Assembly: GCF_900103975.1 (NCBI RefSeq)
Contig: NZ_FNIR01000003.1
Coordinates: forward strand, 62,001-126,000
DNA from: Klenkia soli
GTDB lineage: Bacteria > Actinomycetota > Actinomycetes > Mycobacteriales > Geodermatophilaceae
Direction: 5' to 3'
DNA: 64,000 nucleotides
Positions 1-64,000 of this stretch are shown piece by piece (position 1 is the first letter of the stretch; every line of letters starts with the position of its first letter). Made by a program: the position numbers and the translations under genes. Below the pieces are notes generated by a model. That model saw only the letters and a program-made list of their open reading frames with translations. It had not been told where the DNA came from and ran no database searches.

Positions 1-870
1 CGGCAGCACGGCCGCCCCGACGTCGTCGGGGCCCTGACCGCCACGCTGGGCATGGGTGGGCTGGTGTTCGCGATCATCGAGTCCGCCGTGACGGGGTGGA
101 CCTCACCGCGCGTGCTGCTCCCGGCGGCGGTCGGCGTGGCTCTGCTGGTCGCCCTGGTGGTGACCGAGTCCCGGGTGGCTCAGCCGATCATGCCGCTGCG
201 GCTGTTCGCCGACCGCGAGCGGTCGGGCGCCTACGCCGTCCGCATGCTCTACCTGGGCGCGATGATGGGGTTCTTCTTCTTCGGCACCCAGCTGATGCAG
301 GACGGGCTGGGGTTCACCGCGCTGCAGGCCGGGCTGGGGTTCCTGCCCATGTCCGCGGTGAACTTCGCCGTCGCCCTGGCCATCCCGAGGCTGCGCACCC
401 GGGTCGGTGACGGGGTGCTGCTGACCGCGGGGACGGCGCTGACCCTGGCCGGCATGGTCTGGTTCTCCCGCGCCGGGATCACCGACCCCTACCTGTCCGC
501 GATCGCGTTGCCCATGGTGCTGATCGGCGCCGGGCAGGGCCTGGTGTTCGCCCCGCTGACCTCGGCGGCCCTCGCCCGGGTCTCCGGTGCCGATGCGGGT
601 GCGGCGTCCGGGTTGCTGAACACCGCCCACCAGCTGGGCTCGGCGCTGGGCCTGGCGGTGCTGTCCGCGGTGGCGGCGACCGCCGGCGCAGGGCGCACCG
701 GCACCGCCGCCGTCGCCGCCCGGGTGGAGGGCGCGCTCGCCGGTTCCGCCGTCCTGCTCGCACTCGCGTTGGTCGTGGTGTCCGTCGTGCTGCTGCCCCG
801 GCGCGCCACCACCACGACCCCGTCGTCGTCCGGGCGGAGCGGCCGGGAGCCCGTCGTCGCCGGTCGCTGA
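1..870 (+). CDS. MFS transporter, DHA2 (EmrB/QacA-like) family, C-terminal part
   Basis: This is the 3' end of a gene that begins before the window; the frame is open from base 1 to the TGA at 868-870. The visible roughly 289 residues contain about seven to eight hydrophobic helices separated by short Arg-rich loops. A 'PLRLF' loop follows a long TM pair, and 'GAASGLLNTAHQLGSALG' is the typical late-helix motif of 14-TM drug:proton antiporters. The likely role is efflux of a drug-like compound across the cytoplasmic membrane. The tail is Thr/Ser/Arg rich and cytoplasmic. The substrate cannot be deduced. The next gene follows on the same strand after about 70 bp. Confidence 0.85.
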   Translation, partial: RQHGRPDVVGALTATLGMGGLVFAIIESAVTGWTSPRVLLPAAVGVALLVALVVTESRVAQPIMPLRLFADRERSGAYAVRMLYLGAMMGFFFFGTQLMQDGLGFTALQAGLGFLPMSAVNFAVALAIPRLRTRVGDGVLLTAGTALTLAGMVWFSRAGITDPYLSAIALPMVLIGAGQGLVFAPLTSAALARVSGADAGAASGLLNTAHQLGSALGLAVLSAVAATAGAGRTGTAAVAARVEGALAGSAVLLALALVVVSVVLLPRRATTTTPSSSGRSGREPVVAGR

Positions 871-938
871 GGGGTACTGGCAGTACCGGTCCGGACGTGC
901 CCTGGCAGCGCCTCGCGACCCGGGGGACCGTGGTGGGC

Positions 939-1823
939 ATGACCGTCCCCACCTTGACCCTGAACAACGGCGTCACCCTCCCGGCCCTGGGCCTGGGCGT
1001 GTTCCAGACCCCTCCGCAGGAGACCCGCGACGCGGTCACCGCGGCCCTGGCCGCCGGCTACCGGCACATCGACACCGCTGCCGCGTACGGCAACGAGCGG
1101 GAGGTCGGCGAGGCCATCGCCGCCGCCGACCTGGACCGCGCCGAGGTGTTCGTCGAGACCAAGATCTGGATCAGCGACTTCGGGCACGAGGAGACGCTGC
1201 ACAGCTTCGACAAGAGCGCCGGCAAGCTCGGCGTCGACCAGATCGACCTGCTGATCCTGCACCAGGCGCTGCCCTCGGAGTTCGAGAAGACCCTCGGCGC
1301 CTACCGCGCGCTGGAGGAGCTGCTGGCCGACGGGAAGGTGCGGGCGATCGGCGTCAGCAACTTCATGGTCGAGCACCTCACCCAGCTGCTGGACCGCACC
1401 GACGTCGTGCCGGCGGTCAACCAGATCGAGGTGCACCCGTTCTTCCAGCAGCGGGAGGTGCAGGACGTCGGCCGCGAGCACGGCATCCTGACCCAGGCGT
1501 GGTCCCCGATCGGCGGCATCACCCACTACCGCGACAGCGGCCACGCCAGTGCGCTCACCGACCCGACGATCGTCGGGATCGGCGAGGCGCACGGCAAGAG
1601 CGCTGCCCAGGTCATGCTGCGGTGGGGCCTGCAGCAGGGCCGCCAGGTGATCCCCAAGTCGACCAAGCCCGAGCGCATCGCCCAGAACATCGACGTGTTC
1701 GACTTCGAGCTGACCGCCGACGAGCTGGCCGCGATCGACGCCCTGGAGACCGGCCAGCGCGGCGGACCCGCCCCCGAGCAGGTCACCCTCGAGGCCTTCG
1801 GCCGCGACATCCCCGAGGCGTGA
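939..1823 (+). CDS. Aldo/keto reductase (first of a tandem pair)
   Basis: An NADPH-dependent aldo/keto reductase of about 294 residues, the usual size for AKR3/AKR5-type bacterial members. The catalytic tetrad is visible: Asp and Tyr in 'HIDTAAAYGNE', Lys in 'VETKIW', and His in 'LLILHQ'. The cofactor-end motif 'VIPKSTKPERI' is also present. I chose the ATG at 939, which begins MTVPTLTLNNG as family members do; an in-frame GTG at 897 would add 14 unsupported residues. Its stop overlaps the GTG of the next reductase, so the two are probably co-translated. The physiological carbonyl substrate is unknown. Confidence 0.9.
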   Translation: MTVPTLTLNNGVTLPALGLGVFQTPPQETRDAVTAALAAGYRHIDTAAAYGNEREVGEAIAAADLDRAEVFVETKIWISDFGHEETLHSFDKSAGKLGVDQIDLLILHQALPSEFEKTLGAYRALEELLADGKVRAIGVSNFMVEHLTQLLDRTDVVPAVNQIEVHPFFQQREVQDVGREHGILTQAWSPIGGITHYRDSGHASALTDPTIVGIGEAHGKSAAQVMLRWGLQQGRQVIPKSTKPERIAQNIDVFDFELTADELAAIDALETGQRGGPAPEQVTLEAFGRDIPEA

Positions 1824-2695
1824 CGGCTCCCGGCGGACCCCGCCTGCCGCTCGACGGAGGGACGACGATGCCCGCCCTCGGGCTCGGCGTCGGGGCGATC
1901 GAGAGCGAGCCGGGTCAGGCCGCGGCGTCGGTCGAGGCGGGCCTGCGGGTCGGGTTCCGACTGGTCGACACCGCGGCCGTCTACGGCAACGAGGCCGAGG
2001 TCGCCGAGGGCATCGCCGCCTCCGGGGTGCCCCGCAGCGAGGTCTTCCTGACCACCAAGCTGTGGATCACCGACTACGGGTACGACTCGGCGCTGCGGGC
2101 CTTCGACGCCAGCGTGGCGCGGTTGCGCACCGACCACGTCGACCTGTACCTGCTGCACCAGCCGCTGCCCACGGACTTCGACACCACGGTGGCCGCCTAC
2201 CGGGCGTGCGAGCGGCTGCTGGCCGAGGGGCGGGTGGGGGCGATCGGCATCTGCAACGCCTCGGCCGCCCACCTTGCTGCCCTGGCCGAGCGGACGACGG
2301 TGACGCCGGCGGTGAACCAGGTCGAGCTGCACCCGTACTTCGCGCAGCCCGAGCTGCGCCGGGTGCACGCGGCGGCGGGCATCGTGACCCAGGCGTGGTC
2401 GCCCATCGGGGGCGTGTCGAGCTGGGGTCCGCAGGGCGGCAGCCGGCCCGGACCGCTGGCCGACCCCGTCGTCCTCGGCATCGCCGCGGAGCTGGGCCGA
2501 ACACCTGCCCAGGTGCTGCTGCGCTGGCACCTGCAGCGCGGGGACGCCGCGGTCACGAAGTCCTTCCGGGCCGAGCGGGTGCGCGAGAACCACGACGTGT
2601 TCGGGTTCGAGCTCGGCCCGCAGCACGTCACCGCGATCGACGCCCTGGACACCGGCGTCCGCGGCGGCCGCGATCCCGAGACGGTCACCCGCTGA
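1820..2695 (+). CDS. Aldo/keto reductase (second of a tandem pair)
   Basis: A 291-residue aldo/keto reductase clearly paralogous to the preceding gene; both share 'VNQVE/IE LHPYF/HPFF', 'TQAWSPIGG' and 'TTKLWI/ETKIWI' blocks. The tetrad residues are present in 'LVDTAAVYGNE', 'TTKLW' and 'LYLLHQ'. The start is the GTG at 1820 in a GTGA overlap with the upstream stop, giving the normal N-terminus 'PLDGGTTMPALGLG'. One difference is 'AAVTKSF' where the first copy has 'QVIPKST', so the cofactor adenine end is slightly altered. A strong hairpin follows directly. Tandem duplication followed by divergence is the simplest history. Confidence 0.9.
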   Translation: MTAPGGPRLPLDGGTTMPALGLGVGAIESEPGQAAASVEAGLRVGFRLVDTAAVYGNEAEVAEGIAASGVPRSEVFLTTKLWITDYGYDSALRAFDASVARLRTDHVDLYLLHQPLPTDFDTTVAAYRACERLLAEGRVGAIGICNASAAHLAALAERTTVTPAVNQVELHPYFAQPELRRVHAAAGIVTQAWSPIGGVSSWGPQGGSRPGPLADPVVLGIAAELGRTPAQVLLRWHLQRGDAAVTKSFRAERVRENHDVFGFELGPQHVTAIDALDTGVRGGRDPETVTR

Positions 2696-2700
2696 CGACG

Positions 2701-2733
2701 ACGGGGCCCGGTGCCACCGGCACCGGGCCCCGT
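2701..2733. terminator. Bidirectional hairpin terminator
   Basis: A perfect inverted repeat with 15-bp arms and a 3-base loop (ACGGGGCCCGGTGCC, then ACC, then the complement) lies between the convergent aldo/keto reductase and alcohol dehydrogenase genes. It has no U-tract, as is common for actinobacterial terminators. Confidence 0.8.
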
Positions 2734-2743
2734 CGCGTGCGGG

Positions 2744-3757
2744 TCAGGGCTGCAGCAGCACCTTGATCGCGCGCCGTTCGTCCATCGCGGCGTAGGCCTC
2801 GGCCACCTGCTCCAGCGGGAGCGTCAGGTCGAAGACCCGACCGGGGTCGATCTCCCGGCGCCACACCAGGTCCAGCAGGTGCGGGAGGTAGGCGCGCACC
2901 GGGGCGACGCCCCCGCGGATGCCCTTGTTGGCCCAGAACAGCTCCTCGGTGGGCAGGTCACCGTGCGGCACCCCGACCAGGCCGATCATCCCGCCGGGAC
3001 GGGCGGCCGCGACGGCCTGGGCGCGGGCCTCCTCGGTGCCGACGCACTCCAGCACGCAGTCCGCGCCGATGCCGTCGGTCAGCTCCCGCACCTGTGCCAG
3101 GCCCTCCTCGCCGCGCTCGGCGACGACGTGGGTGGCGCCGAACTCCCGGGCGATGGCCTGCCGGTCGGCGTGCCGGCTCATCGCGATGATCGTGGTGGCG
3201 CCCAGCTGCGCGGCGGCGAGCACCCCGGACAGGCCGACGGCGCCGTCCCCGACCACGACCACGCTGGAGCCGGCCTGCACTCCGGCGGAGACGGCGGCGT
3301 GCCAGCCGGTGCACATCACGTCCGAGAGCGCCAGCAGGCTGGGGACCAGGTCGGCGTCGGGCTGGCCGGGGGTGGCCAGCAGGGTGCCGTCGGCGTGGGG
3401 GATGCGGATGCGCTCGGCCTGGCAGCCGTCGTAGCCGCCGCCGTGCTGGCAGTTGGCGTGCTGGCCGTGCCGGCACACCGCGCAGGTGCCGTCCGAGTGC
3501 AGGAATCCGCCGACGACGAAGTCGCCGACGGACACGGTGGTGACCGCGTCGCCGACGGCCTCGACGACGCCGACGTACTCGTGGCCGATCGGGGTGGGGT
3601 GGGGGACGTCGGCGATGCCGCGGTAGCGCCACAGGTCCGAGCCGCAGACGCAGGCGGCGACGGTCCGGATGACGGCGTCGGTGGGTTCGATGACGGTGGG
3701 GTCGGGACGGTCCTCGATGCGGACGTCCCCCGACCCGTGGATGACGGCTCCTCGCAT
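2744..3757 (-). CDS. Zinc-dependent alcohol dehydrogenase (MDR superfamily), copy 1
   Basis: A 337-residue medium-chain dehydrogenase. Residues near the N-terminus carry the catalytic zinc site: Cys in 'CVCGSD', and His-Glu in 'PIGHEYVG'. The Rossmann region is 'VVVVGDGAVGLSG'. The structural-zinc loop reads C-x2-C-x7-C ('TCAVCRHGQHANC') and lacks one of the usual four cysteines. It would oxidise an alcohol or reduce a carbonyl with NAD(P). It is almost the same protein as the gene at 42114-43127, which sits at the far end of the catabolic segment. It is transcribed alone from the minus strand and ends at the shared hairpin. Confidence 0.9.
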   Translation of the reverse strand: MRGAVIHGSGDVRIEDRPDPTVIEPTDAVIRTVAACVCGSDLWRYRGIADVPHPTPIGHEYVGVVEAVGDAVTTVSVGDFVVGGFLHSDGTCAVCRHGQHANCQHGGGYDGCQAERIRIPHADGTLLATPGQPDADLVPSLLALSDVMCTGWHAAVSAGVQAGSSVVVVGDGAVGLSGVLAAAQLGATTIIAMSRHADRQAIAREFGATHVVAERGEEGLAQVRELTDGIGADCVLECVGTEEARAQAVAAARPGGMIGLVGVPHGDLPTEELFWANKGIRGGVAPVRAYLPHLLDLVWRREIDPGRVFDLTLPLEQVAEAYAAMDERRAIKVLLQP

Positions 3758-3821
3758 GCGTCCATTCCACCCCGGCGGCCGCAGCCGGGGGAGGGCCTGC
3801 CAGTACCCCCGAGCTCGGTGG

Positions 3822-5240
3822 TCAGCGGCTCCGGTCGACGGCGGTGGCCAGGAGCTGGGCCGCGGTGGTCAGCTGGTCGGGGGTGTGGGCCGCGTAGCCG
3901 AGGACGAGGCCCGGTGGGCCCGGGGTGCGGCGGTGCCAGCTGAGCGCGTGCACACGCAGGCCGAGCTGGGCGGCGTGGTCGGCGATCGCCGTGTCGTCGG
4001 GGTGGTCCAGGGTGACGGTGAGGTGGAGGCCGGCGGCGATGCCCCCGATCGACGCGTGCGGGAGGTGGGCGGCCAGGGCGGCGACGAGCGCGTCGCGGCG
4101 GGCCCGGTTGCGTCGGCGGACGCCGCGCAGGTGACCCTCGAGGGTGCCGTCGGCGAGCAGCGTGGCCAGGGTGAGCTGGGGGAGGACGGGGCTGCCGAGG
4201 TCGCTGGCGTGCTTGGCCTCGAGCAGGTCCGCGAGCAGGTGGGCCGGCGGGATCGCCCAGCCGAGCCGCAGGGCGGGGGCGAGGGTCTTGGACATCGAGC
4301 CGGTGTGCAGGACGTGGTCGGGGGCGGCCGGCTGCAGTGCCGGGGTGGGCTGCCGGTCGTAGCGGTGCTCGGCGTCGTAGTCGTCCTCGATCACCAGGCG
4401 GTCCCCGTGCCGGGCCCAGTCCAGGAGTTCGCGGCGGCGGTGCGGGGCGAGCAGCACCCCGGTGGGGAACTGGTGGGCGGGGGTCACCAGCACGACGGAG
4501 GTGTCCGTGGCGCCGAGGCGGTCGACGCGGAGCCCGTCGTCGTCCACGGGCACGGGCACCGGGTCCAGCTGCCAGTGCTGCAGCTCGTCGGCGGCGCCAC
4601 CGCTCCCGGGGTCCTCGACGCCGATGCTCGTGTGCCCGCGGCGGCGCAGGGTCAGCGCGGTGAGCGCCAGGGTCTGGGCGACGCCGCCGACCACGACGAG
4701 CTCGTCGGGCGTCGTCCGCACGCCCCGGGTGCGGGCCAGCCAGTCGGCGAGGGCGTGCCGCAGGCGGGGGTGGCCGGCGGGGTCGCCGTAGCCCAGGTCG
4801 GCCGACCCCAGGCCGGCCAGCACGGCGCGCTCCGCACGCAGCCAGGCCGCCCGGGGGAACGCGCCCAGGTCGGTCCGGCCCGGGGTGAGGTCGAGGGTGA
4901 TCGCGGGGTCCGGCGGGAGCGGGAAGCGGCGCCGCCCGACGGCCCGGGACGACGTGCGCCTCGTCCGAGCCGGTGCCGGGGCGGCCAGCGGGGCGGTGCG
5001 CGTGCCGTCCCCGACGCGGGCGGTGGTGAGCCCCTGCTCCGCGAGCCGCTGGTAGCACTCGACGACCGTGCCCCGGGCGATGCCCAGCTCGTCGGCGAGG
5101 GTGCGGCTGGAGGGGAGCAGGGTGCCGGGGGACAGCTGACCGGTGGTGATCGCCGTCCGCAGCCGGTGGGTGAGCCAGTCGGTGGTGCCGCGTGGCGGTG
5201 CCTGGCCGATGTCCAGCTGGAGGAAGTCCGACCCGGCCAC
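3822..5240 (-). CDS. MocR-type (GntR-HTH plus aminotransferase) regulator
   Basis: A 472-residue fusion regulator. The first 80 or so residues form a GntR winged helix ('LPSSRTLADELGIARGTVV'); the rest is a fold-type I aminotransferase domain that binds pyridoxal phosphate. The PLP lysine lies in 'TGSMSKTLAPALRLGW', and 'IEDDYDAEHRYDR' is the usual aspartate/tyrosine region. Family members sense PLP or an amino compound and control a divergent gene. Here the divergent neighbour is an EamA transporter across an 86-bp gap containing repeats, the classic arrangement for this family. Confidence 0.9.
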   Translation of the reverse strand: MAGSDFLQLDIGQAPPRGTTDWLTHRLRTAITTGQLSPGTLLPSSRTLADELGIARGTVVECYQRLAEQGLTTARVGDGTRTAPLAAPAPARTRRTSSRAVGRRRFPLPPDPAITLDLTPGRTDLGAFPRAAWLRAERAVLAGLGSADLGYGDPAGHPRLRHALADWLARTRGVRTTPDELVVVGGVAQTLALTALTLRRRGHTSIGVEDPGSGGAADELQHWQLDPVPVPVDDDGLRVDRLGATDTSVVLVTPAHQFPTGVLLAPHRRRELLDWARHGDRLVIEDDYDAEHRYDRQPTPALQPAAPDHVLHTGSMSKTLAPALRLGWAIPPAHLLADLLEAKHASDLGSPVLPQLTLATLLADGTLEGHLRGVRRRNRARRDALVAALAAHLPHASIGGIAAGLHLTVTLDHPDDTAIADHAAQLGLRVHALSWHRRTPGPPGLVLGYAAHTPDQLTTAAQLLATAVDRSR

Positions 5241-5326
5241 GTCCCCACCCCTCGGTCGATTGGTCCATCTGGACGGCGACCGATTGGTCCTGGTGGTCGG
5301 TCCACTGCTGTCTGCATGGTGGGCCG
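5241..5326. promoter_or_regulatory. MocR/EamA divergent promoter with direct repeats
   Basis: The divergent gap contains two perfect copies of CGATTGGTCC, at 5257-5266 and 5281-5290, 24 bp apart. A further GGTCC lies at 5299-5303. Between them GTCCA-TC-TGGAC forms a short inverted repeat (5263-5274). Direct repeats spaced by a little over two helical turns are the usual kind of MocR operator. The assignment is inferred from position and repeat structure. Confidence 0.6.
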
Positions 5327-6265
5327 GTGACCACGCCCGGGCAAGACCTCGATGTCCGCCGCACCGCCGGAGCAGTGCTGGGTGGGTGCACGGCCATGGT
5401 CTTCGTCGGGGGCTCGGCGGCGGTGTCCGCGCTGCTCGTGGGCTCTCCGTCGTCCACCGTCCAGGCGCTGCGCTACGCCCTGGCCGCCGCCGTGCTGGCC
5501 GGGCTCGCCCGGGTGAGCCGCCGCCGGGTGCTGCGGCCCCGCGGCCGCGAGTGGGCGTGGCTGGCCGGGGTAGCGGTCGCGGGGCTGGTCGTGTTCAACG
5601 TCGCCCTCGTCCACGGGGCCCGGCACGCCGAGCCGGCGGTGTTCGGGGTGGCGGTGGCCAGCGTGCCGCTAGTGCTGGCGCTGCTGGGACCCCTTCTGGA
5701 CGGCCGGACGACGGGTGGGGCCGTGTGGCTGGCCGCCGGGCTGGTGACGGCCGGCGCGGTGCTGGTGGTCGGGTTCGGTCGCGCGGATGCGGTCGGGGTG
5801 GCCTGGGCGGTCGTGGTGCTGGTCTGCGAGGCCGCGTTCACGCTGCTCGCCGTCCCGGTCCTGGGCCGGCTCGGTCCGTGGGGGGTCTCGGTGCACACCA
5901 CCTGGATGGCGGCCGCCGCCTTCGGCGTGCTCGGTGTGGTCACCGAGGGCCCCCTCGCGCTGAACCGGCTGGGGTGGCCCGAGCTCGCGGCGGGCGCCTA
6001 CCTGTCCCTCGGGGTCACCGCGCTGGCCTTCGTCTGCTGGTACGGGGCGGTGGCCCGGTTGGGTGCCGGGCGCGCCGGCCTGCTGACCGGCATCGCTCCC
6101 GTCGCCGCGGCCGCCGTCGGGGTGGCCCTCGGCGAACCGTGGCCGGGGCCGGCGGTGTGGGTGGGCATCCTCGTCGTCGCGACCGGGCTCGTCGTCGGCC
6201 TGGCGCGTCCGGCGGACGACGCGCTCACGGGGGCCACCGCAGCCCCGGTCGAGGTCGCCCGCTGA
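5327..6265 (+). CDS. EamA/DMT family transporter
   Basis: A drug/metabolite-superfamily permease of about 312 residues with ten predicted hydrophobic helices, consistent with two EamA repeats. I chose the GTG at 5327 (VTTPGQD...), because upstream in-frame sequence is hydrophilic and overlaps the divergent regulator. 'LGVTALAFVCWYGAVARLGAGRAG' style helix-loop sequence in the second half is typical of the family. It probably exports an amino acid or related metabolite under control of the divergent MocR protein. The substrate is not deducible. Confidence 0.85.
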   Translation: MTTPGQDLDVRRTAGAVLGGCTAMVFVGGSAAVSALLVGSPSSTVQALRYALAAAVLAGLARVSRRRVLRPRGREWAWLAGVAVAGLVVFNVALVHGARHAEPAVFGVAVASVPLVLALLGPLLDGRTTGGAVWLAAGLVTAGAVLVVGFGRADAVGVAWAVVVLVCEAAFTLLAVPVLGRLGPWGVSVHTTWMAAAAFGVLGVVTEGPLALNRLGWPELAAGAYLSLGVTALAFVCWYGAVARLGAGRAGLLTGIAPVAAAAVGVALGEPWPGPAVWVGILVVATGLVVGLARPADDALTGATAAPVEVAR

Positions 6266-6382
6266 ATCGTGGTCCGTCGACCGGAGCCGGGGGCTCGAGG
6301 CCGGCGCGGACGCCGGGGGCGCGTGCGGTAGGACGGTCCCGTGGGGCACGGCGTGGCTGCCCCTCTCGCCGGGAGGGGTGGC

Positions 6383-7549
6383 ATGGAGTCGTACGACGTC
6401 GTCGTGGTCGGTGTGGGCTCGATGGGCGGGGCCACCTGCCGGACGCTGGCCGGCCGTGGTATGCGGGTGCTGGGCCTGGAGACCTTCACCCCGGGGCACG
6501 ACCAGGGCTCCGCGCACGGCGGCACCCGCATCATCCGGCAGTCCTACTTCGAGGACCCGGCCTACGTCCCGCTGCTGCGTCGGGCGTACGCCGGGTTCCG
6601 CGAACTCGAGGAGGAGTCAGGCCGTTCGCTGGTGCGGACGTGCGGCGGGATCTACATCGGCGACCCGTCGTCGCCGACCTTCGCCGGGTCACGTGCGGCT
6701 GCCGTCGAGCACGGGCTCGCCCACGAGGTGCTCACCGCGGTGGAGGTCCGCGAACGGTTCCCCACGATGGACCCGGCCGACGACGCGATGGCCGTGTACG
6801 AGGCCGAGGCCGGCTACGTGCGGCCCGAGGAGACCGTCGTCGCCCAGGCGGAGGTGGCCGCGCGGTCCGGGGCGGACCTGCGGTTCGGCGAGCGGGTGCG
6901 GTCGTGGTCGGTGACCCCCGGCGGCGGGGTCGAGGTGGTCACCGACCAGGGTCGGTACGGCGCCGACCGCCTGGTGGTCACCCCGGGTGCGTGGGCGCCC
7001 CAGCTGCTCGGGTCGCTGCGGCTGCCGCTGCGGGTCGAGCGCATGGTCTTCCACTGGTTCACCCCGGACACCGGCGCCGTCCCGCTGGTGGCCTGGGACC
7101 AGGACCGGCACCCGGTCTACGTCGAGCAGACCCACGGCAACGAGCAGATCTACGGCTTCCCCATGACCGACGGGCCGTCGGGAGGGTTCAAGCTCGGGTT
7201 CTTCCGGGTGGGGACGCCGACCGACCCCGACGCGGTCGACCGGGTGGTCCGCGAGGAGGAGAACGACGCTGTCCTGGCCCGCGCCCGGCAGCTCTCCCCG
7301 CACCTGGGCCGACCGGTGGTGCAGGCCAAGACCTGCCTGTACACCATCACCCCCGACGAGCACTTCGTCGTCGGACGCCACCCCGAGCACGAGCAGGTGT
7401 CCATCGGCTGCGGCTTCAGCGGGCATGGGTTCAAGTTCGTCCCGGTGATGGGGGAGATCCTGGCCGACCTGGCCCAGCACGGCACGACGCCCCACCCGAT
7501 CGGCCTCTTCGACCCCACCCGTGCGGCGCTGCGCCCGGCTCCTGGGTGA
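6383..7549 (+). CDS. FAD-dependent oxidase of the SolA/monomeric sarcosine oxidase family
   Basis: A 388-residue flavoprotein with an N-terminal dinucleotide-binding motif ('VVVGVGSMGG') and the segments 'HGGTRIIRQSYFED' and 'SIGCGFSGHGFKFVP', which are diagnostic of N-methyl-amino-acid oxidases (SolA, MSOX). The Cys in 'AKTCLYT' matches the residue that covalently holds FAD in this family. The reaction would oxidatively demethylate an N-methyl amino acid, giving formaldehyde and hydrogen peroxide. I chose the ATG at 6383, preceded by a GGGAGGGG ribosome-binding site, over a GTG at 6341. It stands alone, about 117 bp after the EamA gene. Confidence 0.85.
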   Translation: MESYDVVVVGVGSMGGATCRTLAGRGMRVLGLETFTPGHDQGSAHGGTRIIRQSYFEDPAYVPLLRRAYAGFRELEEESGRSLVRTCGGIYIGDPSSPTFAGSRAAAVEHGLAHEVLTAVEVRERFPTMDPADDAMAVYEAEAGYVRPEETVVAQAEVAARSGADLRFGERVRSWSVTPGGGVEVVTDQGRYGADRLVVTPGAWAPQLLGSLRLPLRVERMVFHWFTPDTGAVPLVAWDQDRHPVYVEQTHGNEQIYGFPMTDGPSGGFKLGFFRVGTPTDPDAVDRVVREEENDAVLARARQLSPHLGRPVVQAKTCLYTITPDEHFVVGRHPEHEQVSIGCGFSGHGFKFVPVMGEILADLAQHGTTPHPIGLFDPTRAALRPAPG

Positions 7550-7580
7550 CGCGTCCCGGCCCGACCGGGTACCGGGCCGC

Positions 7581-7747
7581 TCACGAAGGATGCAGCAGCC
7601 CGAGCAGCGTGGTTCTCGACGGCACGAGGCGGGCGCGGGCCTCCTCCTCGCCGAGCCCGTCGAGGGCGCTCCGCAGGTGGTCCCGGTGCTCCTCGAGGAG
7701 CTCGTCGAGGCGGGTCGCAGATCTGTCGTCCAGTCGGTGGTGGACAC
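7581..7747 (-). pseudogene. DUF664/DinB-family protein, fragment
   Basis: Read on the minus strand, the frame ending at the stop 7581-7583 encodes 'ATRLDELLEEHRDHL', then about 15 residues, then 'LVPSRTTLLGLLHP'. This is the N-terminal part of a DUF664/DinB-fold (mycothiol-dependent) protein. It stops after about 55 codons, where a full protein has about 170. The only nearby start (GTG at 7747) is in another frame and gives 'STTDWTTDL', itself DUF664-like, so a frameshift or fusion of two remnants is likely. Confidence 0.6.
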
Positions 7748-7760
7748 GGGGTGTCTCTTA

Positions 7761-8063
7761 TCAGCGGTCGGGGGCGGTGGCCGACCCGTCGTCGAAGGCG
7801 GCGCGGGCGTGCGCCATGGCGGCGGCGTGGTCGTCGATCCATCCGAGCAGGGCGTCGACCGGTGTGCGGAGGGTCTTGCCCAGGGGCGTGATGCGGTACT
7901 CGACGGCCACGGGGCGGGTGCTGAGCACCGTCCGTTCGACGATGCCGTTGCGCTCCAGCCGGCGGAGGGTGGCTGCCAGCGGCTTCTGCGTGATCGGCGG
8001 GATGTCGCGCCGGAGCTCGTTGAAGCGCTCGGGCTGCTCGCACAGCCGCTCCAGCACGGCCAC
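7761..8063 (-). CDS. HxlR-family winged-helix regulator, N-terminus damaged or with unusual start
   Basis: At least 100 residues of an HxlR (MarR-like) regulator, with 'RFNELRRDIPPITQKPLA', 'LRRLERNGIVER' and 'VEYRITPLGKTL' spanning the recognition helix and wing. The conserved first helix ('HRALLDQLLDSWSVAVLERL') is encoded upstream in the same frame, back to about 8153. No ATG, GTG or TTG is available there, only a CTG at 8153 followed by TADPAPAPRP. Either CTG is used, or the start was mutated and only the internal GTG at 8063 remains, which removes part of the DNA-binding domain. It lies inside a patch of gene fragments, so loss of function is plausible. Confidence 0.65.
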   Translation of the reverse strand: MAVLERLCEQPERFNELRRDIPPITQKPLAATLRRLERNGIVERTVLSTRPVAVEYRITPLGKTLRTPVDALLGWIDDHAAAMAHARAAFDDGSATAPDR

Positions 8064-8140
8064 CGACCACGAGTCCAGCAGCTGGTCGAGCAGGGCACGG
8101 TGCGCGGTCAGGTCGCTGATCGGCCGAGGTGCCGGTGCCG

Positions 8141-8277
8141 GGTCAGCGGTCAGGGCACACCCTGCGGATCACCGTGGCCGAGGTCGGCGACGGCAGCTCC
8201 GCGCTGCGCCGCCTGCGGCTGGGCACCCGGGTGCTGGTAGTGGGCCCCTGCGGGCGGCTGTCGGAGCGGGCCCGCAC
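8141..8277 (+). pseudogene. Fragment of a ferric-reductase/ferredoxin-reductase-type FAD domain
   Basis: The plus-strand frame reads 'LRITVAEVGDGSSALRRLR', then 'GTRVLVVGPCGRL'. These are the strand-loop elements that follow the RxYS FAD motif in ferredoxin-NADP-reductase-like domains. The match begins abruptly near 8150 and stops near 8277, where an aldo/keto reductase fragment begins. Only about 40 of the usual several hundred residues are present. Confidence 0.5.
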
Positions 8278-8292
8278 GAGCCGCCGGGTCGC

Positions 8293-8895
<603 letters not shown>

Positions 8896-8971
8896 GCTGC
8901 ACGTCTGCAGGGGCGTCCGGTCACCCCTGGGCGAACTCGACGGCAGTCAGCCTGGGGCCGGCCGCCCAGGA

Positions 8972-10402
8972 TCAGCGGACGTCGACGGGGGTGAGCGTGC
9001 CGAGCCGGGCCTCGAGCACCGCACCGAGGTCCAGCAGCCCGGCCTCGTCGAAGCGCCGGCCGAGCACCTGCACGCCGACGGGCAGTCCGCCGGCGGTCCC
9101 GGTCGGCGCGGCGAGGGCGGGGAAGCCCAGGAGGGGGATCGCCATCTGCGACCACTGCGCCGCAGCCTGCCTGCGCGACTCGTCGTGGCCGGTGAGGTCG
9201 GCATCCTGGCGGAAGGCCTGCTCGGTGGACACCGGCATCACCAGGTAGGGCAACCCGTCCATCAGACCGGCCAGCCGGGTGATCAGGGAGCTCCTGCGGG
9301 CGTAGCCCATCATGTAGTCCTCGGTGCTGGGGGCAGTGCCCCACCAGTCCGCTGCTACGGCGTAGACGCCGTCCATCGCGGTGCGCAGGCCGGCACCGCC
9401 CAGGGCGTCCATCATCGGCCGGATCAGCCGGATCTCCTCGATGGCCAGCAGGTACCAGAGCCGGTAGGCCTCGGCGAGCAGGGGCACCTCGACGTCCTCG
9501 ACGGTGTAGCCGCCGTCCCGCAGCGCGGCTGCGGCGTCGTCCAGCGCTCGGTCCACCTCGGGGGTGGGGTCGGCGACCCCGACGCTGCGGACCAGGCCGA
9601 TGCGGCGCGGCCGACGGGCCGGGGTCGGGGTGGCCCCGTGGGCCTGGAAGGCATCCCGGCTGTCGGCGCCGAGCATCGCGGCGTAGGCCAGCCGCAGGTC
9701 CTCGTTGCAGCGGGCCAGCGGGCCCTCGACGGCGAACAGGGTGGCCGACAGCGGGAAGTCCATCCCGTCGGTGCCGGAGGAGGCCAGCCGCCCGGTGGTG
9801 GGGCGCAGGCCGGTGAGCCCGCAGGCGAAGGACGGGTAGCGGATCGAGCCGCCGATGTCGTTGCCGTGCGCCACCGGCACCATCCCGCTGGCCACCGCCG
9901 CGGCGGCGCCGCCGCTGGACCCGCCCGGGGTCCGGTCGGCGTCCCAGGGGTTCAGCGTCCGGCCGTGCAGCTCGTTGTCGGTCACCCACCGGAACGAGAA
10001 CGCCGGCACGTTGCTGCGGCCCACCAGCACCGCGCCGGCCCGTCGCAGGGCGGCCGTGCTCGCCGCGTCGGTGGTGGCCACGTGGTCGGCGTGCGCGACG
10101 ACGCCGCCGGTGTTGGGGTGGCCCACCTCGTCGGTGTTGTCCTTGATCGAGACCGGGACGCCGTGCAGCGGACCCAGGTGCCGGCCGTGGGCCACCATCT
10201 GGTCGGCGACGTCCGCCGAGGCCAGGGCCTCCTCCGCCGAGACCTCGACCAGGGCGTTCAGCACCGGGTTGACCGCCTCGATCCGCTCCAGGCAGCTGGT
10301 CACCGCCTCCCGCGAGGTGATCGTGCGGTCGGCGATGCCGCGGGCGAGGTCGGCGGCGGACCACTGCCAGAGCGGGGTCGTCTCGGGACGGGGCTGGTCC
10401 AT
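8972..10402 (-). CDS. Amidase (amidase-signature family)
   Basis: A 476-residue amidase-signature hydrolase. The Ser-cisSer-Lys triad is visible: Lys in 'VSIKDNTDE', the glycine/serine-rich stretch 'PGGSSGGAAAAVASG', and the nucleophile region 'NDIGGSIRYP'. It would hydrolyse a small amide or aryl-acylamide to acid and ammonia in the cytoplasm. I chose the ATG at 10402, which is preceded by GAGGAG; the frame is open further upstream but that stretch is low-complexity and lies in the divergent promoter. The divergent gene is an ABC solute-binding protein, suggesting that the importer supplies its substrate. Confidence 0.9.
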   Translation of the reverse strand: MDQPRPETTPLWQWSAADLARGIADRTITSREAVTSCLERIEAVNPVLNALVEVSAEEALASADVADQMVAHGRHLGPLHGVPVSIKDNTDEVGHPNTGGVVAHADHVATTDAASTAALRRAGAVLVGRSNVPAFSFRWVTDNELHGRTLNPWDADRTPGGSSGGAAAAVASGMVPVAHGNDIGGSIRYPSFACGLTGLRPTTGRLASSGTDGMDFPLSATLFAVEGPLARCNEDLRLAYAAMLGADSRDAFQAHGATPTPARRPRRIGLVRSVGVADPTPEVDRALDDAAAALRDGGYTVEDVEVPLLAEAYRLWYLLAIEEIRLIRPMMDALGGAGLRTAMDGVYAVAADWWGTAPSTEDYMMGYARRSSLITRLAGLMDGLPYLVMPVSTEQAFRQDADLTGHDESRRQAAAQWSQMAIPLLGFPALAAPTGTAGGLPVGVQVLGRRFDEAGLLDLGAVLEARLGTLTPVDVR

Positions 10403-10595
10403 GGTGGTCTCCTCGGGCGGGCGACGGGCGTCCGCTCCATCCCACGGGGTGTCCCGACGAGGTGGGCCTGGCGATCTGTCACGGGGACGGCGACACTTCC
10501 GACGATCTGCAACCCGTCCGGCGGCACGGTCCCTCCTTGGATGGAGCCAGAACGTGGGCCGTAGGTGGTCCGCCTCCTCGACGAGCGGAGACCCC

Positions 10596-12248
10596 ATGAA
10601 GTCGTCAGTCCCGACCACCCGATCCACCCCCCGCCGGCGGGGCCTGGCGGTCGCCGCCGTGGCGACGGTGGCGACGCTGGCCGCCTGCTCCTCGCCGTCC
10701 TCGGGCGGGGGAGCCGGCAGCGCCTTCGACGCCAAGATCACCACCGACGTCCCGGCGCCGACCACCGACGTCGCCGAGGTGACCTGGAACCTGGCCACCG
10801 GCGAGCCGCCGACGCTGGACCCGGCGCAGTCGGCCCTGGAGAACATCAGCACCGTCGTCGGGAACGTCTGCGAGGGCCTGTTCACCTACGACGCCGACTA
10901 CGGGTTGCAGCCGGCGCTGGCCGAGTCCGTCGACCACCCGGACGACCTGACCTACGTGTTCACCCTCCGCCAGGGCGTCACCTTCTGGGACGGCGCGCCG
11001 GTCACCGCCGAGGACGTCGTCTACAGCATCGACCGGGTGCTGGACCCGGCCAACGCCTCGCCGTGGGCCGCGTGGGCGATCAACCTGCAGTCGGTCGCCG
11101 TCACCTCGCCCGACACCGTCACGGTCACGCTGAACCGGCCCGACCCGCTGGTCGAGGGCGTGTTCGCGCTGCCGGCGTTCGTGGTGGTCGAGAAGGCGTA
11201 CGCCGAGCAGGCCGGCGCCGCGTTCGGCACGGCCGGGGGCGGGCTGATGTGCACCGGGCCCTACGAGCTGGACAGCTGGACCCAGGGCCAGGACATCGTG
11301 CTGACCCGCAACCCGGACTGGTGGAACACCGACGTGACCCCGCGGGTGGACAAGGCGACCTTCACCTTCGTCACCGACCCCTCGGCGCAGATCGCCTCGC
11401 TGCGCAGCGGCGAGACCGACGGCCAGTGGATCATCCCGACCTCGGCCTACGACCAGCTGTCGGAGTCCGGCGACCTGCTGTTCGGCGAGAGCCTGCAGAC
11501 GTCCTTCATCAGCGTCACCGACCTCACCGGGCCGCTGGGCGACCCCGAGGCCCGCGAGGCGCTGCGGGAAGCCGTGGACTACCAGGGCATCAGCCAGTCC
11601 GTGTACCGCGGCACGGCGCAGCCGTTGAAGGCCCTGGTCCCGCCGTCGGCGTACGGCTACTCGACCGACACCTACGAGGCGGCCTACGACGCGCTGCCCG
11701 AGCCGGCCCAGGACCTCGACCGGGTCGCCGAGATCACCGCGGACGACGAGGCCGCGACGCAGCCGGTCACGCTGGCCTACCTGGCGGCCTCCGACGAGGA
11801 CACCCGTTCGGCCACCGCCATCGCCGACGCCGCCAACCAGGGCGGCATGGACGTGCAGCTCAAGCCGCTGTCGCCGCCGGAGTTCGGGGCCTTCTTCACC
11901 TCGCCGGACTCCCGGCAGGGTGTCGACGCGCTGCTCTCGACCGGCTACCTGGACACCCCGGAACCGCTGACCTACTACCAGTTCTTCGCCACCGGGTCCT
12001 TCTACAACTTCGGGGGCTGGAGCAACGCCGACTACGACGCCCTCATCGCGCAGGCGCAGACCACCACCGACGACGACGAGCGGGCCGACCTGGTCACCCG
12101 GGCGCAGGCGATCATCCTGGACGCCGGCGTGGTCATGCCGGTGGTGCAGCCCGACACCTCGGTCTACCACGGCAGCGACCTGACCGGTCTGGTCCCGCGG
12201 CAGAGCTACTTCTACACGCCCTGGCTGACCCAGCTCGGCGGCGTCTGA
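10596..12248 (+). CDS. ABC transporter solute-binding lipoprotein, family 5 (Dpp/Opp type)
   Basis: A 550-residue peptide/nickel/oligopeptide-type binding protein. Arg-rich residues 9-15 and a hydrophobic stretch lead to a lipobox 'TLAAC' with Cys31 as the lipidation site, so it is anchored outside the membrane. 'TLDPAQSALENISTVVGNVC' and 'QGVTFWDGAPVTAEDVVYS' are characteristic SBP_bac_5 segments. It starts the importer operon; the permeases and ATPases follow with very short gaps or overlaps. The ATG at 10596 was chosen because it precedes the signal sequence directly. Confidence 0.92.
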   Translation: MKSSVPTTRSTPRRRGLAVAAVATVATLAACSSPSSGGGAGSAFDAKITTDVPAPTTDVAEVTWNLATGEPPTLDPAQSALENISTVVGNVCEGLFTYDADYGLQPALAESVDHPDDLTYVFTLRQGVTFWDGAPVTAEDVVYSIDRVLDPANASPWAAWAINLQSVAVTSPDTVTVTLNRPDPLVEGVFALPAFVVVEKAYAEQAGAAFGTAGGGLMCTGPYELDSWTQGQDIVLTRNPDWWNTDVTPRVDKATFTFVTDPSAQIASLRSGETDGQWIIPTSAYDQLSESGDLLFGESLQTSFISVTDLTGPLGDPEAREALREAVDYQGISQSVYRGTAQPLKALVPPSAYGYSTDTYEAAYDALPEPAQDLDRVAEITADDEAATQPVTLAYLAASDEDTRSATAIADAANQGGMDVQLKPLSPPEFGAFFTSPDSRQGVDALLSTGYLDTPEPLTYYQFFATGSFYNFGGWSNADYDALIAQAQTTTDDDERADLVTRAQAIILDAGVVMPVVQPDTSVYHGSDLTGLVPRQSYFYTPWLTQLGGV

Positions 12249-12275
12249 GCCCGGCCACCAGAGCGGGAGGGGGTG

Positions 12276-13238
12276 ATGACGGTGCGCGCAGGGACGACCC
12301 GATGGGTGCTGGGCCGGCTGGCCGGGGCATCGGGGACGGTGGTCGTCGCCTCGGTGGTGGTCTACGCAGCCCTCCAGCTGGTGCCCGGCGATCCGCTGGC
12401 CACCCTCACCGGCGGCAAGCGGCTCACCGAGAGCCAGCTGGACGTGCTGCGGCAGACCTACGGCCTGGACAAGGGGTTCGTGGCCGGCTACCTGGACTGG
12501 GCGGGCCACGTCGCCCGGTTCGACCTGGGCACCTCCTCGGTCTACCAGGACAGCGTGAACTCCCTGCTGGCCAGCCGGCTGCCGGTCTCGCTCGCGCTCA
12601 TCGGCTACGCCGCGGTGGTCACCGTCGTCCTCGGGCTCGGCGTCGCGGTGGTCTCGGCGGTCGCCGGCCGACGGACGGCGACCCTGGCCACCGTCCTCAC
12701 CAGCGGCGCCGCGGCCACCCCGCCGTTCGTGGCGGTGATCGTGCTGCTGGCGGTGTTCTCCGTCGGTCTGGGCTGGTTCCCGGTGACCGGGGCCGGCAGC
12801 GGGTTCCTGGACCGGGTCTGGCACCTGACCCTGCCTGCCGTCGCCATGGCGATCGCGGCGTTCGGCGTGCTGGCCCGGGTCGGCCAGGCGGCCTTCGCCG
12901 ACCAGCTGCGCCGCGAGCACGTCGAGGTGGCCCGCAGCCGGGGCGTGGGGCGGGCGGCGGTGCTCCGGCGGCACGTGGTGCGGAACTCGCTCGGGCCGGT
13001 GGTCACGGTCGTCGGGCTGCTGCTGGCGAGCCTGTTCGTGGGCACCGCGGTGGTCGAGACCGCCTTCGGCATCAACGGCATCGGGGCCTTCCTGGTCAGC
13101 TCGGTGTCCCGGCAGGACTTCCCGGTGGTGCAGGCCGTGTCGCTGCTCGCCGTCGTCGTGTTCGTCGTGATCAGCACGGCCGTCGACCTGCTGCTGCCGG
13201 TCCTGGACCCCCAGCTGCGGCCGGCGGTGACCCGGTGA
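12276..13238 (+). CDS. ABC transporter permease, DppB-like
   Basis: An inner-membrane permease of about 320 residues with six hydrophobic helices. The N-terminal TM is followed by the DppB-type periplasmic stretch 'LVPGDPLATLTGGKRLTE'. The EAA coupling loop reads 'VARSRGVGRAAVLRRHVVRN'. GTG at 12273 and ATG at 12276 are adjacent; I favour the ATG, with GGGAGGGGG upstream. It pairs with the next gene to form the translocation pore. Its stop overlaps the next start. Confidence 0.92.
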   Translation: MTVRAGTTRWVLGRLAGASGTVVVASVVVYAALQLVPGDPLATLTGGKRLTESQLDVLRQTYGLDKGFVAGYLDWAGHVARFDLGTSSVYQDSVNSLLASRLPVSLALIGYAAVVTVVLGLGVAVVSAVAGRRTATLATVLTSGAAATPPFVAVIVLLAVFSVGLGWFPVTGAGSGFLDRVWHLTLPAVAMAIAAFGVLARVGQAAFADQLRREHVEVARSRGVGRAAVLRRHVVRNSLGPVVTVVGLLLASLFVGTAVVETAFGINGIGAFLVSSVSRQDFPVVQAVSLLAVVVFVVISTAVDLLLPVLDPQLRPAVTR

Positions 13239-14104
13239 CCCTCACCGTCCCCGCGCTGCGCGCCCGCCGGGTGCGGCGGAACCGCCGCGGCCCGGTGGCC
13301 GTCGTCGGCGCCGCCGTCTTCCTGGCAGTGGTGGTGGTCGCCGCGGTCGCGGCGCCCCTGCTCGCGCCCTACTCGCCGGACGCGACCAGCCTGCTGGACT
13401 CGCTGCTGCCGCCCGGGTCGCCCGGGCACCTGCTGGGCACCGACTCGACCGGCCGCGACGTGCTCTCGCGGTTGCTGTACGGCGCCCGGCTGTCGCTGCT
13501 GGCCCCGCTCGGGGTCGTGCTGGCCTCCACCGTGCTGGGGGTGGCCGTCGGGCTGGTCGCTGCCCGAGGTCCGCGCTGGGCCGACCTCCTGCTGTCCCGC
13601 ACCATGGACATCGCGTTCGCCTTCCCCAGCCTGCTGCTCGCGATGCTCGCCGTCGCGGTGTTCGGGGCCGGTCTCGCCGCCCCGATGGTGGCGCTGTCGA
13701 TCGCCTACACGCCCTTCGTCGGCCGGGTGGTGCGCAGCCTCGCGGTGCAGGAGGGCTCCCGGGCCTACGTGGAGAGCTACGCCGTGATGGGCTTCAGCAC
13801 CACCTGGGTGACGCTGCGGCACCTGCTGCCCAACCTGGCACCGGCGCTCGCCGCGCAGGCCGCGCTCGCCTTCGGGTACGCGCTGATCGACCTGGCCACG
13901 CTGTCCTTCCTGGGCCTGGGTGTGCGGCCGCCGGAGTCGGACTGGGGCTCGATGATCGCCCAGGCGCAGCCCGCGATCCTGCAGGGTCTGCCGGCCAGCG
14001 CGATCGTCCCCGGCGTCACGGTCCTGCTGACCGTGATCGCGGTCAACCTGCTCGGGGAGCACCTCGGCAGCTCCGTCGGCCGCACCGATCGGGAGCGCGC
14101 ATGA
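13235..14104 (+). CDS. ABC transporter permease, DppC-like
   Basis: The second permease, 289 residues. It has the DppC hallmark 'LGTDSTGRDVLSRLLYGAR' (residues about 68-86) after the first helix, and the EAA loop region 'ESYAVMGFSTTWVTLRHLLP'. It starts at the GTG at 13235 in a GTGA overlap with the first permease, and its own stop overlaps the ATG of the first ATPase, so translation is coupled through the operon. Confidence 0.92.
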   Translation: MTLTVPALRARRVRRNRRGPVAVVGAAVFLAVVVVAAVAAPLLAPYSPDATSLLDSLLPPGSPGHLLGTDSTGRDVLSRLLYGARLSLLAPLGVVLASTVLGVAVGLVAARGPRWADLLLSRTMDIAFAFPSLLLAMLAVAVFGAGLAAPMVALSIAYTPFVGRVVRSLAVQEGSRAYVESYAVMGFSTTWVTLRHLLPNLAPALAAQAALAFGYALIDLATLSFLGLGVRPPESDWGSMIAQAQPAILQGLPASAIVPGVTVLLTVIAVNLLGEHLGSSVGRTDRERA

Positions 14105-15087
14105 CCACCACCGTCGACCCGCGGCCGGTCCTGGAGGTCGAGGGCCTGTCGCTGTCCGTGCCCGGGCACGACGGTCCGGTGCCGCTGCTGGCCGACGTCG
14201 GGCTCGTCGTCCGGCCCGGGGAGACCGTCGGGTTGGTGGGGGAGTCCGGTTCGGGCAAGTCCCTCACCATCCGGACCGCGCTGGGCCTGACCCCGCGCCG
14301 GGCGCGGACCGCCGGGCGGGTCACGGTCGACGGGCTCGACGTGCTGTCCGCCGGACGGGGCGAGCTCCGCGAGCTGCGGCGGCACACCGCGGCCATGGTG
14401 TTCCAGGACCCACGGGCCTCGGTCAACGGCTCCCGCACCATCGGCGCGCACCTGGTCGAGGGGCTGCGGGCCGGCGGTGTCGACCGTCGGCAGGCACGAG
14501 CCCGCGCCGTCGAGCTGCTGGAGCGGGTCGGCATCCGGGAACCGGCGCGGGCGATGCGCCGGCACCCCGGGGAGTTCTCCGGCGGCATGCTGCAGCGGGT
14601 GGTCATCGCCGGCGCGCTGTCGACCAACCCCCGTCTGCTGCTGGCCGACGAGCCGACCACCGCGCTGGACGTGACCACCCAGGCCGAGGTCGTCTCCCTG
14701 CTGACCTCGATGCAGGCGGAGGCCGGCATGGGCATGGTCTTCGTGACCCACGACCTCACCCTGGCCGCCGCGGTCTGCGACCGGGTGGTGGTGATGTACG
14801 CCGGCCGGGTCGTCGAGGTCGCCGCCGGGGACGAGCTCTTCCGGTCCCCGGCCCACCCGTACACCGCGGCCCTGCTCGACGCCCACCCCGGACTGCACGG
14901 CCCCCGGGCGGCGCTGCGGGCCGTCCCCGGGCGGCCGCTGGCGCTGGCCGAGACGCCGTCGGGCTGCTCGTTCCGGGACCGCTGCACCGAGGCGGACGAC
15001 GCGTGCGCCGAGGAGGTGCCGGCGCTGCGCCGGCACGGCGGGTCCGACGCGGCCTGCCTGCGACCGGGACGGGAGGCGTGGGCATGA
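14101..15087 (+). CDS. ABC transporter ATP-binding protein, DppD-like
   Basis: A 328-residue ATPase with Walker A 'GESGSGKS', Q-loop 'MVFQDPRASVN', signature 'FSGGMLQRV', Walker B 'LLLADEPTTALD' and the switch His in 'VFVTHDL'. The C-terminal oligopeptide/dipeptide extension carries a Cys-rich 'GCSFRDRC' motif of the kind that binds an iron-sulfur cluster in some family members. It overlaps both neighbours by four bases. Confidence 0.93.
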   Translation: MTTTVDPRPVLEVEGLSLSVPGHDGPVPLLADVGLVVRPGETVGLVGESGSGKSLTIRTALGLTPRRARTAGRVTVDGLDVLSAGRGELRELRRHTAAMVFQDPRASVNGSRTIGAHLVEGLRAGGVDRRQARARAVELLERVGIREPARAMRRHPGEFSGGMLQRVVIAGALSTNPRLLLADEPTTALDVTTQAEVVSLLTSMQAEAGMGMVFVTHDLTLAAAVCDRVVVMYAGRVVEVAAGDELFRSPAHPYTAALLDAHPGLHGPRAALRAVPGRPLALAETPSGCSFRDRCTEADDACAEEVPALRRHGGSDAACLRPGREAWA

Positions 15088-15911
15088 GCGGCACGGAGAC
15101 GGGCCCGGTGCTGCAGGTAACCGGGTTGCGGAAGACCTACGGCTCGGCCGTCGCCATCGACGGCGTGGACTTCACCCTCGAGCGGGGTGGCTCGCTGGGG
15201 ATCGTGGGGGAGTCCGGCTCGGGCAAGACGACGACCGCGCGGATCCTGGTCGGCCTGGAGCGGGCGACCGCCGGTCAGGTGCTGCTGGACGGCGAGGACG
15301 TCACCACGCCCTCCCGCCGCGACCGACGTCGTCGCGCCCGCAGCATCCAGATGATCTTCCAGGACCCCTACCTGTCCTTCGACCCGCGGCTGACCGTCGA
15401 GGAGTCGATCGCCGAACCGCTGCGCCTGCACGGGCACGGCGACCGGGCCCGCATCCGCGCGACCGTGGCCACGCTCTGCGACCAGGTCGGGCTCAGCACC
15501 CGCAACGCCGCCGCGCTGCCCCGCGACCTCTCCGGCGGGCAGCGCCAGCGGGCCGCGATCGCCCGCGCGCTGGGCATCGAGCCCCGGGTGCTGGTGCTGG
15601 ACGAGGCCGTCGCGGCCCTCGACGTCTCCATCCAGGCGCAGGTGCTCACCCTGCTGGACCGGATCCGCCGCGACACCGGGGTGTCCTACGTGTTCGTCAG
15701 CCACGACCTCGCCGTCGTCCGGTACGCCACCGACACCGTGCTGGTGATGCGGCACGGCGCGGTGGTGGAGGAGGGCGGGACCGAGCAGGTGCTCAGCGCT
15801 CCGCGGCACCCCTACACGCAGCTGCTGCTGGCGTCGGTCCCGGCGCCGGGCTGGGACCCGGCGGCGGTCGCCGCGGCCAACCGGGCCCTGGCACCCGCCG
15901 ACCGCGGCTGA
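15084..15911 (+). CDS. ABC transporter ATP-binding protein, DppF-like
   Basis: The second ATPase, 275 residues: Walker A 'GESGSGKTT', Q-loop 'MIFQDPYLSFDP', signature 'LSGGQRQRAAIARAL', switch His in 'VFVSHDL'. Walker B reads 'LVLDEAVAALD' rather than the usual DEPTSALD, a mild variant that keeps the catalytic Glu. The ATG at 15084 gives an ATGA overlap; an in-frame upstream start would run far into the previous gene. It lacks the long C-terminal tail of its partner. Confidence 0.92.
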   Translation: MSGTETGPVLQVTGLRKTYGSAVAIDGVDFTLERGGSLGIVGESGSGKTTTARILVGLERATAGQVLLDGEDVTTPSRRDRRRRARSIQMIFQDPYLSFDPRLTVEESIAEPLRLHGHGDRARIRATVATLCDQVGLSTRNAAALPRDLSGGQRQRAAIARALGIEPRVLVLDEAVAALDVSIQAQVLTLLDRIRRDTGVSYVFVSHDLAVVRYATDTVLVMRHGAVVEEGGTEQVLSAPRHPYTQLLLASVPAPGWDPAAVAAANRALAPADRG

Positions 15912-15933
15912 CCCCACCACGCAGAGGAGCACC

Positions 15934-17562
15934 GTGCAGATCGACGTCCTGACCCCCGGCCCCGTCCCGGCCGACGCGACCGAGGTCGCCGTCCCCATGC
16001 GGGACGGCGTGCAGCTGGCCGCCGACCTGTACCGCGCCGGGCCCGGCGCGCACCCCGTCGTCGTCGTACGGCTGCCCTACGACAAGGACGGCGAGTACTG
16101 CCACATGGCCGAGGTGGCGCGGCACGCGAACGCCAGGGGCTACACGGTGCTGGTGCAGGACGTCCGCGGGAAGTTCCGCTCCGGCGGGGTCACCGAGTTC
16201 GGCGTGCACGAGGTGGACGACGGTCACGACACCGTCGCCTGGACCGCCGACCAGCCGTGGTGCGACGGCCGGGTGCTGGCCTGGGGAGACTCCTACTTCG
16301 GGATGACCACGCTCGCGGCTGCGGCGGCCGGGCACCCCGCGCTGCGGGCGATCGCCCCCCGGCTGACCGGCACGCTGCTGTCCCGGGAGGTGGTGCACCC
16401 CGGCGGCCTCCCGGACGTCGAGGCCACGGCGCGGACGCTGTACCTCTCCTCCTGGTACCTGGACCGCGACGCCTACGAGTGGCCGGTGGACTGGACCGTC
16501 CGGCCGCTCCGCGCACCCTTCGACGCGTTCTTCGCGGCCGTCGGACGACGGTCGGCCGGCTACGACGCCGAGCGCGGCCGCACCGGCGTCGTCTTCGCCG
16601 GGCCCTCGATCGAGCAGCTGCTCGCGGCACCGCCGGTGCCCGTGCTGTTCACCGTCGGGCTGTTCGACAACTGCGCGCACTACTCCTGGCACGACCTCCG
16701 CCGCCTGCTGGCCGACCCCGCCTGGGCCCCGGCGGTCCGGATCCGGCTGGATGCCCTCGACCACGAGAACAACCACGTCGACGACCCGGCCGGGGCCGAC
16801 TTCGACGTCGCCCGGGTGCTCGACCCCGCGCTGGACTTCTTCGACGACGTGCTGGGCGGCGGCCCGCTCGCCACCCCGCGGGTCCGGTACGAGGTCGTGC
16901 ACGGGCCGACGCTGACCGCGGATGCGTGGCCGCCGGCCGACACCGAGCCCCGACGGCTCTGGCTGGCCCGGGGCGGCGCCGGGCCGTCGCTGCAGGAGCA
17001 CCCCGGTCTGCCGGCCGAGCTGTCCTGGCGGCACGACCCGGAACACCTGGTGCCCTCTGCCGCGCCGGACCCGTTCGCCCGCCTCGTGCTGCACCCCGAC
17101 CTGGCCGCCGTCGCGGTGCGGCCCGACGTGCTGCACCTGCCCGGCGAGCCGGTGCGCGAGCCGGTGGACCTGGTCGGCCCGGCCCGGCTGGAGGTCGCGC
17201 TGGCGACGACGTCGGTCAGCACCGACCTGTTCGCGCGGCTGCTGGACGTCGCCCCGGACGGCAGCCATGCGCTGCTCATGAAGACCCAGGTCCACCTCGC
17301 CGGTGACCGCTCCGAGGGGCCGGTGCAGCTGGACCTGCTGTCCCTGTCCCACCGGCTGCGGCCGGGGCACCGGATCGCCGTCCAGCTCATGAGCAGCGAC
17401 GTCCCCGACTACGTGCCCGACCCGGGTGACGGCTCCGACCCCTGGGAGGCGACCACGTCGCTGCCCTCGGCCCAGACCGTGCTGCTGGGCGATCCCGGCG
17501 GCAGCGTCCTGCACCTCACCGTCCGCACCCCGCTGATCGACGACACCCAGGAGACCCCGTGA
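15934..17562 (+). CDS. CocE/NonD-family hydrolase (X-Pro dipeptidyl-peptidase-like)
   Basis: A 542-residue serine hydrolase of the S15/CocE group. The alpha/beta domain contains the oxyanion region 'VVRLPYDKDGE', the nucleophile elbow 'AWGDSYFG', and later Asp/His candidates around 'VGLFDN' and 'LDHENNH'. The C-terminal third is the beta-sandwich PepX_C domain. Family members cleave acyl esters, amides or X-Pro peptides. The GTG at 15934 follows a good GAGGAGCACC site 22 bp after the ATPase gene, so it probably belongs to the importer operon and processes the imported compound. Confidence 0.85.
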   Translation: MQIDVLTPGPVPADATEVAVPMRDGVQLAADLYRAGPGAHPVVVVRLPYDKDGEYCHMAEVARHANARGYTVLVQDVRGKFRSGGVTEFGVHEVDDGHDTVAWTADQPWCDGRVLAWGDSYFGMTTLAAAAAGHPALRAIAPRLTGTLLSREVVHPGGLPDVEATARTLYLSSWYLDRDAYEWPVDWTVRPLRAPFDAFFAAVGRRSAGYDAERGRTGVVFAGPSIEQLLAAPPVPVLFTVGLFDNCAHYSWHDLRRLLADPAWAPAVRIRLDALDHENNHVDDPAGADFDVARVLDPALDFFDDVLGGGPLATPRVRYEVVHGPTLTADAWPPADTEPRRLWLARGGAGPSLQEHPGLPAELSWRHDPEHLVPSAAPDPFARLVLHPDLAAVAVRPDVLHLPGEPVREPVDLVGPARLEVALATTSVSTDLFARLLDVAPDGSHALLMKTQVHLAGDRSEGPVQLDLLSLSHRLRPGHRIAVQLMSSDVPDYVPDPGDGSDPWEATTSLPSAQTVLLGDPGGSVLHLTVRTPLIDDTQETP

Positions 17563-18023
17563 CGCAGCGCCCCGAACCCCGGCTCACCTTCGCCTTCGAG
17601 GCGAAGGTCGAGATCGCCCCGTCCCTCCGGATCGGCCGGGGGGAGCACGAGGAGGTCTGGTTCACCCCGATCACCGGCGGCACCGTCGAGGGTCCCCGGC
17701 TCACCGGTCGCGTGCTGCCGTACGGCGGCGACTGGTCGACCACCCGCGCGGGGGAGACCACCCTGGACGCCCGCTACCTGCTCGAGGCATCCGACGGCGC
17801 CGTCATCGACATCCTCAACGTGGGGTTCTGGCGCGCCGACCCCGAGGTCGACGCCCGGGTCGAGGCCGGCGAGGACGTCGACGAGTCCGAGTACTACTAC
17901 CGGACCTCGCCCCGGTTCCAGACCGACGCCGCCGTCCACGCCTGGCTGACCCGGTCGGTGTTCGTGGGCATGGCCCGGGGCGAGGAGGGCAAGGTCTGCA
18001 TCCGGTTCTTCGAGCTGGCCTGA
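17559..18023 (+). CDS. DUF3237 domain protein
   Basis: A 154-residue protein matching DUF3237 along its whole length ('GGTVEGPRLTGRVLPYGGDW', 'YLLEASDGAVIDILNVG', 'YYRTSPRFQTD', 'FVGMARGEEGKVCIRFFEL'). The biochemical role of the family is not established; it is a small beta-barrel often found in catabolic clusters. It overlaps the hydrolase stop by four bases and therefore ends the importer/hydrolase operon. Its last 127 bases are also coding, on the opposite strand, for the tail of the PucR regulator. Confidence 0.85.
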   Translation: MTQRPEPRLTFAFEAKVEIAPSLRIGRGEHEEVWFTPITGGTVEGPRLTGRVLPYGGDWSTTRAGETTLDARYLLEASDGAVIDILNVGFWRADPEVDARVEAGEDVDESEYYYRTSPRFQTDAAVHAWLTRSVFVGMARGEEGKVCIRFFELA

Positions 18024-19651
18024 CGGCCCAGCACCTCGTCGGCCACCACTGCGGTGTGCAGCGACACCCGGATGTCGGGGTCGTCGAGGTGCACGCCCAG
18101 CACGCGCTCAACCTTCGCCAGCCGGTCGTAGAACGCCGGCCGGGACACGTGCAGGCTGGCGGCGGCCTCGGACTTGCTGCCCGGGTACCGCACCAGCGCC
18201 CGGACGGCGTCCAGCAGGCAGGTGCCCCACCGGGCGTCGTGCTCGCGCAGGGGGTCGAGCTCGCGGGACACGAAGTGCAGCAGCCGGTCGTCCTCGGCCA
18301 GCATCGACAGCAGCCCGCGCAGGTGCACGTCCTGCATCCGGTGCACCCCGCTGCCAGTCGGCGCCGGCCCGAGGGAGTCGACCACGTGCTGGGACTCCCC
18401 GAGCGTGCGGGCCACCCCGCCGGCCGAGCTGGTGACCTGACCGGCACCGACGACGACGTCGTGCCGGCGCAGCACCCGGGCGGCCAGCGCGTCGACCACG
18501 GGGTCGGCGTCGGCACCCGGGTCGATCGACAGCAGCGCCCGGACCTGCCCGTCGAGGACGGCCACCAGCGCAGGCACCCGTTCCTCGGCGGCCGCGTGCA
18601 CCAGTGCGGCGAGCACCGTGGCGACGTCGTCGGCCCGCAGCGGGTCGCCGCCCGCGCGGGCCACCGGGCGGGCGGTGACCCCGACGAGGGTGCGCCGGGT
18701 CAGCGGCACCCCGATCAGCTCGCACCGACGGACCAGGTCCGGCGCGGTCGGGTCGACCGACAGCCCCGCCAGCAGCTCGGCGTGGGTCCTGCGCACCATG
18801 CTGTCCCGGCGCCGGTCGTGCAGGCTGTGCACCGTCAGCGCGGCGGCCGCGCGTTCGAGGGCGGCGACCGCGCAGGCGGCCGGCTGCTGAGGGCTGTGCA
18901 GCACGAGCCGCCCCCAGGCGCGGTCGGCGCGGCCCACGCGGGTGAGCAGCCAGCCGGCGGCGGGGTCCCAGGTGGTCCGGGCCTCCAGGGGGCACGCCCG
19001 GGATCGGCTGTGCCAGTCGGCCAGGTGGGTGGCGGTGTCCCCGGGGCCGAGCCGGTAGTCCAGCAACCGGTGATGGGCGTCCTCCAGGACGACGGTGCAC
19101 CCGACCAGCTGCAGGACGGCGTCCAGCACCTGGTCGGGGCCGGCCTCGGCGAGGCTGAGGTCGGTGAAGGCGTCGTGCACCCGCTGGACGGCCCGCAGCT
19201 CGGTGAGTTGCCCGTGCACCAGCCGCTCGCCCACGGCTTGGGCGACGGCGGCGAACCGGACCTCCCGCCGCAGCGCGACCAGCGGCAGGGCGAGCTCATC
19301 GCACATGTCGACCAGGGCCGGTGGCACGATGGTCCACCGGCGGCCCAGCTCGATGACGAGGCCGGCGGCGTCGCTGGCCTCCAGCCCGCGGACGAAGAGC
19401 TCGAGGTCCGTGCAGGACTCGGGCAGCGCGATGCCCGTGCTGAGCACCAGGTCACCTCCGCGCAGCAGCGGACCGACGTCGGCTAGCTCGGTGGTGTGCA
19501 CCCAGTGCACGAGGCGACCGAGCCCGGCGCGACCGGCGACCACGACCGGGTCACCGGACCGCAGGGCAGCCATGTCCAGTGCCGTGGCCACGGTGAGCCC
19601 CGGACCGGTCGGTGCGACGTGCGGAGGAGCGGCGGGCAGGAGGGCGGTCAC
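17897..19651 (-). CDS. PucR-family transcriptional regulator
   Basis: A 584-residue regulator: an N-terminal PucR sensor domain ('VVVAGRAGLGRLVHWVHTTE', 'RGGDLVLSTGIAL'), a central GGDEF-like/CdaR region, and a C-terminal PucR helix-turn-helix ('AAASLHVSRPAFYDRLAKVE'). It starts at a GTG at 19651 after GAGGAG. The normal end of the family is near 'SLHTAVVADE'; this protein continues about 40 residues, wholly inside the overlap with the DUF3237 gene. It probably controls the convergent amide/peptide operon or the importer. The PucR family responds to purine- or nitrogen-related metabolites; the effector here is unknown. Confidence 0.88.
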   Translation of the reverse strand: MTALLPAAPPHVAPTGPGLTVATALDMAALRSGDPVVVAGRAGLGRLVHWVHTTELADVGPLLRGGDLVLSTGIALPESCTDLELFVRGLEASDAAGLVIELGRRWTIVPPALVDMCDELALPLVALRREVRFAAVAQAVGERLVHGQLTELRAVQRVHDAFTDLSLAEAGPDQVLDAVLQLVGCTVVLEDAHHRLLDYRLGPGDTATHLADWHSRSRACPLEARTTWDPAAGWLLTRVGRADRAWGRLVLHSPQQPAACAVAALERAAAALTVHSLHDRRRDSMVRRTHAELLAGLSVDPTAPDLVRRCELIGVPLTRRTLVGVTARPVARAGGDPLRADDVATVLAALVHAAAEERVPALVAVLDGQVRALLSIDPGADADPVVDALAARVLRRHDVVVGAGQVTSSAGGVARTLGESQHVVDSLGPAPTGSGVHRMQDVHLRGLLSMLAEDDRLLHFVSRELDPLREHDARWGTCLLDAVRALVRYPGSKSEAAASLHVSRPAFYDRLAKVERVLGVHLDDPDIRVSLHTAVVADEVLGRQASSKNRMQTLPSSPRAMPTNTDRVSQAWTAASVWNRGEVR

Positions 19652-19704
19652 GTGGGTCTCCTCACGGGTTGGTCACCGGCAGTCCACCGTCACGCAACTG
19701 TGTT

Positions 19705-19719
19705 GTCAACGCTGTTGAC
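19705..19719. promoter_or_regulatory. Palindromic operator between PucR and TetR genes
   Basis: GTCAAC-GCT-GTTGAC is a perfect inverted repeat with 6-bp arms; flanking TT/GA extend it imperfectly. It lies 45 bp before the TetR start and 53 bp before the divergent PucR start, a typical site for TetR autoregulation. The assignment rests on position only. Confidence 0.55.
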
Positions 19720-19764
19720 GAAGTAATGTGCCGGCAACGTCCCGTGTTGTGAGGAGCAGGTCAG

Positions 19765-20457
19765 GTGCCAGCACCAGCCAGGAGCAGGGCGGTGGGCGAG
19801 CGAACCCTGAGCCCGGAGGCGATCGTGGGGCAGGCGCTGCAGATCATCGAGCGCGACGGTGCTCCGGCCCTGACCCTGCGCAAGCTCGGCGCAGAGCTCG
19901 GGGTCGACGCGACGGCCTTCTACCGGCACTTCCGGGACAAGGACGACCTGCTGCTGGCCTGCATGGACCGCGCCGAGATGCTCGCTTGGGAGGCCGTCCG
20001 CGAGGTGCCGCCGGGGGCGACCTGGCAGCAGACCCTGCTGGCAGTCGCCGACGTCACGTGGACCATGGCGACCACCTACCCGGCCGTCTACGCGGCCACC
20101 TTCGCCCGGACCACGGGTGGTCCGGGCGAACGACGGATGGTCGAGTTCCTGCTGCGCACGCTCAGCTCGGCGGGGCTGGACCGGGCGAGCACGGTGCTGT
20201 CCTACCGGGCCTTCGTCGAAGTGCTGCTCAGCCTCAGCGGCGCCAACGCGACCATCGCCCGGCTCGGCCCGGAGGTGGCCACGAAGGACGCAGAGGCCTG
20301 GGCCCGGATCCACGCGACCGCGCCGTCGGAGGAGCTGCCGGTGGCCCGGGCGCACGCCGTCGAGCTCGCGGGCGTGACCAGCCGGGAGGTCTTCGACTTC
20401 GCCGTCGGCGCGGTCATCGACCGCATCGCGGCGAGCACCGGTGCCCGCGCCGACTGA
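19765..20457 (+). CDS. TetR-family transcriptional regulator
   Basis: A 230-residue TetR regulator. The N-terminal HTH is clear: 'LTLRKLGAELGVDATAFYRH' (about residues 35-54), followed by 'FRDKDDLLLAC'. The C-terminal ligand-binding domain is divergent, as usual. The GTG at 19765 follows GAGGAGCAGG. It is divergent from PucR across a gap with a palindrome, and no structural gene follows it, so its target may be itself, the PucR gene, or genes elsewhere. Confidence 0.88.
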   Translation: MPAPARSRAVGERTLSPEAIVGQALQIIERDGAPALTLRKLGAELGVDATAFYRHFRDKDDLLLACMDRAEMLAWEAVREVPPGATWQQTLLAVADVTWTMATTYPAVYAATFARTTGGPGERRMVEFLLRTLSSAGLDRASTVLSYRAFVEVLLSLSGANATIARLGPEVATKDAEAWARIHATAPSEELPVARAHAVELAGVTSREVFDFAVGAVIDRIAASTGARAD

Positions 20458-20529
20458 TCCTGGCGCCGGCCGGACCTACCGTCGGGTCTCGGTCACCGTC
20501 CAGGTGCTGTCGGCGCGCGGTCGTGCGAG

Positions 20530-20800
20530 CCGGTGCCGCGATACGTCGTTGTAGTTCGCTGCCAGCCATGTGCGCAGGTCAGGCGGCGGTCAAGACCTGC
20601 GACACCGACCCCGTCTGTTCCATCCCTCAACTCGGGCGTGGGTGATCTCGCGGACCGGCGGCTGCCTTCGCGGCGTCCTGAGATCGGTCAGCTGACCACG
20701 ATCGGTATCACCGGAGTGCCACGAGCGGGCCGAACAAGCCGCTGAGCTGGGGTTTGAAGTGTCCGAGGGGGGACTTGAACTCAGGAGGTCCGGCAGGGAT
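20530..20800. repeat. Long direct repeat, copy 1, with perfect 35-bp core (20758-20792)
   Basis: The 503 bp between the TetR and adenylate kinase genes hold no convincing gene. About 270 bp of it recur, diverged, at roughly 43350-43640 in the same orientation, sharing blocks such as 'GGCGTGGGTGATCTCGC', 'GGTATCACCGG' and 'GAGCTGGG'. The core at 20758-20792 is identical base for base to 43582-43616. Read on the minus strand the core contains 'GTTCAAGTCC' followed by a C-rich run and 'TCGGACAC', which looks like the T-loop and 3' end of a tRNA without its 5' half. An attachment-site origin is inferred. Confidence 0.7.
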
Positions 20801-20960
20801 CTGGATGCCCTGTGGTGGTCTGAGCTGCGGTTTCGGCACGTCAGCTGAATGGAGAGCCGGCATCCACGTACGTCAAGGTGCTCCCTGATACCTGACCGGA
20901 AGTATCAAGATCAGTATCACAAAGGGTGGTGTCGACGAGTGCATCGAGGGCTCCATCGGT

Positions 20961-21566
20961 TTACCGGCCGACGGCGCCCCCCGTCCGCACCGCCTCCAGC
21001 ACTGCGACGACGTCGCTGGTGACGTCGTCGACGGGGCCCTCGGCGACGACCCGGGTCAGCAATCCCTGCGCCGCGTACCAGTCGGACACGGGCCGCGTCT
21101 GCGTCTCGTAGACGGTCAACCGGTGGCGGACGGTGTCCGGGTCGTCGTCCTCCCGTCGGGACGGCCGACCGTCGACGAGCACGACCCGGGTGGACAGCCT
21201 GCGCACCAGTTCCTGGGTGTCGACGAGGAGCTCGACCACGCTGGTGAGGGCCAGGTCGGTCTTGGCCAGGAGCGCCCGGAGCTGCTCGGCCTGGGGGACG
21301 GTGCGCGGGAAGCCGTCGAGCACGAACCCGTCGCCGGCGTCGGGCGAGGCCAGCCTGTCGCGGACCATGGCCACGGTGAGCTCGTCCGGCACCAGGTCGC
21401 CCGCGTCCACGCACGCCCGGGCACGGCGACCGAGCTCGGTGCCACCGCTGACGTGGTCCCTGAACACGTCGCCGGTGGAGATCGCCGGCACGCCGAGGTG
21501 GCGGGCAACGACCTGGGCCTGGGTGCCCTTGCCGGCACCAGGGGGACCGAGCAGCACGACCCGCAT
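20961..21566 (-). CDS. adk: Adenylate kinase, short-LID type, last gene of the carboxylation operon
   Basis: A 201-residue adenylate kinase interconverting AMP, ATP and ADP. The P-loop is 'GPPGAGKGTQ', the AMP-binding region 'AISTGDVFRDHV' and 'FVLDGFPRTVPQAEQL', and the LID region 'GRPSRREDDDPDTVRHRL' is short. Housekeeping adk normally sits in the ribosomal-protein cluster beside secY and map, so this copy is an extra one. It overlaps the aldehyde dehydrogenase stop (ATGA) and ends a 13-gene operon that includes two enzymes expected to release AMP. I infer an AMP-recycling role for the pathway. Confidence 0.9.
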   Translation of the reverse strand: MRVVLLGPPGAGKGTQAQVVARHLGVPAISTGDVFRDHVSGGTELGRRARACVDAGDLVPDELTVAMVRDRLASPDAGDGFVLDGFPRTVPQAEQLRALLAKTDLALTSVVELLVDTQELVRRLSTRVVLVDGRPSRREDDDPDTVRHRLTVYETQTRPVSDWYAAQGLLTRVVAEGPVDDVTSDVVAVLEAVRTGGAVGR

Positions 21567-23062
21567 CAGGTGGACACCTCGTCGAGTCGCCGGTGGACGG
21601 ACTTGTAGGTCACGTACTGCGCCAGCCCTTCGATGCCGTACTCGACGCCGAGGCCGGAGTCGTGCCGTCCGCCGAAGGGGGCCGCGTGGTTGGAGGCGAA
21701 GAAGTTGATGCCGACGGACCCGGAATCGATGCGCTCGGCGACCGACTGCGCAACGGCGGAGTCGCGGCCGAACACGATGCCGCCGAGGCCGAAGTCGCTG
21801 TCGTTGGCCAGGGCGACCGCCTCGTCGACGTCGCCGTAGCGCAGCACCGTCACCACCGGCCCGAACACCTCCTCGCGGGCGATCGCCATGGTGGGGGTGA
21901 CGTCGGCCAGCACGGTCGGCTGGACGAACCACCCTGGGACGCCCTCGACCGGAGCGCCGCCGAGGACCACCCGGGCGCCGTCGGCGCGGGCGCGGTCCAG
22001 GTGTGCCAGGACCGCGTCGAACTGGGCCCTCGAGGCCATCGGCCCGAAGACGGTGTCCTCGTCGAGCGGGTCGCCCTGCGGGGCGGCGGCGACCGTGCGG
22101 GCAACCATGTCGACCACCTCGTCGTAGCGCTCCGCGGGGGCCAGGATGCGGGTGGAGATGTAGCAGGTCTGCCCGGTGTTGCGCAGGCAGCTGCGGATCA
22201 GCACGCCCGCGACGGCGTCCAGGTCGGCGTCGGGCAGGACGACCGCTGCGGACTTGCCGCCCAGTTCCAGGGTCACCGGACGCAGCAGTTCGCCGCAGGT
22301 CGCGGCAATGCGTCGGCCGACGGGGGTCGAGCCGGTGAAGGCGACCTTCGCCGTCCGCGGATGGCGCACGAGGTGGTCGCCCGCCTCCCCGCCGCCGGTG
22401 ACCAGGTTGACCACCCCGGGCGGGGCTCCCGCGGCTGCGAGGGCCTCGACCACGAACCGGATCGACAGCGAGGTGCTCGGTGCCGGCTTGAGCACCGCGG
22501 TGCAGCCCGCGAGCAGTGCCGGGGCCAGCTTGACGACCATGAGGTTGATCGGGAAGTTCCACGGCGCGATGAGCACGCAGGGCCCGACCGGGTCGCGGCG
22601 GACGACGGTCTCCGCTCCGCCGGCGGGGAAGGGCCGCACGTCGTCCTGGGCGAGCCAGGGTGCGAGACCGGCGACGTGCCGCAGGATGCCGGCGGCGTTG
22701 GCCGCCGCGCCGCGGGTCTCGCTGATGGGCGACCCGTTCTCCCGCGTGGTCGTCAGCGCGAGCTGCTCGGCGGACGCCTCGAGGTGGTCGGCGGCCCGGC
22801 GAAGCAGCTCGGCCCGCTGGGCGGGGGTGGTGGCCGGCCACGGCCCGGAGGTGAAGGCCCGGTGGGCGGCCTGCAGCGCGGTGTCGACGTCCGCCGGCGA
22901 GCAGTCCGGTGCCGAGCCCCAGTGCTCCCCGGTGGCGGGGTCGACCTGCGGGAGCCGGGCCGACGAGCTGGACGGCACCCAGCGCCCGTCGACGTACAGG
23001 TCGTCGACGTGGGTCCACCGGGTGGCGGGGCGGGTGCGGGCAGGGGTCCGGGCAAGGGTCAT
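21566..23062 (-). CDS. NAD(P)-dependent aldehyde dehydrogenase
   Basis: A 498-residue aldehyde dehydrogenase. Glu266 lies in 'LELGGK' and the nucleophile Cys300 in 'NTGQTC'; 'PWNFPINL' and 'FTGSTPVGR' mark the coenzyme domain. It would oxidise an aldehyde to a carboxylate. The ATG at 23062 overlaps the ferredoxin reductase stop by four bases. In this operon it probably handles an aldehyde formed after ring or side-chain oxidation; the exact substrate cannot be read from the sequence. Confidence 0.9.
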   Translation of the reverse strand: MTLARTPARTRPATRWTHVDDLYVDGRWVPSSSSARLPQVDPATGEHWGSAPDCSPADVDTALQAAHRAFTSGPWPATTPAQRAELLRRAADHLEASAEQLALTTTRENGSPISETRGAAANAAGILRHVAGLAPWLAQDDVRPFPAGGAETVVRRDPVGPCVLIAPWNFPINLMVVKLAPALLAGCTAVLKPAPSTSLSIRFVVEALAAAGAPPGVVNLVTGGGEAGDHLVRHPRTAKVAFTGSTPVGRRIAATCGELLRPVTLELGGKSAAVVLPDADLDAVAGVLIRSCLRNTGQTCYISTRILAPAERYDEVVDMVARTVAAAPQGDPLDEDTVFGPMASRAQFDAVLAHLDRARADGARVVLGGAPVEGVPGWFVQPTVLADVTPTMAIAREEVFGPVVTVLRYGDVDEAVALANDSDFGLGGIVFGRDSAVAQSVAERIDSGSVGINFFASNHAAPFGGRHDSGLGVEYGIEGLAQYVTYKSVHRRLDEVST

Positions 23063-24327
23063 CGCGCGGTGCCGACCGGGACGGGCGCCGGCTGGGTGAC
23101 GGCCTTGAGCTGCACGGCCGGGTCCGCGGCCGCCACGAACGGGATGGCCAGGCCCTTGGAGAGGGCGGCCTTGACCGCGAGGAAGTCCAGCGGGGAGTTG
23201 ATGCAGTCAGCGGCGAGCAGCCGCTCGCCGCGGTAGTAGAGGACCGACTGCTTCCCCTTGCCCGCGTCGCGGCGCACCAGCGTGCGGTCGTGCCCGGTCG
23301 ACAGCCCGGCGATCTGCAGCTTGACGGCTCCCTGGTTGGACCAGAACCAGGGGATGCCGGCGTACTCCTCCCGGCGGCCGGTGATCGCGTAGGCGGCGAC
23401 CTTGGCCTGCTCGATGGCGTTGTTGACGCTCTCGAAGCGCACCCGGTCGCCGGGTGGTGCCCCCGGCATGGGGTTGGGCTGGTTGGCGCAGTCCCCGATG
23501 GCCATGGTGTGCCCGTCGGAGGCCACCGCCGTCTCGTCGACGAGGACGCCGTCGGCGCAGTTGAGCCCGATCGACTCGGCCAACCCGGTGTTGGGCACGA
23601 CGCCGACGCCGACGAGCACCAGGTCGGCGGGCAGCACCCGGCCGTCGGCGAGCTCGACGCCGCCGACGTGGTCACTGCGTGCGGTGATGCGACGGACCGA
23701 GGTCCCCAGCAGGACCTCGATGCCGGTGGACCGGTGGTGCTCCAGCAGGTGGGCCGAGGTCTGCTCACCGACCGCACGCGCGACGAGCCGGGGAGCGGCC
23801 TCCACCAGGGTCACCGAGCGGCCCAGGGTGGTCAGCGACGCGGCGGCCTCGATGCCGATGAAGCCGCCGCCGATGACCACGACGTCGCGCACGTCGGGCA
23901 GCCGGGCCTTGAGCTCGAGCGCGTCGTCGGCGTTGCGGAGGTACAGCACGCCGGGCAGGTCGGTGCCCTCCATGACCAGCCGGCGGGGGCGGGCCCCGAC
24001 GGCGAGGGCGAGCCGGTCGAAGGCGAACTGCGCGCCGGACATCGAGTGCGCGACTCCGGAACCGTCGTCGGCCTTGTCGACCCGGATGACCCGTTCGCCC
24101 TTCACCAGGTCGATGCCGTGCTCGGGCCAGTAGGAGTCGCTGCGGAACAGCAGCGACTCCGAGGTCACCGTGCCCTGCAGCCACTCCTTGGACAGCGCCG
24201 GGCGCTGGTAGGGCCGGTGCCGCTCGTCGCCGAGCAGGGTGATCGGCCCCTCGTGGCCGAGGGCGCGCAGCGAGGTCGCCAGCGACACCCCGGCCTGCGA
24301 GGAGCCGACGACGAGCAGACCGCTCAC
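23059..24327 (-). CDS. Ferredoxin reductase (putidaredoxin-reductase-like)
   Basis: A 422-residue NAD(P)H/FAD reductase of the Pyr_redox_2 type with a reductase C-terminal domain. It has an FAD motif near the start ('LVVGSSQAGVSLATSLR'), 'RPYQRPALSKEWLQG', an NADH motif 'VVVIGGGFIGIEAA', and the second FAD motif 'AIGDCANQPN'. It transfers electrons from NADH to the ferredoxin encoded just upstream, and so to the P450 at 39974-41221. The GTG at 24327 lies a few bases after the ferredoxin stop. Confidence 0.9.
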   Translation of the reverse strand: MSGLLVVGSSQAGVSLATSLRALGHEGPITLLGDERHRPYQRPALSKEWLQGTVTSESLLFRSDSYWPEHGIDLVKGERVIRVDKADDGSGVAHSMSGAQFAFDRLALAVGARPRRLVMEGTDLPGVLYLRNADDALELKARLPDVRDVVVIGGGFIGIEAAASLTTLGRSVTLVEAAPRLVARAVGEQTSAHLLEHHRSTGIEVLLGTSVRRITARSDHVGGVELADGRVLPADLVLVGVGVVPNTGLAESIGLNCADGVLVDETAVASDGHTMAIGDCANQPNPMPGAPPGDRVRFESVNNAIEQAKVAAYAITGRREEYAGIPWFWSNQGAVKLQIAGLSTGHDRTLVRRDAGKGKQSVLYYRGERLLAADCINSPLDFLAVKAALSKGLAIPFVAAADPAVQLKAVTQPAPVPVGTAR

Positions 24328-24331
24328 CGGG

Positions 24332-24652
24332 TCAGACCTGCGTGGCGGGTGTCGTGACGTGCAGGTCCTGGCCGTCGACGACCCGGATCTGGCAGGACAG
24401 CCGGGAGGTGTCCTCCCGGTCCACGGCGGTGCCGTAGAGCATCTCGTCCTCCATGTCCGACACCGGGGGCAACGTCGCGAGGTCCTCCTCGTCGACGAAC
24501 ACGTGGCAGGTGGCGCAGGACAACGACCCGCCGCACTCGGCGACGATGCCGGGGACCCCGTTGCGCACGGCGGTCTCCATGACGGAGTCGCCCGGGGTGG
24601 CCTGGACGTCGCGGGTCTGGCCGTCGGCGTCGGTGTAGGTGATCGTGGGCAC
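24332..24652 (-). CDS. [2Fe-2S] ferredoxin (adrenodoxin/putidaredoxin type)
   Basis: A 106-residue ferredoxin with three cluster cysteines in 'CGGSLSCATCHVFV' and the fourth in 'RLSCQI', the spacing of vertebrate-type P450 ferredoxins. The tail 'GTAVDREDTSRLSCQIRV' resembles rhodocoxin/terpredoxin. It would shuttle electrons from the neighbouring reductase to the P450. It starts at the GTG at 24652, ten bases after the SDR stop. Confidence 0.92.
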   Translation of the reverse strand: MPTITYTDADGQTRDVQATPGDSVMETAVRNGVPGIVAECGGSLSCATCHVFVDEEDLATLPPVSDMEDEMLYGTAVDREDTSRLSCQIRVVDGQDLHVTTPATQV

Positions 24653-24662
24653 GGGTGCCTCC

Positions 24663-25427
24663 TCAGATGAACTGGCGGCCGCCGTCGACGACGACGGTCT
24701 GGCCGGTGATGAAGCCGGCGTCGGGGCCGGCGAGGAACAGGGCGGCGCCGACGACGTCCTCGGGCTGGCTGGCGCGCCGGAGCGCACCGCGGGACACCCC
24801 GTAGGTCTCGGCGTCGGGCATCACCGAGAGGCTGGCCTCGGTGAGGGTGAACCCGGGCGCGATGGCGTTGACCGTGATGGACCGGCGGCCCAGCTCCTTG
24901 GCCATCACCCGGGTCAGGGCGATGACGCCGCCCTTGGAGGCGACGTAGTGCGCCCACTGCTCCGAGCCGCTGTAGACCGTCGCCGAGGCCAGGTTGACCA
25001 CCCGGCCGCCCTCGGGCAGGTGCGGGCTCAACGCCCGCACCATCAGCCAGGGGCCCTTGAGGTTGACCGCCATGACCCGGTCCCACTCGTCGGGGTCGAT
25101 CTCCTCGACCGGGGCGCGGCGCAGGGTGGCGTAGACGGCGGCGTTGTTGACCAGGACGTCGACCACCCCGCCGCCGAAGTCGGCCACCGCGGCCGCCACC
25201 TCGGCGGCCGAGGCGGGGTCGGTGACGTCCAGCCGGCCGTGCCAGGCCGCCGCGCCGCGCCCGCGGACCAGGTCGGCGGTCTCGGCCACGCCCTCGGCCT
25301 GCACGTCGGCCACCGCGACCCGGTAGCCGCGGTCGGCGAAGCCGAGCGCGAAGGCCCGGCCGAGCCCGCCGGCCGCGCCGGTCACGAGGACCGTGCGGCC
25401 GGCGGCCCCGGTGTCGGGGGAGCTCAC
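24663..25427 (-). CDS. Short-chain dehydrogenase/reductase
   Basis: A 254-residue classical SDR. The cofactor motif is 'TGAAGGLG' (residues 16-23), Asp41 ('AVADVQ') suggests NAD specificity, 'NNAA' is at 94-97, and the catalytic triad is Ser148, Tyr161 and Lys165. It would oxidise a secondary alcohol to a ketone or do the reverse. In the inferred pathway it converts the P450-derived alcohol into the ketone that is later activated and carboxylated. GTG start at 25427, immediately after the phosphohistidine-subunit gene. Confidence 0.9.
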   Translation of the reverse strand: MSSPDTGAAGRTVLVTGAAGGLGRAFALGFADRGYRVAVADVQAEGVAETADLVRGRGAAAWHGRLDVTDPASAAEVAAAVADFGGGVVDVLVNNAAVYATLRRAPVEEIDPDEWDRVMAVNLKGPWLMVRALSPHLPEGGRVVNLASATVYSGSEQWAHYVASKGGVIALTRVMAKELGRRSITVNAIAPGFTLTEASLSVMPDAETYGVSRGALRRASQPEDVVGAALFLAGPDAGFITGQTVVVDGGRQFI

Positions 25428-25431
25428 CCGG

Positions 25432-27291
25432 TCAGCCCTCCAGGATCTCGACGCGGCCGGTGCCGCCGTCGACGCGCAGGAGCTGCCCGGTGCGGATCGT
25501 CGTCGTCCCGCTGCCGGTGCCGGTGACGGCGGGCAGGCCGTACTCCCGGCAGACGATCGCCGCGTGGCTCATCATCCCGCCGATGTCGGTGACCGCCGCG
25601 CCGATCTTGCCGAAGATCGGTCCCCAGGACGGCGCGGTGATCGTCGCGACGAGGATCTCGCCCTCCTCCACCTCGCCGAGCTGATCGGCGCGGTGCACCA
25701 CCCGCGCCCGGCCCTCGGCGACGCCGGGGGAGGCGGCCATGCCGGTGATGCCGCCGCTGGCGTCCTCGTCGCCGGCCAGCCACTGCTGCACCTGCTCGGT
25801 GGTGATGCCCCACAGCATCTGGGTGAAGGGCTCGGTGATCTCGGCGGGCGGGGTGTTCAGCGCCGGGGCCGGGCGCTGGGTCTCAAGCGCGTCGAAGATC
25901 ACCCGGCGGCGCTCGATCTCCGCCGGCCAGTAGTGCGGGCCGGTCGAGCGGACGCCGACGGCCCAGCCGCTGATCAGGTCGAACAGCGCCTCGCGGACCT
26001 CCCCGCGGTCCAGGTAGAGCATGTCGGCGTTCTCCGCCCAGAACCCGGCCTGCACGAACAGGTCCGACAGCTCGCGGGTCTTGCGCCAGAAGACGCCCAT
26101 CGTCCAGTGCTCGATGTAGAAGTTGTGGTTCTCGACGTAGGGGTAGGCGGTGGCGGCCAGACCGCGCTTGGCGTCGAAGGTGGCCAGCTCGTCGCCGTCG
26201 AGCAGCTCGCGGTACTCCTCGACGATGCGCTCCTTCTCCGCCACCAGGGCGTCGACGGGCCGCATGATCTCCTGCCCGTCCTCGACGCGCCGGATGTAGT
26301 CGGCGACGTAGCCCAGCGGGATGTCCAGGTGCTCGCTCCAGTACTTGTCGTGACCGTAGAACCCGTTGCCGACGGTGAAGTTGAACCACGGGTCCTGGGC
26401 GGCGGTCCACGCGTCCAGCCACTCCTCGCCGCGCGGGAGGGCCGCGACCGCGGACAGGGTGCCCTCGACGTCGGCGGTGTCGGCGAAGGCGGCCTGCAGG
26501 CCGAGCTCCACGGCCAGCAGCGAGAGCTTCTTGAGCTCGTCGTCGGGCCGGAACAGCTCCATGTCCACGCCCTGCACCATCCGGGCGATCGCCAGGTCGG
26601 GGATGCCGGGGAAGACCTGCTTGGCGTAGGTGAAGAAGTCCAGGTAGGCCAGGTAGCCCAGGTTGAGGAACTCGAAGTGGTACTGCCAGTTCTGGTAGCA
26701 CAGCTGGATCAGCCGGTCGAAGTTCGCGATCAGCACCTCGGACCCGTCCAGGCCCTTGCCCGAGTGGATGTCGGCCAGCGGCACCATGTCCGGCAGCGCG
26801 GGGAACGACAGCCCCTCCATCTCGTCGATCGTGTCGCGCACCTTGACCCGCCACTCGTCGAGCAGGCTGTCCCAGTTCTGGAAGTAGTGGCCGACGCGCT
26901 GCTCGAACTCCGGCACCCGGCCCGGGATCTCCTCAGGCGGCACCGGGACCGGGCTCATGTAGAGGTAGCCCAGGTGGATCTTGTAGTCGATGCCGTTGGC
27001 CGGCGGGATGAGCAGGTGCCGGGTGTTGTACTGGCTCAACGTCTTGCAGGCGAACTCCGCGCCGATCGTCTCGTAGGGCTTGAACGCCGTGGGCCAGTGC
27101 TGGCTGTCGCAGAACCAGAACCGCTCGTCGCTGTCGGGCGTGTTGGCAAACAGCAGGTTGTACGGGAACAGCGCGTCCCAGCCCTCGGCGCCCTCGGGGA
27201 CGGTGAGCTCCGACGGGCTGGGGAAGGACTTCAGCGCCGGGGCGGCGGCGGGCTCGGCGGCCGCGGAGGGGGTGGGCTCGGTGACGGTCAT
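25432..27291 (-). CDS. Phosphohistidine subunit of a split PEP-synthase-like enzyme (phenylphosphate-synthase alpha-like)
   Basis: A 619-residue protein ending in the mobile phosphohistidine domain of PEP-utilising enzymes ('DIGGMMSHAAIVCREYGLPA', catalytic His576). The first 500 residues are rich in Trp/Tyr/Phe and unlike the PEP/pyruvate barrel; no such barrel is present. This is the layout of the 70-kDa subunit of phenylphosphate synthase, which transfers a phosphate from phosphohistidine to a hydroxyl or enol substrate. The partner ATP-binding subunit is encoded just upstream with a four-base overlap. I infer phosphorylation of an enolisable ketone or alcohol, because a biotin carboxylase and a ketoacid-CoA ligase are co-transcribed; the substrate is not proven. 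Confidence 0.8.
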   Translation of the reverse strand: MTVTEPTPSAAAEPAAAPALKSFPSPSELTVPEGAEGWDALFPYNLLFANTPDSDERFWFCDSQHWPTAFKPYETIGAEFACKTLSQYNTRHLLIPPANGIDYKIHLGYLYMSPVPVPPEEIPGRVPEFEQRVGHYFQNWDSLLDEWRVKVRDTIDEMEGLSFPALPDMVPLADIHSGKGLDGSEVLIANFDRLIQLCYQNWQYHFEFLNLGYLAYLDFFTYAKQVFPGIPDLAIARMVQGVDMELFRPDDELKKLSLLAVELGLQAAFADTADVEGTLSAVAALPRGEEWLDAWTAAQDPWFNFTVGNGFYGHDKYWSEHLDIPLGYVADYIRRVEDGQEIMRPVDALVAEKERIVEEYRELLDGDELATFDAKRGLAATAYPYVENHNFYIEHWTMGVFWRKTRELSDLFVQAGFWAENADMLYLDRGEVREALFDLISGWAVGVRSTGPHYWPAEIERRRVIFDALETQRPAPALNTPPAEITEPFTQMLWGITTEQVQQWLAGDEDASGGITGMAASPGVAEGRARVVHRADQLGEVEEGEILVATITAPSWGPIFGKIGAAVTDIGGMMSHAAIVCREYGLPAVTGTGSGTTTIRTGQLLRVDGGTGRVEILEG

Positions 27292-28385
27292 GACGCACTC
27301 CTGGTGGTGAAGCCGGCGGTGATCGCCGAGAGGTTGATGGCGGTCGGTGCTGCCGCGGGTGCGGCCGGGGCGGGGCGGGTCGGTGCGGCGTTGCTGTGCA
27401 CGGTCTCGGGGCGGGACTGCAGGAGCAGGAGGTCCTGCCCGGCCGGGAGGTCGGCGTCCAGGGCCCACTCGACGTCCTGCGGGCAGCGGTAGTGCCGCTC
27501 GGCCCGCTTGGCCATCGCCGCGACGGCGAGGACCTCGGCGTCGGTGAGGCACCGGCGTGCGCGGCGGTCGGGGTCGACGTCCCGCTCGACCAGCCGGCGG
27601 CCGTCGGTGTCCGGGACCAGCTCGGCGTGCTTGGCGCCGACGGTCTCCGAGACGATCGACAGCATCACCTTGTCGACCAGCAGGTTGTCCGGGGTGACCT
27701 GGCCGCTGACCACCATCTCGCCGACGCCCCAGGAGGCGTCGATGGTGATCTTCGAGCGGTCGCCGGTGGTGGGGTTCATGGTGATCGCGACGCCGGCCGC
27801 CCGGGCGTTGACCATCTTCTGCACGGCCACGGCCATCGACAAGCCGTCGTCGGCGATGCCGTTGCGGAGCCGGTAGAGGATGGCCCGGCTGGTGTACAGC
27901 GAGCCCCAGCAGGACCGGATGTGCTGGCCGACGGCGTCGAAGCCGTGCAGCCACAGGTAGGTGTCCTGCTGGCCGGCGAAGCTGGCGCCCGGCAGGTCCT
28001 CCGCGGTCGCCGAGGACCGCACGGCCACCGCGACGGGCTCGGCGAAGGCGGCCTGCAGCTGCTCGAAGGCCGCCTGCACGTCGGCCCGCACGTCATCGGG
28101 CACCGGGGTGGTGCAGACAAGCTCCTGGATGGCGGTCGAGGCCTCGTCGACGGAGCGCACGTCTGCCGGGTCCAGCCCGGCCAGCCGGGTGCGGATCTCC
28201 GCCCCGATGCCGGAGCGGTCCAGGAAGGTGTCGTAGGCCGCTGTGGTGACGGCGAAGCCGGGCGGGACGGGCATCCCGGCGGCGGTCATCGAGACCAGGG
28301 AGGCGCACTTCCCGCCGAGCAGCTCGAGCACCGGTTCGGTGGGGTCGTCGAAGAACTGGACGTAGGGGGACGGGGGGCGGGGCAC
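27288..28385 (-). CDS. ATP-binding subunit of a split PEP-synthase-like enzyme (phenylphosphate-synthase beta-like)
   Basis: A 365-residue protein equal to the N-terminal ATP-grasp half of PEP synthase: 'LLGGKCASLVSMTAAGMPVP', 'VRSSATAEDLPGASFAGQQD', 'GVAITMNPTTGD' and 'DVEWALD ... LLLQSRPET'. By family it would use ATP to pyrophosphorylate the His of its partner, releasing AMP and leaving a transferable phosphate. It ends with a Pro/Ala-rich tail of about 35 residues. GTG at 28385 with GAGGAG six bases upstream is my choice; an ATG at 28400 in an ATGA overlap with the amidohydrolase is the alternative. The size and separation match the 40-kDa subunit of phenylphosphate synthase. Confidence 0.8.
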   Translation of the reverse strand: MPRPPSPYVQFFDDPTEPVLELLGGKCASLVSMTAAGMPVPPGFAVTTAAYDTFLDRSGIGAEIRTRLAGLDPADVRSVDEASTAIQELVCTTPVPDDVRADVQAAFEQLQAAFAEPVAVAVRSSATAEDLPGASFAGQQDTYLWLHGFDAVGQHIRSCWGSLYTSRAILYRLRNGIADDGLSMAVAVQKMVNARAAGVAITMNPTTGDRSKITIDASWGVGEMVVSGQVTPDNLLVDKVMLSIVSETVGAKHAELVPDTDGRRLVERDVDPDRRARRCLTDAEVLAVAAMAKRAERHYRCPQDVEWALDADLPAGQDLLLLQSRPETVHSNAAPTRPAPAAPAAAPTAINLSAITAGFTTRSAS

Positions 28386-28396
28386 GGGTGTTCTCC

Positions 28397-29293
28397 TCAT
28401 TCGCCGTTGACGAGGTCGAGCAGGGTGAGCGCGTTGTCCTTGAGGACGCCGGGCAGGACCGATTCCTTGACGCCGAGGGTGCGGAAGTCCTCGATCCAGC
28501 GTTCGGGGCTGATCAGCGGGTAGTCGCTGCCGAAGAGCACCTTCTTCCTCAGCTGCCCGCCGATGGCCCGGACCAGCTCGGGCGGGAAGTACTTCGGTGA
28601 CCACCCGGACAGGTCGATGTGCACGTTGGACTTGTGGGTGGCCATGGAGATGGCCTCGCCCTGCCAGGGCACCGACGGGTGCGCCAGGATCACCGTCAGG
28701 TGCGGGAAGTCCGCGGCGACGTCGTCGAGCAGCAGGGGCTGGGAGTAGCGCAGCTTGATGCCGGCACCCCCGGGCAGGCCCGCGCCGATGCCGTTCTGGC
28801 CGGTGTGGAACAGGGCCGGCACCCCGAGGGACTGCAGCTCCTCCCACAGCGGGTAGAAGCGCGTGTCGTCGGGGCTGAAGGCCTGCAGGCTGGGGTGGAA
28901 CTTGAACCCGCGCACCCCCGACTCCAGCACCAGCCGGCGGGCCTGCTCGACGGCGGCGGTCCCGCGGTGGGGGTCCACCGAGCCGAAGGGGATGAGCACG
29001 TCGGCGTGCTCGGCGCACCGGGCGGCGATGTCCTCGCTGGACAGGGCGGGGTGCCCGGTCGCCGTCGCGGCGTCGATGGTGAAGACCACCGCCGCCATGC
29101 CGGCGGCCCGGTACCGGGCGGCCAGGTCTTCGACGGTGGGCACCCGGTTGTCGCTGGACCGGAAGTAGGCCGCCGAGGCGTCCATGAGGTCCTGGGACAG
29201 CGACAGGCAGCCCGCGTCGTCCTGCTCGACGTGCACGTGGACGTCGAGGGCGCTGATGGCGTCCGGATCGATGGCCGGGCGGTAGACGGTCAC
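28397..29293 (-). CDS. Amidohydrolase-2 family metal-dependent hydrolase/decarboxylase
   Basis: A 298-residue TIM-barrel amidohydrolase. 'LDVHVHV' supplies the first metal ligands, 'GFKFHPSLQAF' and 'HTGQNG' the next strands, and 'LFGSDYPLI' the terminal Asp. The family includes ACMSD- and resorcylate-type decarboxylases and C-C or lactone hydrolases. It starts at a GTG in a GTGA overlap with the CoA-ligase gene. Its position between the CoA ligase and the kinase subunits suggests it acts on a carboxylated or ring-cleaved intermediate, but no substrate can be assigned. Confidence 0.82.
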   Translation of the reverse strand: MTVYRPAIDPDAISALDVHVHVEQDDAGCLSLSQDLMDASAAYFRSSDNRVPTVEDLAARYRAAGMAAVVFTIDAATATGHPALSSEDIAARCAEHADVLIPFGSVDPHRGTAAVEQARRLVLESGVRGFKFHPSLQAFSPDDTRFYPLWEELQSLGVPALFHTGQNGIGAGLPGGAGIKLRYSQPLLLDDVAADFPHLTVILAHPSVPWQGEAISMATHKSNVHIDLSGWSPKYFPPELVRAIGGQLRKKVLFGSDYPLISPERWIEDFRTLGVKESVLPGVLKDNALTLLDLVNGE

Positions 29294-31296
29294 CGGGTGC
29301 TGCCTGCGGTCTGCACGGCCAGGGCACGGGCCCGGGCGAGGTCGAGGAAGGGGGTCAGGGCGGTGGCGTCGGCGAGGGCGTCGCGGCTGACGACGCTGTC
29401 GGCCGGCGCGCCCTGCAGGATCCGTTTGACCGGCAGCTCGAGCTTCTTGCCGGTGAGGGTGCGCGGGACGGCGGGCACCACCGTCACCTGATCGGGGACG
29501 TGCCGGGGCGAGAGCGCCGACCGCAGGGCCGAGGTGATGGTGGCGCGCAGCTCCTCGTCCAGGGCCCTGCCGGGGGCGGTGACCACGTAGAGGATCAGCT
29601 CCCCGGTCCCGCCCGCCGGGTCCTCGAGGTGGACGACGAGGGAGTCCTCGACGCCGTCGAGCTCCTCGACCACGCGGTAGAACTCCGCGGTGCCCAGGCG
29701 GACGCCGCCGCGGTTGAGGGTGGCGTCGGAACGGCCGGCGACGGAGCAGCTGCCGTCGGCGTGGAACAGGACCCAGTCGCCGTGGCGCCAGGTGCCGGGG
29801 TAGGTGTCGAAGTAGGTGGCGCGGTACCGGCTGCCGTCCTCGTCGCCCCAGAAGCCGACCGGCATGGAGGGCATGGGCGCGGTGATGACCAGCTCACCGA
29901 GCTCGTCGACCAGCGGCCGCCCGTCGGGATCGAAGGCGTGGGCGTCGACGCCCAGGCAGCGGCCGGAGATCTCCCCGGCCAGGACCGGCAGCAGCGGGTT
30001 GCCCTGCACGATCCCCGAGCAGACATCCGTGCCGCCCGAGCCGACGACGAGGAGCACGTCGGGCCCCAGCTGGTCCAGTAGCCAGACCGAGCCCTCCGGC
30101 GGGAGCGGGGCGCCGGCCGACCCGACCACGCGCACCGCCAGCCGGCCGGCGTCGAGGGTCAGCCCGGCGGCGCGGCAGGCCATCACGAAGCCGGGGCTGG
30201 CACCCATGACGGTGGCCCGGGTCTCCTCCGCCAGCCGCCACTGCCACCCGAGGTCGGGGTGCGTCGGGTTCCCGTCGACCACCACGATCGACGCCCCGAC
30301 CAGGAGCGAGGAGACGAGGGAGTTCCACATCATCCAGGCGGTCGTGGTGAACCACAGCATGCGGTCACCCGGACCCATGTCCCAGGACAGGGCGTGGTTC
30401 TTCAGATGCTCGACCAGGACCCCGCCGTGCCCGTGCACGATGGCCTTGGGTGCGCCGGTGGTGCCCGAGGAGAACAGCACGACGAGCGGGTGGTCGAACG
30501 GGACCGGGGCGAAGTCCGGGGTGGCCCCCTCCTGCTCGGCGAGCAGACCGGGCCACGACAGGGCCGCGGGCACCCGCCAGTCCCCGTACTCGATGTCCAC
30601 GACGTGCCGCACGGTCGGCAGCGCGGCCGCCACCTCGGCGACCTGCTCGGTGCGGGGCACGTCGCGCGCCCCGTACCGGTAGCCCCCGGCGACGAGCAGG
30701 ACGACCGGTTCGACCTGGGCGAGCCGGTCGACCACGCTGCGCGGGCCGAACTCGCTCGCGCAGGCGGCCCAGACCGCCCCCAGGCTGGCCGTGGCCAGGA
30801 ACGCCACCACTGCCTCGGGCACGTTGGGCAGGTAGGCGGCCACCCGGTCACCGGCCCGCACCCCGAGCTGCACCAGCGCGGCCCGCGCCCGCGCGACCTG
30901 GTCGGCCAGCTCGCCCGCGGTGAGGTCGACGTCGGGCCGGGTCTGCGACCGGCCGAGGACGACGGCCCGGTCGGGGTCGGCGTCGTGCCGCAGCGCGTGC
31001 TCCGCGTAGTTGAGCGTCGCGCCGGTGAACCAGCGGGCGCCGGGCATCGACCGGTCGGCGAGCACCTGCTCGTAGGGGTGGTGGGCCCGCACGTCGAAGT
31101 GCTCCCACACGGCGGACCAGAACCCTTCAAGGTCGCCGACCGACCACGCGTGCAGCTCTGCGTGGGTGCCCAGGCGCACCCCGCGGTGCTCGTCCAGCCA
31201 GCGCAGGAACGCGCCCACGCGGCTGCGGTCCAGGACGTCCGTGGGGGGAGTGCGCAGCACCTGGCCGGTGCGGACCGGGGTCGGGTGGGGGCTCAC
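29290..31296 (-). CDS. Acetoacetyl-CoA synthetase (3-ketoacid-CoA ligase)
   Basis: A 668-residue AMP-forming ligase of the acetoacetyl-CoA synthetase type, the family's usual length. 'RWFTGATLNYAEHAL' is the N-terminal AACS signature, 'VLFSSGTTGAPKAIVHGHGG' the phosphate loop, and 'GKKLELPVKRIL' near residue 630 the C-terminal Lys region. It activates a beta-keto acid with ATP and CoA, releasing AMP and pyrophosphate. In the operon it would take the product of ketone carboxylation and prepare it for thiolysis. GTG start at 31296. Confidence 0.9.
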   Translation of the reverse strand: MSPHPTPVRTGQVLRTPPTDVLDRSRVGAFLRWLDEHRGVRLGTHAELHAWSVGDLEGFWSAVWEHFDVRAHHPYEQVLADRSMPGARWFTGATLNYAEHALRHDADPDRAVVLGRSQTRPDVDLTAGELADQVARARAALVQLGVRAGDRVAAYLPNVPEAVVAFLATASLGAVWAACASEFGPRSVVDRLAQVEPVVLLVAGGYRYGARDVPRTEQVAEVAAALPTVRHVVDIEYGDWRVPAALSWPGLLAEQEGATPDFAPVPFDHPLVVLFSSGTTGAPKAIVHGHGGVLVEHLKNHALSWDMGPGDRMLWFTTTAWMMWNSLVSSLLVGASIVVVDGNPTHPDLGWQWRLAEETRATVMGASPGFVMACRAAGLTLDAGRLAVRVVGSAGAPLPPEGSVWLLDQLGPDVLLVVGSGGTDVCSGIVQGNPLLPVLAGEISGRCLGVDAHAFDPDGRPLVDELGELVITAPMPSMPVGFWGDEDGSRYRATYFDTYPGTWRHGDWVLFHADGSCSVAGRSDATLNRGGVRLGTAEFYRVVEELDGVEDSLVVHLEDPAGGTGELILYVVTAPGRALDEELRATITSALRSALSPRHVPDQVTVVPAVPRTLTGKKLELPVKRILQGAPADSVVSRDALADATALTPFLDLARARALAVQTAGSTR

Positions 31297-31297
31297 C

Positions 31298-32245
31298 TCA
31301 CGCCCCCACCCGGTCGGCGGGCAGGGCGGTCGGGGCGTTCACCGGGTCGCTGGCCGTTGCGTCGGCCAGCAGCATGCGGGCGCTGAGCTCGGAGAGCGCG
31401 TCGACGACGAGGTCGGGCATCTGGTCGGCCGCGATCTCGCCGACGGGGACGCGGCCGTGCACGCCGGTGGTCACCAGGACCCCCACGCCACCGGCGCGGC
31501 GGGCCATCGAGACCTCCAGCCGCAGGTCGTCCCCGGCGACCAGGACGTCGGCCGGCGCGACGCCCAAGCGCCGCGCGGCCACGAGCATGGCGGTGTCGGA
31601 GGGCTTGCCGAGCACTTCGTACTCGGTGTCGGTCACGTAGGACAGGCCCTGGGCGATGAACCCGCCGACCCCGGCCATGGGCTTGCTGGCCGAGGCGAAG
31701 CGCCGGGCATCGCTGGCGACCAGCATCGGGGCGCCGTTCCAGATGGCCTCGGCCGCCGCCTGCAACCGGTCACGGGTGAACCCGACGTCCCAGCCGACGA
31801 GCACGGCCGCGGCGTCGGTGGGCCGGTCGGGGTCGGCCAGCACCACCCCGGCGGCCGCGACGACGTCGACCAGGCCCGGGCCGGCGAAGACCAGCACCGG
31901 CTGGTCCCCGTAGCGCTCGGCGAGCACCTCGGCGGCGACCACCGCCGGGGTCAGGACCTCGTCGTCGGCCAGGTCGAAGCCCTGCAGCCGCAGCCCGGCG
32001 GCGATGTCGGCCGGGACCTGGCTGCTGCCGTTGGTGAAGGCCACCACCGGTCGCCCGGTGGCGCGGATGGCGGCGACGGCGTCCACGGCCCCGGGCAGCG
32101 CCCGGCCGCCGTGGCCACCGGGCTTGTCCCCGAGGACGAGGCAGCCGTCGATGTCGAAGACCACCCCGCGCACGGCGCGCAGCCGGTCGGGCAGGTCGGG
32201 CGCTGGGACGTGCCCGTTGCGGTGCTGGTCGGGTGCTGTGGTCAT
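31298..32245 (-). CDS. HAD-IIA family phosphatase (NagD/p-nitrophenylphosphatase-like)
   Basis: A 315-residue HAD hydrolase. Motif I is 'VVFDIDGCLVLGD' (nucleophile Asp), motif II 'VAFTNGSSQV', then the C2a cap, and motif III/IV 'GKPSDTAML ... VAGDDLRLEV'. It would remove phosphate from a small organic phosphate. Inside a kinase/carboxylase operon it could dephosphorylate a phosphorylated intermediate or clear a dead-end enol or acyl phosphate. ATG at 32245 overlaps the carboxyltransferase stop by four bases. Confidence 0.85.
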   Translation of the reverse strand: MTTAPDQHRNGHVPAPDLPDRLRAVRGVVFDIDGCLVLGDKPGGHGGRALPGAVDAVAAIRATGRPVVAFTNGSSQVPADIAAGLRLQGFDLADDEVLTPAVVAAEVLAERYGDQPVLVFAGPGLVDVVAAAGVVLADPDRPTDAAAVLVGWDVGFTRDRLQAAAEAIWNGAPMLVASDARRFASASKPMAGVGGFIAQGLSYVTDTEYEVLGKPSDTAMLVAARRLGVAPADVLVAGDDLRLEVSMARRAGGVGVLVTTGVHGRVPVGEIAADQMPDLVVDALSELSARMLLADATASDPVNAPTALPADRVGA

Positions 32246-33771
32246 CGCGCCTGTCCTCCTCCAGGTGCGCCGCGGCGCAGGCTGATGCGTTCGTGGCCGA
32301 GGGTGATGTCGAGGGAGCGCCAGTGCGGCAGCTCGGACGCCGCCCGGACGAAGTCCAGGCCGGAGGTCACCGGCTGCCGGTCCGGCTGCCAGGCGGGGGC
32401 GGGCCCGGCGGCGGCCATCACGTCGAGCTGGTCGGCGGGCAGCACCGTGCGCAGCAGGACCTCGCGATCGGGGACGTCGTCGCGGCCCAGCTGGCGGGCG
32501 ACCGTGGAGCGCAGCTCGGCCACGGTGGGCTCGGCCTGCGGCCGGTCCAGCTCGCGGGTGCGGGGCAGGTCGGCGGCCCGCTGCGCGACGTCGGGGTCGA
32601 CCGGGCCGGGCGGCGTCCCGAAGTGGCCCAGCAGGTAGCGCAGCACCTCGTCGGGCATCCGCGACCAGCGGTCCTCGCCGTGCTGGGCGGCCAGCACGTT
32701 GAGCACGGCCTGGGTGCCGATGAACTGGCTGTAGGGCGTGACCATGATCGGCCAGCCGAGCGCCTCGCGGACCTGCCCGACCTCCTCGAGCACGTGCGGC
32801 AGGAGGTCGGCCTGGCCGCGCTCGGCCAGCTGCCGGCGCAGCGTGCCCATCATCCCGCCGGGGATCTGGTGCTGCTGGTAGGCCAGGTCGAGCTCGGTGG
32901 GCCGGCCCGGTGGCAGGTCCTGCACCTGCGCGATCCGGTCGACCACCGCGGCGGCGCGACGGAGGGCCGCGGTGTCCACGTCGGTGTCGATGCCGACCGC
33001 GGCCAGGTTGTCGACCAACCGCAGGGCGTCGGGCTGGCTGGTGCCGTTCGCCAGCGCGCCGAGGGCGGTGTGCAGCACGTCCACGCCGTGCTGGGCGGCC
33101 ACCACGTACACCAGCGGCGCGAGCCCGGTGGTGCAGTGGCTGTGCAGCTCCAGCACGCCGTCGCCGACGGCGGCCCGCAGCTCGGGGATGAGCTGAGCGG
33201 TGCGCTCGGGGGTGAGCAGGCCGCCGGGGTCCTTGAGGTACACCCGGTCGATCAGCGGGTCGGCGGCCAGCACCTTCGCGGCGGCGGCGTAGAGGGAGTC
33301 GTCGTGGACGGGTGACACCGTGAAGGTCACCGCGGCGACGACCTGCTCGATGCCCTCCTCCTTGGCCAGCGCGGCCACCGCGAGCGTGGCCGCGGTGTCG
33401 TTCATCGGCTCGGCGATCTGCAGCCGGCGCAGCCCCGCCTCGGCCAGCGCGCGCATCGACATCCGCATCACGCTCACCGGTGAGCGGTCCCAGGACATGA
33501 AGCGCATGCCGGTGGTGATCAGGGACAGCGGGGTGCCGGGGGTGACCGCGGCCATCCGGCTGATCCGCTCCCACGGGTCCTCGCGGTGCCAGCGCACGCC
33601 CACCGACAGGTGGGTGGAGGAGGTGAAGTCCAGCGCGTCCAGGCCGGCGGCCTCCAGGTGCGGGCCGACCGCCTCGACCATGCCGGTGGTCAGGCCGGCG
33701 GCGCCCCACAGCGACTGGTTGCCGTCCCGCAGGCTGGTGTCGAGCAACCGCACCGTGCGTCGGGCGCTCAT
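32242..33771 (-). CDS. Biotin-dependent carboxyltransferase, pyruvate-carboxylase/oxaloacetate-decarboxylase type
   Basis: A 509-residue PYC_OADA/HMGL-like TIM barrel. The metal site is intact: Asp16 in 'SLRDGNQSL', Lys180 in 'YLKDPGGLLTP' (the carbamylated Lys in relatives) and His210/His212 in 'ELHSHCTTGL'; 'VTPYSQFIG' carries the catalytic Thr. By ungapped alignment with pyruvate carboxylase, the Arg that grips the pyruvate carboxylate (in 'LLRASN') falls on Gly88 of 'ITTGMRF'. That suggests an acceptor other than a 2-keto acid, such as a ketone or enol phosphate. It has no fused biotinyl domain; that is supplied by 35147-35686. Confidence 0.88.
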   Translation of the reverse strand: MSARRTVRLLDTSLRDGNQSLWGAAGLTTGMVEAVGPHLEAAGLDALDFTSSTHLSVGVRWHREDPWERISRMAAVTPGTPLSLITTGMRFMSWDRSPVSVMRMSMRALAEAGLRRLQIAEPMNDTAATLAVAALAKEEGIEQVVAAVTFTVSPVHDDSLYAAAAKVLAADPLIDRVYLKDPGGLLTPERTAQLIPELRAAVGDGVLELHSHCTTGLAPLVYVVAAQHGVDVLHTALGALANGTSQPDALRLVDNLAAVGIDTDVDTAALRRAAAVVDRIAQVQDLPPGRPTELDLAYQQHQIPGGMMGTLRRQLAERGQADLLPHVLEEVGQVREALGWPIMVTPYSQFIGTQAVLNVLAAQHGEDRWSRMPDEVLRYLLGHFGTPPGPVDPDVAQRAADLPRTRELDRPQAEPTVAELRSTVARQLGRDDVPDREVLLRTVLPADQLDVMAAAGPAPAWQPDRQPVTSGLDFVRAASELPHWRSLDITLGHERISLRRGAPGGGQAR

Positions 33772-35150
33772 GCCGCACCGACCGCGGTCCGGGCCCCGGC
33801 GACCTCGGGCCACACCCGGTCCAACCACTGGGTGGTGACCCCGCCGCGGCGGACGTCGGGCTGGGCGACCAGCCAGTCCAGGAAGTCCAGCGTGGTGGCG
33901 ATGCCGTCGACCCGGGCGTTGCCGAGCGCGGCGGCCATGGCGTCCAGGGCCGCAGTGCGGTCGTGGGCCCGGACGACGAGCTTGCCCAGCAGGCTGTCGT
34001 AGAAGGGCGGGAAGAGGTACCCGTCGGTGGTGTGGGTGTCGACCCGGATTCCGGGTCCGGCCGGCCAGACCACCGCGGTGATGCGGCCGGGCGAGGGGCG
34101 GAAGCCCACCCACGCGTCCTCGGCGGTGACCCGGCACTCGACCACGTGCCCGTGCGGCTCGGGCAGCGACTCGGGCAGACCGGTGGGAAGGCCCGCGGCG
34201 AGCAGCAGCTGCGCGGCGACCAGGTCGATGCCGAACAGCTCCTCGGTGACCGGGTGCTCGACCTGGATGCGGCCGTTGACCTCGAGGAAGACCACCGTCG
34301 CCGGGTCGGCCCCGGCGCTGTCGTCGACCAAGAACTCCACGGTGCCCGCGCCGGTGTAGCGCAGGTGGCGGGCCAGACGTGCGGCGCTGTCGTGCAGCAG
34401 CGCACGGGTCGCGGGGGACAGCCCCGGCGCCGGGGCCTCCTCCAGCACCTTCTGGTGACGTCGCTGCACGGAGCAGTCCCGGTCCCCGGCGACCAGGACG
34501 CCGCCCTCGCCGTCGCCGAAGACCTGCACCTCGACGTGCCGGGCGTCGGCGTAGTAGCGCTCCAGGTACAGCGCGCCGTCCCCGAACCCGGCGCGGGCCT
34601 CCGCGGCGGCCAGGTCGAAGGTCCGGTCCAGGTCGGCCGGCTCCCGAACGAGGTGGATGCCGCGACCGCCACCGCCGTGCACCGCCTTGAGCAGGGCGGG
34701 GTAGCCGATCCGGTCGGCGGCGGCGTGCGCCGCGGCCAGGTCGGCGACGTCCTCGGCGGGGGACACCGGGACGTCGGCGGCGATGGCCTCCCGGCGGGCG
34801 GAGGACTTGTCCCCGACCGCGCGCAGGGTCTCGGGCCGGGGACCGGCGAACGCGATGCCCTCCTCGGCCAGCAGCTCACCCAGTTCGGGCTTCTCGCTGC
34901 AGAACCCGTAACCGGGGTGCACGACGTCGGCCCCGACGGAGACGGCGGCCTGGGCCAGCAGCTCAGGCCGCAGGTAGGACCGGCCCGGGTCGGCCGGACC
35001 GATGCAGACGGCGCGGTCGGCCAGCCGCGCGGCGAGGCTGTCGCGGTCGGCCGCGCTGACCGCGACGACGACCTCGAAGCCCAGGCGGCGGCAGGCCCGG
35101 ACCACGCGCACAGCGATCTCGCCGCGGTTGGCCACCAGCACGCGGGTCAT
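33768..35150 (-). CDS. Biotin carboxylase subunit
   Basis: A 460-residue ATP-grasp biotin carboxylase that carboxylates biotin with ATP and bicarbonate. 'ANRGEIAVRVVRACRRLG' is the N-terminal signature, 'AVHGGGGRGIHLV' the glycine loop, 'DCSVQRRHQKVLEEAP' and 'FLEVNGRIQVEHPVTE' the active-site strands. The last motif differs slightly from the usual EMNxRxQVEH. It lies between the biotin carrier and carboxyltransferase genes with four-base overlaps at both ends, so the three form one complex. Confidence 0.93.
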   Translation of the reverse strand: MTRVLVANRGEIAVRVVRACRRLGFEVVVAVSAADRDSLAARLADRAVCIGPADPGRSYLRPELLAQAAVSVGADVVHPGYGFCSEKPELGELLAEEGIAFAGPRPETLRAVGDKSSARREAIAADVPVSPAEDVADLAAAHAAADRIGYPALLKAVHGGGGRGIHLVREPADLDRTFDLAAAEARAGFGDGALYLERYYADARHVEVQVFGDGEGGVLVAGDRDCSVQRRHQKVLEEAPAPGLSPATRALLHDSAARLARHLRYTGAGTVEFLVDDSAGADPATVVFLEVNGRIQVEHPVTEELFGIDLVAAQLLLAAGLPTGLPESLPEPHGHVVECRVTAEDAWVGFRPSPGRITAVVWPAGPGIRVDTHTTDGYLFPPFYDSLLGKLVVRAHDRTAALDAMAAALGNARVDGIATTLDFLDWLVAQPDVRRGGVTTQWLDRVWPEVAGARTAVGAA

Positions 35151-35686
35151 GCCGGCTCCACCCGCAGCAGCACCGCGCCGTGCTCGACCATGGACCCCTC
35201 GACCACGCAGACCTCGGCGACCCGGCCGGCGACCCCGGCGGACACGTTGGTCATGAGCTTCATGACCTCGAGGACCGCGACGGTGGTGTCGGCCTGCACG
35301 GTGTCGCCGACCGCGACGAAGGGCGCGGCGTCCGGCGCGGGGCGCAGGTAGGCGACGCCCAGCATGGGCGCGGTGACCTCGACCAGGTGCGAGGTGTCGG
35401 CGGGGGCCGGGACGGCGGCGACCGGGCCGACGGCGGCCGGAGCGGCGGCCGCGGGGGCGGCAGCGGGAGCGGGGTCCGCCGCGGGTGCCACGGGTGCGGC
35501 CGGGGCCGGGGTGGGGGCGCCCGGCGCGGTCGGCAGCGCCGTGCGCGACACCCGGACGGTGACGCCGTCCAGGGTGATCTCGGCGTCGGCGAACCCTGAC
35601 CCGTCCAGGCGGGTGACCAGCTCCAGGACGTCCTCCCAGCAGACCTGCTGGGTCGTGCCGGACGTCGGTCCGTTGTCCCTGCTCAC
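35147..35686 (-). CDS. Biotin carboxyl carrier protein, first gene of the 13-gene operon
   Basis: A 179-residue AccB-like carrier. Residues 1-50 match the AccB N-terminal region, then a flexible Ala/Pro linker of about 45 residues, then a biotinyl domain with 'VLEVMKLMTNV' and the biotin-accepting Lys143. It carries carboxybiotin between the carboxylase and carboxyltransferase encoded downstream. It is the promoter-proximal gene of the minus-strand operon running to 20961, divergent from an IclR gene 106 bp away. Confidence 0.92.
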   Translation of the reverse strand: MSRDNGPTSGTTQQVCWEDVLELVTRLDGSGFADAEITLDGVTVRVSRTALPTAPGAPTPAPAAPVAPAADPAPAAAPAAAAPAAVGPVAAVPAPADTSHLVEVTAPMLGVAYLRPAPDAAPFVAVGDTVQADTTVAVLEVMKLMTNVSAGVAGRVAEVCVVEGSMVEHGAVLLRVEPA

Positions 35687-35792
35687 GCGGCTCCTCCGGT
35701 GCGGGGGGTGATCGGCCTCACGACGAGACTGTGACGGGAGCTACGCTCGCCGCCCAGCAGTCTTCTCATCTGTTGAAAAGCGAGTCCGCGAC
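35687..35792. promoter_or_regulatory. Divergent promoter region, carboxylation operon / IclR gene
   Basis: This 106-bp gap must hold the promoter of the 13-gene operon and that of the IclR gene. It is noticeably AT-richer near 35758-35785, where TTCTCATCTGTTGAAAA has TTC/GAA half-sites that could be a weak IclR operator. I see no perfect palindrome. A ribosome-binding site (GGAGGAG region) precedes the carrier start on the minus strand. Confidence 0.5.
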
Positions 35793-36557
35793 ATGGTCGT
35801 CCGCAGTGCACCCGGTGAGTCGGTGGCCTTCCGTGCGCTGCGGCTGCTGGACGCGTTCGACGAGCAGCACCGGGTGCTGTCGATGTCGGAGGTGGCGCGG
35901 CGGGCCGGCGTCCCCGTGGCCACGGCGCACCGCCGGCTGCAGGACCTGGTGGACGGTCGCCTGGTCGCCCGGCGTCCCGACGGCAGGTTCGAGGTCGGTG
36001 CGCGCATGTGGCACCTGGGTCAGCTGTCGCGTCCCACCGCGCTGCGCGAGACGGCGCTGCCGCACCTGCAGGACCTGGTGGCGTTCACCGGCCACACGGC
36101 GCACGTGGCCGTGCTGGACGGGATCGGCGCGCTCGTCGTCGACCGGATCTCCGGTTCCCGGACCCTGCCCACCCGGCACCAGCCCGGTGGCCGGTTGGAG
36201 CTGCACTGCACGGCCGTGGGCAAGGCGCTGCTGGCCTTCGCCGACGAGCAGCTGGTGGCGCAGGCCCTGCAGATGTTGGCGCCGGTGACCCCCTACACGA
36301 TCACCGACCCCCGGGTGATGCGCACGCAGCTCGCCGAGATCCGGCGCACGCGTCTGGCGCCCAGCCGGCAGGAGCACCGGGTGTCGACCACGGGCCTGGG
36401 CGTACCGGTGTTCAGCGGCCGGCACGTGGTGGCCGCGGTGGGGCTGGTCGCACCGCTGGACGCGTCCCTGCGCACCGCCGTCGAGCCGCTGCAGCGCTGC
36501 GCGGCCGCGATCGGTGCGGCCATCGTCGACCGGGAGCGCCGCCTGGACGGCGACTGA
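35793..36557 (+). CDS. IclR-family regulator (first)
   Basis: A 254-residue IclR regulator: N-terminal winged helix ('LSMSEVARRAGVPVATAHRR'), then the C-terminal effector domain with 'HVAVLDGIGALVVDRI', 'HCTAVGKALLAF' and 'VSTTGLGVPVF'. It is divergent from the carboxylation operon and most likely controls it in response to the substrate or an intermediate. The GTG at 35793 was taken as the start because it gives a normal N-terminal arm. Confidence 0.9.
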   Translation: MVVRSAPGESVAFRALRLLDAFDEQHRVLSMSEVARRAGVPVATAHRRLQDLVDGRLVARRPDGRFEVGARMWHLGQLSRPTALRETALPHLQDLVAFTGHTAHVAVLDGIGALVVDRISGSRTLPTRHQPGGRLELHCTAVGKALLAFADEQLVAQALQMLAPVTPYTITDPRVMRTQLAEIRRTRLAPSRQEHRVSTTGLGVPVFSGRHVVAAVGLVAPLDASLRTAVEPLQRCAAAIGAAIVDRERRLDGD

Positions 36558-36575
36558 CACCCCCGGTCGACGCGG

Positions 36576-38264
36576 TCAGGCCTGCAGCGCCGGCTCCGCG
36601 GCCGCCGGGGCCGAGGGCGCGGTGACCACCGCGTCGGCGTCGAGCCCGTGGTCGGCGGCGATGGTCCGCCAGCAGTTGAGGCTGTTGCCCCGGCCGATCC
36701 CCGAGCCCGAGTGCATCGACGACGAGCAGTTGTAGAGGTTGGGCAGCACGGTGCGGTAGCCCGACAGCTCGGGGACGGGCCGGAACCGGCCCTGCTGGCT
36801 GGCCATCGTGGAGCCCTGGCTGTAGCCGCCCTCGTGCATGTCGGGGTGGGTCGCCAGCACGTCGCGCGGGGTGGTGATCCGGACGGACTCGATGTTGTCA
36901 GCGGTCATGTTCGGGGCGTACCGCGGCCAGGACTCCCGCAGCAGGGCCTCGGTGTCGCGCTCGATGCGCTGCCAGGCCTCCCGGTCGAAGAACCGCAGCG
37001 GGGCGCAGAACTCCTCCACACCCACCAGGTGCCGGCCCTGCGGCGCCCGGCCCGGGTCCCACAGCGTGTCGGTGCTGCTGAGGGCGAAGAACCGGCTGGA
37101 GTGCCCGCGGGTCATGATCTCGGCCTGGTAGCGGGTGGCCAGCCAGTCGGGGTCCTTGGGGCCCCAGTACAGCCGGGGCTGCGGCCCGATCGCCGGGTCG
37201 CCGGTGAACGCGGCGTAGTCCGGGGGCTCGTGCACGGCCACGTTGATCCACAGCAGCTGGCCGCGGTCGTAGTGCACGTTAGCCAGCCGGTTGCGGGTGC
37301 GCCGGGAGAGCGCCACGTCGGGGGTCAGGTCGAGCAGCGTCTGCGGCAGGCCGACGGCGCTGACGACCACGTCGGCGGCCACGGTGTCCCCGGACGCCAG
37401 CCGCACCCCGGAGGCTCGGCCGTCGCGGACGAGGACCTGGGCGACGGCGTCGTGGGTGTGGTACTCCACGCCGCGCCGGCGTCCGGCCGCGACCAGGGCG
37501 TCGGTGATGGCCTGGGTGCCGCCGATCGCCACCGCAGCCGGCTCCAGGGAGAGGGTCAGGGCCAGCACGTGCACCAGCCCCTGCAGGCCGGGCACGTCGT
37601 CCCCGTAGCATCCGGTTGACGTGGTCGCCGCGCGCAGGAACAGGGTGCGCAGCTCGTCGGACTCGAAGAAGTCGTAGGCCAGCTGCTTGACCGTCATGAA
37701 CTGGTGGACCGGTTCGAGCAGGCCGCCGTCGACCAGCAGCTGCTCGAGGGCGTCGGGGGTGCCCCACGCCGGGGGGGTGGTGTAGCGGTGCCGGCCGAAG
37801 GCGCTCTTCCAGCTCGCGGCGTAGGCCTCGTGGATGCGCAGGTAGGTGTCGGCGTCGGCGTCGGAGAAGCGGCGGATGGCTTCCTCGGTCCGGCGCACCC
37901 CCTCCGGCCAGGGCTCCTGGGTGCCGTAGGCGTCCACGACCTTGTAGGCCGACCAGCCGACGAAGGAGGACCCGTCGTCGAAGACCATCGCCTCGTTGCC
38001 CTCGGGGAACTCGTACCGCAGGCCTTCCTCGTACAGGTCGAAGTCCTTGTAGGCCGGGTGGGAGTAGAACCGGGTCCAGTGCGAGTAGTTGTTCATCCGG
38101 TAGCCCCGCAGCGGGCCGCTGCCGGATCTGGCCGACCCGCCCAGCCGCCCGCTGCCCTCGAACACCGCGACCGAGAGCCCGGCGCGCGCCAGGTAGGGGG
38201 CGATGATCGTCGCGTGGTGCCCTCCGCCCACGACGACCGCGTCGTACCTCGCTGAGACCGTCAC
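36576..38264 (-). CDS. CrtI/CrtO-like FAD-dependent dehydrogenase
   Basis: A 562-residue flavoprotein with an N-terminal FAD motif ('VVVGGGHHATIIAPYLARAG', then 'FEGSGRLGGSARSG') and the C-terminal phytoene-desaturase-type segment 'LYNCSSSMHSGSGIGRGNS'. Relatives include carotene ketolases and many uncharacterised dehydrogenases. With no carotenoid genes nearby, it more likely introduces a double bond into, or isomerises, an alicyclic or terpenoid intermediate. GTG start at 38264 with CAGGAGG upstream. Divergent from the HD/IclR genes over a gap containing a perfect palindrome. Confidence 0.8.
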   Translation of the reverse strand: MTVSARYDAVVVGGGHHATIIAPYLARAGLSVAVFEGSGRLGGSARSGSGPLRGYRMNNYSHWTRFYSHPAYKDFDLYEEGLRYEFPEGNEAMVFDDGSSFVGWSAYKVVDAYGTQEPWPEGVRRTEEAIRRFSDADADTYLRIHEAYAASWKSAFGRHRYTTPPAWGTPDALEQLLVDGGLLEPVHQFMTVKQLAYDFFESDELRTLFLRAATTSTGCYGDDVPGLQGLVHVLALTLSLEPAAVAIGGTQAITDALVAAGRRRGVEYHTHDAVAQVLVRDGRASGVRLASGDTVAADVVVSAVGLPQTLLDLTPDVALSRRTRNRLANVHYDRGQLLWINVAVHEPPDYAAFTGDPAIGPQPRLYWGPKDPDWLATRYQAEIMTRGHSSRFFALSSTDTLWDPGRAPQGRHLVGVEEFCAPLRFFDREAWQRIERDTEALLRESWPRYAPNMTADNIESVRITTPRDVLATHPDMHEGGYSQGSTMASQQGRFRPVPELSGYRTVLPNLYNCSSSMHSGSGIGRGNSLNCWRTIAADHGLDADAVVTAPSAPAAAEPALQA

Positions 38265-38348
38265 GTGGTCCTCCTGCCGGGCTACCGCCCGTCGTCGGTG
38301 CATGTGACAGGTGACACTGCGGCACCGACCGGTCCCGCGCCCCGCTGC

Positions 38349-38367
38349 TCTTCCGCATTGCGGAAGA
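38349..38367. promoter_or_regulatory. Perfect palindrome, probable IclR operator (site 1)
   Basis: TCTTCCGCATTGCGGAAGA is a perfect inverted repeat with 9-bp arms around one central base. It lies between the divergent CrtI-like and HD-domain genes, 60 bp before the HD start. The TTCCGCA/TGCGGAA pattern recurs before the P450 gene. IclR-type operators commonly have this form, and an IclR gene follows immediately downstream. Confidence 0.75.
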
Positions 38368-38408
38368 CGGGTGCGGGACCGGCGGCGTCCGTGCGATGCA
38401 CTGACCGG

Positions 38409-39113
38409 GTGCTGCCCCGACTGCTGCCCGACCGCAACGACCTCGGCCACGCCCTGCCCGACGGCGTGGTGCCCCCGCTCGGGCCCGACGTCGGCCTCCC
38501 CGGCATGCGGCCGGCCGACGAGGCGGTCTGGGACCTGGCCCTGCCTTACCTGCGGCACCGCGACAACGACGTCCACACCATCTACGCCTACGGGCTGGCG
38601 CGGGCCCTGCTGGAGGCCCACCCGGAGGCCGACCCCGACGTCGTCCTCCCCGGGATCATCCTGCACGACAGCGGGTGGTCCACCGTGCCGATCCCCGAGA
38701 TCATGGCCGCGCTGGCACCGGGCACCTGGTCCAGCAGCGCCGAGTCCTTCGCCACGGTGCGCAGGCACGAGGTGGAGGGCGCCCGGATCTCCCGGGAGGT
38801 GCTGGGCCGCCTCGACGTCCCCGCCGTCCGGGTGGACACCATCTGCGCCATCATCGACGGCCACGACACCCGGAAGGAGGCGACCAGCATCGAGGACGCC
38901 ATCCTCAAGGACGCCGACCGGCTGTGGCGGGTCACCCCTCGCGGGGTCGACACGATCATGGACTGGTTCGGGTTGACCCGGGAGGAGTCGTTGGCCATCA
39001 ATGCCAGCCGCGTCCACGGCCACCTGTTCACCGCCGAAGCCCGGTCGATGGCGTGGGCGCTGAGCGCCGTGGGCTGGGTGGACACCAGCCCGCAGCGACG
39101 TGCCCTCGACTGA
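38409..39113 (+). CDS. HD-domain protein of unknown role
   Basis: About 234 residues with an HD phosphohydrolase-type core: His in 'RDNDVHTIYAYGLA', the HD pair in 'GIILHDSGWS', and later 'IIDGHDTRKEA' and 'LKDADRLWRV'. HD proteins hydrolyse phosphate esters or act as metal-dependent oxygenases; the substrate here is unknown. I chose the GTG at 38409 (VLPRLLPDRND); upstream in-frame codons run through the palindrome. It overlaps the IclR gene by 14 bases, so both are under the palindromic operator. Confidence 0.75.
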   Translation: MLPRLLPDRNDLGHALPDGVVPPLGPDVGLPGMRPADEAVWDLALPYLRHRDNDVHTIYAYGLARALLEAHPEADPDVVLPGIILHDSGWSTVPIPEIMAALAPGTWSSSAESFATVRRHEVEGARISREVLGRLDVPAVRVDTICAIIDGHDTRKEATSIEDAILKDADRLWRVTPRGVDTIMDWFGLTREESLAINASRVHGHLFTAEARSMAWALSAVGWVDTSPQRRALD

Positions 39114-39915
39114 GCGGCCGCGCCGGCCCCGACCGGCGCGCACCGCGGTGGTGAAGGCGATGGACGTGCTGTCGGCCTTCGAGGGGGGCCGGGCCTCCTT
39201 CGGGCTGACCGAGCTCGCCCGCCATGCCGGGCTGCCCCTCACCACGACCCACCGCATCGTGGCCGACCTGCTGGTCGCCGATGTGCTGCGCCGCGAACCG
39301 GACGGGCAGCTGCGCCTGGGCCGCCGGCTGTGGAAGGTCGCCCAGAACGCCGGCCGCGAGGTGCGCGAGAGCGCCCGCCCGCACCTGGCCGAGCTGTTCC
39401 GGCAGACCGGCCGGCCGGCGCAGCTGGCCATCCGCGACGCCGGGCACTCGCTGCTCATCGACGTCGTCCACGGCCCGGCGCAGGCCGGCTCGCCCAGCCG
39501 GCCGGGTACCCGGATGCCCCTGCACGCCTGCGCCACCGGCAAGGTCATGCTCGCCTTCGAGGAACCCTGGATCCGGTCGGGCTACCTGACCGGCACGCTG
39601 GCCGCCCCCACGCGGGCGACCCAGGTCGACTCCGGCGCCCTCGACGACCAGCTGGCCGTCGTCCGGCGGGAAGGGTTCGCCCTCAGCGTGGAGGAGGCGC
39701 GGGTCGGGACCGCCGCCCTCGCCGTCCCGGTCGTCGTCGGCACCGGCTACGCGGTGGCGGCGGTGGGTCTGGTCGCGGCCGCACCGGACGCCCGGCGGCT
39801 CCGGGAGCACCTCCCGGTGCTGCGCCACGCGGCCGCGGCCATGGCGGTGGACGCGGTCCGCTGGCCGCACGCCCGTGCGGTGGTCGCCGCGTTCGAGGCC
39901 CAGCCCGAGGTCTGA
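39100..39915 (+). CDS. IclR-family regulator (second)
   Basis: A 271-residue IclR regulator: HTH 'FGLTELARHAGLPLTTTHRI', followed by 'LRREPDGQLRLGRRLW' and an effector domain with 'LHACATGKVMLAFEE' and 'GTAALAVPVVVG'. It starts at a GTG inside the end of the HD gene. The palindromes 38349-38367 and 39916-39930 flank this gene on both sides, so it is the best candidate for the protein that binds them, controlling itself, the CrtI-like gene and the P450 operon. Confidence 0.9.
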   Translation: MPSTERPRRPRPARTAVVKAMDVLSAFEGGRASFGLTELARHAGLPLTTTHRIVADLLVADVLRREPDGQLRLGRRLWKVAQNAGREVRESARPHLAELFRQTGRPAQLAIRDAGHSLLIDVVHGPAQAGSPSRPGTRMPLHACATGKVMLAFEEPWIRSGYLTGTLAAPTRATQVDSGALDDQLAVVRREGFALSVEEARVGTAALAVPVVVGTGYAVAAVGLVAAAPDARRLREHLPVLRHAAAAMAVDAVRWPHARAVVAAFEAQPEV

Positions 39916-39930
39916 TTCCGCATCGCGGAA
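39916..39930. promoter_or_regulatory. Near-palindrome, probable IclR operator (site 2)
   Basis: TTCCGCATCGCGGAA shares the half-sites of site 1 (TTCCGC / GCGGAA) with a 3-base centre. It begins right at the IclR stop and lies 44 bp before the P450 start, in the position of an operator for the P450-hydrolase-dehydrogenase operon. Confidence 0.7.
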
Positions 39931-39973
39931 GGACGGCGCACGGGGCGCGCATGGCGCCGGTCACACTCCGTCC

Positions 39974-41221
39974 ATGGCCGTCACCACCGGGTGCCCCGTC
40001 GCCCACCAGGGCTACGAGCCCTTCGCACAGCAGGACCCGTTCCCTGCCTACGCGCGGCTGCGCGAGGCCGAGCCGGTCTTCCGCGACGAGCGCACCGGGT
40101 ACTGGGTGATCAGCCGGTACCGCGACGTGCGGGCGGTGTTCGGTGACTGGGAGTCCTTCAGCAGCGCCAACGCGCAGCGCCCGGTCACCCCGCGGGCACC
40201 GGCGGCGCAGGCGGTGCTCGACGAGGGCGGGTTCACCGCGTACTCCGGTCTGTCGGCCCGGGTGCCCCCGGACCACACCCGCATCCGCAAGGCCGCCGGT
40301 GCGGCCTTCACGCCACGGCGCTACAAGGCGCTGGAGTCAACCATCGCCGGTCACGTCGACGCCCTGCTGGACGAGATGACCGCCGGCCCGGCGACCGGGG
40401 CGGACTTCGTCGAGGCCTTCGCCAACCACCTACCCGTGCTGTCCATCCTCAGCCTGCTCGGCGTGGACACCGAGCACCGGGTCGACGACTTCAAGCAGTG
40501 GTCGCTGTCGCGGTCGCTGATGACCTGGGGGAACCTGACCGAGCAGGAGCAGGTCCCGCACGCCCGGCACCTGGTCGACTACTGGGACGCCTGCCAGGAG
40601 CTCGTCGCGCAGGCGCACGCCACCTCGCCGGACAGCCTGGTCGGCGACCTGGTCCGTGCCCAGGAGACCACCCCGGACAACGCGCTGACCGACCACGAGA
40701 TCGCCTCGGTCTGCTACAGCCTGCTGTTCGCCGGCCACGAGACGACCACCACCCTGCTCGGCAACGCCGCCCGCATGCTGCTCACCCACCGCGACCAGTG
40801 GGACCGGCTGGTGGCCGACCCGTCGCTGGCCGACGGCGCGATCGAGGAGGTGCTGCGGACCAGCCCCTCCATCGTCGCCTGGCGACGGTTGGCCATCCGC
40901 GACGCCGAGGTCGCCGGCACGCCGATCCCGGAGGGCGCCGAGCTGCTCCTGCTGATGGGGTCGGCCAACCGCGACCCCGAGCAGTTCTCCGACCCGGACA
41001 CCTTTGACATCACCCGGACCAACGCCCGCGAGCACCTCGCGTTCGGCTACGGGATCCACTTCTGCCTGGGCAACAAGCTGGCCAAGCTGCAGTCCGGCAT
41101 CGCGCTGCGGGAGATCGCCCGGCGGCTGCCCGGTCTCCGGCTGGCCGTCGCGCCCGACGAGGTCGAGTTCCCCGACAGCATCTCCATGCGGGCGCCGGTC
41201 GCCGTCCCGGTCTCCTGGTGA
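39974..41221 (+). CDS. Cytochrome P450 (CYP116/thiocarbamate-type resemblance)
   Basis: A 415-residue soluble bacterial P450. The I-helix oxygen-activation motif is 'LLFAGHETTTTL', ExxR lies in 'IEEVLRTSPS', and the heme loop is 'FGYGIHFCLGNKLAK' with Cys364 as the thiolate ligand. The N-terminal 'GCPVAHQGYEPF' and the C-terminal 'PDSISMRAPVAVPVSW' recall the CYP116 group. It would hydroxylate the pathway substrate using the ferredoxin and reductase encoded at 23-24.6 kb. ATG at 39974; GTGA overlap with the next gene. Confidence 0.92.
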   Translation: MAVTTGCPVAHQGYEPFAQQDPFPAYARLREAEPVFRDERTGYWVISRYRDVRAVFGDWESFSSANAQRPVTPRAPAAQAVLDEGGFTAYSGLSARVPPDHTRIRKAAGAAFTPRRYKALESTIAGHVDALLDEMTAGPATGADFVEAFANHLPVLSILSLLGVDTEHRVDDFKQWSLSRSLMTWGNLTEQEQVPHARHLVDYWDACQELVAQAHATSPDSLVGDLVRAQETTPDNALTDHEIASVCYSLLFAGHETTTTLLGNAARMLLTHRDQWDRLVADPSLADGAIEEVLRTSPSIVAWRRLAIRDAEVAGTPIPEGAELLLLMGSANRDPEQFSDPDTFDITRTNAREHLAFGYGIHFCLGNKLAKLQSGIALREIARRLPGLRLAVAPDEVEFPDSISMRAPVAVPVSW

Positions 41222-42111
41222 GCCGGGAGACCCTCCGCACCCCACCGGTCGACGGGTTCCGCCTCGCCGTCGACGTGCACGGGGCGGCGTCGAAGGAGCG
41301 GACCGTCGTGCTGCTGCACGGCTGGCCCGGTGACCGGACGGACTACCGGTCGGTCGTCCCGCTGCTCGAGGGGCGGGCACGTCTGGTGGTCCCCGACCTG
41401 CGCGGGTTCGGCGACTCCGACCGGCACGCCGTCGCGCCGGTCGAGGGGTACTCGGCGCAGGCGCAGGTGCGCAGCGTGCTGGGTCTGCTGGACCACCTGG
41501 GGGTGCCGTCGGCCTGGTTCGTCGGGTACGACATCGGCAGCCGCCTCGTGCAGCACCTGCTGTCCACCGCGCCCGGGCGGGTGCTCGGCGCGGTGCTGAC
41601 GCCGCCCCTGCCCGGCGCCGCCGAGCGGATGCTGGCGCCCGCGGTGCAGCGGGAGTTCTGGTACCAGACCCTGCACCGGCTGCCGCTGTCCGACGACCTC
41701 CTCGACGGGCACCCGGACGCCGTCCGGGCCTACCTCGGCCACATCTGGCAGCACTGGTCCGGCGAGGGCTTCGACCTCCCGGGCGCCGACCTCGACCGCC
41801 TCGTCGACCGCTACGGCCGGCCGGGGGCCTTCTCCGCCTCGGTCGGCTGGTACCGCTCCCGCGTCGGCAGCGCGGCCGGCGCCGGCGCCGAGACCGGGCC
41901 CGCGCCCGAGGACCGCGTGCAGGTGCCCGTCGAGGTGGTGTGGCCTGGTCAGGACCCGCTGTTCCCGGCCGAGTGGTCCGACCGGCTGGGGGAGTGGTAC
42001 TCCGACGTCGCGCTCACCCACGTGCCGGCTTCCGGCCACTTCGTCCCGCTCGAGGCGCCCGACGCGGTGGCCGACGCCGTCCTCCGGTTGTGGGAGCGGG
42101 CAGGATCGTGA
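41218..42111 (+). CDS. Alpha/beta hydrolase, epoxide-hydrolase-like
   Basis: A 297-residue alpha/beta hydrolase. The oxyanion motif is 'LLHGWPGDRTDYR', the nucleophile elbow 'VGYDIGSRL' has Asp as nucleophile, and the catalytic His lies in 'SGHFVPLE'. An Asp nucleophile points to epoxide hydrolase or haloalkane/haloacetate dehalogenase chemistry rather than esterase activity. Coupled by GTGA overlap to the P450, it might open an epoxide formed by that enzyme. Confidence 0.87.
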   Translation: MSRETLRTPPVDGFRLAVDVHGAASKERTVVLLHGWPGDRTDYRSVVPLLEGRARLVVPDLRGFGDSDRHAVAPVEGYSAQAQVRSVLGLLDHLGVPSAWFVGYDIGSRLVQHLLSTAPGRVLGAVLTPPLPGAAERMLAPAVQREFWYQTLHRLPLSDDLLDGHPDAVRAYLGHIWQHWSGEGFDLPGADLDRLVDRYGRPGAFSASVGWYRSRVGSAAGAGAETGPAPEDRVQVPVEVVWPGQDPLFPAEWSDRLGEWYSDVALTHVPASGHFVPLEAPDAVADAVLRLWERAGS

Positions 42112-42113
42112 CC

Positions 42114-43127
42114 ATGCGCGGCGCAGTCATCCACGGTCCCGGTGACGTCCGGCTGGAGAACCGGCCCGACCCGGCCGTCACCGCACCCACCGACGCCGTC
42201 GTCCGCACCGTCGCCACGTGCGTGTGCGGGTCCGACCTCTGGAAGTACCGGGGCATCGCCGCGGTGCCCGCACCGCGACCGATCGGGCACGAGTACGTCG
42301 GCGTGGTCGAGGCCGTGGGCGATGCCGTCACCACGGTCGCGCCCGGCGACTTCGTCGTCGGCGGTTTCCTGCACTCGGACGGCACCTGTTCCGTCTGCCG
42401 TCACGGTCAGCAGGCGAACTGCCTGCACGGGGGCGGTTACGACGGCTGCCAGGCCGAGGTGATCCGGGTCCCGAACGCCGACGGCACGCTGCTGGCCACC
42501 CCCGGCCAGCCCGACGACGACCTCGTGCCGAGCCTGCTGGCGCTGTCCGACGTCATGTGCACCGGCTGGCACGCCGCCGTCTGCGCGGGCGTGCAGGCCG
42601 GGAGCTCGGTCGTGGTGGTCGGGGACGGCGCGGTCGGCCTGTCCGGCGTGCTGGCCGCCGCCCAGCTCGGTGCGACAACGATCGTCGCGATGAGCCGGCA
42701 CGCCGACCGGCAGGCCCTCGCCCGCGAGTTCGGTGCCACCCACGTCGTCGCCGAGCGGGGCGCCGACGGCCTGGCCGCCGTCCGGGAGCTCACCGACGGC
42801 ATCGGTGCCGACTGCGTCCTGGAGTGCGTCGGCACGGAGGAGGCCCGGGCCCAGGCCGTGGCCTGCGCCCGTCCGGGCGGCATGGTCGGCCTGGTCGGGG
42901 TGCCGCACGGGGACCTGCCCACCGAGGAGATGTTCTGGGCGAACAAGGGCGTGCGGGGCGGGCCGGCGCCCGTCCGTGCGTACCTGCCGCACCTGCTGGA
43001 CCTGGTGTGGCGGCGGGAGATCGACCCCGGGCGGGTCTTCGACCTGGCCCTGCCGCTGGCGGAGGTCGCCGAGGCCTACGCGGCGATGGACGAGCGGCGG
43101 GCCATCAAGGTCCTGCTGCGTCCCTGA
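42114..43127 (+). CDS. Zinc-dependent alcohol dehydrogenase (MDR superfamily), copy 2
   Basis: 337 residues, the same length as the dehydrogenase at 2744-3757 and nearly identical over most of it ('GHEYVGVVEAVGDAVTT', 'SDVMCTGWHAAV', 'DGAVGLSGVLAAAQLGATT'). Catalytic zinc ligands are Cys in 'CVCGSD' and His-Glu in 'GHEYVG'; the structural-zinc loop again has only three cysteines. It starts three bases after the hydrolase stop. As last gene of the P450 operon it would oxidise the hydroxylated product to a ketone or aldehyde. Confidence 0.92.
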   Translation: MRGAVIHGPGDVRLENRPDPAVTAPTDAVVRTVATCVCGSDLWKYRGIAAVPAPRPIGHEYVGVVEAVGDAVTTVAPGDFVVGGFLHSDGTCSVCRHGQQANCLHGGGYDGCQAEVIRVPNADGTLLATPGQPDDDLVPSLLALSDVMCTGWHAAVCAGVQAGSSVVVVGDGAVGLSGVLAAAQLGATTIVAMSRHADRQALAREFGATHVVAERGADGLAAVRELTDGIGADCVLECVGTEEARAQAVACARPGGMVGLVGVPHGDLPTEEMFWANKGVRGGPAPVRAYLPHLLDLVWRREIDPGRVFDLALPLAEVAEAYAAMDERRAIKVLLRP

Positions 43128-43349
43128 CCGGCCGGGGCCAGGCGGCCGTCGTACCTGAGCTCATCGGACCTCTGCTCGTGCGCCGCCGGGGGACGTCGGC
43201 CCTCGCCGTCATCGCGCACCTACCCGCTCGGATCCGCGGGAGCAGTCCTGGGCTCGTTGGTGAGTGTGCGAGGGGGGACTTCAGGTCCCCGCTGCAAGGC
43301 CCTCCTGATCTCGCGCGTGAACGGCACGAGCAGCGAAGGCAGTCGTACG

Positions 43350-43640
43350 AGCCTGCGCCGAACGACGTCGTCGCAGCCGTCGGCCAGCCATACGTACAGG
43401 TCAGGTGGCTGTCAGGACGCACTTGATCGAGCCCGTCCGTCTCATCCCACGACGGTGGGCGTGGGTGATCTCGCTGATCGTGGAGCTGGCTCGACAGCGA
43501 GCTGAAGACGGCCCTCAGAGCAAGATTGGTATCACCGGGGTATCACGAGACGGTGGCGCAGGCGCCTGAGCTGGGCTTTTGAGTGTCCGAGGGGGGACTT
43601 GAACTCAGGAGGTCCGTCGGGCATCTAAAGACGTTGCGGG
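43350..43640. repeat. Long direct repeat, copy 2, with perfect 35-bp core (43582-43616)
   Basis: The 570 bp between the alcohol dehydrogenase and the IS3 left end hold no gene I can support. This part is the diverged second copy of 20530-20800, in the same orientation, and its core is identical to 20758-20792. The tail beyond the core also resembles copy 1 ('TGAGCTGC', '...CCAGCATC' versus '...CCGGCATC') up to the IS3 insertion. The two copies bracket 22.8 kb of catabolic genes. Confidence 0.7.
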
Positions 43641-43697
43641 GCTCTGAGCTGCACGTTCGGCGTATCCGGGGGATATGGAACCAGCATCTAGATGTAC

Positions 43698-44969
43698 TGA
43701 CCGGGGACGTTGGTCGAGTGGGTGTGATCGCCCGGTTGGAGTGATGGCGCGGGAGGGCCTAAGACGAGTCCTGGATGCCTGCACCCAAGCCTGCTGAGTT
43801 CCGCCGTCGAGCGGTGGAGCTGGCCCGGCTGCGCGAGAAGCCGATCCGCGAGATCGCCCACGACCTGGGCATCGCCGAGTCGTGCCTGCGCCGCTGGATG
43901 AAGGTCGATGACGTCGATGCCGGCCGCACCGAGGGCACCACCACCGACGAGCACGCCGAACTGGTCCGGCTCCGCCGGGAGCTGCGGGTGGCGAAGATGG
44001 AGATCGAGATCCTCAAGCGAGCCTCGGCTACTTCGCCCGCGAGGTGCTGCCAGACCCAAAATAGCGTTCCGGCTGGTCAGCGAGCTGGCCGCAGACGGGT
44101 GCCCGTCGCGGTGACCTGCCGGGTGCTGGGTGTGTCCCGGTCGGGGTTCTACGAGTGGCTGGGCCGGCCACCGTCGGCGCGGGCGGTCGCCGACGCCGAG
44201 CTGACCACCACGATCAGCCAGATCCATGCCGGCTCGAGGGCGACCTACGGGGCGCCGCGGGTGCACGCCGAACTGCGCCTGGGACTGGGCCAGGCGTGCG
44301 GCCGCAAGCGGGTCGCCCGGCTCATGCGCGCCGCCGGCCTGGTCGGGGTGTGCCACCGGCGCAAGCACCGCCGCGTAGGGCCGCTGCCGGCCGTTCACGA
44401 GGACCTGGTGCGCCGCCAGTTCACCGCCGATGGCCCCGACAGACTGTGGGCCACCGACATCACCGAGCACCCCACCGCCGAGGGCAAGGTCTACTGCGCG
44501 GCGGTCATCGACGCCTACTCCCGCGTGATCGTGGGCTGGTCGGTCGCCGATCACATGCGCACCGAGCTGGTCGTCGACGCCTTGGAGATAGCCCGCTGGC
44601 GACGCAAGCCCACGGCCGGGGCGATCGTGCACTCCGATCGCGGATCCCAGTACACGTCCTGGATCTTCGGCCACCGACTCCGCGCAGCCGGGCTGCTCGG
44701 CTCGATGGGCCGGGTCGCCTCCAGCGTGGACAACACCATGATCGAGAGCTTCTGGTCGACCATGCAGCGCGAGCTGCTCGACCGCCACCACTGGTCCACC
44801 CGCGCCGAACTCGGGTCGGCGATCTTCGAGTGGATCGAAGGCTTCTAGAACTCCCGCCGACGCCACTCAGCCCTCGGCTACCGCAGCCCCGCCGAGTACG
44901 AAGCACTTCACACCGCCGCCCTCACCGCGGCATGATCACCACACCCGATCTGTCCGGGAAACCGGGTCA
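43698..44969 (+). mobile_element. IS3-family insertion sequence, decayed
   Basis: The left end TGACCGGGGACG and the right end (read inward) TGACCCGGTTTCC are imperfect terminal inverted repeats with the TG...CA ends of the family; a shared 'GGGTGTG' block follows in both. The element is about 1.27 kb, normal for IS3 relatives. I find no matching target-site duplication (TAC on the left, AGC on the right). The transposase genes inside are broken. Confidence 0.75.
43775..44935 (+). pseudogene. IS3-family transposase (orfA/orfB) with two frameshifts and a nonsense codon
   Basis: OrfA ('EFRRRAVELARLREKPIREI' HTH and a leucine-zipper region) and OrfB (DDE integrase: 'WATDITEH', 'AAVIDAYSRVIVGW', 'IVHSDRGSQYTS', 'DNTMIESFWSTMQREL') are recognisable. 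A one-base loss near 44027 moves orfA out of frame before 'YFAREVLPDPK', and another near 44109 moves orfB after 'LAADGCP'. Because a -1 slip normally joins the two frames, the changes happen to restore one open frame with about 27 wrong codons in the middle. TAG at 44846-44848 replaces the TAC of 'GFYNSRRRHSALGYRSP', whose remainder continues to 44935. Confidence 0.85.
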
Positions 44970-45049
44970 AGCTCCGGAGCGTCGACGCGACGTGCTGAGA
45001 GGTGGTTCCAGTCGAGCACTAGGACACCGGCTACAGGTATGGCGATTAG

Positions 45050-45991
45050 TCAGGAACGGCGTCGCTCCCTACGCAGGAGGGAGCGCAGAGTCTCGGCGTT
45101 CGCGTAGCCGACCCGTAGCGCGATCTCGGCGGAGGTGAGGTCCGTGGTTGCTGAGAGGTGCCGAGCTCGTTCGATGCGAAGCCGTTGGACGAAGCCGAGC
45201 GGAGTGAGGTTGAGCGCCGCACGGACTCGTCGTTCGAGGGTGCGCCGGCTGGTGCCGAGCGACTGCGCGATGAACGCGACGTTGAACGGTTCGTCCAGGC
45301 GGGCGCGCACGAAGCGTTCGAACTCGACGACGATCGGGTCCTCGTGCCGGAGATGTTCGTAGGCGACGAAGGCCGCCTGCGACGGACGCTCGTCGATGAT
45401 GAGGAGCTTGGCGACATGTTGCGCCAGGTCGGGGCTGATCGATCGCACGAGTGAGAGCGCGAGGTCGATGTGGGCGAACGCGGCGCCAGCGGTGACGAGG
45501 TTCCCGTCGACCACGACCATGGTGTCGAGATCGAGGGCGACGGTCGGATAGCGCTTCAGGAACTCCGGCCCCAGGAACCAGCTGGTCGTCGCCCGCCGAT
45601 GATGCATCCGTCCGGTCTCGGCGACAGCGAACACGCCGGTGCACGCCGCGGCGATCCGGGTGGTCGCGTCGTCGAGGCGCCCGAGCGAGGCGATGACCGA
45701 ACGAGCATCTCGGCTCTGGAGGGCCTCGTTGGTAGCGGCGGCCGTGAGGGTTCCAAGCGCAGGGACGACGACCACGTCGAACTCTGCGGACTCCGACAGC
45801 GGGTGGTCCACCGACAGGGTCATCGATGCCGTCGTGGTCACTCTCCGTTTCGGTCCGAGGATGGCGAGTTCGATCGGGTCGATCCGCGGGTCGACATCGC
45901 CGCGGGCTCCATCGGCCACCCGCACGATGTCGATGACCGACGCGACAGCCGAACCGAAGCAGCCGTCGATCGCGATCAGTCCGATGCGCAT
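45050..45991 (-). CDS. GlxA-family AraC-type regulator (DJ-1/PfpI sensor domain)
   Basis: A 313-residue regulator: residues 1-180 form a class-I amidotransferase-like (DJ-1/PfpI) domain ('IGLIAIDGCFGSAVASVIDI', 'AACTGVFAVAETG'), and residues 215-313 an AraC HTH ('FIAQSLGTSRRTLERRV', 'LTSAEIALRVGYANAETLRS'). I chose the ATG at 45991, where the sensor domain begins. Codon use is less GC-biased than in the surrounding genes, suggesting separate acquisition. It is divergent from a small monooxygenase gene that it probably controls. Confidence 0.88.
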   Translation of the reverse strand: MRIGLIAIDGCFGSAVASVIDIVRVADGARGDVDPRIDPIELAILGPKRRVTTTASMTLSVDHPLSESAEFDVVVVPALGTLTAAATNEALQSRDARSVIASLGRLDDATTRIAAACTGVFAVAETGRMHHRRATTSWFLGPEFLKRYPTVALDLDTMVVVDGNLVTAGAAFAHIDLALSLVRSISPDLAQHVAKLLIIDERPSQAAFVAYEHLRHEDPIVVEFERFVRARLDEPFNVAFIAQSLGTSRRTLERRVRAALNLTPLGFVQRLRIERARHLSATTDLTSAEIALRVGYANAETLRSLLRRERRRS

Positions 45992-46099
45992 GGCGCGAAC
46001 AATAGCAATACTGCCGTTTACGCCACTTCTCACATGCCCTTGCTCGTCATAGGCTGAACTCGCTTCACCAAGAAACCTCGACACCTAGGAGAACCCCTC

Positions 46100-46411
46100 A
46101 TGTCCACACCCGCATCACTTCCGTATGCCTTCGTCGCCAAGATCGTCGCGGCCGATGGACAGCACGACGCGCTCGCCGATCTGCTCGCCGGCGCTGTCGC
46201 GCTCGCCAACGAAGAAGTAGGAACGATTGTCTGGTTCGCGGTCAGGACCCACGCCGACACCTTCTGGATCTTCGATGCATTCCCCGACGAGGCCGCTCGC
46301 GACGCCCACGCAAACGGCGCCATCGTCGCAGCCCTGATGGCCAACCAGCACCTCCTCGGCGCAGCACCCGAGATCCTGTCGGCCGACGTCCTCGCGTCCA
46401 AGCTCCCGTAG
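46100..46411 (+). CDS. Antibiotic-biosynthesis-monooxygenase (ABM) domain protein
   Basis: A 103-residue ferredoxin-fold ABM protein ('YAFVAKIVAADGQHDALADL', 'GTIVWFAVRTHADTFWIFD', 'HLLGAAPEIL'), the size of putative quinol monooxygenases. Members oxidise small quinols or scavenge reactive carbonyls without cofactor. ATG at 46100 with TAGGAGAA ten bases upstream. Paired divergently with the GlxA-type regulator, and like it somewhat lower in GC than its surroundings. Confidence 0.8.
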   Translation: MSTPASLPYAFVAKIVAADGQHDALADLLAGAVALANEEVGTIVWFAVRTHADTFWIFDAFPDEAARDAHANGAIVAALMANQHLLGAAPEILSADVLASKLP

Positions 46412-46512
46412 TCCGCCAACGCACGAGACGATCGCGCCCCGCCGAGCCGTCGCCAGGTCGCGACGCAACGCCACGCTGCGTTGCCGAGCGGTGCGAGGCC
46501 TATCGGCACACG

Positions 46513-47470
46513 GACAGGATGCCGGCCGCGAGCACGTCGGCGGCCCGTTGGGTCAGCGTCCGGCCGAGGCGGCGCAGCTCGACCAGGACGGCCGGCACGC
46601 CGGAGCGCAGCGATGCGATCAGCGCGGTCATCGCGGCCTTGCCGCGGGCCCAGTCGACGTCACGGTAGGCGGTGATCATCTTCTGGTAGATGGACCAGGT
46701 GGCCTCGACTTCGACGTGGTCATCGCCGGCGAACAGCGCGGTCAGCCGCTGCCGTTGGCGTGCGGTGAGCAGGTCGGCGCCGGTGCGCCGGGCGCGGTAG
46801 AGCGGGTCGGTCGCGCGGCCGCGGTGCTCATGCAGATCCTGCTGGACCCGGCGACGGCAGCGGTCCAGGGCGTCGCCGGTGAGCCGGACGACGTGGAAGG
46901 GGTCCATCACCGGCACCGCCTCGGGCAGTTCCTCGGCGGTGGCGGTCTTGAAGCCGCTGAACCCGTCCATCGCCACGACCTCCACCCGGTCACGCCAGGC
47001 CTTCGGTCGGTCGGCGAGCCAGGTCTTGAACACCTGCTTGGAGCGGCCTTCGACCGTGTCCAACAGCCGCGCGGGTCCGGTGCCGGCGCGGACGGCGGTG
47101 AGGTCGATGATCACGGTGACGTACTTGTCGCCGCGGCGGGTGTGCCGCCAGACGTGCTCATCGACCCCGAGGGTGGTGACGCCGTCGAAGCGGGAGGGGT
47201 CGTCGATCAGCACCCGCCTGCCCTCAGCGAGCACGGCGTCGTTCGCCGTCGCCCAGGCCACCCCGAGCCCTTCGGCGACTCGGGCGACGGTCAGGTGCTG
47301 GGTCACGATGACGACCAGCCCCCACCGCAGGACGGCGCGGGACAGCTTCGCCCTCGGCGCGGCCGCCCGGTGGTGTCCTGCCGCCAGACATGTTCGCAGT
47401 CGGCGCACCGGTATCGGCACACGGTGACCAGCAGCGTCGTGGGCCGCCAGCCCATCGGCTCTGGCTGCGA
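46513..47470 (-). pseudogene. ISL3-family transposase, frameshifted and 3'-truncated
   Basis: The minus strand encodes an ISL3 transposase core: 'HLTVARVAEGLGVAWATAND', 'TLGVDEHVWRHTRRGDKYV', 'VVAMDGFSGFKTAT', 'VMDPFHVVRLTGDALD' and 'ATWSIYQKMITAYRD'. The Zn-finger N-terminal piece ('CRYRCADCEHVWRQDTT') is in a different frame, so one base is gained or lost near 47375. The protein ends at 'RAADVLAAGILSVCR', where relatives continue about 70 residues ('FDRPGTSNGPTEAIN'). The 3' end has therefore been deleted near 46513. Confidence 0.85.
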
Positions 47471-47479
47471 ACGGGAAGG

Positions 47480-47907
47480 TGTTCGACCAGGCGCCACCAC
47501 AGTGCGGCCGCGGGCAGCTCGTCCGGCAGCGGGTTCGTGGAGACGGCCTCGACCAGCGAGGAGCCGTCCGGATCGTCCATGCGCCGGTCGACGAGCCGCT
47601 CGAGGAGGACGGGCCAGAAGGGGTCGGCGGTGAGTTCGGGGGCTGCGTCGCGCAGCTGGGCGGCCCATCGGACGGCGCCCGTGGTCGCTTCGCTCACGCA
47701 CCGGGGGACCCGGTCGTCGAGTCTCTGCTGTGCGGCGAGGTCGGCCGCGGTGCTGCTGGGGGCGCCGGTGGGTCGTGGGTCTGTCCGTTCGACGCTGACA
47801 GCTGCCCGCCAGACCGCAAGGTCGCGGACTAGTGCCCTGACCACTCGGACAGGGGCGAAGCGGCGGGTAGTTGTCCACAGGCCGGCGCGGCGCCGAGGCG
47901 GGTCCAC
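47480..47907 (-). pseudogene. MobF-type relaxase (TraA-like), C-terminal remnant
   Basis: The minus-strand frame reads 'VVRALVRDLAVWRAAVSVE', 'DPRPTGAP', 'ELTADPFWPVLLERL' and 'LPDELPAAALWWRLVEHL'. This combination is typical of the C-terminal region of actinobacterial MobF conjugative relaxases. The relaxase and helicase domains are absent, and the sequence runs straight into the ISL3 transposase. It is a relic of a conjugative plasmid or integrative element. The identification is from memory of family motifs and is moderate. Confidence 0.55.
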
Positions 47908-47995
47908 AGGTCAGGACAGAAAGCCCTGCTCAGAGGCGGGTGGGTCGAGAATTGATCTTGTCCGACAACGCCGCCGCTTTACCGAGGAGCCCGTC

Positions 47996-48623
47996 ATTAC
48001 CAGCACCGCCGCCAACCCCACCGCGACGCCGTCCGCCCGCGAACTGATCGAGGTCGACCCGGCCACCCTGCTCGTCGACCTCAACGTCCGCCACGACGCG
48101 CGCCTGGACCCCGACTTCTGCGCCAGCATCACCGAGCACGGCGTCCTGGTCCCCGTCGTCGCCGTCCGCACCGCCGACGGGGGCTGCGGGTCCAGTATGG
48201 CCACCGCCGCACCCTGGCCGCCGTCCAGACCGGCCGGGCTACCGTGCCGGTCGGGGTCGCGGCCGACGAGGCGTGCGGCGACGCCGCGACGGTGGAGCGG
48301 CTGGTCACCCAGTGGGCGGAGAACGAGCACCGGGTCGGGCTGACCACTGCCGAGCGCGCCGATGTCATCGGGCAGCTGGCGGCCTTCGGCGTCACGCCCA
48401 CCCAGATCGCCCGCCGCACCCGCGCCACCACGACTGAGGTCACCGCCGCCCTGGCCGTGCACGGCTCGGAGCTGGCCCGCGCCGCTTCGGCCCGGTACGC
48501 GTTCCTCGACCTCACCCAGGCCGCCGTCGTGGCCGAGTTCGACACCGACCCCGAAGCGGTCAAGGCCCTCGTCGTCGGCGCGCGGGAGGGCCGGTTCGAC
48601 CACGTCGCACAGCGACTGCGCGC
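47996..48623 (+). pseudogene. ParB/RepB/Spo0J partition protein, frameshifted
   Basis: A ParB N-terminal nuclease-like domain ('ELIEVDPATLLVDLNVRHD', 'ITEHGVLVPVVAVRTADGG') continues, after loss of one G in a G-run near 48182, in the next frame as 'LVTQWAENEHRVGLTTAER', 'FGVTPTQIARRT' and '[20 protein letters not shown]'. The start position after a GAGGAG site reads ATT at 47996 where relatives would have ATG. The frame ends at a junction with an aldolase fragment near 48623. It came from a plasmid-type partition locus. Confidence 0.8.
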
Positions 48624-49064
48624 CAGATCGGCATCCACGCCCACCAGGACCTGTCCCTGTCGGTGGCCAACTCCGTCGTCGCCGTCGAGGAGGGTGTGCG
48701 CCTAGTCGACGCCTCCCTGGCCGGGCACGGCGCCGGTGCGGGAAACGCCCCGATCGAGCCGTTCATCGCGGTGGCCAACCTGCAGGGCTGGACCCACCGC
48801 TGCGACCTGTTCGCCCTGCAGGACGCCGCCGACGACATCGTCCGCCCCCTGCAACACCGCCCCGTCCAGGCCGACCGGGAGACCCTCACCCTGGGCTACG
48901 CCGGGGTCTACTCCAGCTTCCTGCGACACGCCGAGGCGGCGTCTGCCCGCTGCGGCATCGACGTTCGGAGTCTTCTCCTGGAGGTCGGCAAGCGCGGTCT
49001 CGTCGGCGGCCAGGAGGACATGATCGTCGACATCGCTCTCGACCTGCAGACCAAGGCGCGCTGA
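48624..49064 (+). pseudogene. 4-hydroxy-2-oxovalerate aldolase, C-terminal fragment
   Basis: From 48624 the frame encodes '[20 protein letters not shown]', '[19 protein letters not shown]', '[15 protein letters not shown]-type' and '[16 protein letters not shown]' segments, ending in '[15 protein letters not shown]'. These are the C-terminal 147 residues of the meta-cleavage aldolase MhpE/BphI/HsaF, including metal-binding His residues. The N-terminal half is missing; the reading begins exactly where the ParB remnant stops. It shows that a meta-cleavage operon once stood here. Confidence 0.85.
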
Positions 49065-49078
49065 CCACGATGGCCAGC

Positions 49079-49113
49079 GGCGGGGCATCAAGTCCTGTAC
49101 CTGATGCCCCGCC
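49079..49113 (+). terminator. Hairpin terminator after the aldolase fragment
   Basis: GGCGGGGCATCA and TGATGCCCCGCC form a perfect 12-bp stem with an 11-base loop, 15 bases after the aldolase stop. It probably terminated the former aldolase operon. Confidence 0.75.
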
Positions 49114-49153
49114 ACCTTGCTGATGACGGCTTGCTCGGCCGCAGAGCTCGACC

Positions 49154-49370
49154 TCAGCTGATGGAGGTCAACGCCCGCCGCACCAGCTTCGGTTCCATCA
49201 GTCGGCGACCCGACGAGAGCGGTTGCCCTTGCGATGTCCGTGAGCACCACCTGCACAGCTCGGCGGCCCATCTCGGCGTACGGCTGACGCACCGTCGTCA
49301 GTTCGGGATCGACCATCCAGGCCGATAGAGGCGGTCCCCGTTGCCGAGAGGACCTCCTCCGCGTCGTGGT
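49154..49370 (-). pseudogene. LacI-family regulator, C-terminal remnant with frameshift
   Basis: The minus strand reads 'VDPELTTVRQPYAEMGRRAV' and 'LTDIARATALVGSP', then, in another frame, 'LMEPKLVRRALTSIS' to a TGA at 49154-49156. These are the last about 60 residues of a LacI/GalR effector domain. The DNA-binding part is absent. It lies just downstream of the cycloisomerase gene, which ends at 49393. Confidence 0.65.
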
Positions 49371-49392
49371 GGGCCGCGCATCGAGGTTCGGC

Positions 49393-50496
49393 TCAGCGGT
49401 CGGTGCGGTAGCGGGTGAGCTTGTCCTCGTCGACTTCGATGCCGGTGCCGGGGCCGCTGCGCACGGCCATCCGACCGTCGACGATGACCAGCGGCTCGGT
49501 GAGCAGGTCGTCGGCGAGGTCGAGCCAGTTGGACAGCTCGGCTGACAGCAGCGAGGTGCTGCGCCGTGATGCCCCGAAGGCCAGTGCGCAGGCCGAGCCG
49601 ATCGAGCCGTCGACCTGGTTGCCGACGGCGACCGGGACGCCGAGGCCCTCGCAGAGCCCGGCGACCTGGGTGGAGTCGGTGAACCCGGTGCGGGCGGTCT
49701 TGATGCTGACCATGGTCGCCGAGCCGCCGAGCACCTCGCGGGTGACGTCGGCGGCGGTGGGGGCGCTCTCGTCGGCGACGTAGGGCACCGGGCAGCGCTG
49801 CACCAACCAGCGCCGGGCGAGGACGTCGTCTGCGGGGTCGAGCTCCTCGACCCGCGACAGCCCGACGTCGTCGAGCAGGCGCAGTGCCTGTGCTGCCTCG
49901 GTCGCCGTCCAGCCGCGGTTGCCGTCGAGGTAGAGCTCGACGTCCTCGCCGAGCCCGGCGCGCAGGGCCCGGACGACGGCGACGTCGGCGTGCACCGGAC
50001 GGCGGCCGACCTTCACCTTGAACGAGGTGATGCCGTAGGTGTCGCGCACCCGTTCGGCCTCGGCGACCATGGCGGCGGGGTCGTCGAAGCCGACCATGTG
50101 GCTGACCGCGAGGGAGTCGGTGAAGCCGCCGAGCAGCTCGTGCACCGGCTGGCCGCAGGTCTTGCCCCAGGCGTCCCACAGCGCCATGTCCAGCGCAGCC
50201 TTGGCCGTGGGGTTGCCGACGGTGCGGCCGACCCGGGCGCGGACCTGCTCCCGGGACAGCAGCGGCAACCCCACCACCGCGGGGGCGAACAGGCCCTCGA
50301 TCGCCGCGACGATCGAGGCCTGAGTCTCGCCGTAGGTGTAGGGCCGGGGTGGCGCCTCGGCCACCCCGACCACCCCGTCGCTGGTGCGCACCCGCACCAG
50401 GACGTGGTCGGCGACCTCGACCTGCCCGCTGGCGAAGCGCACGGGCTTGGCGAAGGGGATCGAGAACGGGATGGCCTCGACCGACTCGATCCTCAC
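49393..50496 (-). CDS. Muconate-type cycloisomerase (MLE/enolase superfamily), last gene of guaiacol operon
   Basis: A 367-residue MLE-subgroup enolase-superfamily enzyme. The Lys-x-Lys motif is 'SFKVKVGRR', metal ligands lie in 'LYLDGNRGW', 'RVEELDP' and 'VADESAPT', and the opposite Lys in 'SIKTARTG'. It would cycloisomerise cis,cis-muconate to muconolactone. It is clearly different from the CatB at 59974-61095, so it may act on a methoxy- or alkyl-substituted muconate. GTG at 50496 in a GTGA overlap with the isomerase gene. Dipeptide epimerase is an alternative by fold but unlikely here. Confidence 0.82.
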   Translation of the reverse strand: MRIESVEAIPFSIPFAKPVRFASGQVEVADHVLVRVRTSDGVVGVAEAPPRPYTYGETQASIVAAIEGLFAPAVVGLPLLSREQVRARVGRTVGNPTAKAALDMALWDAWGKTCGQPVHELLGGFTDSLAVSHMVGFDDPAAMVAEAERVRDTYGITSFKVKVGRRPVHADVAVVRALRAGLGEDVELYLDGNRGWTATEAAQALRLLDDVGLSRVEELDPADDVLARRWLVQRCPVPYVADESAPTAADVTREVLGGSATMVSIKTARTGFTDSTQVAGLCEGLGVPVAVGNQVDGSIGSACALAFGASRRSTSLLSAELSNWLDLADDLLTEPLVIVDGRMAVRSGPGTGIEVDEDKLTRYRTDR

Positions 50497-50783
50497 GGCT
50501 CCTGCGCCGACAGGGCCGAGGGGTGCTCGGTCAGCGCCGTCACCTGCACCTGCATGTAGGGGAACAGCGGCAGCGACCACAGCAGGTCGTGCATCTCGGT
50601 GGCGTCGGCGACGTCGAACACCGAGATGTTGGAGTACTGGCCGACGACCCGCCACAGGTGCACCCACGTGCCCGCGCGCTGGAGCTCCAGCGCGCGGGCC
50701 TTCTCGGTGGCGACCAGCTCGGCCCGGACGTCGGGGTCCAGGTCGTGCGGGACCCCGACGTCCATCCGGACGTGGAACAGCAT
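50493..50783 (-). CDS. catC: Muconolactone delta-isomerase, copy 1
   Basis: A 96-residue muconolactone isomerase ('MLFHVRMDVGVPHDLDP', 'GTWVHLWRVVGQYSN', 'LLWSLPLFPYMQVQV'), full family length. It converts muconolactone to 3-oxoadipate enol-lactone in the cytoplasm. It is nearly the same protein as the copy at 59651-59944. It lies two bases after catA and overlaps the cycloisomerase start. Confidence 0.93.
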   Translation of the reverse strand: MLFHVRMDVGVPHDLDPDVRAELVATEKARALELQRAGTWVHLWRVVGQYSNISVFDVADATEMHDLLWSLPLFPYMQVQVTALTEHPSALSAQEP

Positions 50784-50785
50784 CG

Positions 50786-52008
<1,223 letters not shown>

Positions 52009-52034
52009 GGTTGTTCCTCCGCTCGTCGTGCAGG

Positions 52035-53054
52035 TCAATCGGATGCCGGGATGAACTTCTCCCGATGGATCAGCCGTGGTGCCATGCGACGGCGCTTGAA
52101 GGCCTTGACCCCGGCCTCGACCATGGGCGGCGGGCCGCAGAGCCAGCCAGACCACCCCCTGGCCGACTGGACGTCCTCGATGAAGCAATCGGTGGGGAAA
52201 CCGGACCTATGGGTAGACCCTGGCGCGGGCTGTTCATCGGACAGGACGGGGACGAAGGTGAAGCCCGGGTGCAGCCGGGCCAACTCGGCCATCCGCTCCT
52301 CGTCGTAGAGGTCCTCGGACCCCCGCACGCCGTGGTACAGCAGCACCCGGCGGCCGGGATGGCGGGCCAGAGCGGTCCGGACCAGACCCACCAGCGGCGC
52401 CAAGCCGGTGCCACCGCCGATGAGGACCAGTGGCCCGCCTTCGTCCTCGGCGGCCGGTGGGAGGAAGAAGTCTCCTAGTGGCCCTGACACCGCGACTTCG
52501 TCACCCTCGGCGAGGCCGGCAAAGATCCACCCCTCGGTGGCCACCCCGCCCAGTACCGACCGCACGTGCAGCTCCAACACCGTGTCCTCCTCTGCGGTGT
52601 TGACCAGCGAGTACTGACGGCGCACGTTCGAGCCGGGCACGACGAGCTCGACGTACTGCCCGGCGTGGAAGCCCAATGGCTCGGGCAGGGCGAGGAGGAG
52701 CCGGCGGGTGTCTCGTGCAATCGGCTCGTTGGCCACCACGGTGGCCGTGAGGTCGCGCAGGGGGTGCGTGCTGCAGCCCGCCACGCCGCCGAGCGTCTGC
52801 ACCTCGATGTCCGAGCGCAGGGTGGCCTGACACGCCAGAGCAAGCCCCTGGCCGCGCTCCTCGTGAGTGAGGGTATCCGTGGGAGAATCCCGATGATCGA
52901 CTTCCCCCCGGACCACACGCACCTTGCACGTACCGCAGGTGCCCTGGTTGCACGAATTCGGCATCCATACGCCGGCGCGGAGGAAAGCGCTCAGAACCGG
53001 CTGGTCCTCTCCGCAGAGGACTTCCTGGCTGCCGATCGTCGCGGTGTGCGCCAT
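52035..53054 (-). CDS. gcoB: Three-domain P450 reductase, GcoB-like
   Basis: A 339-residue reductase: plant-type [2Fe-2S] domain first ('NSCNQGTCGTCKVRV' plus the fourth Cys in 'LALACQATL'), then an FAD domain ('RRQYSLVN'), then an NADH domain ('LIGGGTGLAPLVGLV', 'CGPPPMV'). This order and size match GcoB, the single-protein electron donor of aryl-O-demethylating P450 GcoA. ATG at 53054 shares ATGA with the P450 stop; an adjacent GTG at 53057 would also work. It moves electrons from NADH to the P450 heme. Confidence 0.88.
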   Translation of the reverse strand: MAHTATIGSQEVLCGEDQPVLSAFLRAGVWMPNSCNQGTCGTCKVRVVRGEVDHRDSPTDTLTHEERGQGLALACQATLRSDIEVQTLGGVAGCSTHPLRDLTATVVANEPIARDTRRLLLALPEPLGFHAGQYVELVVPGSNVRRQYSLVNTAEEDTVLELHVRSVLGGVATEGWIFAGLAEGDEVAVSGPLGDFFLPPAAEDEGGPLVLIGGGTGLAPLVGLVRTALARHPGRRVLLYHGVRGSEDLYDEERMAELARLHPGFTFVPVLSDEQPAPGSTHRSGFPTDCFIEDVQSARGWSGWLCGPPPMVEAGVKAFKRRRMAPRLIHREKFIPASD

Positions 53055-54286
53055 CACACCTCCCAGGTGACCGGCAGGCTGGTGGGTCCGCGGAAGCCCC
53101 ACCCCCAGAACTCGACGTCGGTCGAACTGTCCCGCTCCAGGTTGGGGATGGCCTCGAACAGTTCCTCGAGTGCGATACGCATCACGTGGTTGGCGTAGTA
53201 GATGCCTGCGCAGGCGTGGTTCCCGGCCCCGAAGGCGAGGTGTGGCAAGGGCGGGCGCCGCATGTCGAACCGCGTCGGGGCTTCGTACACACCGGTGTCG
53301 TGATTGGCCGACCCATAGGAGAGGATCACTGGCGTCCCGGCCGGGAGGTCCACCCCCGCGATGCAGACCGGCGCGGTGCTGATTCGCGCAGTGGCCGACC
53401 AGATCGGTGAGGTCCAGCGCATTCCTTCGGAGATGGCGCGCGGAATGAGCGTCGGGTCGTCGACCACGGCCTCCAGCTGGTCGGGCTCGCTGAACAGGCC
53501 CACCAGGGTGGATGCGATGCCGTGCCCGGGCTCCTGCATGGCGCCGAGCAGGTACACGTAAATCGTGGGGTAGATGTACTGCCGGTCCCGCGTGCGGCCC
53601 GGGGGCATGCCGTCGTGGAGCCAGTGCGAGATGGCCGTCTCGGCGGGCTCTGCGATCCAGTGGTCGATGAGCGGGTCCACAGCGGCCTGGATCTCGGCCC
53701 GAGCGACGTCACCCTCGATGAAGCCGTCGGGGTTGGCGAACTCCCCGTCTTCGGTCATGGAGGCGTTGGTGAACGACCGGGAAAGCTGACCGAACCAGCG
53801 GCGCAGCGTGTCCGAGGAGATGTCCGCCAGGCCGAGCAGGTCACCCAGCGAGCGGACGCTGACCGGTTCGGCGAACTGGCTGACGATGTCGGCGTGGCCA
53901 TCGGTCTCGAAGGCCTCGACGTAGCGACGTGCGATGGGACGCACCAGGTCGTCGACCCACCGGTCGACCTCCACCGGCTGCAACTGGGGCTCGACCATCC
54001 CACGGAGGTCGCGGTGGATGTCACCGTTCACGCCGATGATCGCGGGGTGACCGAACGTCCGGCCACCGGCCGGGGTGATGACCGCCTCGAAGTCGGGGCT
54101 GGTCGCGATCTCCCGGCAGATCTCCGCCGTGGACGCGACGTAGGACCCCAGAACTGGCACGTAGGCCAGCGGAGCCTCCCGACGCAACCGTTCGTAGGCG
54201 GCGTACGGGTTGCGCTCCAACTCGGTCATCGTGATGTCCGCGATCCAGGCATGGTCGGGCCTGGTGGTCTCGTTGGTCGTCGTCAT
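53054..54286 (-). CDS. gcoA: Cytochrome P450, CYP255/GcoA-like guaiacol O-demethylase
   Basis: A 410-residue P450 with heme loop '[10 protein letters not shown]' (Cys359) and ExxR-type segment 'AISEGMRW'. The I-helix reads '[12 protein letters not shown]' instead of the usual (A/G)GxxT acid-alcohol pair, as I recall for the CYP255 family that demethylates guaiacol to catechol and formaldehyde. The partner reductase and catechol cleavage genes follow in the same operon, supporting this. It begins the operon running down to 49393. Confidence 0.87.
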
Positions 54287-54430
54287 CGACTGGCCTCCCT
54301 CGTCTGCCTATCCCTCGGTGGGCTGACGGGAAAGTAGGTCGAGCTCGAAAGGCCGCCGACACGCATCGCGCAAGCTCAATACGGTTCGCGCGGGAGATCC
54401 AGGTCACCTCTCCGCAGGTAGGATTGCGGT
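54287..54430. promoter_or_regulatory. Divergent promoter region gcoA / AraC regulator
   Basis: A 144-bp gap between divergent starts, with an AT-richer stretch near 54368-54385 ('GCAAGCTCAATACGGTTCGC'). It must contain the operon promoter and the regulator promoter. I see no clear palindrome; AraC-type sites are usually direct repeats and are hard to call by eye. Confidence 0.5.
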
Positions 54431-55369
54431 ATGCGCGCACGGCGCAGCGCGGCTCCCCGTGACTGGGAACGGGTGTCCAAGAGCGTTGCCGAGGCCTACT
54501 TCCCCCATGAGCTGACCGTGCCCGGAGGTCAGACCGAGAGCCGTCTGGTGCTCGAGACGGTCGATCTCGGGCCAGCCCTTGTGGGGCACGTGGGATGGGG
54601 TGCGGACGTACAGGTGGAGTGCGCCTACCCGGGCGCATATGAGATCAACATGCCCTTGACCGGCCATCTGGTCAGCCGTGGTCGGCACGGCTCCGTCACC
54701 TCGGTGCCGGGCCAAGCGACGGTTTTCCGTGCCGACACCCTGTCCCGGATCACCCACTGGGACGCCACCTGCACGGTGCTCGGCGTCAAGTTCGACAGCA
54801 CGTGGCTGGACCGCGAGGCCGAGCATGTTCTGGGCACCGGGCTCGGACGAGCGTCCGCCGTGGTCCCGGAGCAGCTCGACCTGCAGTCAGGGTCCGCGCG
54901 GAGCTGGCGACAGCTGGTCGGAGGTCTCGCATCCCACTTGCGGGAGCCGGACTTGTTCGTAGGGCTGCCGGTGGTCCAGGAACAACTGGCCGGAGCGTTG
55001 TCGGCAGGCTTCTTGCTGGCCGCCTACCCGCACGCCGGACGAGGCCCGGCTGCCCGACCACGAGCGGTCGCCCGGGTGGTCGACGCGGTGCGCGCCGATC
55101 CCTCCCGGGCATGGACGGTCGCGGACATGGCTGCGCTGTCGGGCACCGGCGTCCGCCGACTCCAAGAGGGGTTCCGCGATTGGATGGGGTGCTCCCCTAT
55201 GGAGCATCTGGTCGACGTCCGACTACAACGCGCCCGGGCTGACCTCGAGGGCGACCGGTCACTTCTGATCGGTGAGGTGGCTGCCCGCTGGGGTTTCTCC
55301 AGCGCGAGCCGCTTCGCGGCCGCCTATCAGCGGCGTTACGGTCAGGCCCCCTCCGCGCTACGGCGCTGA
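54431..55369 (+). CDS. AraC-family activator, GcoR-like
   Basis: A 312-residue regulator: an AraC-ligand-binding-like N-terminal domain ('YEINMPLTGHLVSR', 'ATVFRADTLSRITHW') and a C-terminal double HTH ('WTVADMAALSGTGVRRLQEG', 'GEVAARWGFSSASRFAAAY'). It is divergent from the GcoAB operon, the position of the guaiacol-responsive activator in related actinobacteria. The effector is inferred, not shown. ATG at 54431. Confidence 0.85.
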   Translation: MRARRSAAPRDWERVSKSVAEAYFPHELTVPGGQTESRLVLETVDLGPALVGHVGWGADVQVECAYPGAYEINMPLTGHLVSRGRHGSVTSVPGQATVFRADTLSRITHWDATCTVLGVKFDSTWLDREAEHVLGTGLGRASAVVPEQLDLQSGSARSWRQLVGGLASHLREPDLFVGLPVVQEQLAGALSAGFLLAAYPHAGRGPAARPRAVARVVDAVRADPSRAWTVADMAALSGTGVRRLQEGFRDWMGCSPMEHLVDVRLQRARADLEGDRSLLIGEVAARWGFSSASRFAAAYQRRYGQAPSALRR

Positions 55370-55667
55370 CGGAGAGCTGTTGACCCAGGGCGCCGACGAT
55401 GCGGCGGCCAGGACGCCGGTGCGTGGGCCCGCCCCGATGAGCAGGGCTGGCCCGTAGCTCAGACGGCGTTGGCCCGGGCCACCTCGCCCGTCCAGGGCAA
55501 CGATGGTTTCAGCGGAGACGGGCGGCGTGCCGGCCATCTCCACCAGTTGTGCAGCAACCGGTGTGCAACGCGAGATGCACGACGATCGTCATGGGCGGAC
55601 GACCGCGTACGCCGCGCGTCGGTGACCTGCGGAAGCCGCACCTTCGCGAACGGGTGCGGACCCCACG
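55370..55667. other. Non-coding stretch after the AraC gene
   Basis: About 300 bp with no gene I can support. A short 'GCCCGTAGCTCAGACGG' near 55451 resembles the 5' part of a tRNA but does not pair with the tRNA-like 3' fragment downstream. The rest has no coding bias in any frame. Confidence 0.5.
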
Positions 55668-55716
55668 GGGCAAGCTGGGGGTCGAGGAATCGCAGGTTCA
55701 AATCCTGTCAGCCCGA
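55668..55716 (+). other. tRNA 3'-end fragment (possible attachment-site relic)
   Basis: 'GCAGGTTCAAATCCTGT' (55692-55708) forms a T-arm: a 5-bp stem with one G-U pair around TTCAAAT. It is followed by seven bases (CAGCCCG) and a discriminator A, as in a tRNA 3' half. No matching 5' half (CGGGCTG plus D-arm) lies upstream, and no CCA follows. Such lone 3' ends are left by integrative elements. Confidence 0.55.
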
Positions 55717-55741
55717 CAGATGTGATGTCGCAGGACATCCC

Positions 55742-55778
55742 GGACGCCCGGACCCACGGATCGTGGGTTCGGGCGTCC
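55742..55778. terminator. Hairpin at the 3' end of the IS481 transposase
   Basis: GGACGCCCGGACCCACG and GTGGGTTCGGGCGTCC form a 16-17-bp stem with one mismatch and a short GATC loop, two bases beyond the transposase stop. It would terminate the minus-strand transposase transcript. Confidence 0.65.
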
Positions 55779-55779
55779 G

Positions 55780-56845
55780 TCATCTCCGGGCGGGGCCGGG
55801 TGGTCGGCCGGTGGGCTGGTAGTCGCGGGTGGGGTCGATGGTGAGCTCGCGCAGCAGTTCGCCGGTGACGGCGTCGATGACGCGTACGTGCAGGTCCTGG
55901 ACGAGGTGCAGGACGTGGGTTCGGGCATGGGTTCGGCCGACGCCGATGTAGTGCAGGCGGCCGCCCAGGCGGAGGGTGACGCAGCCGGTGTGGTCGATCT
56001 TGTCGGTGCGGACGCGGTCGCGGGTGTCGCGGTCGGGGTCGGCCGAGGAGCCGGTCTTGGGTCGGGTCGTGTAGGCGGTGGCGGGGGTGGCTCGCTGCGG
56101 CAGGGACCGGTGTGGTCGGCGGGTGTTGTGAGCGTCGATGAAGGTGTCGAGCAGGGCCTGCAGGTCGGTGAGGGTGGCTGGTTGCGCTGGTTGGGCGCGT
56201 AGCCAGTTCTTCATCGTCTGCTGGAAGCGTTCGACCTTGCCGCAGGTGGTCGGGTGGTTGGGGCGGGAGTTCTTCTGGACGATGCCCAGTCGGTGAAGCT
56301 CGTGTTCGACGTGGTTGCGCCCGCCGCGGCCGCCGGCGAATCGGGTGGTGTAGACCATGCTGTTGTCGGTGAGCGTGGAGGCCGGATAGCCGTGCTGAGC
56401 TGCGGCTTGGCCGAAGGTGGTCAGCTCGATCGGGCCGGTGATCCGGGCGTGCGCGGAGACGTGCAGGGCCAGGCGGGAGTGGTGATCGAGCCAGGTGATG
56501 ATCTCGGTGTCGGCGCCGGTGGTCAGCCGGTAGTGGGTGAAGTCCGATTGCCAGGTCTCGTTGGGCTGCTCGGCGGCGAAGCGGATGTAGGAGGACTTGG
56601 GTCGCTTGCCCGGTTCGGGGACGACGGCGCCGTGGGCGGTGAGGATCCGGTGAATCGTGGCTCGCGACAGCGTGACCTGGTGGTGATGGGTCAGGTGCCA
56701 GCCGATGGTGTCCGCGCCGGCGTCCAGCCCGACCTCGGCCAGCTGTTTGCGTAGCCGTGTGACGAGCTCGACCGTGTGCGGCGGGGTGGCCCGGGGCGAG
56801 GTGTGCGGTCGGCGGGAGCGGGGCTCGAACGCGGCGTCGCCCCCG
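55780..56845 (-). pseudogene. IS481-family transposase, N-terminally truncated
   Basis: About 355 residues of an IS481 transposase: 'AAFEPRSRRPHTSPRAT', 'ADTIGWHLTHHHQVTLSRAT', 'TWQSDFTHYRL' (first catalytic Asp), 'TLTDNSMVYTTRF' (second), 'VERFQQTMKNWLRAQ' (Glu). The N-terminal HTH is missing; upstream of about 56845 the minus frame stays open but is only the antisense of a GGDEF fragment. The upstream end of the element appears to be deleted, so the copy is probably inactive. Confidence 0.82.
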
Positions 56846-57000
56846 TAACGGTATCCCTGGGGGTCCACTGCGGCGACCCGCACCGGGCGCAGCTGGCGGC
56901 CATTCTCGCCGAGGCCGACCAGGCCCTCTACTCGGCCAAGGCCGGCGGCCGGAACCAGGTGCGCACCACCGGTCAGCACGCGAAGCAGACGCCGATCTAG
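56837..57000 (+). pseudogene. GGDEF-domain (diguanylate cyclase) C-terminal fragment
   Basis: The plus frame reads 'PVTVSLGVHCGDP', 'LAAILAEADQALYSAKAGGR' and ends 'QTPI' at the TAG of 56998-57000. 'VTVSLGV ... ADQALYSAKAGGRN' is the characteristic end of GGDEF domains. Only about 55 residues remain, joined to the broken IS481 transposase. Confidence 0.8.
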
Positions 57001-57388
57001 GCACACCGGCCGACGGCTCGGATGCGGCGCGAGGACAGCAACCAGTACAGCAACGCGGTCTGGACGGCGGCCTACGCGGGAGAACGTCCACGGTCGTTCT
57101 TGCCCCTGACCTCGGGAAACTGGTCGTCCGCGGATGCTGACGAACACCCCGCACGAAGCGGTTGGTCAAGGGGTGGGCTGCTGCAAGCAGTGCACGGCAG
57201 GCAAGCCCGCCGAGGCCCGGCCCGCCCCGTGCATCCGGGTGCTCGGCGCTCACCCGTCCTCCACCGACGACGACGAGACGGCCGGCTCGGACGTGCCCGA
57301 GGTCGACCCCGGCGACCTCGTCCGCGCCGTGCTCGACGCCTGGCCGCAGGAGTCGGCCACGGCCAGCGACGAGCCGGAGCCGATCGGG
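57001..57388. other. Non-coding or unrecognised stretch before pcaD
   Basis: A 388-bp stretch. A plus-strand frame from 57134 contains 'VGCCKQCTAGKPA', which resembles the Cys-rich 'CCKxCxxGKxCG' mini-domain, and later 'VDPGDLVRAVLDAWPQ', but it lacks the expected further cysteines and runs into the antisense of pcaD. It may be a decayed small gene; I do not call a CDS. Confidence 0.35.
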
Positions 57389-58162
57389 TCAGTCGCGGGA
57401 ACGGAGGTGGCCACGGATCGCGTCGGAGACGGCGTCGGGTGCCTCTGCGCTGACCAGGTGCGACGTCCTGGGGATGGACAGGAAGGCAGCTCCCTCGATG
57501 CCGTCGGCGATCGCGCGGACCATGGGCAGCGGTGTGGCTGGGTCCTCTGCGCCGGCGATCACCAGGGTGGGGGTGGTGATCTCGCGCAGGCGGTCTCGGA
57601 TGTCGAACGCTGCGATGGCATCGCATGCGGCGGCATAGCCCTCAGGTGGCGTGTCCCGGAGCATGGCGAGCAGCCGACCTGCTTCGTCGGGGTGCTGAGC
57701 TGCGAACTCCAGGGTGAACCAGGCGCCGGTTCGTGATGGGACCAAGAACTCGGTGCCCTCCGCACGGACCTTGGCGGCCCGGAGAGGCCAGGACGGTGGG
57801 TCGGCGAACCGTGCGGCCGAGGCGATGATGGTGAGGGTGGTCAGCCGGGTCGGCGCAGTCACCGCGAGGTGGAGCCCGATCGCACCGCCGATCGACACCC
57901 CGGCGTAGTGGAAGGTCGCGACGCCTAGCTGGTCGAGGAGGGCGAGGACGTCGCCACTGAGGTCAGCGATGGTGGTGGGTCCAGCGACGACGGCACTGTG
58001 GCCGTGGCCGCGCAGGTCGAACCGCACGACCCGGTACTGATCGGACAGCGCGGCGGCCTGGGCGTCGAACAGGTGCAGGTCGGTACCCAAGGAGGGGCCG
58101 AGCACCAGCACGGGTGCGTGTGCGGGTCCGTCGATGACGTGGTGCAGCGTGGCTGTGGTCAT
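57389..58162 (-). CDS. pcaD: 3-oxoadipate enol-lactonase
   Basis: A 257-residue alpha/beta hydrolase: oxyanion region 'LGPSLGTDLHLFD', nucleophile elbow 'AGVSIGGAIG' with Ser, Asp in 'AGAEDPATPL' and His in 'IPRTSHLVSAE'. The 'SLGTDLHLWD'-like motif is typical of PcaD. It hydrolyses 3-oxoadipate enol-lactone to 3-oxoadipate, completing the ortho pathway steps present here. Its ATG (58162) overlaps the SnoaL-like gene's stop; it is the last gene of the catABC operon. Confidence 0.9.
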   Translation of the reverse strand: MTTATLHHVIDGPAHAPVLVLGPSLGTDLHLFDAQAAALSDQYRVVRFDLRGHGHSAVVAGPTTIADLSGDVLALLDQLGVATFHYAGVSIGGAIGLHLAVTAPTRLTTLTIIASAARFADPPSWPLRAAKVRAEGTEFLVPSRTGAWFTLEFAAQHPDEAGRLLAMLRDTPPEGYAAACDAIAAFDIRDRLREITTPTLVIAGAEDPATPLPMVRAIADGIEGAAFLSIPRTSHLVSAEAPDAVSDAIRGHLRSRD

Positions 58163-58737
58163 GGCTTCCTCGTCGCTGTCGGCTTCGCTGGTTGGGACGG
58201 CGCTGTTGCGTGCTCGGACGTCTGTGCGGCAGCGCTGCCGGACGCGTCGGGTAGAGGGAGCAGCGCGGCGGCCCGGGCGCTATCGAGGGTGAATCGATGC
58301 TGGTCCCACCCTTGGTCGAGTGGGGCGAAGTAGGAGAAGCGGACCTGCTTGATCTGGTATCGCCAGCCTTGAGGCGTGCGGGTGACGGTGTCCTGGTAGC
58401 GACCGGCGGCTACATGCGCGACGCCGTCGACGACACACGGCTGCCAGAGCAGGGACGTCGCGCGGGCCTCGTCCGCGCCGGCAAGCACCGTGATCTCCAG
58501 GTTGGAGACGTGGTGCCAGAAGGCGGTGAGGCCCGTGCCGGCCAGGCCGGCGAAGAACCGGACCAGATCGGATCGGCTACGGACCACCGACAGGCCGTCG
58601 AAGGTGCCGTCCGGGGTGAAGCAGTCGGCGAGCTCGTCCCACTGCCCCTGGTCGAGGTGCCGGCAGTAGCGGGCGTCGAGCTCGCGGATGGCTTCGCGGT
58701 CCTCCAGCACCGCGAGTCTGCGCTGCAGGTCGGCCAT
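58159..58737 (-). CDS. SnoaL-like/NTF2-fold protein
   Basis: About 192 residues of the SnoaL_4/NTF2 fold ('LEDREAIRELDARYCRHLDQ', 'FTPDGTFDGLSVVRSRSDLV', 'GRYQDTVTRTPQGWRYQIKQ'), with a low-complexity 30-residue tail. Members are isomerases, dehydratases or non-catalytic partners of ring-hydroxylating enzymes. The ATG at 58737 fits the family N-terminus; a GTG at 58788 in a GTGA overlap with the upstream gene would add 17 Pro/Ser-rich residues and may be the real start given the operon's style. Role in catechol degradation unknown. Confidence 0.78.
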   Translation of the reverse strand: MADLQRRLAVLEDREAIRELDARYCRHLDQGQWDELADCFTPDGTFDGLSVVRSRSDLVRFFAGLAGTGLTAFWHHVSNLEITVLAGADEARATSLLWQPCVVDGVAHVAAGRYQDTVTRTPQGWRYQIKQVRFSYFAPLDQGWDQHRFTLDSARAAALLPLPDASGSAAAQTSEHATAPSQPAKPTATRKP

Positions 58738-58784
58738 TGGGTCCGGGGAGGATGCCTGTCCCCCGGCTGGGGAGGGCGTCGGGC

Positions 58785-59654
58785 TCACGCCGGCTCGAGG
58801 AAGTCCAGGCCGACCGGCCCCGACCACCCGGTGCCCGGTCGTGGTGCGGCGATCGGGACGAGTACGCCTCCGCGTTCGGTGATCCGGACGCGCAGCAGCG
58901 GCCCGGGACCTGCGACGGGGCGGGTGACCCTGACGCGGTAGTGGCCGGGGGCGGGGAGGGCCGCGGTGGGGTCGATGAGGTGCAGCCGACTTCCACCGCG
59001 TCGACACGCGGCGAGCAGGCACCCCTCCAGACGGTGCGGCCGTCCGAGCATCTCGGCGGCGCCGCGCACGTCACCGGTGGCCAGCGCCCGTCGGACCCCG
59101 GTGGAGGAGCAGCGGACCCCTGCGTGCGGGTGGAGCTGGGCAGCGGTCACTGACCACCCGAGCTCGGGGCCCAGTGTGCGCAGCAGCGCCACATCACCTC
59201 GTCCTCCATGACCGAACCGGAAGTCCTCGCCGACGACGACGGACACTGCACGCAGTCCTGCGCCCAGTACGCGGCGGGCGAAAGCGTCCGCGGTCTCCCC
59301 GGCGAGCTCCCGGTCGAAGGCCAGCACGAGCACCCGGTCGATGCCGCTCTCGCGGGCCAGGTCGGCGCGCCGCTGGGGGCTGGTCAGCGACGAGGTGTCC
59401 CGTGCGGGCCCGGCGACCCGGGCGGGGTGGGGGTCGAAGGTCACGAGGACGACGGGCAGGCCCCATTGGTGGCCCTGCGCGGCTGCTGTGCGCAGCAGCT
59501 GCTGGTGACCGGTATGCACGCCGTCGAACACGCCGACGGTGGCCACGCACGGGCCCCAGTCGGCGGGGATGTCGTCCAGTCCCCACCACAGGTTCGACGA
59601 CGGCACGCCGGCGCCGCGGACGGCCGGAGGGCGCTCGGTGTGGGCGGAGGTCAT
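58785..59654 (-). CDS. RibF-like FAD synthetase with degenerate C-terminal domain
   Basis: A 289-residue protein whose first 180 residues match the FAD synthetase domain of RibF: 'VGVFDGVHTGHQQLL' (nucleotidyltransferase HxGH motif), 'LVTFDPHPARV', 'VVVGEDFRFGHGGRGD' and 'RCSSTGVRRAL'. The C-terminal riboflavin-kinase domain keeps only a beta-barrel-like outline; the PTAN motif that binds Mg-ATP is not visible. It would make FAD from FMN but probably not FMN from riboflavin. ATG at 59654 overlaps the catC stop. Presence inside a cat operon is unusual. Confidence 0.82.
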   Translation of the reverse strand: MTSAHTERPPAVRGAGVPSSNLWWGLDDIPADWGPCVATVGVFDGVHTGHQQLLRTAAAQGHQWGLPVVLVTFDPHPARVAGPARDTSSLTSPQRRADLARESGIDRVLVLAFDRELAGETADAFARRVLGAGLRAVSVVVGEDFRFGHGGRGDVALLRTLGPELGWSVTAAQLHPHAGVRCSSTGVRRALATGDVRGAAEMLGRPHRLEGCLLAACRRGGSRLHLIDPTAALPAPGHYRVRVTRPVAGPGPLLRVRITERGGVLVPIAAPRPGTGWSGPVGLDFLEPA

Positions 59655-59944
59655 GGGGCCGGGTTGGCCGACAACGCCGAGGGGTGCTCGGTGAGGGCGG
59701 TGACCTGGACCGTCATGAACGGGAACAGCGGTAACGACCACAGCAGGTCGTGCATCGCGGTGGCGTCGGGGACGTCGAAGATCGAGATGTTGGAGTACTG
59801 GCCGACGACCCGCCACAGGTGGACCCAGGTGCCCTCGCGCTGCAGCTGCAGGGCGCGGGCCTTCTCGGTGGTCACGAGTTCGGTGCGCTCGTCGGGGTCG
59901 AGGTCACGGGGGATGGCGACGTCCATCCGGACGTGGAACAGCAC
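59651..59944 (-). CDS. catC: Muconolactone delta-isomerase, copy 2
   Basis: A 97-residue muconolactone isomerase ('LFHVRMDVAIPRDLDPDE', 'GTWVHLWRVVGQYSNISIF', 'LPLFPFMTVQVTALTEHPSA'), nearly identical to the copy at 50493-50783. It starts at a GTG (59944) immediately after an AGGAGG site. It lies between catB and the RibF-like gene. Confidence 0.92.
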   Translation of the reverse strand: MLFHVRMDVAIPRDLDPDERTELVTTEKARALQLQREGTWVHLWRVVGQYSNISIFDVPDATAMHDLLWSLPLFPFMTVQVTALTEHPSALSANPAP

Positions 59945-59973
59945 GATGCCTCCTGGGCGTCGGTCGGCTGGGG

Positions 59974-61095
59974 TCAGGCCCGGGTGAACCGGGCGACCGC
60001 GGCGGGGTCGAGGTCCACGCCGAGTCCGGGGCCCTCGGGCAGGTGCAGCTGTCCATCGCTGTAGCGCAACGGTTCGGCGAGCAGCCCTTCGCTCATCAGC
60101 AGCGGGCCGAACAGCTCGCTGCCGGCTGTGACCGCGGGGGACGCGCAGGCCAGGTGCAGGGATGCGGTGGTGCCGACCGGCCCCTCGATCGAGGTCCCGC
60201 CGTGGCAGGGCACGCCGGCCGCGGCGGCGATCGAGGCGATGGCTGCGGTGCGTCGCAGGCCGCCGGACTTGGTGGTCTTGAGGCTGAACACGTCGGCTGC
60301 CCGGTTCTTGACCAGGCGGAGGGCGTCGCCGGGGGTGCGCAGACTCTCGTCGGCCATGACGGGGATGGGCAGGGCGGCGTTGATCTCGGCGAGCCACTCG
60401 AACTCTGGACCGGGCACCGGCTGCTCGATGAGCTCGACGCCGGCGTCGACGAGGTGTGGCAGCCAGCGGAGGGCGGTGGGCAGGTCCCAGCGGGCGTTGA
60501 TGTCGACCCGGACGCCGGCGCTGCCGCGCAGCTTCTCGGTGATCTCGATGATGCGGGCGACGTCCTGGGCGGGCTCCTGCGCCCCCATCTTCAGCTTGAA
60601 AGAGGTGTGAAGGCCGGCGTCCAGCTTGCCCTGGGCCTCGGCCACCACCTCGCCGGCGGACTCGGTGCCCAGGGCCCAGGTGACGTCGACGGCGGTGCGG
60701 GCGAGGCCGCCCAGCAGCGTGTGCACAGGCACGCCGAGCGCGCGGGCCCAGGCGTCGTGCAGGGCGACCTCGACGGCGGCCTTGGCGTAGAGGTTGTTGG
60801 CCACGACGTCGTCCATGGCCTGCTGGGCCGCGGCGATGTCGTCGACCCGTCGGCCGAGGAGCTGGGGGGCGAGGTACTTCTCGATGATGACCTGCATGGT
60901 CTCCACCGATTCGCCGCCCCACCAGGGGCCGCCGGGGACGACGCCCTCCCCGGTCCCGACGGCGCCGCCGGCGGTGCGGATGGTCACCAGGAGCAGGGGC
61001 TGGGCGGTCATGCCGGTGCGTGCGAACCGGTGCGGGCGCACCAGGGGCACGTCGAGGACGGCGGTCTCGACGCGCTGGATTGTCAGGTCGTGCAC
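59974..61095 (-). CDS. catB: Muconate cycloisomerase
   Basis: A 373-residue muconate cycloisomerase. 'SFKLKMGAQ' has the catalytic Lys pair; metal ligands lie in 'VDINARWD', 'ELIEQPV' and 'VMADES'; 'SLKTTKSGG' supplies the opposite Lys. It converts cis,cis-muconate to muconolactone with Mn2+. Compared with the cycloisomerase at 49393-50496 it is longer at the N-terminus and follows the canonical CatB sequence more closely. It lies between catA copy 2 and catC copy 2. Confidence 0.92.
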   Translation of the reverse strand: MHDLTIQRVETAVLDVPLVRPHRFARTGMTAQPLLLVTIRTAGGAVGTGEGVVPGGPWWGGESVETMQVIIEKYLAPQLLGRRVDDIAAAQQAMDDVVANNLYAKAAVEVALHDAWARALGVPVHTLLGGLARTAVDVTWALGTESAGEVVAEAQGKLDAGLHTSFKLKMGAQEPAQDVARIIEITEKLRGSAGVRVDINARWDLPTALRWLPHLVDAGVELIEQPVPGPEFEWLAEINAALPIPVMADESLRTPGDALRLVKNRAADVFSLKTTKSGGLRRTAAIASIAAAAGVPCHGGTSIEGPVGTTASLHLACASPAVTAGSELFGPLLMSEGLLAEPLRYSDGQLHLPEGPGLGVDLDPAAVARFTRA

Positions 61096-61170
61096 GGTGT
61101 TCTCCTCAGCGCCGGTGCGGGCACCCGGCCGGCCGGCCGGGTGCCCGCGGGTGTTCGGGGGGGGTGCGGA

Positions 61171-62199
<1,029 letters not shown>

Positions 62200-63795
62200 T
62201 CAGTTCCGACGGTTGCGGAAGAAGGACACGTCGTCGTTGCCGATCAGGTCCGGCACGGTCCAGCCGTCCAGGTCGTACTCGGCGAGGCAGGCCTCGGCCA
62301 GGCCCTTCATGGCCCCGGTGGTGCCCTGCGCGTCGGCGGCGAAGAGGAGTTCGGCCTTGACGTTCTCGTGGTTGCCCGAGTAGTTGCGCTCGTACAGCTC
62401 GTGGCGGCCACCGAACTCGCTGCCCACGGCGTCCCAGAGGGCCTTCATGACCTTGACGCGGTCGACGGCGTCGTAGCCGTTGGAGCCGCGGACGTACTTG
62501 TCGAGGTAGGGCCGGACCTCGGGGGTCTTGAAGTCCATCGAGTGCGAGTTCAGGTAGATCAGTCCGCTGGCGACGTCGGACTCGATGATCTCCTTGATCC
62601 GGGGGTAGGCCTGGATCATGAGCATGCGGTAGGTCAGGCCGTAGTCCAACTTCGGCAGCAGGGCGCCGTTCTCCCAGCCGTCGGGGTTGCGGGCCATGGC
62701 GTCGGCGAGGGCGTAGAAGGTGTTGCGCCAGCCGATGACCTCACCGACCCGGGTCTGCACACCGCGGAAGTCCTTGCTGCCGGTGATCTCCAGGGCCTTG
62801 AGCAGTAGCCCGGCGATGAAGTCGATCTTCGTGGCGAGGCGGATGCAGCCATGGAAGGTAAACCGGGGAATGAACCCGGACACGGGGAAGAAGCCGTTGA
62901 TCTTCTCGACGTCGCCGTAGAGGAAGACGTTCTCCCAGGGGACGAGGACCTTGTCGAAGACGAAGATGGTGTCGTTCTCGTCCATGCGGGAGGACAGCGG
63001 GTAGTCGAAGGGGCTGCCCATGACCGCGGCCTGCTGGGTGTAGGAGGTGCGGCAGATCAGCTTCACGCCCGGTGCGTCCATGGGCACCGTGCAGATGACG
63101 GCGAACTCCTTCTTCTTGATGGGGAGTCCGTAGTGGGCGATGAAGTTGTAGTTGGTGATGGCCGAGCCGGTGGCGACGACCTTGGCCCCGGACACGATCA
63201 GGCCGGCGTCGGTTTCGCGCTCCACGCGCATGAAGACGTCGCCGACCTCGTCGGGGGACATGTTCCGGTCGACCGGGGGGTTGATGATGGCGTGGTTCCA
63301 GTAGAGGACCTTCTCCTGGGACTCCTTGTACCAGCGCTTCGCGTTGTCCTCGAAGGGTGCGTAGAACTCGCTGTTGGCGCCCAGGGTGCCCAGGAAGCTG
63401 GCCTTGTAGTCAGGGCTGCGGCCCATCCAGCCGTAGCTCATCCGGGCCCAGCCCTCGATGGCGTCGCGGTCGGCGAGCAGGTCCTCCACCGAGTGCGGGC
63501 TGCGGAAGAAGGGGTGGGTGACCCCGCCGTTGCCGGTGTCGGTGGGGACGATGAGCTTCTGGTTCTGGGTCGGGTCGTGCAGAGCGTCGTAGAGCCGGGC
63601 GGTCATGCGCACCGGGTTGCGGAACGCCGGGTGGGTGGTGACGTCCTTCACCCGCTCGCCGTAGATCCAGACCTCACGGTTGTCCTTGAGGCTCTCGATG
63701 TACTCGTCACCGGTCATCGGTCGGCTGGCGGTGGGCTTGTCGAGGTCGATGGCGCCGGTGGTCGGGGCGATCGGGCGGTCTTCCTGCAGCGTCAC
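62200..63795 (-). CDS. pheA1: FADH2-dependent phenol 2-monooxygenase (HpaB/PheA1 family)
   Basis: A 531-residue oxygenase component of the 4-hydroxyphenylacetate 3-hydroxylase family ('[14 protein letters not shown]', '[20 protein letters not shown]', '[15 protein letters not shown]', '[20 protein letters not shown]'). Beside catABC in actinobacteria this family member is phenol hydroxylase PheA1, making catechol from phenol with reduced FAD and oxygen. A flavin reductase partner (PheA2) is not visible in the window. The GTG at 63795 follows GAAGAAGGG; longer in-frame sequence upstream is low-complexity. Confidence 0.87.
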
Positions 63796-63925
63796 GGTGG
63801 AACCCTTCTTCGTCGGTGGAGACGGGTGTCGGTCTTCTTGTGGGGTGGTGCTCGTGCCGAGCGCTCCCGGCCGTCTGACCGGTCGCGCTTCGTTCTCAGG
63901 GGCCAGCTGGGCAGTGGCTGGCTGA

Positions 63926-64000
63926 TCAGGAGGCGACGCGGTCGCGGTGTGCCGGGAGGGCGGTGAAGGTGGTCGCTGCGTCGAACCAGCCACTCTCGGG
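63926..64000 (-). CDS. 3' end of an unidentified gene, partial
   Basis: The minus-strand frame running in from the window edge encodes '[19 protein letters not shown]' and ends at a TGA (63926-63928), 130 bp before the hydroxylase start. With only 24 residues I cannot name it. The 130-bp gap (63796-63925) has no recognised element beyond the hydroxylase ribosome-binding site and presumably its promoter. Confidence 0.4.

What the first reader, a model, noticed from the sequence alone, without database searches (positions are those of the whole stretch)
20961..35686. A 13-gene operon that looks like a new biotin-dependent ketone phosphorylation-carboxylation pathway
Seen: one strand, mostly four-base overlaps, encoding biotin carrier, biotin carboxylase, PYC-type carboxyltransferase, HAD phosphatase, acetoacetyl-CoA synthetase, amidohydrolase, split PEP-synthase-like kinase, SDR, ferredoxin, ferredoxin reductase, aldehyde dehydrogenase and adenylate kinase. 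Known: phenylphosphate synthase uses a split PEP-synthase-like pair to phosphorylate phenol; the AcxABC acetone carboxylase makes an enol phosphate before carboxylation but uses no biotin; AACS activates beta-keto acids. Inference: a ketone (acetone, an alkyl ketone or a cyclic/terpenoid ketone) is phosphorylated to its enol phosphate, carboxylated by the biotin enzyme to a beta-keto acid and made into a CoA ester. I know of no characterised system with this exact combination.
Basis: partly seen in the sequence, partly recalled or inferred. Interest (0 to 1): 0.87.

Follow-up and report, generated by a model that had tools for sequence, protein, structure and literature searches.

The report
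Merged cresol-type and acetophenone-type phosphate pathway operon
An actinobacterium carries one operon that joins two known ways of breaking down phenolic compounds, both of which begin by attaching a phosphate to the phenol, and it probably lets the cell oxidise, carboxylate and cleave lignin-type alkylphenols while the phosphate stays on.

Summary
The operon is real: 13 genes, 7 of 12 junctions with four-base overlaps. Its core is not new. Biotin carrier, biotin carboxylase, carboxyltransferase, HAD phosphatase, AACS-type ligase, amidohydrolase and split PEP-synthase-like kinase are the gene set of the Hpe pathway, published in 2022 for acetovanillone and 4-hydroxyacetophenone. There the phosphate goes on the phenolic OH, not on an enol. 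The other genes are not part of published hpe operons. SDR, ferredoxin, ferredoxin reductase and ALDH, with a divergent P450, match the p-cresol (cre) operon in order. The kinase pair is cre-type by tree (100/100 for the H subunit) and lacks the Cys before the catalytic His seen in all 21 hpe-type rows; the carboxyltransferase is hpe-type. I found no second two-component aryl kinase in the genome, and no HD phosphatase at the creD position. My reading: a merged Cre–Hpe operon in which one phosphorylation serves P450 oxidation of a p-alkylphenol such as 4-ethylphenol to its ketone, then carboxylation and cleavage to 4-hydroxybenzoate plus acetyl-CoA. One-kinase mergers occur in three other lineages I examined. 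Module identity is well supported; the linear ethylphenol flow is inferred. My literature searches found no description of the merger.

The parts
35147..35686 (-). biotin carboxyl carrier protein (Hpe cassette)
   Evidence: PF00364 2.4e-17; biotin site LEVMKLM; EVMKLM is the commonest form, 52 of the 81 loci examined
33768..35150 (-). biotin carboxylase (Hpe cassette)
   Evidence: 56-72% to its counterparts in L041-L067
32242..33771 (-). carboxyltransferase of phospho-aryl-ketone type
   Evidence: 75% to Nocardioides sp. CFH 31398, 59% to Actinomadura macra, whose pathway was tested; tree; residue comparison
31298..32245 (-). HAD-IIA phosphatase, HpeD-like
   Evidence: PF13344/PF13242; 51-53% to the counterparts in L044, L066, L162
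29290..31296 (-). acetoacetate-CoA-ligase-family synthetase, HpeE role
   Evidence: TIGR01217 732 bits, over cut-off; only 42-43% to the counterparts in L066 and L162
28397..29293 (-). amidohydrolase-2 family, HpeF/CouO role
   Evidence: PF04909 4.9e-47; 61% to the last gene of the hpe operons L066 and L162
27288..28400 (-). aryl kinase ATP-grasp subunit, CreI-type
   Evidence: PPDK_N 6e-108; 66-67% to Rhodococcus plasmid cre operons; tree
25432..27291 (-). aryl kinase swivel/substrate subunit, CreH-type (TDIGGMMSHA)
   Evidence: 79% to Rhodococcus plasmid cre operons; tree 100/100; motif
24663..25427 (-). SDR dehydrogenase, CreG position
   Evidence: 75-76% to SDR of Rhodococcus cre operons
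24332..24652 (-). 2Fe-2S ferredoxin, CreF/CreE position
   Evidence: Fer2; 74%
23059..24327 (-). ferredoxin reductase, CreE/CreF position
   Evidence: 66-67%
21566..23062 (-). aldehyde dehydrogenase, CreC position
   Evidence: 71-72%
20961..21566 (-). second adenylate kinase, proposed AMP recycling
   Evidence: PF00406; another adk lies elsewhere between genes that read as secY and map by eye; no adk match in the 102 relatives' loci searched
35793..36557 (+). IclR regulator, divergent from the operon (106-base gap)
   Evidence: PF01614; IclR genes recur beside hpe cassettes
36576..38264 (-). FAD oxidoreductase, CrtI/CrtO-like, role unknown
   Evidence: 86/77/64% in L041, L042, L063, and in no other of the 102 loci searched
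38265..39113 (+). HD-domain protein of the IclR/P450-linked type, not the creD-position type (exact start not settled)
   Evidence: PF01966; HD tree
39100..39915 (+). IclR regulator of cre type
   Evidence: an IclR gene precedes the P450 in cre operons
39875..41221 (+). cytochrome P450, CreJ-type (true start probably 39974)
   Evidence: best PDB hits 5xjn/7ccf/5gwe E~1e-147, next family 5e-70; 54% identity over 407 aligned columns; 57-58% to the P450 of Rhodococcus cre operons

Best explanation
A merged Cre–Hpe operon for phenols with a para side chain. Proposed flow: (1) the CreHI-type dikinase phosphorylates the phenolic OH of a p-alkylphenol (4-ethylphenol as the model), ATP to AMP + Pi. 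(2) The CreJ-type P450, fed by the operon's reductase and ferredoxin, hydroxylates the benzylic carbon of the aryl phosphate. (3) The SDR oxidises the alcohol to 4-acetylphenyl phosphate. (4) The biotin carboxylase complex carboxylates its methyl group to the phospho-aryl beta-keto acid. (5) The HAD phosphatase removes the phosphate. (6) The AACS-type ligase makes the CoA ester, ATP to AMP. (7) The amidohydrolase-family enzyme splits it into 4-hydroxybenzoate and acetyl-CoA; a PobA-like enzyme and PcaGH elsewhere in the genome continue. The ALDH gives a p-cresol branch, and the extra adenylate kinase recycles the AMP of steps 1 and 6. Shown here: gene identity, module membership, a single two-component aryl kinase, presence of pobA/pcaGH-like genes. 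Known from homologues: chemistry of steps 1 (on cresol and hydroxyphenyl ketones), 4 and 5. Inferred: steps 2-3 in this order on the phosphate ester, steps 6-7 here, the ADK role, and the substrate.
For: The C-A-B-D-E-F order of canonical hpe operons (Rhodococcus JS3073 plasmid L162; A. macra L066, whose first six genes converted AV/HAP in RHA1, PMC13101465) is followed directly by I-H-SDR-Fdx-FdR-ALDH of cre operons (L160, L161; same order as creI-H-G-F-E-(D)-C in C. glutamicum, PMC7764795 table). Both kinase subunits fall in the cre clade (H 100/100; I 100/99); the carboxyltransferase is in the hpe clade, sister to Nocardioides (93/90). Motif. One H subunit over the family cut-off; the three weaker genome hits are two PEP synthases and a PTS enzyme I. 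One-kinase mergers also in Microbacterium sp. BR1 and Aurantimicrobium minutum (cre-type only) and, reciprocally, Nocardioides sp. CFH 31398 (hpe-type only, with CreJ-type P450, SDR, Fdx, FdR, ALDH). In Arthrobacter sp. C2 a whole cre operon lies between hpeE and hpeF (L060 with L135). Hpe-type CT and cre-type H co-occur in 15 of 398 genomes of one family (18 with CT, 28 with H; Fisher 5e-17). creD-position HD: present in 13 of 13 loci where the FdR-ALDH interval was seen, absent in the window and the Nocardioides stretches. HpeCBA takes only the phosphorylated ketone (PMC9618137). PobA-like and pcaGH-like genes present.
Against: No experiment. CreG is listed as an NAD-dependent 4-hydroxybenzyl alcohol dehydrogenase (PMC7764795 table), so the SDR may need the free phenol; then the ketone would have to be re-phosphorylated. 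The ALDH is not needed for 4-ethylphenol. BR1 and A. minutum keep the creD-position HD, so its loss is not general. The FAD oxidoreductase has no place in the scheme. The co-occurrence counts are not phylogenetically independent. Ser before the catalytic His is not peculiar to cre kinases: 13 of 17 rows in neither group have it too; only the Cys is peculiar to hpe. Sequences of GD02 HpeHI/HpeCBA and C. glutamicum CreHI were compared only through relatives. A single-component kinase such as MarK (PMC13101465) was not searched for in the genome.
Confidence: 0.6

Rival explanations
1. Two pathways side by side that merely share one kinase and regulation: p-cresol through the Cre cassette (P450, SDR, ALDH) and 4-hydroxyacetophenone/acetovanillone through the Hpe cassette, with no flow from alkylphenol to ketone.
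For: ALDH is retained and fits p-cresol; HpeHI itself accepts cresol at about a quarter of its rate on 4-hydroxyacetophenone, so one kinase can serve both (PMC12167813). BR1 and A. minutum keep complete cre operons.
Against: One co-directional operon with the modules fused end to end; no creD-position HD here; a 71% SDR next to an hpe cassette in Virgisporangium, whose genome gave no P450 match at E <= 1e-60, suggests an alcohol-to-ketone role.
Confidence: 0.27
2. The same merged logic but another natural substrate: 4-ethylguaiacol or a longer p-alkylphenol/guaiacol, giving vanillate or propionyl-CoA instead.
For: A GcoA-type guaiacol O-demethylase P450 with a reductase lies in the window and two VanA_C matches over the cut-off exist in the genome, so guaiacyl substrates are plausible.
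Against: In GD02 the carboxylase prefers 4-phosphoacetophenone about tenfold over the methoxylated ketone (PMC9618137).
Confidence: 0.08
3. One reading: an aliphatic, cyclic or terpenoid ketone is phosphorylated on its enol and then carboxylated.
For: Gene families allow a ketone kinase followed by a biotin carboxylase.
Against: The characterised close homologues phosphorylate a phenolic OH (PMC9618137, PMC12167813; cre per PMC7764795); kinase, P450 and neighbours belong to aromatic pathways.
Confidence: 0.03
4. An anaplerotic pyruvate carboxylase/PEP-synthase operon.
For: NCBIfam hits of carboxylase and kinase proteins to PYC/OadA and PEP synthase models.
Against: Those hits are below the curated cut-offs; pyruvate-site loop replaced; a separate pyruvate carboxylase-type ORF (open frame 1206 aa) and two PEP synthase genes lie elsewhere.
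Confidence: 0.02

Closest known systems
Hpe pathway (hpeHICBADEF, Rhodococcus rhodochrous GD02; also A. macra) and Acv pathway of Sphingobium SYK-6
   Same: Same eight kinds of gene as GD02: split dikinase, three-part biotin carboxylase, HAD phosphatase, CoA ligase, amidohydrolase-type hydrolase; carrier-BC-CT-D-E-F order as in L162 and L066; carboxyltransferase in the same clade
   Different: Kinase here is not the HpeHI type and sits after F instead of before the carrier; SDR, ferredoxin, reductase, ALDH, adenylate kinase and a divergent P450 are added
Cre pathway for p-cresol (creJIHGFEDC, Corynebacterium glutamicum; Rhodococcus plasmids)
   Same: I-H-SDR-Fdx-FdR-ALDH in the same order, CreJ-type P450, HD-IclR-P450 order as on the R. 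ruber plasmid (L161), kinase in the same clade with the same motif
   Different: No HD phosphatase at the creD position; P450 split off to the divergent strand; a biotin carboxylase cassette precedes the kinase in the same operon
Xcc carboxylase of Aromatoleum aromaticum EbN1 (as told in PMC9618137)
   Same: Homologous biotin carboxylase in anaerobic ethylphenol/4-hydroxyacetophenone degradation, clustered with kinase homologues
   Different: Anaerobic; no P450/cre module is described there in what I read
Phenylphosphate synthase (PpsAB) of Thauera/Aromatoleum
   Same: Split PEP-synthase-like dikinase acting on a phenolic OH (PMC12167813)
   Different: Followed by a carboxylase not homologous to HpeCBA (PMC9618137)

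Membership tests
Hpe pathway | Biotin carboxylase complex with a carboxyltransferase of the Hpe clade, not PYC/OadA | tested here: met
   Tree: 27-row clade 100/100 with A. macra and R. JS3073; 34 near-fixed differences from 22 PYC/OAD-type sequences, 74 near-fixed identities incl. R15, D16, Q19, K180, H210, H212
Hpe pathway | HpeD, HpeE, HpeF equivalents in the operon | tested here: met
   Order CT-D-E-F shared with L162 and L066
Hpe pathway | HpeHI-type kinase (Cys before catalytic His) ahead of the carrier gene | tested here: not met
   Kinase is in the cre clade with Ser-His and is the only PRK08296-type H in the genome over the cut-off
Hpe pathway | Activity: carboxylation of phosphorylated, not free, hydroxyphenyl ketone | not testable with these tools
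   Enzyme assay needed
Cre pathway | CreHI-type kinase | tested here: met
   Trees; motif identical to 14 of 14 cre-type rows. One of 14 control genomes passes the H family cut-off; C. glutamicum is on the list of genomes that ring, and I infer it is that one. CreHI itself was not aligned
Cre pathway | CreJ-type P450 with ferredoxin and reductase | tested here: met
   (that 5xjn/5gwe/7ccf are CreJ is recalled)
Cre pathway | CreG SDR and CreC ALDH in the operon | tested here: met
   75-76% and 71-72% to Rhodococcus cre operons
Cre pathway | CreD-position HD phosphohydrolase between reductase and ALDH | tested here: not met
   FdR and ALDH overlap by 4 bases; the window HD is of the other HD clade. 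Rest of the genome not searched for it
Pyruvate carboxylase / OadA | Pyruvate-site loop (EVWGGATFD) and family score | tested here: not met
   Loop is DFTSSTHLS; NCBIfam scores below cut-offs

The most novel reading that the evidence does not exclude
A new aerobic route for p-alkylphenols in which one phosphoryl group, put on at the start, stays through P450 oxidation, dehydrogenation and biotin-dependent carboxylation and is removed only by the HAD phosphatase, so that kinase, monooxygenase and carboxylase form one phosphate-tagged line with its own adenylate kinase for AMP; this line arose several times by fusion of cre and hpe modules with loss of one of the two kinases.
Probability: 0.5. 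Interest if true: 0.75.

Novelty: new variant of a known kind. Interest (0 to 1): 0.58.

Why it matters
Authors of the Hpe work write that the reason for the costly phosphorylation is unclear (PMC9618137 Discussion; PMC12167813 passage). A merged operon in which an oxygenase and a carboxylase may act on the same phosphate ester suggests a handle logic: one tag recognised by successive enzymes. It makes that question directly testable and offers a compact gene set for converting lignin-derived 4-ethylphenol or 4-ethylguaiacol, for which the aerobic Rhodococcus route I saw described runs by meta-cleavage (PMC13101518 passage).

Tried and rejected
Enol-phosphate or aliphatic ketone carboxylation: rejected, see rivals. 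Pyruvate carboxylase: rejected. Structure prediction of the FAD oxidoreductase from four sequences gave mean pLDDT 40; no fold search was made with it, and its role stays unknown. PDB sequence search with the HD protein gave nothing. My first FAD oxidoreductase coordinates lacked about 26 residues at the N-terminus; the extended version carries one residue ahead of the likely start. In the phylum sample no kinase besides the window's own exceeded 56% identity to it, so the cre/hpe co-occurrence test was made in the family of Microbacterium sp. BR1. There I counted as cre-type any H match of 59% or more, three of the 28 genomes (G401, G408, G535) by fragments only; the search scores at most three candidates a genome. 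Of 14 loci checked for an I gene, 11 have an H match but no I match, two have both and one has neither; I use seven of the 11. Of the other four, L054's H is a fragment at the contig end, and L076, L084 and L091 were not in the kinase search. For the genome searches I gave 31 of the 80 loci. Papers on CreJ and p-cresol phosphorylation (PMC4813557 and two by DOI) are not held; what I say of CreJ structures from them is recalled.

Rows dropped before counts: from the CT tree and residue comparison L054 (308 residues), from the I tree L055 (a 4-residue ORF), from the HD tree L136 (a 15-residue ORF); none from the H tree. The CT tree warned of long branches meeting outside the window's own group.
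Full report
Observation. The 13 open reading frames lie where stated, all on the minus strand from 35686 down to 20961. Of the 12 junctions, seven are 4-base overlaps, one is a 1-base overlap and four are gaps of 1 to 10 bases. Families were confirmed by Pfam and NCBIfam. The second kinase gene belongs to PRK08296.1-2 (1089 bits, cut-off 650). The window lies in a 4.76 Mb genome in 25 contigs.

What the core is. There HpeHI phosphorylates the phenolic OH of 4-hydroxyacetophenone and acetovanillone, HpeCBA carboxylates the phosphorylated but not the free ketone, HpeD removes the phosphate, and HpeE/HpeF are proposed to make the CoA ester and cleave off acetyl-CoA. The first six genes of the Actinomadura macra operon, my locus L066, converted the same ketones in RHA1 (PMC13101465: abstract, passages and first part of the Discussion).

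The carboxyltransferase. A genome scan with an alignment of relatives found 323 confirmed places, of which the best 80 were kept. The nearest are Nocardioides sp. CFH 31398 (75%), Virgisporangium ochraceum (72%), a Frankia MAG (68%) and Sphaerisporangium perillae (67%); A. macra has 59%. In a tree of 34 rows the window is sister to Nocardioides (93/90) inside a 27-row clade (100/100) with A. macra and the Rhodococcus sp. JS3073 plasmid operon. Against 22 pyruvate carboxylase/oxaloacetate decarboxylase-type sequences, 34 Hpe-type sequences agree at 74 near-fixed positions, including R15, D16, Q19, K180, H210 and H212, and differ at 34 (one residue in at least 90% of the one set, another in at least 85% of the other); the majority loop EVWGGATFD becomes DFTSSTHLS. 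That K180 is the carbamylated lysine, H210/H212 are metal ligands and the loop lines the pyruvate site is recalled. The genome's own pyruvate carboxylase-type ORF is elsewhere and 27% identical.

What the tail is. I, H, SDR, ferredoxin, ferredoxin reductase and ALDH follow each other in the same order in two Rhodococcus plasmid operons, L160 and L161, with 66-79% identity; their P450, which in the window is placed on the other strand, has 57-58%. This is the order of creJ-I-H-G-F-E-D-C in C. glutamicum, where a table names CreHI 4-methylbenzyl phosphate synthase subunits, CreG an NAD-dependent 4-hydroxybenzyl alcohol dehydrogenase, CreC a benzaldehyde dehydrogenase, CreD a phosphohydrolase and CreE/F/J class I P450 system subunits (PMC7764795, passages). 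The P450 at 39875-41221 hits PDB 5xjn, 7ccf and 5gwe at about 1e-147, the next family at 5e-70, with 54% identity over 407 aligned columns. That these entries are CreJ, partly with ethylphenol phosphates bound, is recalled; those papers are not held.

Two histories in one operon. Trees of both kinase subunits place the window inside the cre clade (H: 15 rows, 100/100, next to the Rhodococcus plasmids; I: 15 rows, 100/99), apart from the 21 hpe-type H rows (100/100). A second marker agrees: PMC12167813 (abstract and passages) reports Cys before the catalytic His in HpeH and Ser in CreH and phenylphosphate synthase. I find SDIGGIMCHA in 21 of 21 hpe-type rows and TDIGGMMSHA in 14 of 14 cre-type rows and in the window. 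Ser alone is not peculiar to cre: it stands in 13 of the 17 rows that belong to neither group (3 have Ala, 1 no motif). The genome has one H subunit over the family cut-off; the three weaker hits are two PEP synthases, each cut by a contig end, and a PTS enzyme I-type protein.

Other mergers. I searched the genomes behind 31 of the 80 loci. Of these 31, 30 have an H subunit at E <= 1e-60; 14 have a cre-type one (59-71%, two of them in fragments), and all 14 of these have a CreJ-type P450 (51% or more), as do 3 of the other 17. Microbacterium sp. BR1 and two Aurantimicrobium minutum strains have only the cre-type kinase, at the same locus as the carboxylase cassette; Nocardioides sp. CFH 31398 has only the hpe-type kinase but a P450-SDR-Fdx-FdR set and an ALDH at the same locus. 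In Arthrobacter sp. C2 hpe H-I-C-A-B-D-E is followed on the same strand by a whole cre operon and then by hpeF (L060 read on into L135). In seven loci the hpe-type H stands next to the biotin carrier without a detectable I; six of those seven genomes have a cre-type H, and the cre operons I fetched from four of them (L139-L142) have an I. In 398 genomes of the family of BR1, 18 have an Hpe-type carboxyltransferase, 28 a cre-type H, 15 both (Fisher 5e-17; relatedness not corrected); five of the 18 (G417, G418, G419, G438, G777) showed only a cre-type H, and three (G403, G567, G803) no cre-type H. In a phylum sample of 396, 7 have the carboxyltransferase at 47% or more, 22 a kinase H of any type, 6 both.

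Phosphate kept on. Cre operons have two kinds of HD gene, which form two clades (SH-aLRT 100 each): one near IclR/P450 or between H and SDR, one between reductase and ALDH, the creD position. The latter was present in 13 of 13 loci where that interval was seen, and absent from the window and from the Nocardioides stretches I hold. The window's HD protein is of the first kind. This fits a scheme in which the phosphate must survive until the carboxylase has acted, but BR1 and A. minutum keep the creD-position gene, and I could not search the rest of the window's genome for it.

Fit of the pieces. HpeCBA prefers 4-phosphoacetophenone about tenfold over the acetovanillone phosphate (PMC9618137), and that is what oxidation of 4-ethylphenyl phosphate would give. 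HpeHI accepts cresol at about a quarter of its rate on 4-hydroxyacetophenone (PMC12167813), so one kinase serving both modules is plausible. The predicted product can probably be used: a PobA-like gene (475 bits, below the curated cut-off of 539), pcaH (over cut-off) and a pcaG-like neighbour lie together on contig C22. An SDR 71% identical to the window's stands by the hpe cassette of Virgisporangium, whose genome gave no P450 match at E <= 1e-60. The operon's adenylate kinase is a second copy; another lies between genes that read as secY and map. Dikinase and CoA ligase both make AMP (general knowledge of these families), so recycling is a natural guess.

Weak points. The linear route from alkylphenol to ketone is inferred; two pathways sharing a kinase remains a real alternative. 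GD02 and C. glutamicum kinase sequences were not compared directly. Single-component kinases such as MarK were not searched for. PMC9618137's table calls HpeB the carboxyltransferase and HpeA the biotin carboxylase, but its masses (49.3 kDa for HpeB, 57.4 for HpeA) and the gene order in L162 suggest the reverse; I therefore use BC and CT.

Novelty. Searches for ethylphenol with CreJ (none), for ethylphenol, hydroxyacetophenone, phosphorylation, carboxylation and P450 (three papers), for ethylphenol, cresol, phosphate synthase, acetophenone and Actinobacteria (four papers) and for CreHI, HpeHI, ethylphenol and phosphorylated intermediate (three papers) showed no listing or passage that describes a cre–hpe merger. 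The library is open-access only, and the supplement of PMC9618137, which shows clusters with various combinations of hpe homologues, was not in reach. I rate it a new variant of a known kind.

Noticed in passing
window 49393-55369: A guaiacol O-demethylase pair: P450 53054-54286 hits GcoA structures (5ncb, 3e-236) and 52035-53102 is a Fer2-FAD-NAD reductase, with intradiol dioxygenase 50786-51682, MLE-type gene 49393-50667 and an AraC regulator 54431-55369. The window looks like a lignin-aromatics island.
   Followed up: partly
window 57389-63993: HpaB-type hydroxylase 62200-63993 with a second intradiol dioxygenase 61171-62082, a second MLE-type gene 59974-61095, a SnoaL-like protein and an alpha/beta hydrolase.
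   Followed up: no
window 36576-38264: CrtI/CrtO-like FAD oxidoreductase found in Nocardioides, Virgisporangium and Microbacterium BR1 hpe loci and in no other of 102 loci searched; no function proposed.
   Followed up: partly
L046, L047, L049, L050, L056, L057, L058: An hpe-type kinase H subunit adjoins the biotin carrier with no detectable ATP-grasp (I) subunit in the locus; it may borrow the I subunit of the cre kinase.
   Followed up: partly
L060 and L135 (Arthrobacter sp. C2): A whole cre operon lies between hpeE and hpeF on the same strand, and the genome has a second cre operon (L134).
   Followed up: partly
L160, L161: Complete cre operons on Rhodococcus plasmids (one typed conjugative) beside toluene-monooxygenase-type genes; in L161 IS1380 transposases lie nearby.
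   Followed up: no
plasmid hits H15-H18: Carboxyltransferase relatives (42%) on plasmids of Sphingobium yanoikuyae, Sphingomonas bisphenolicum and Pseudomonas putida; bisphenol A breakdown yields 4-hydroxyacetophenone (recalled), which such a carboxylase could use.
   Followed up: no
window 43775-44848 and 55780-57147: Two rve-type transposase/integrase genes lie either side of the guaiacol gene region.
   Followed up: no
window 17897-19651 and 19765-20457: A PucR-type regulator and a TetR regulator sit just beyond the 3' end of the operon.
   Followed up: no
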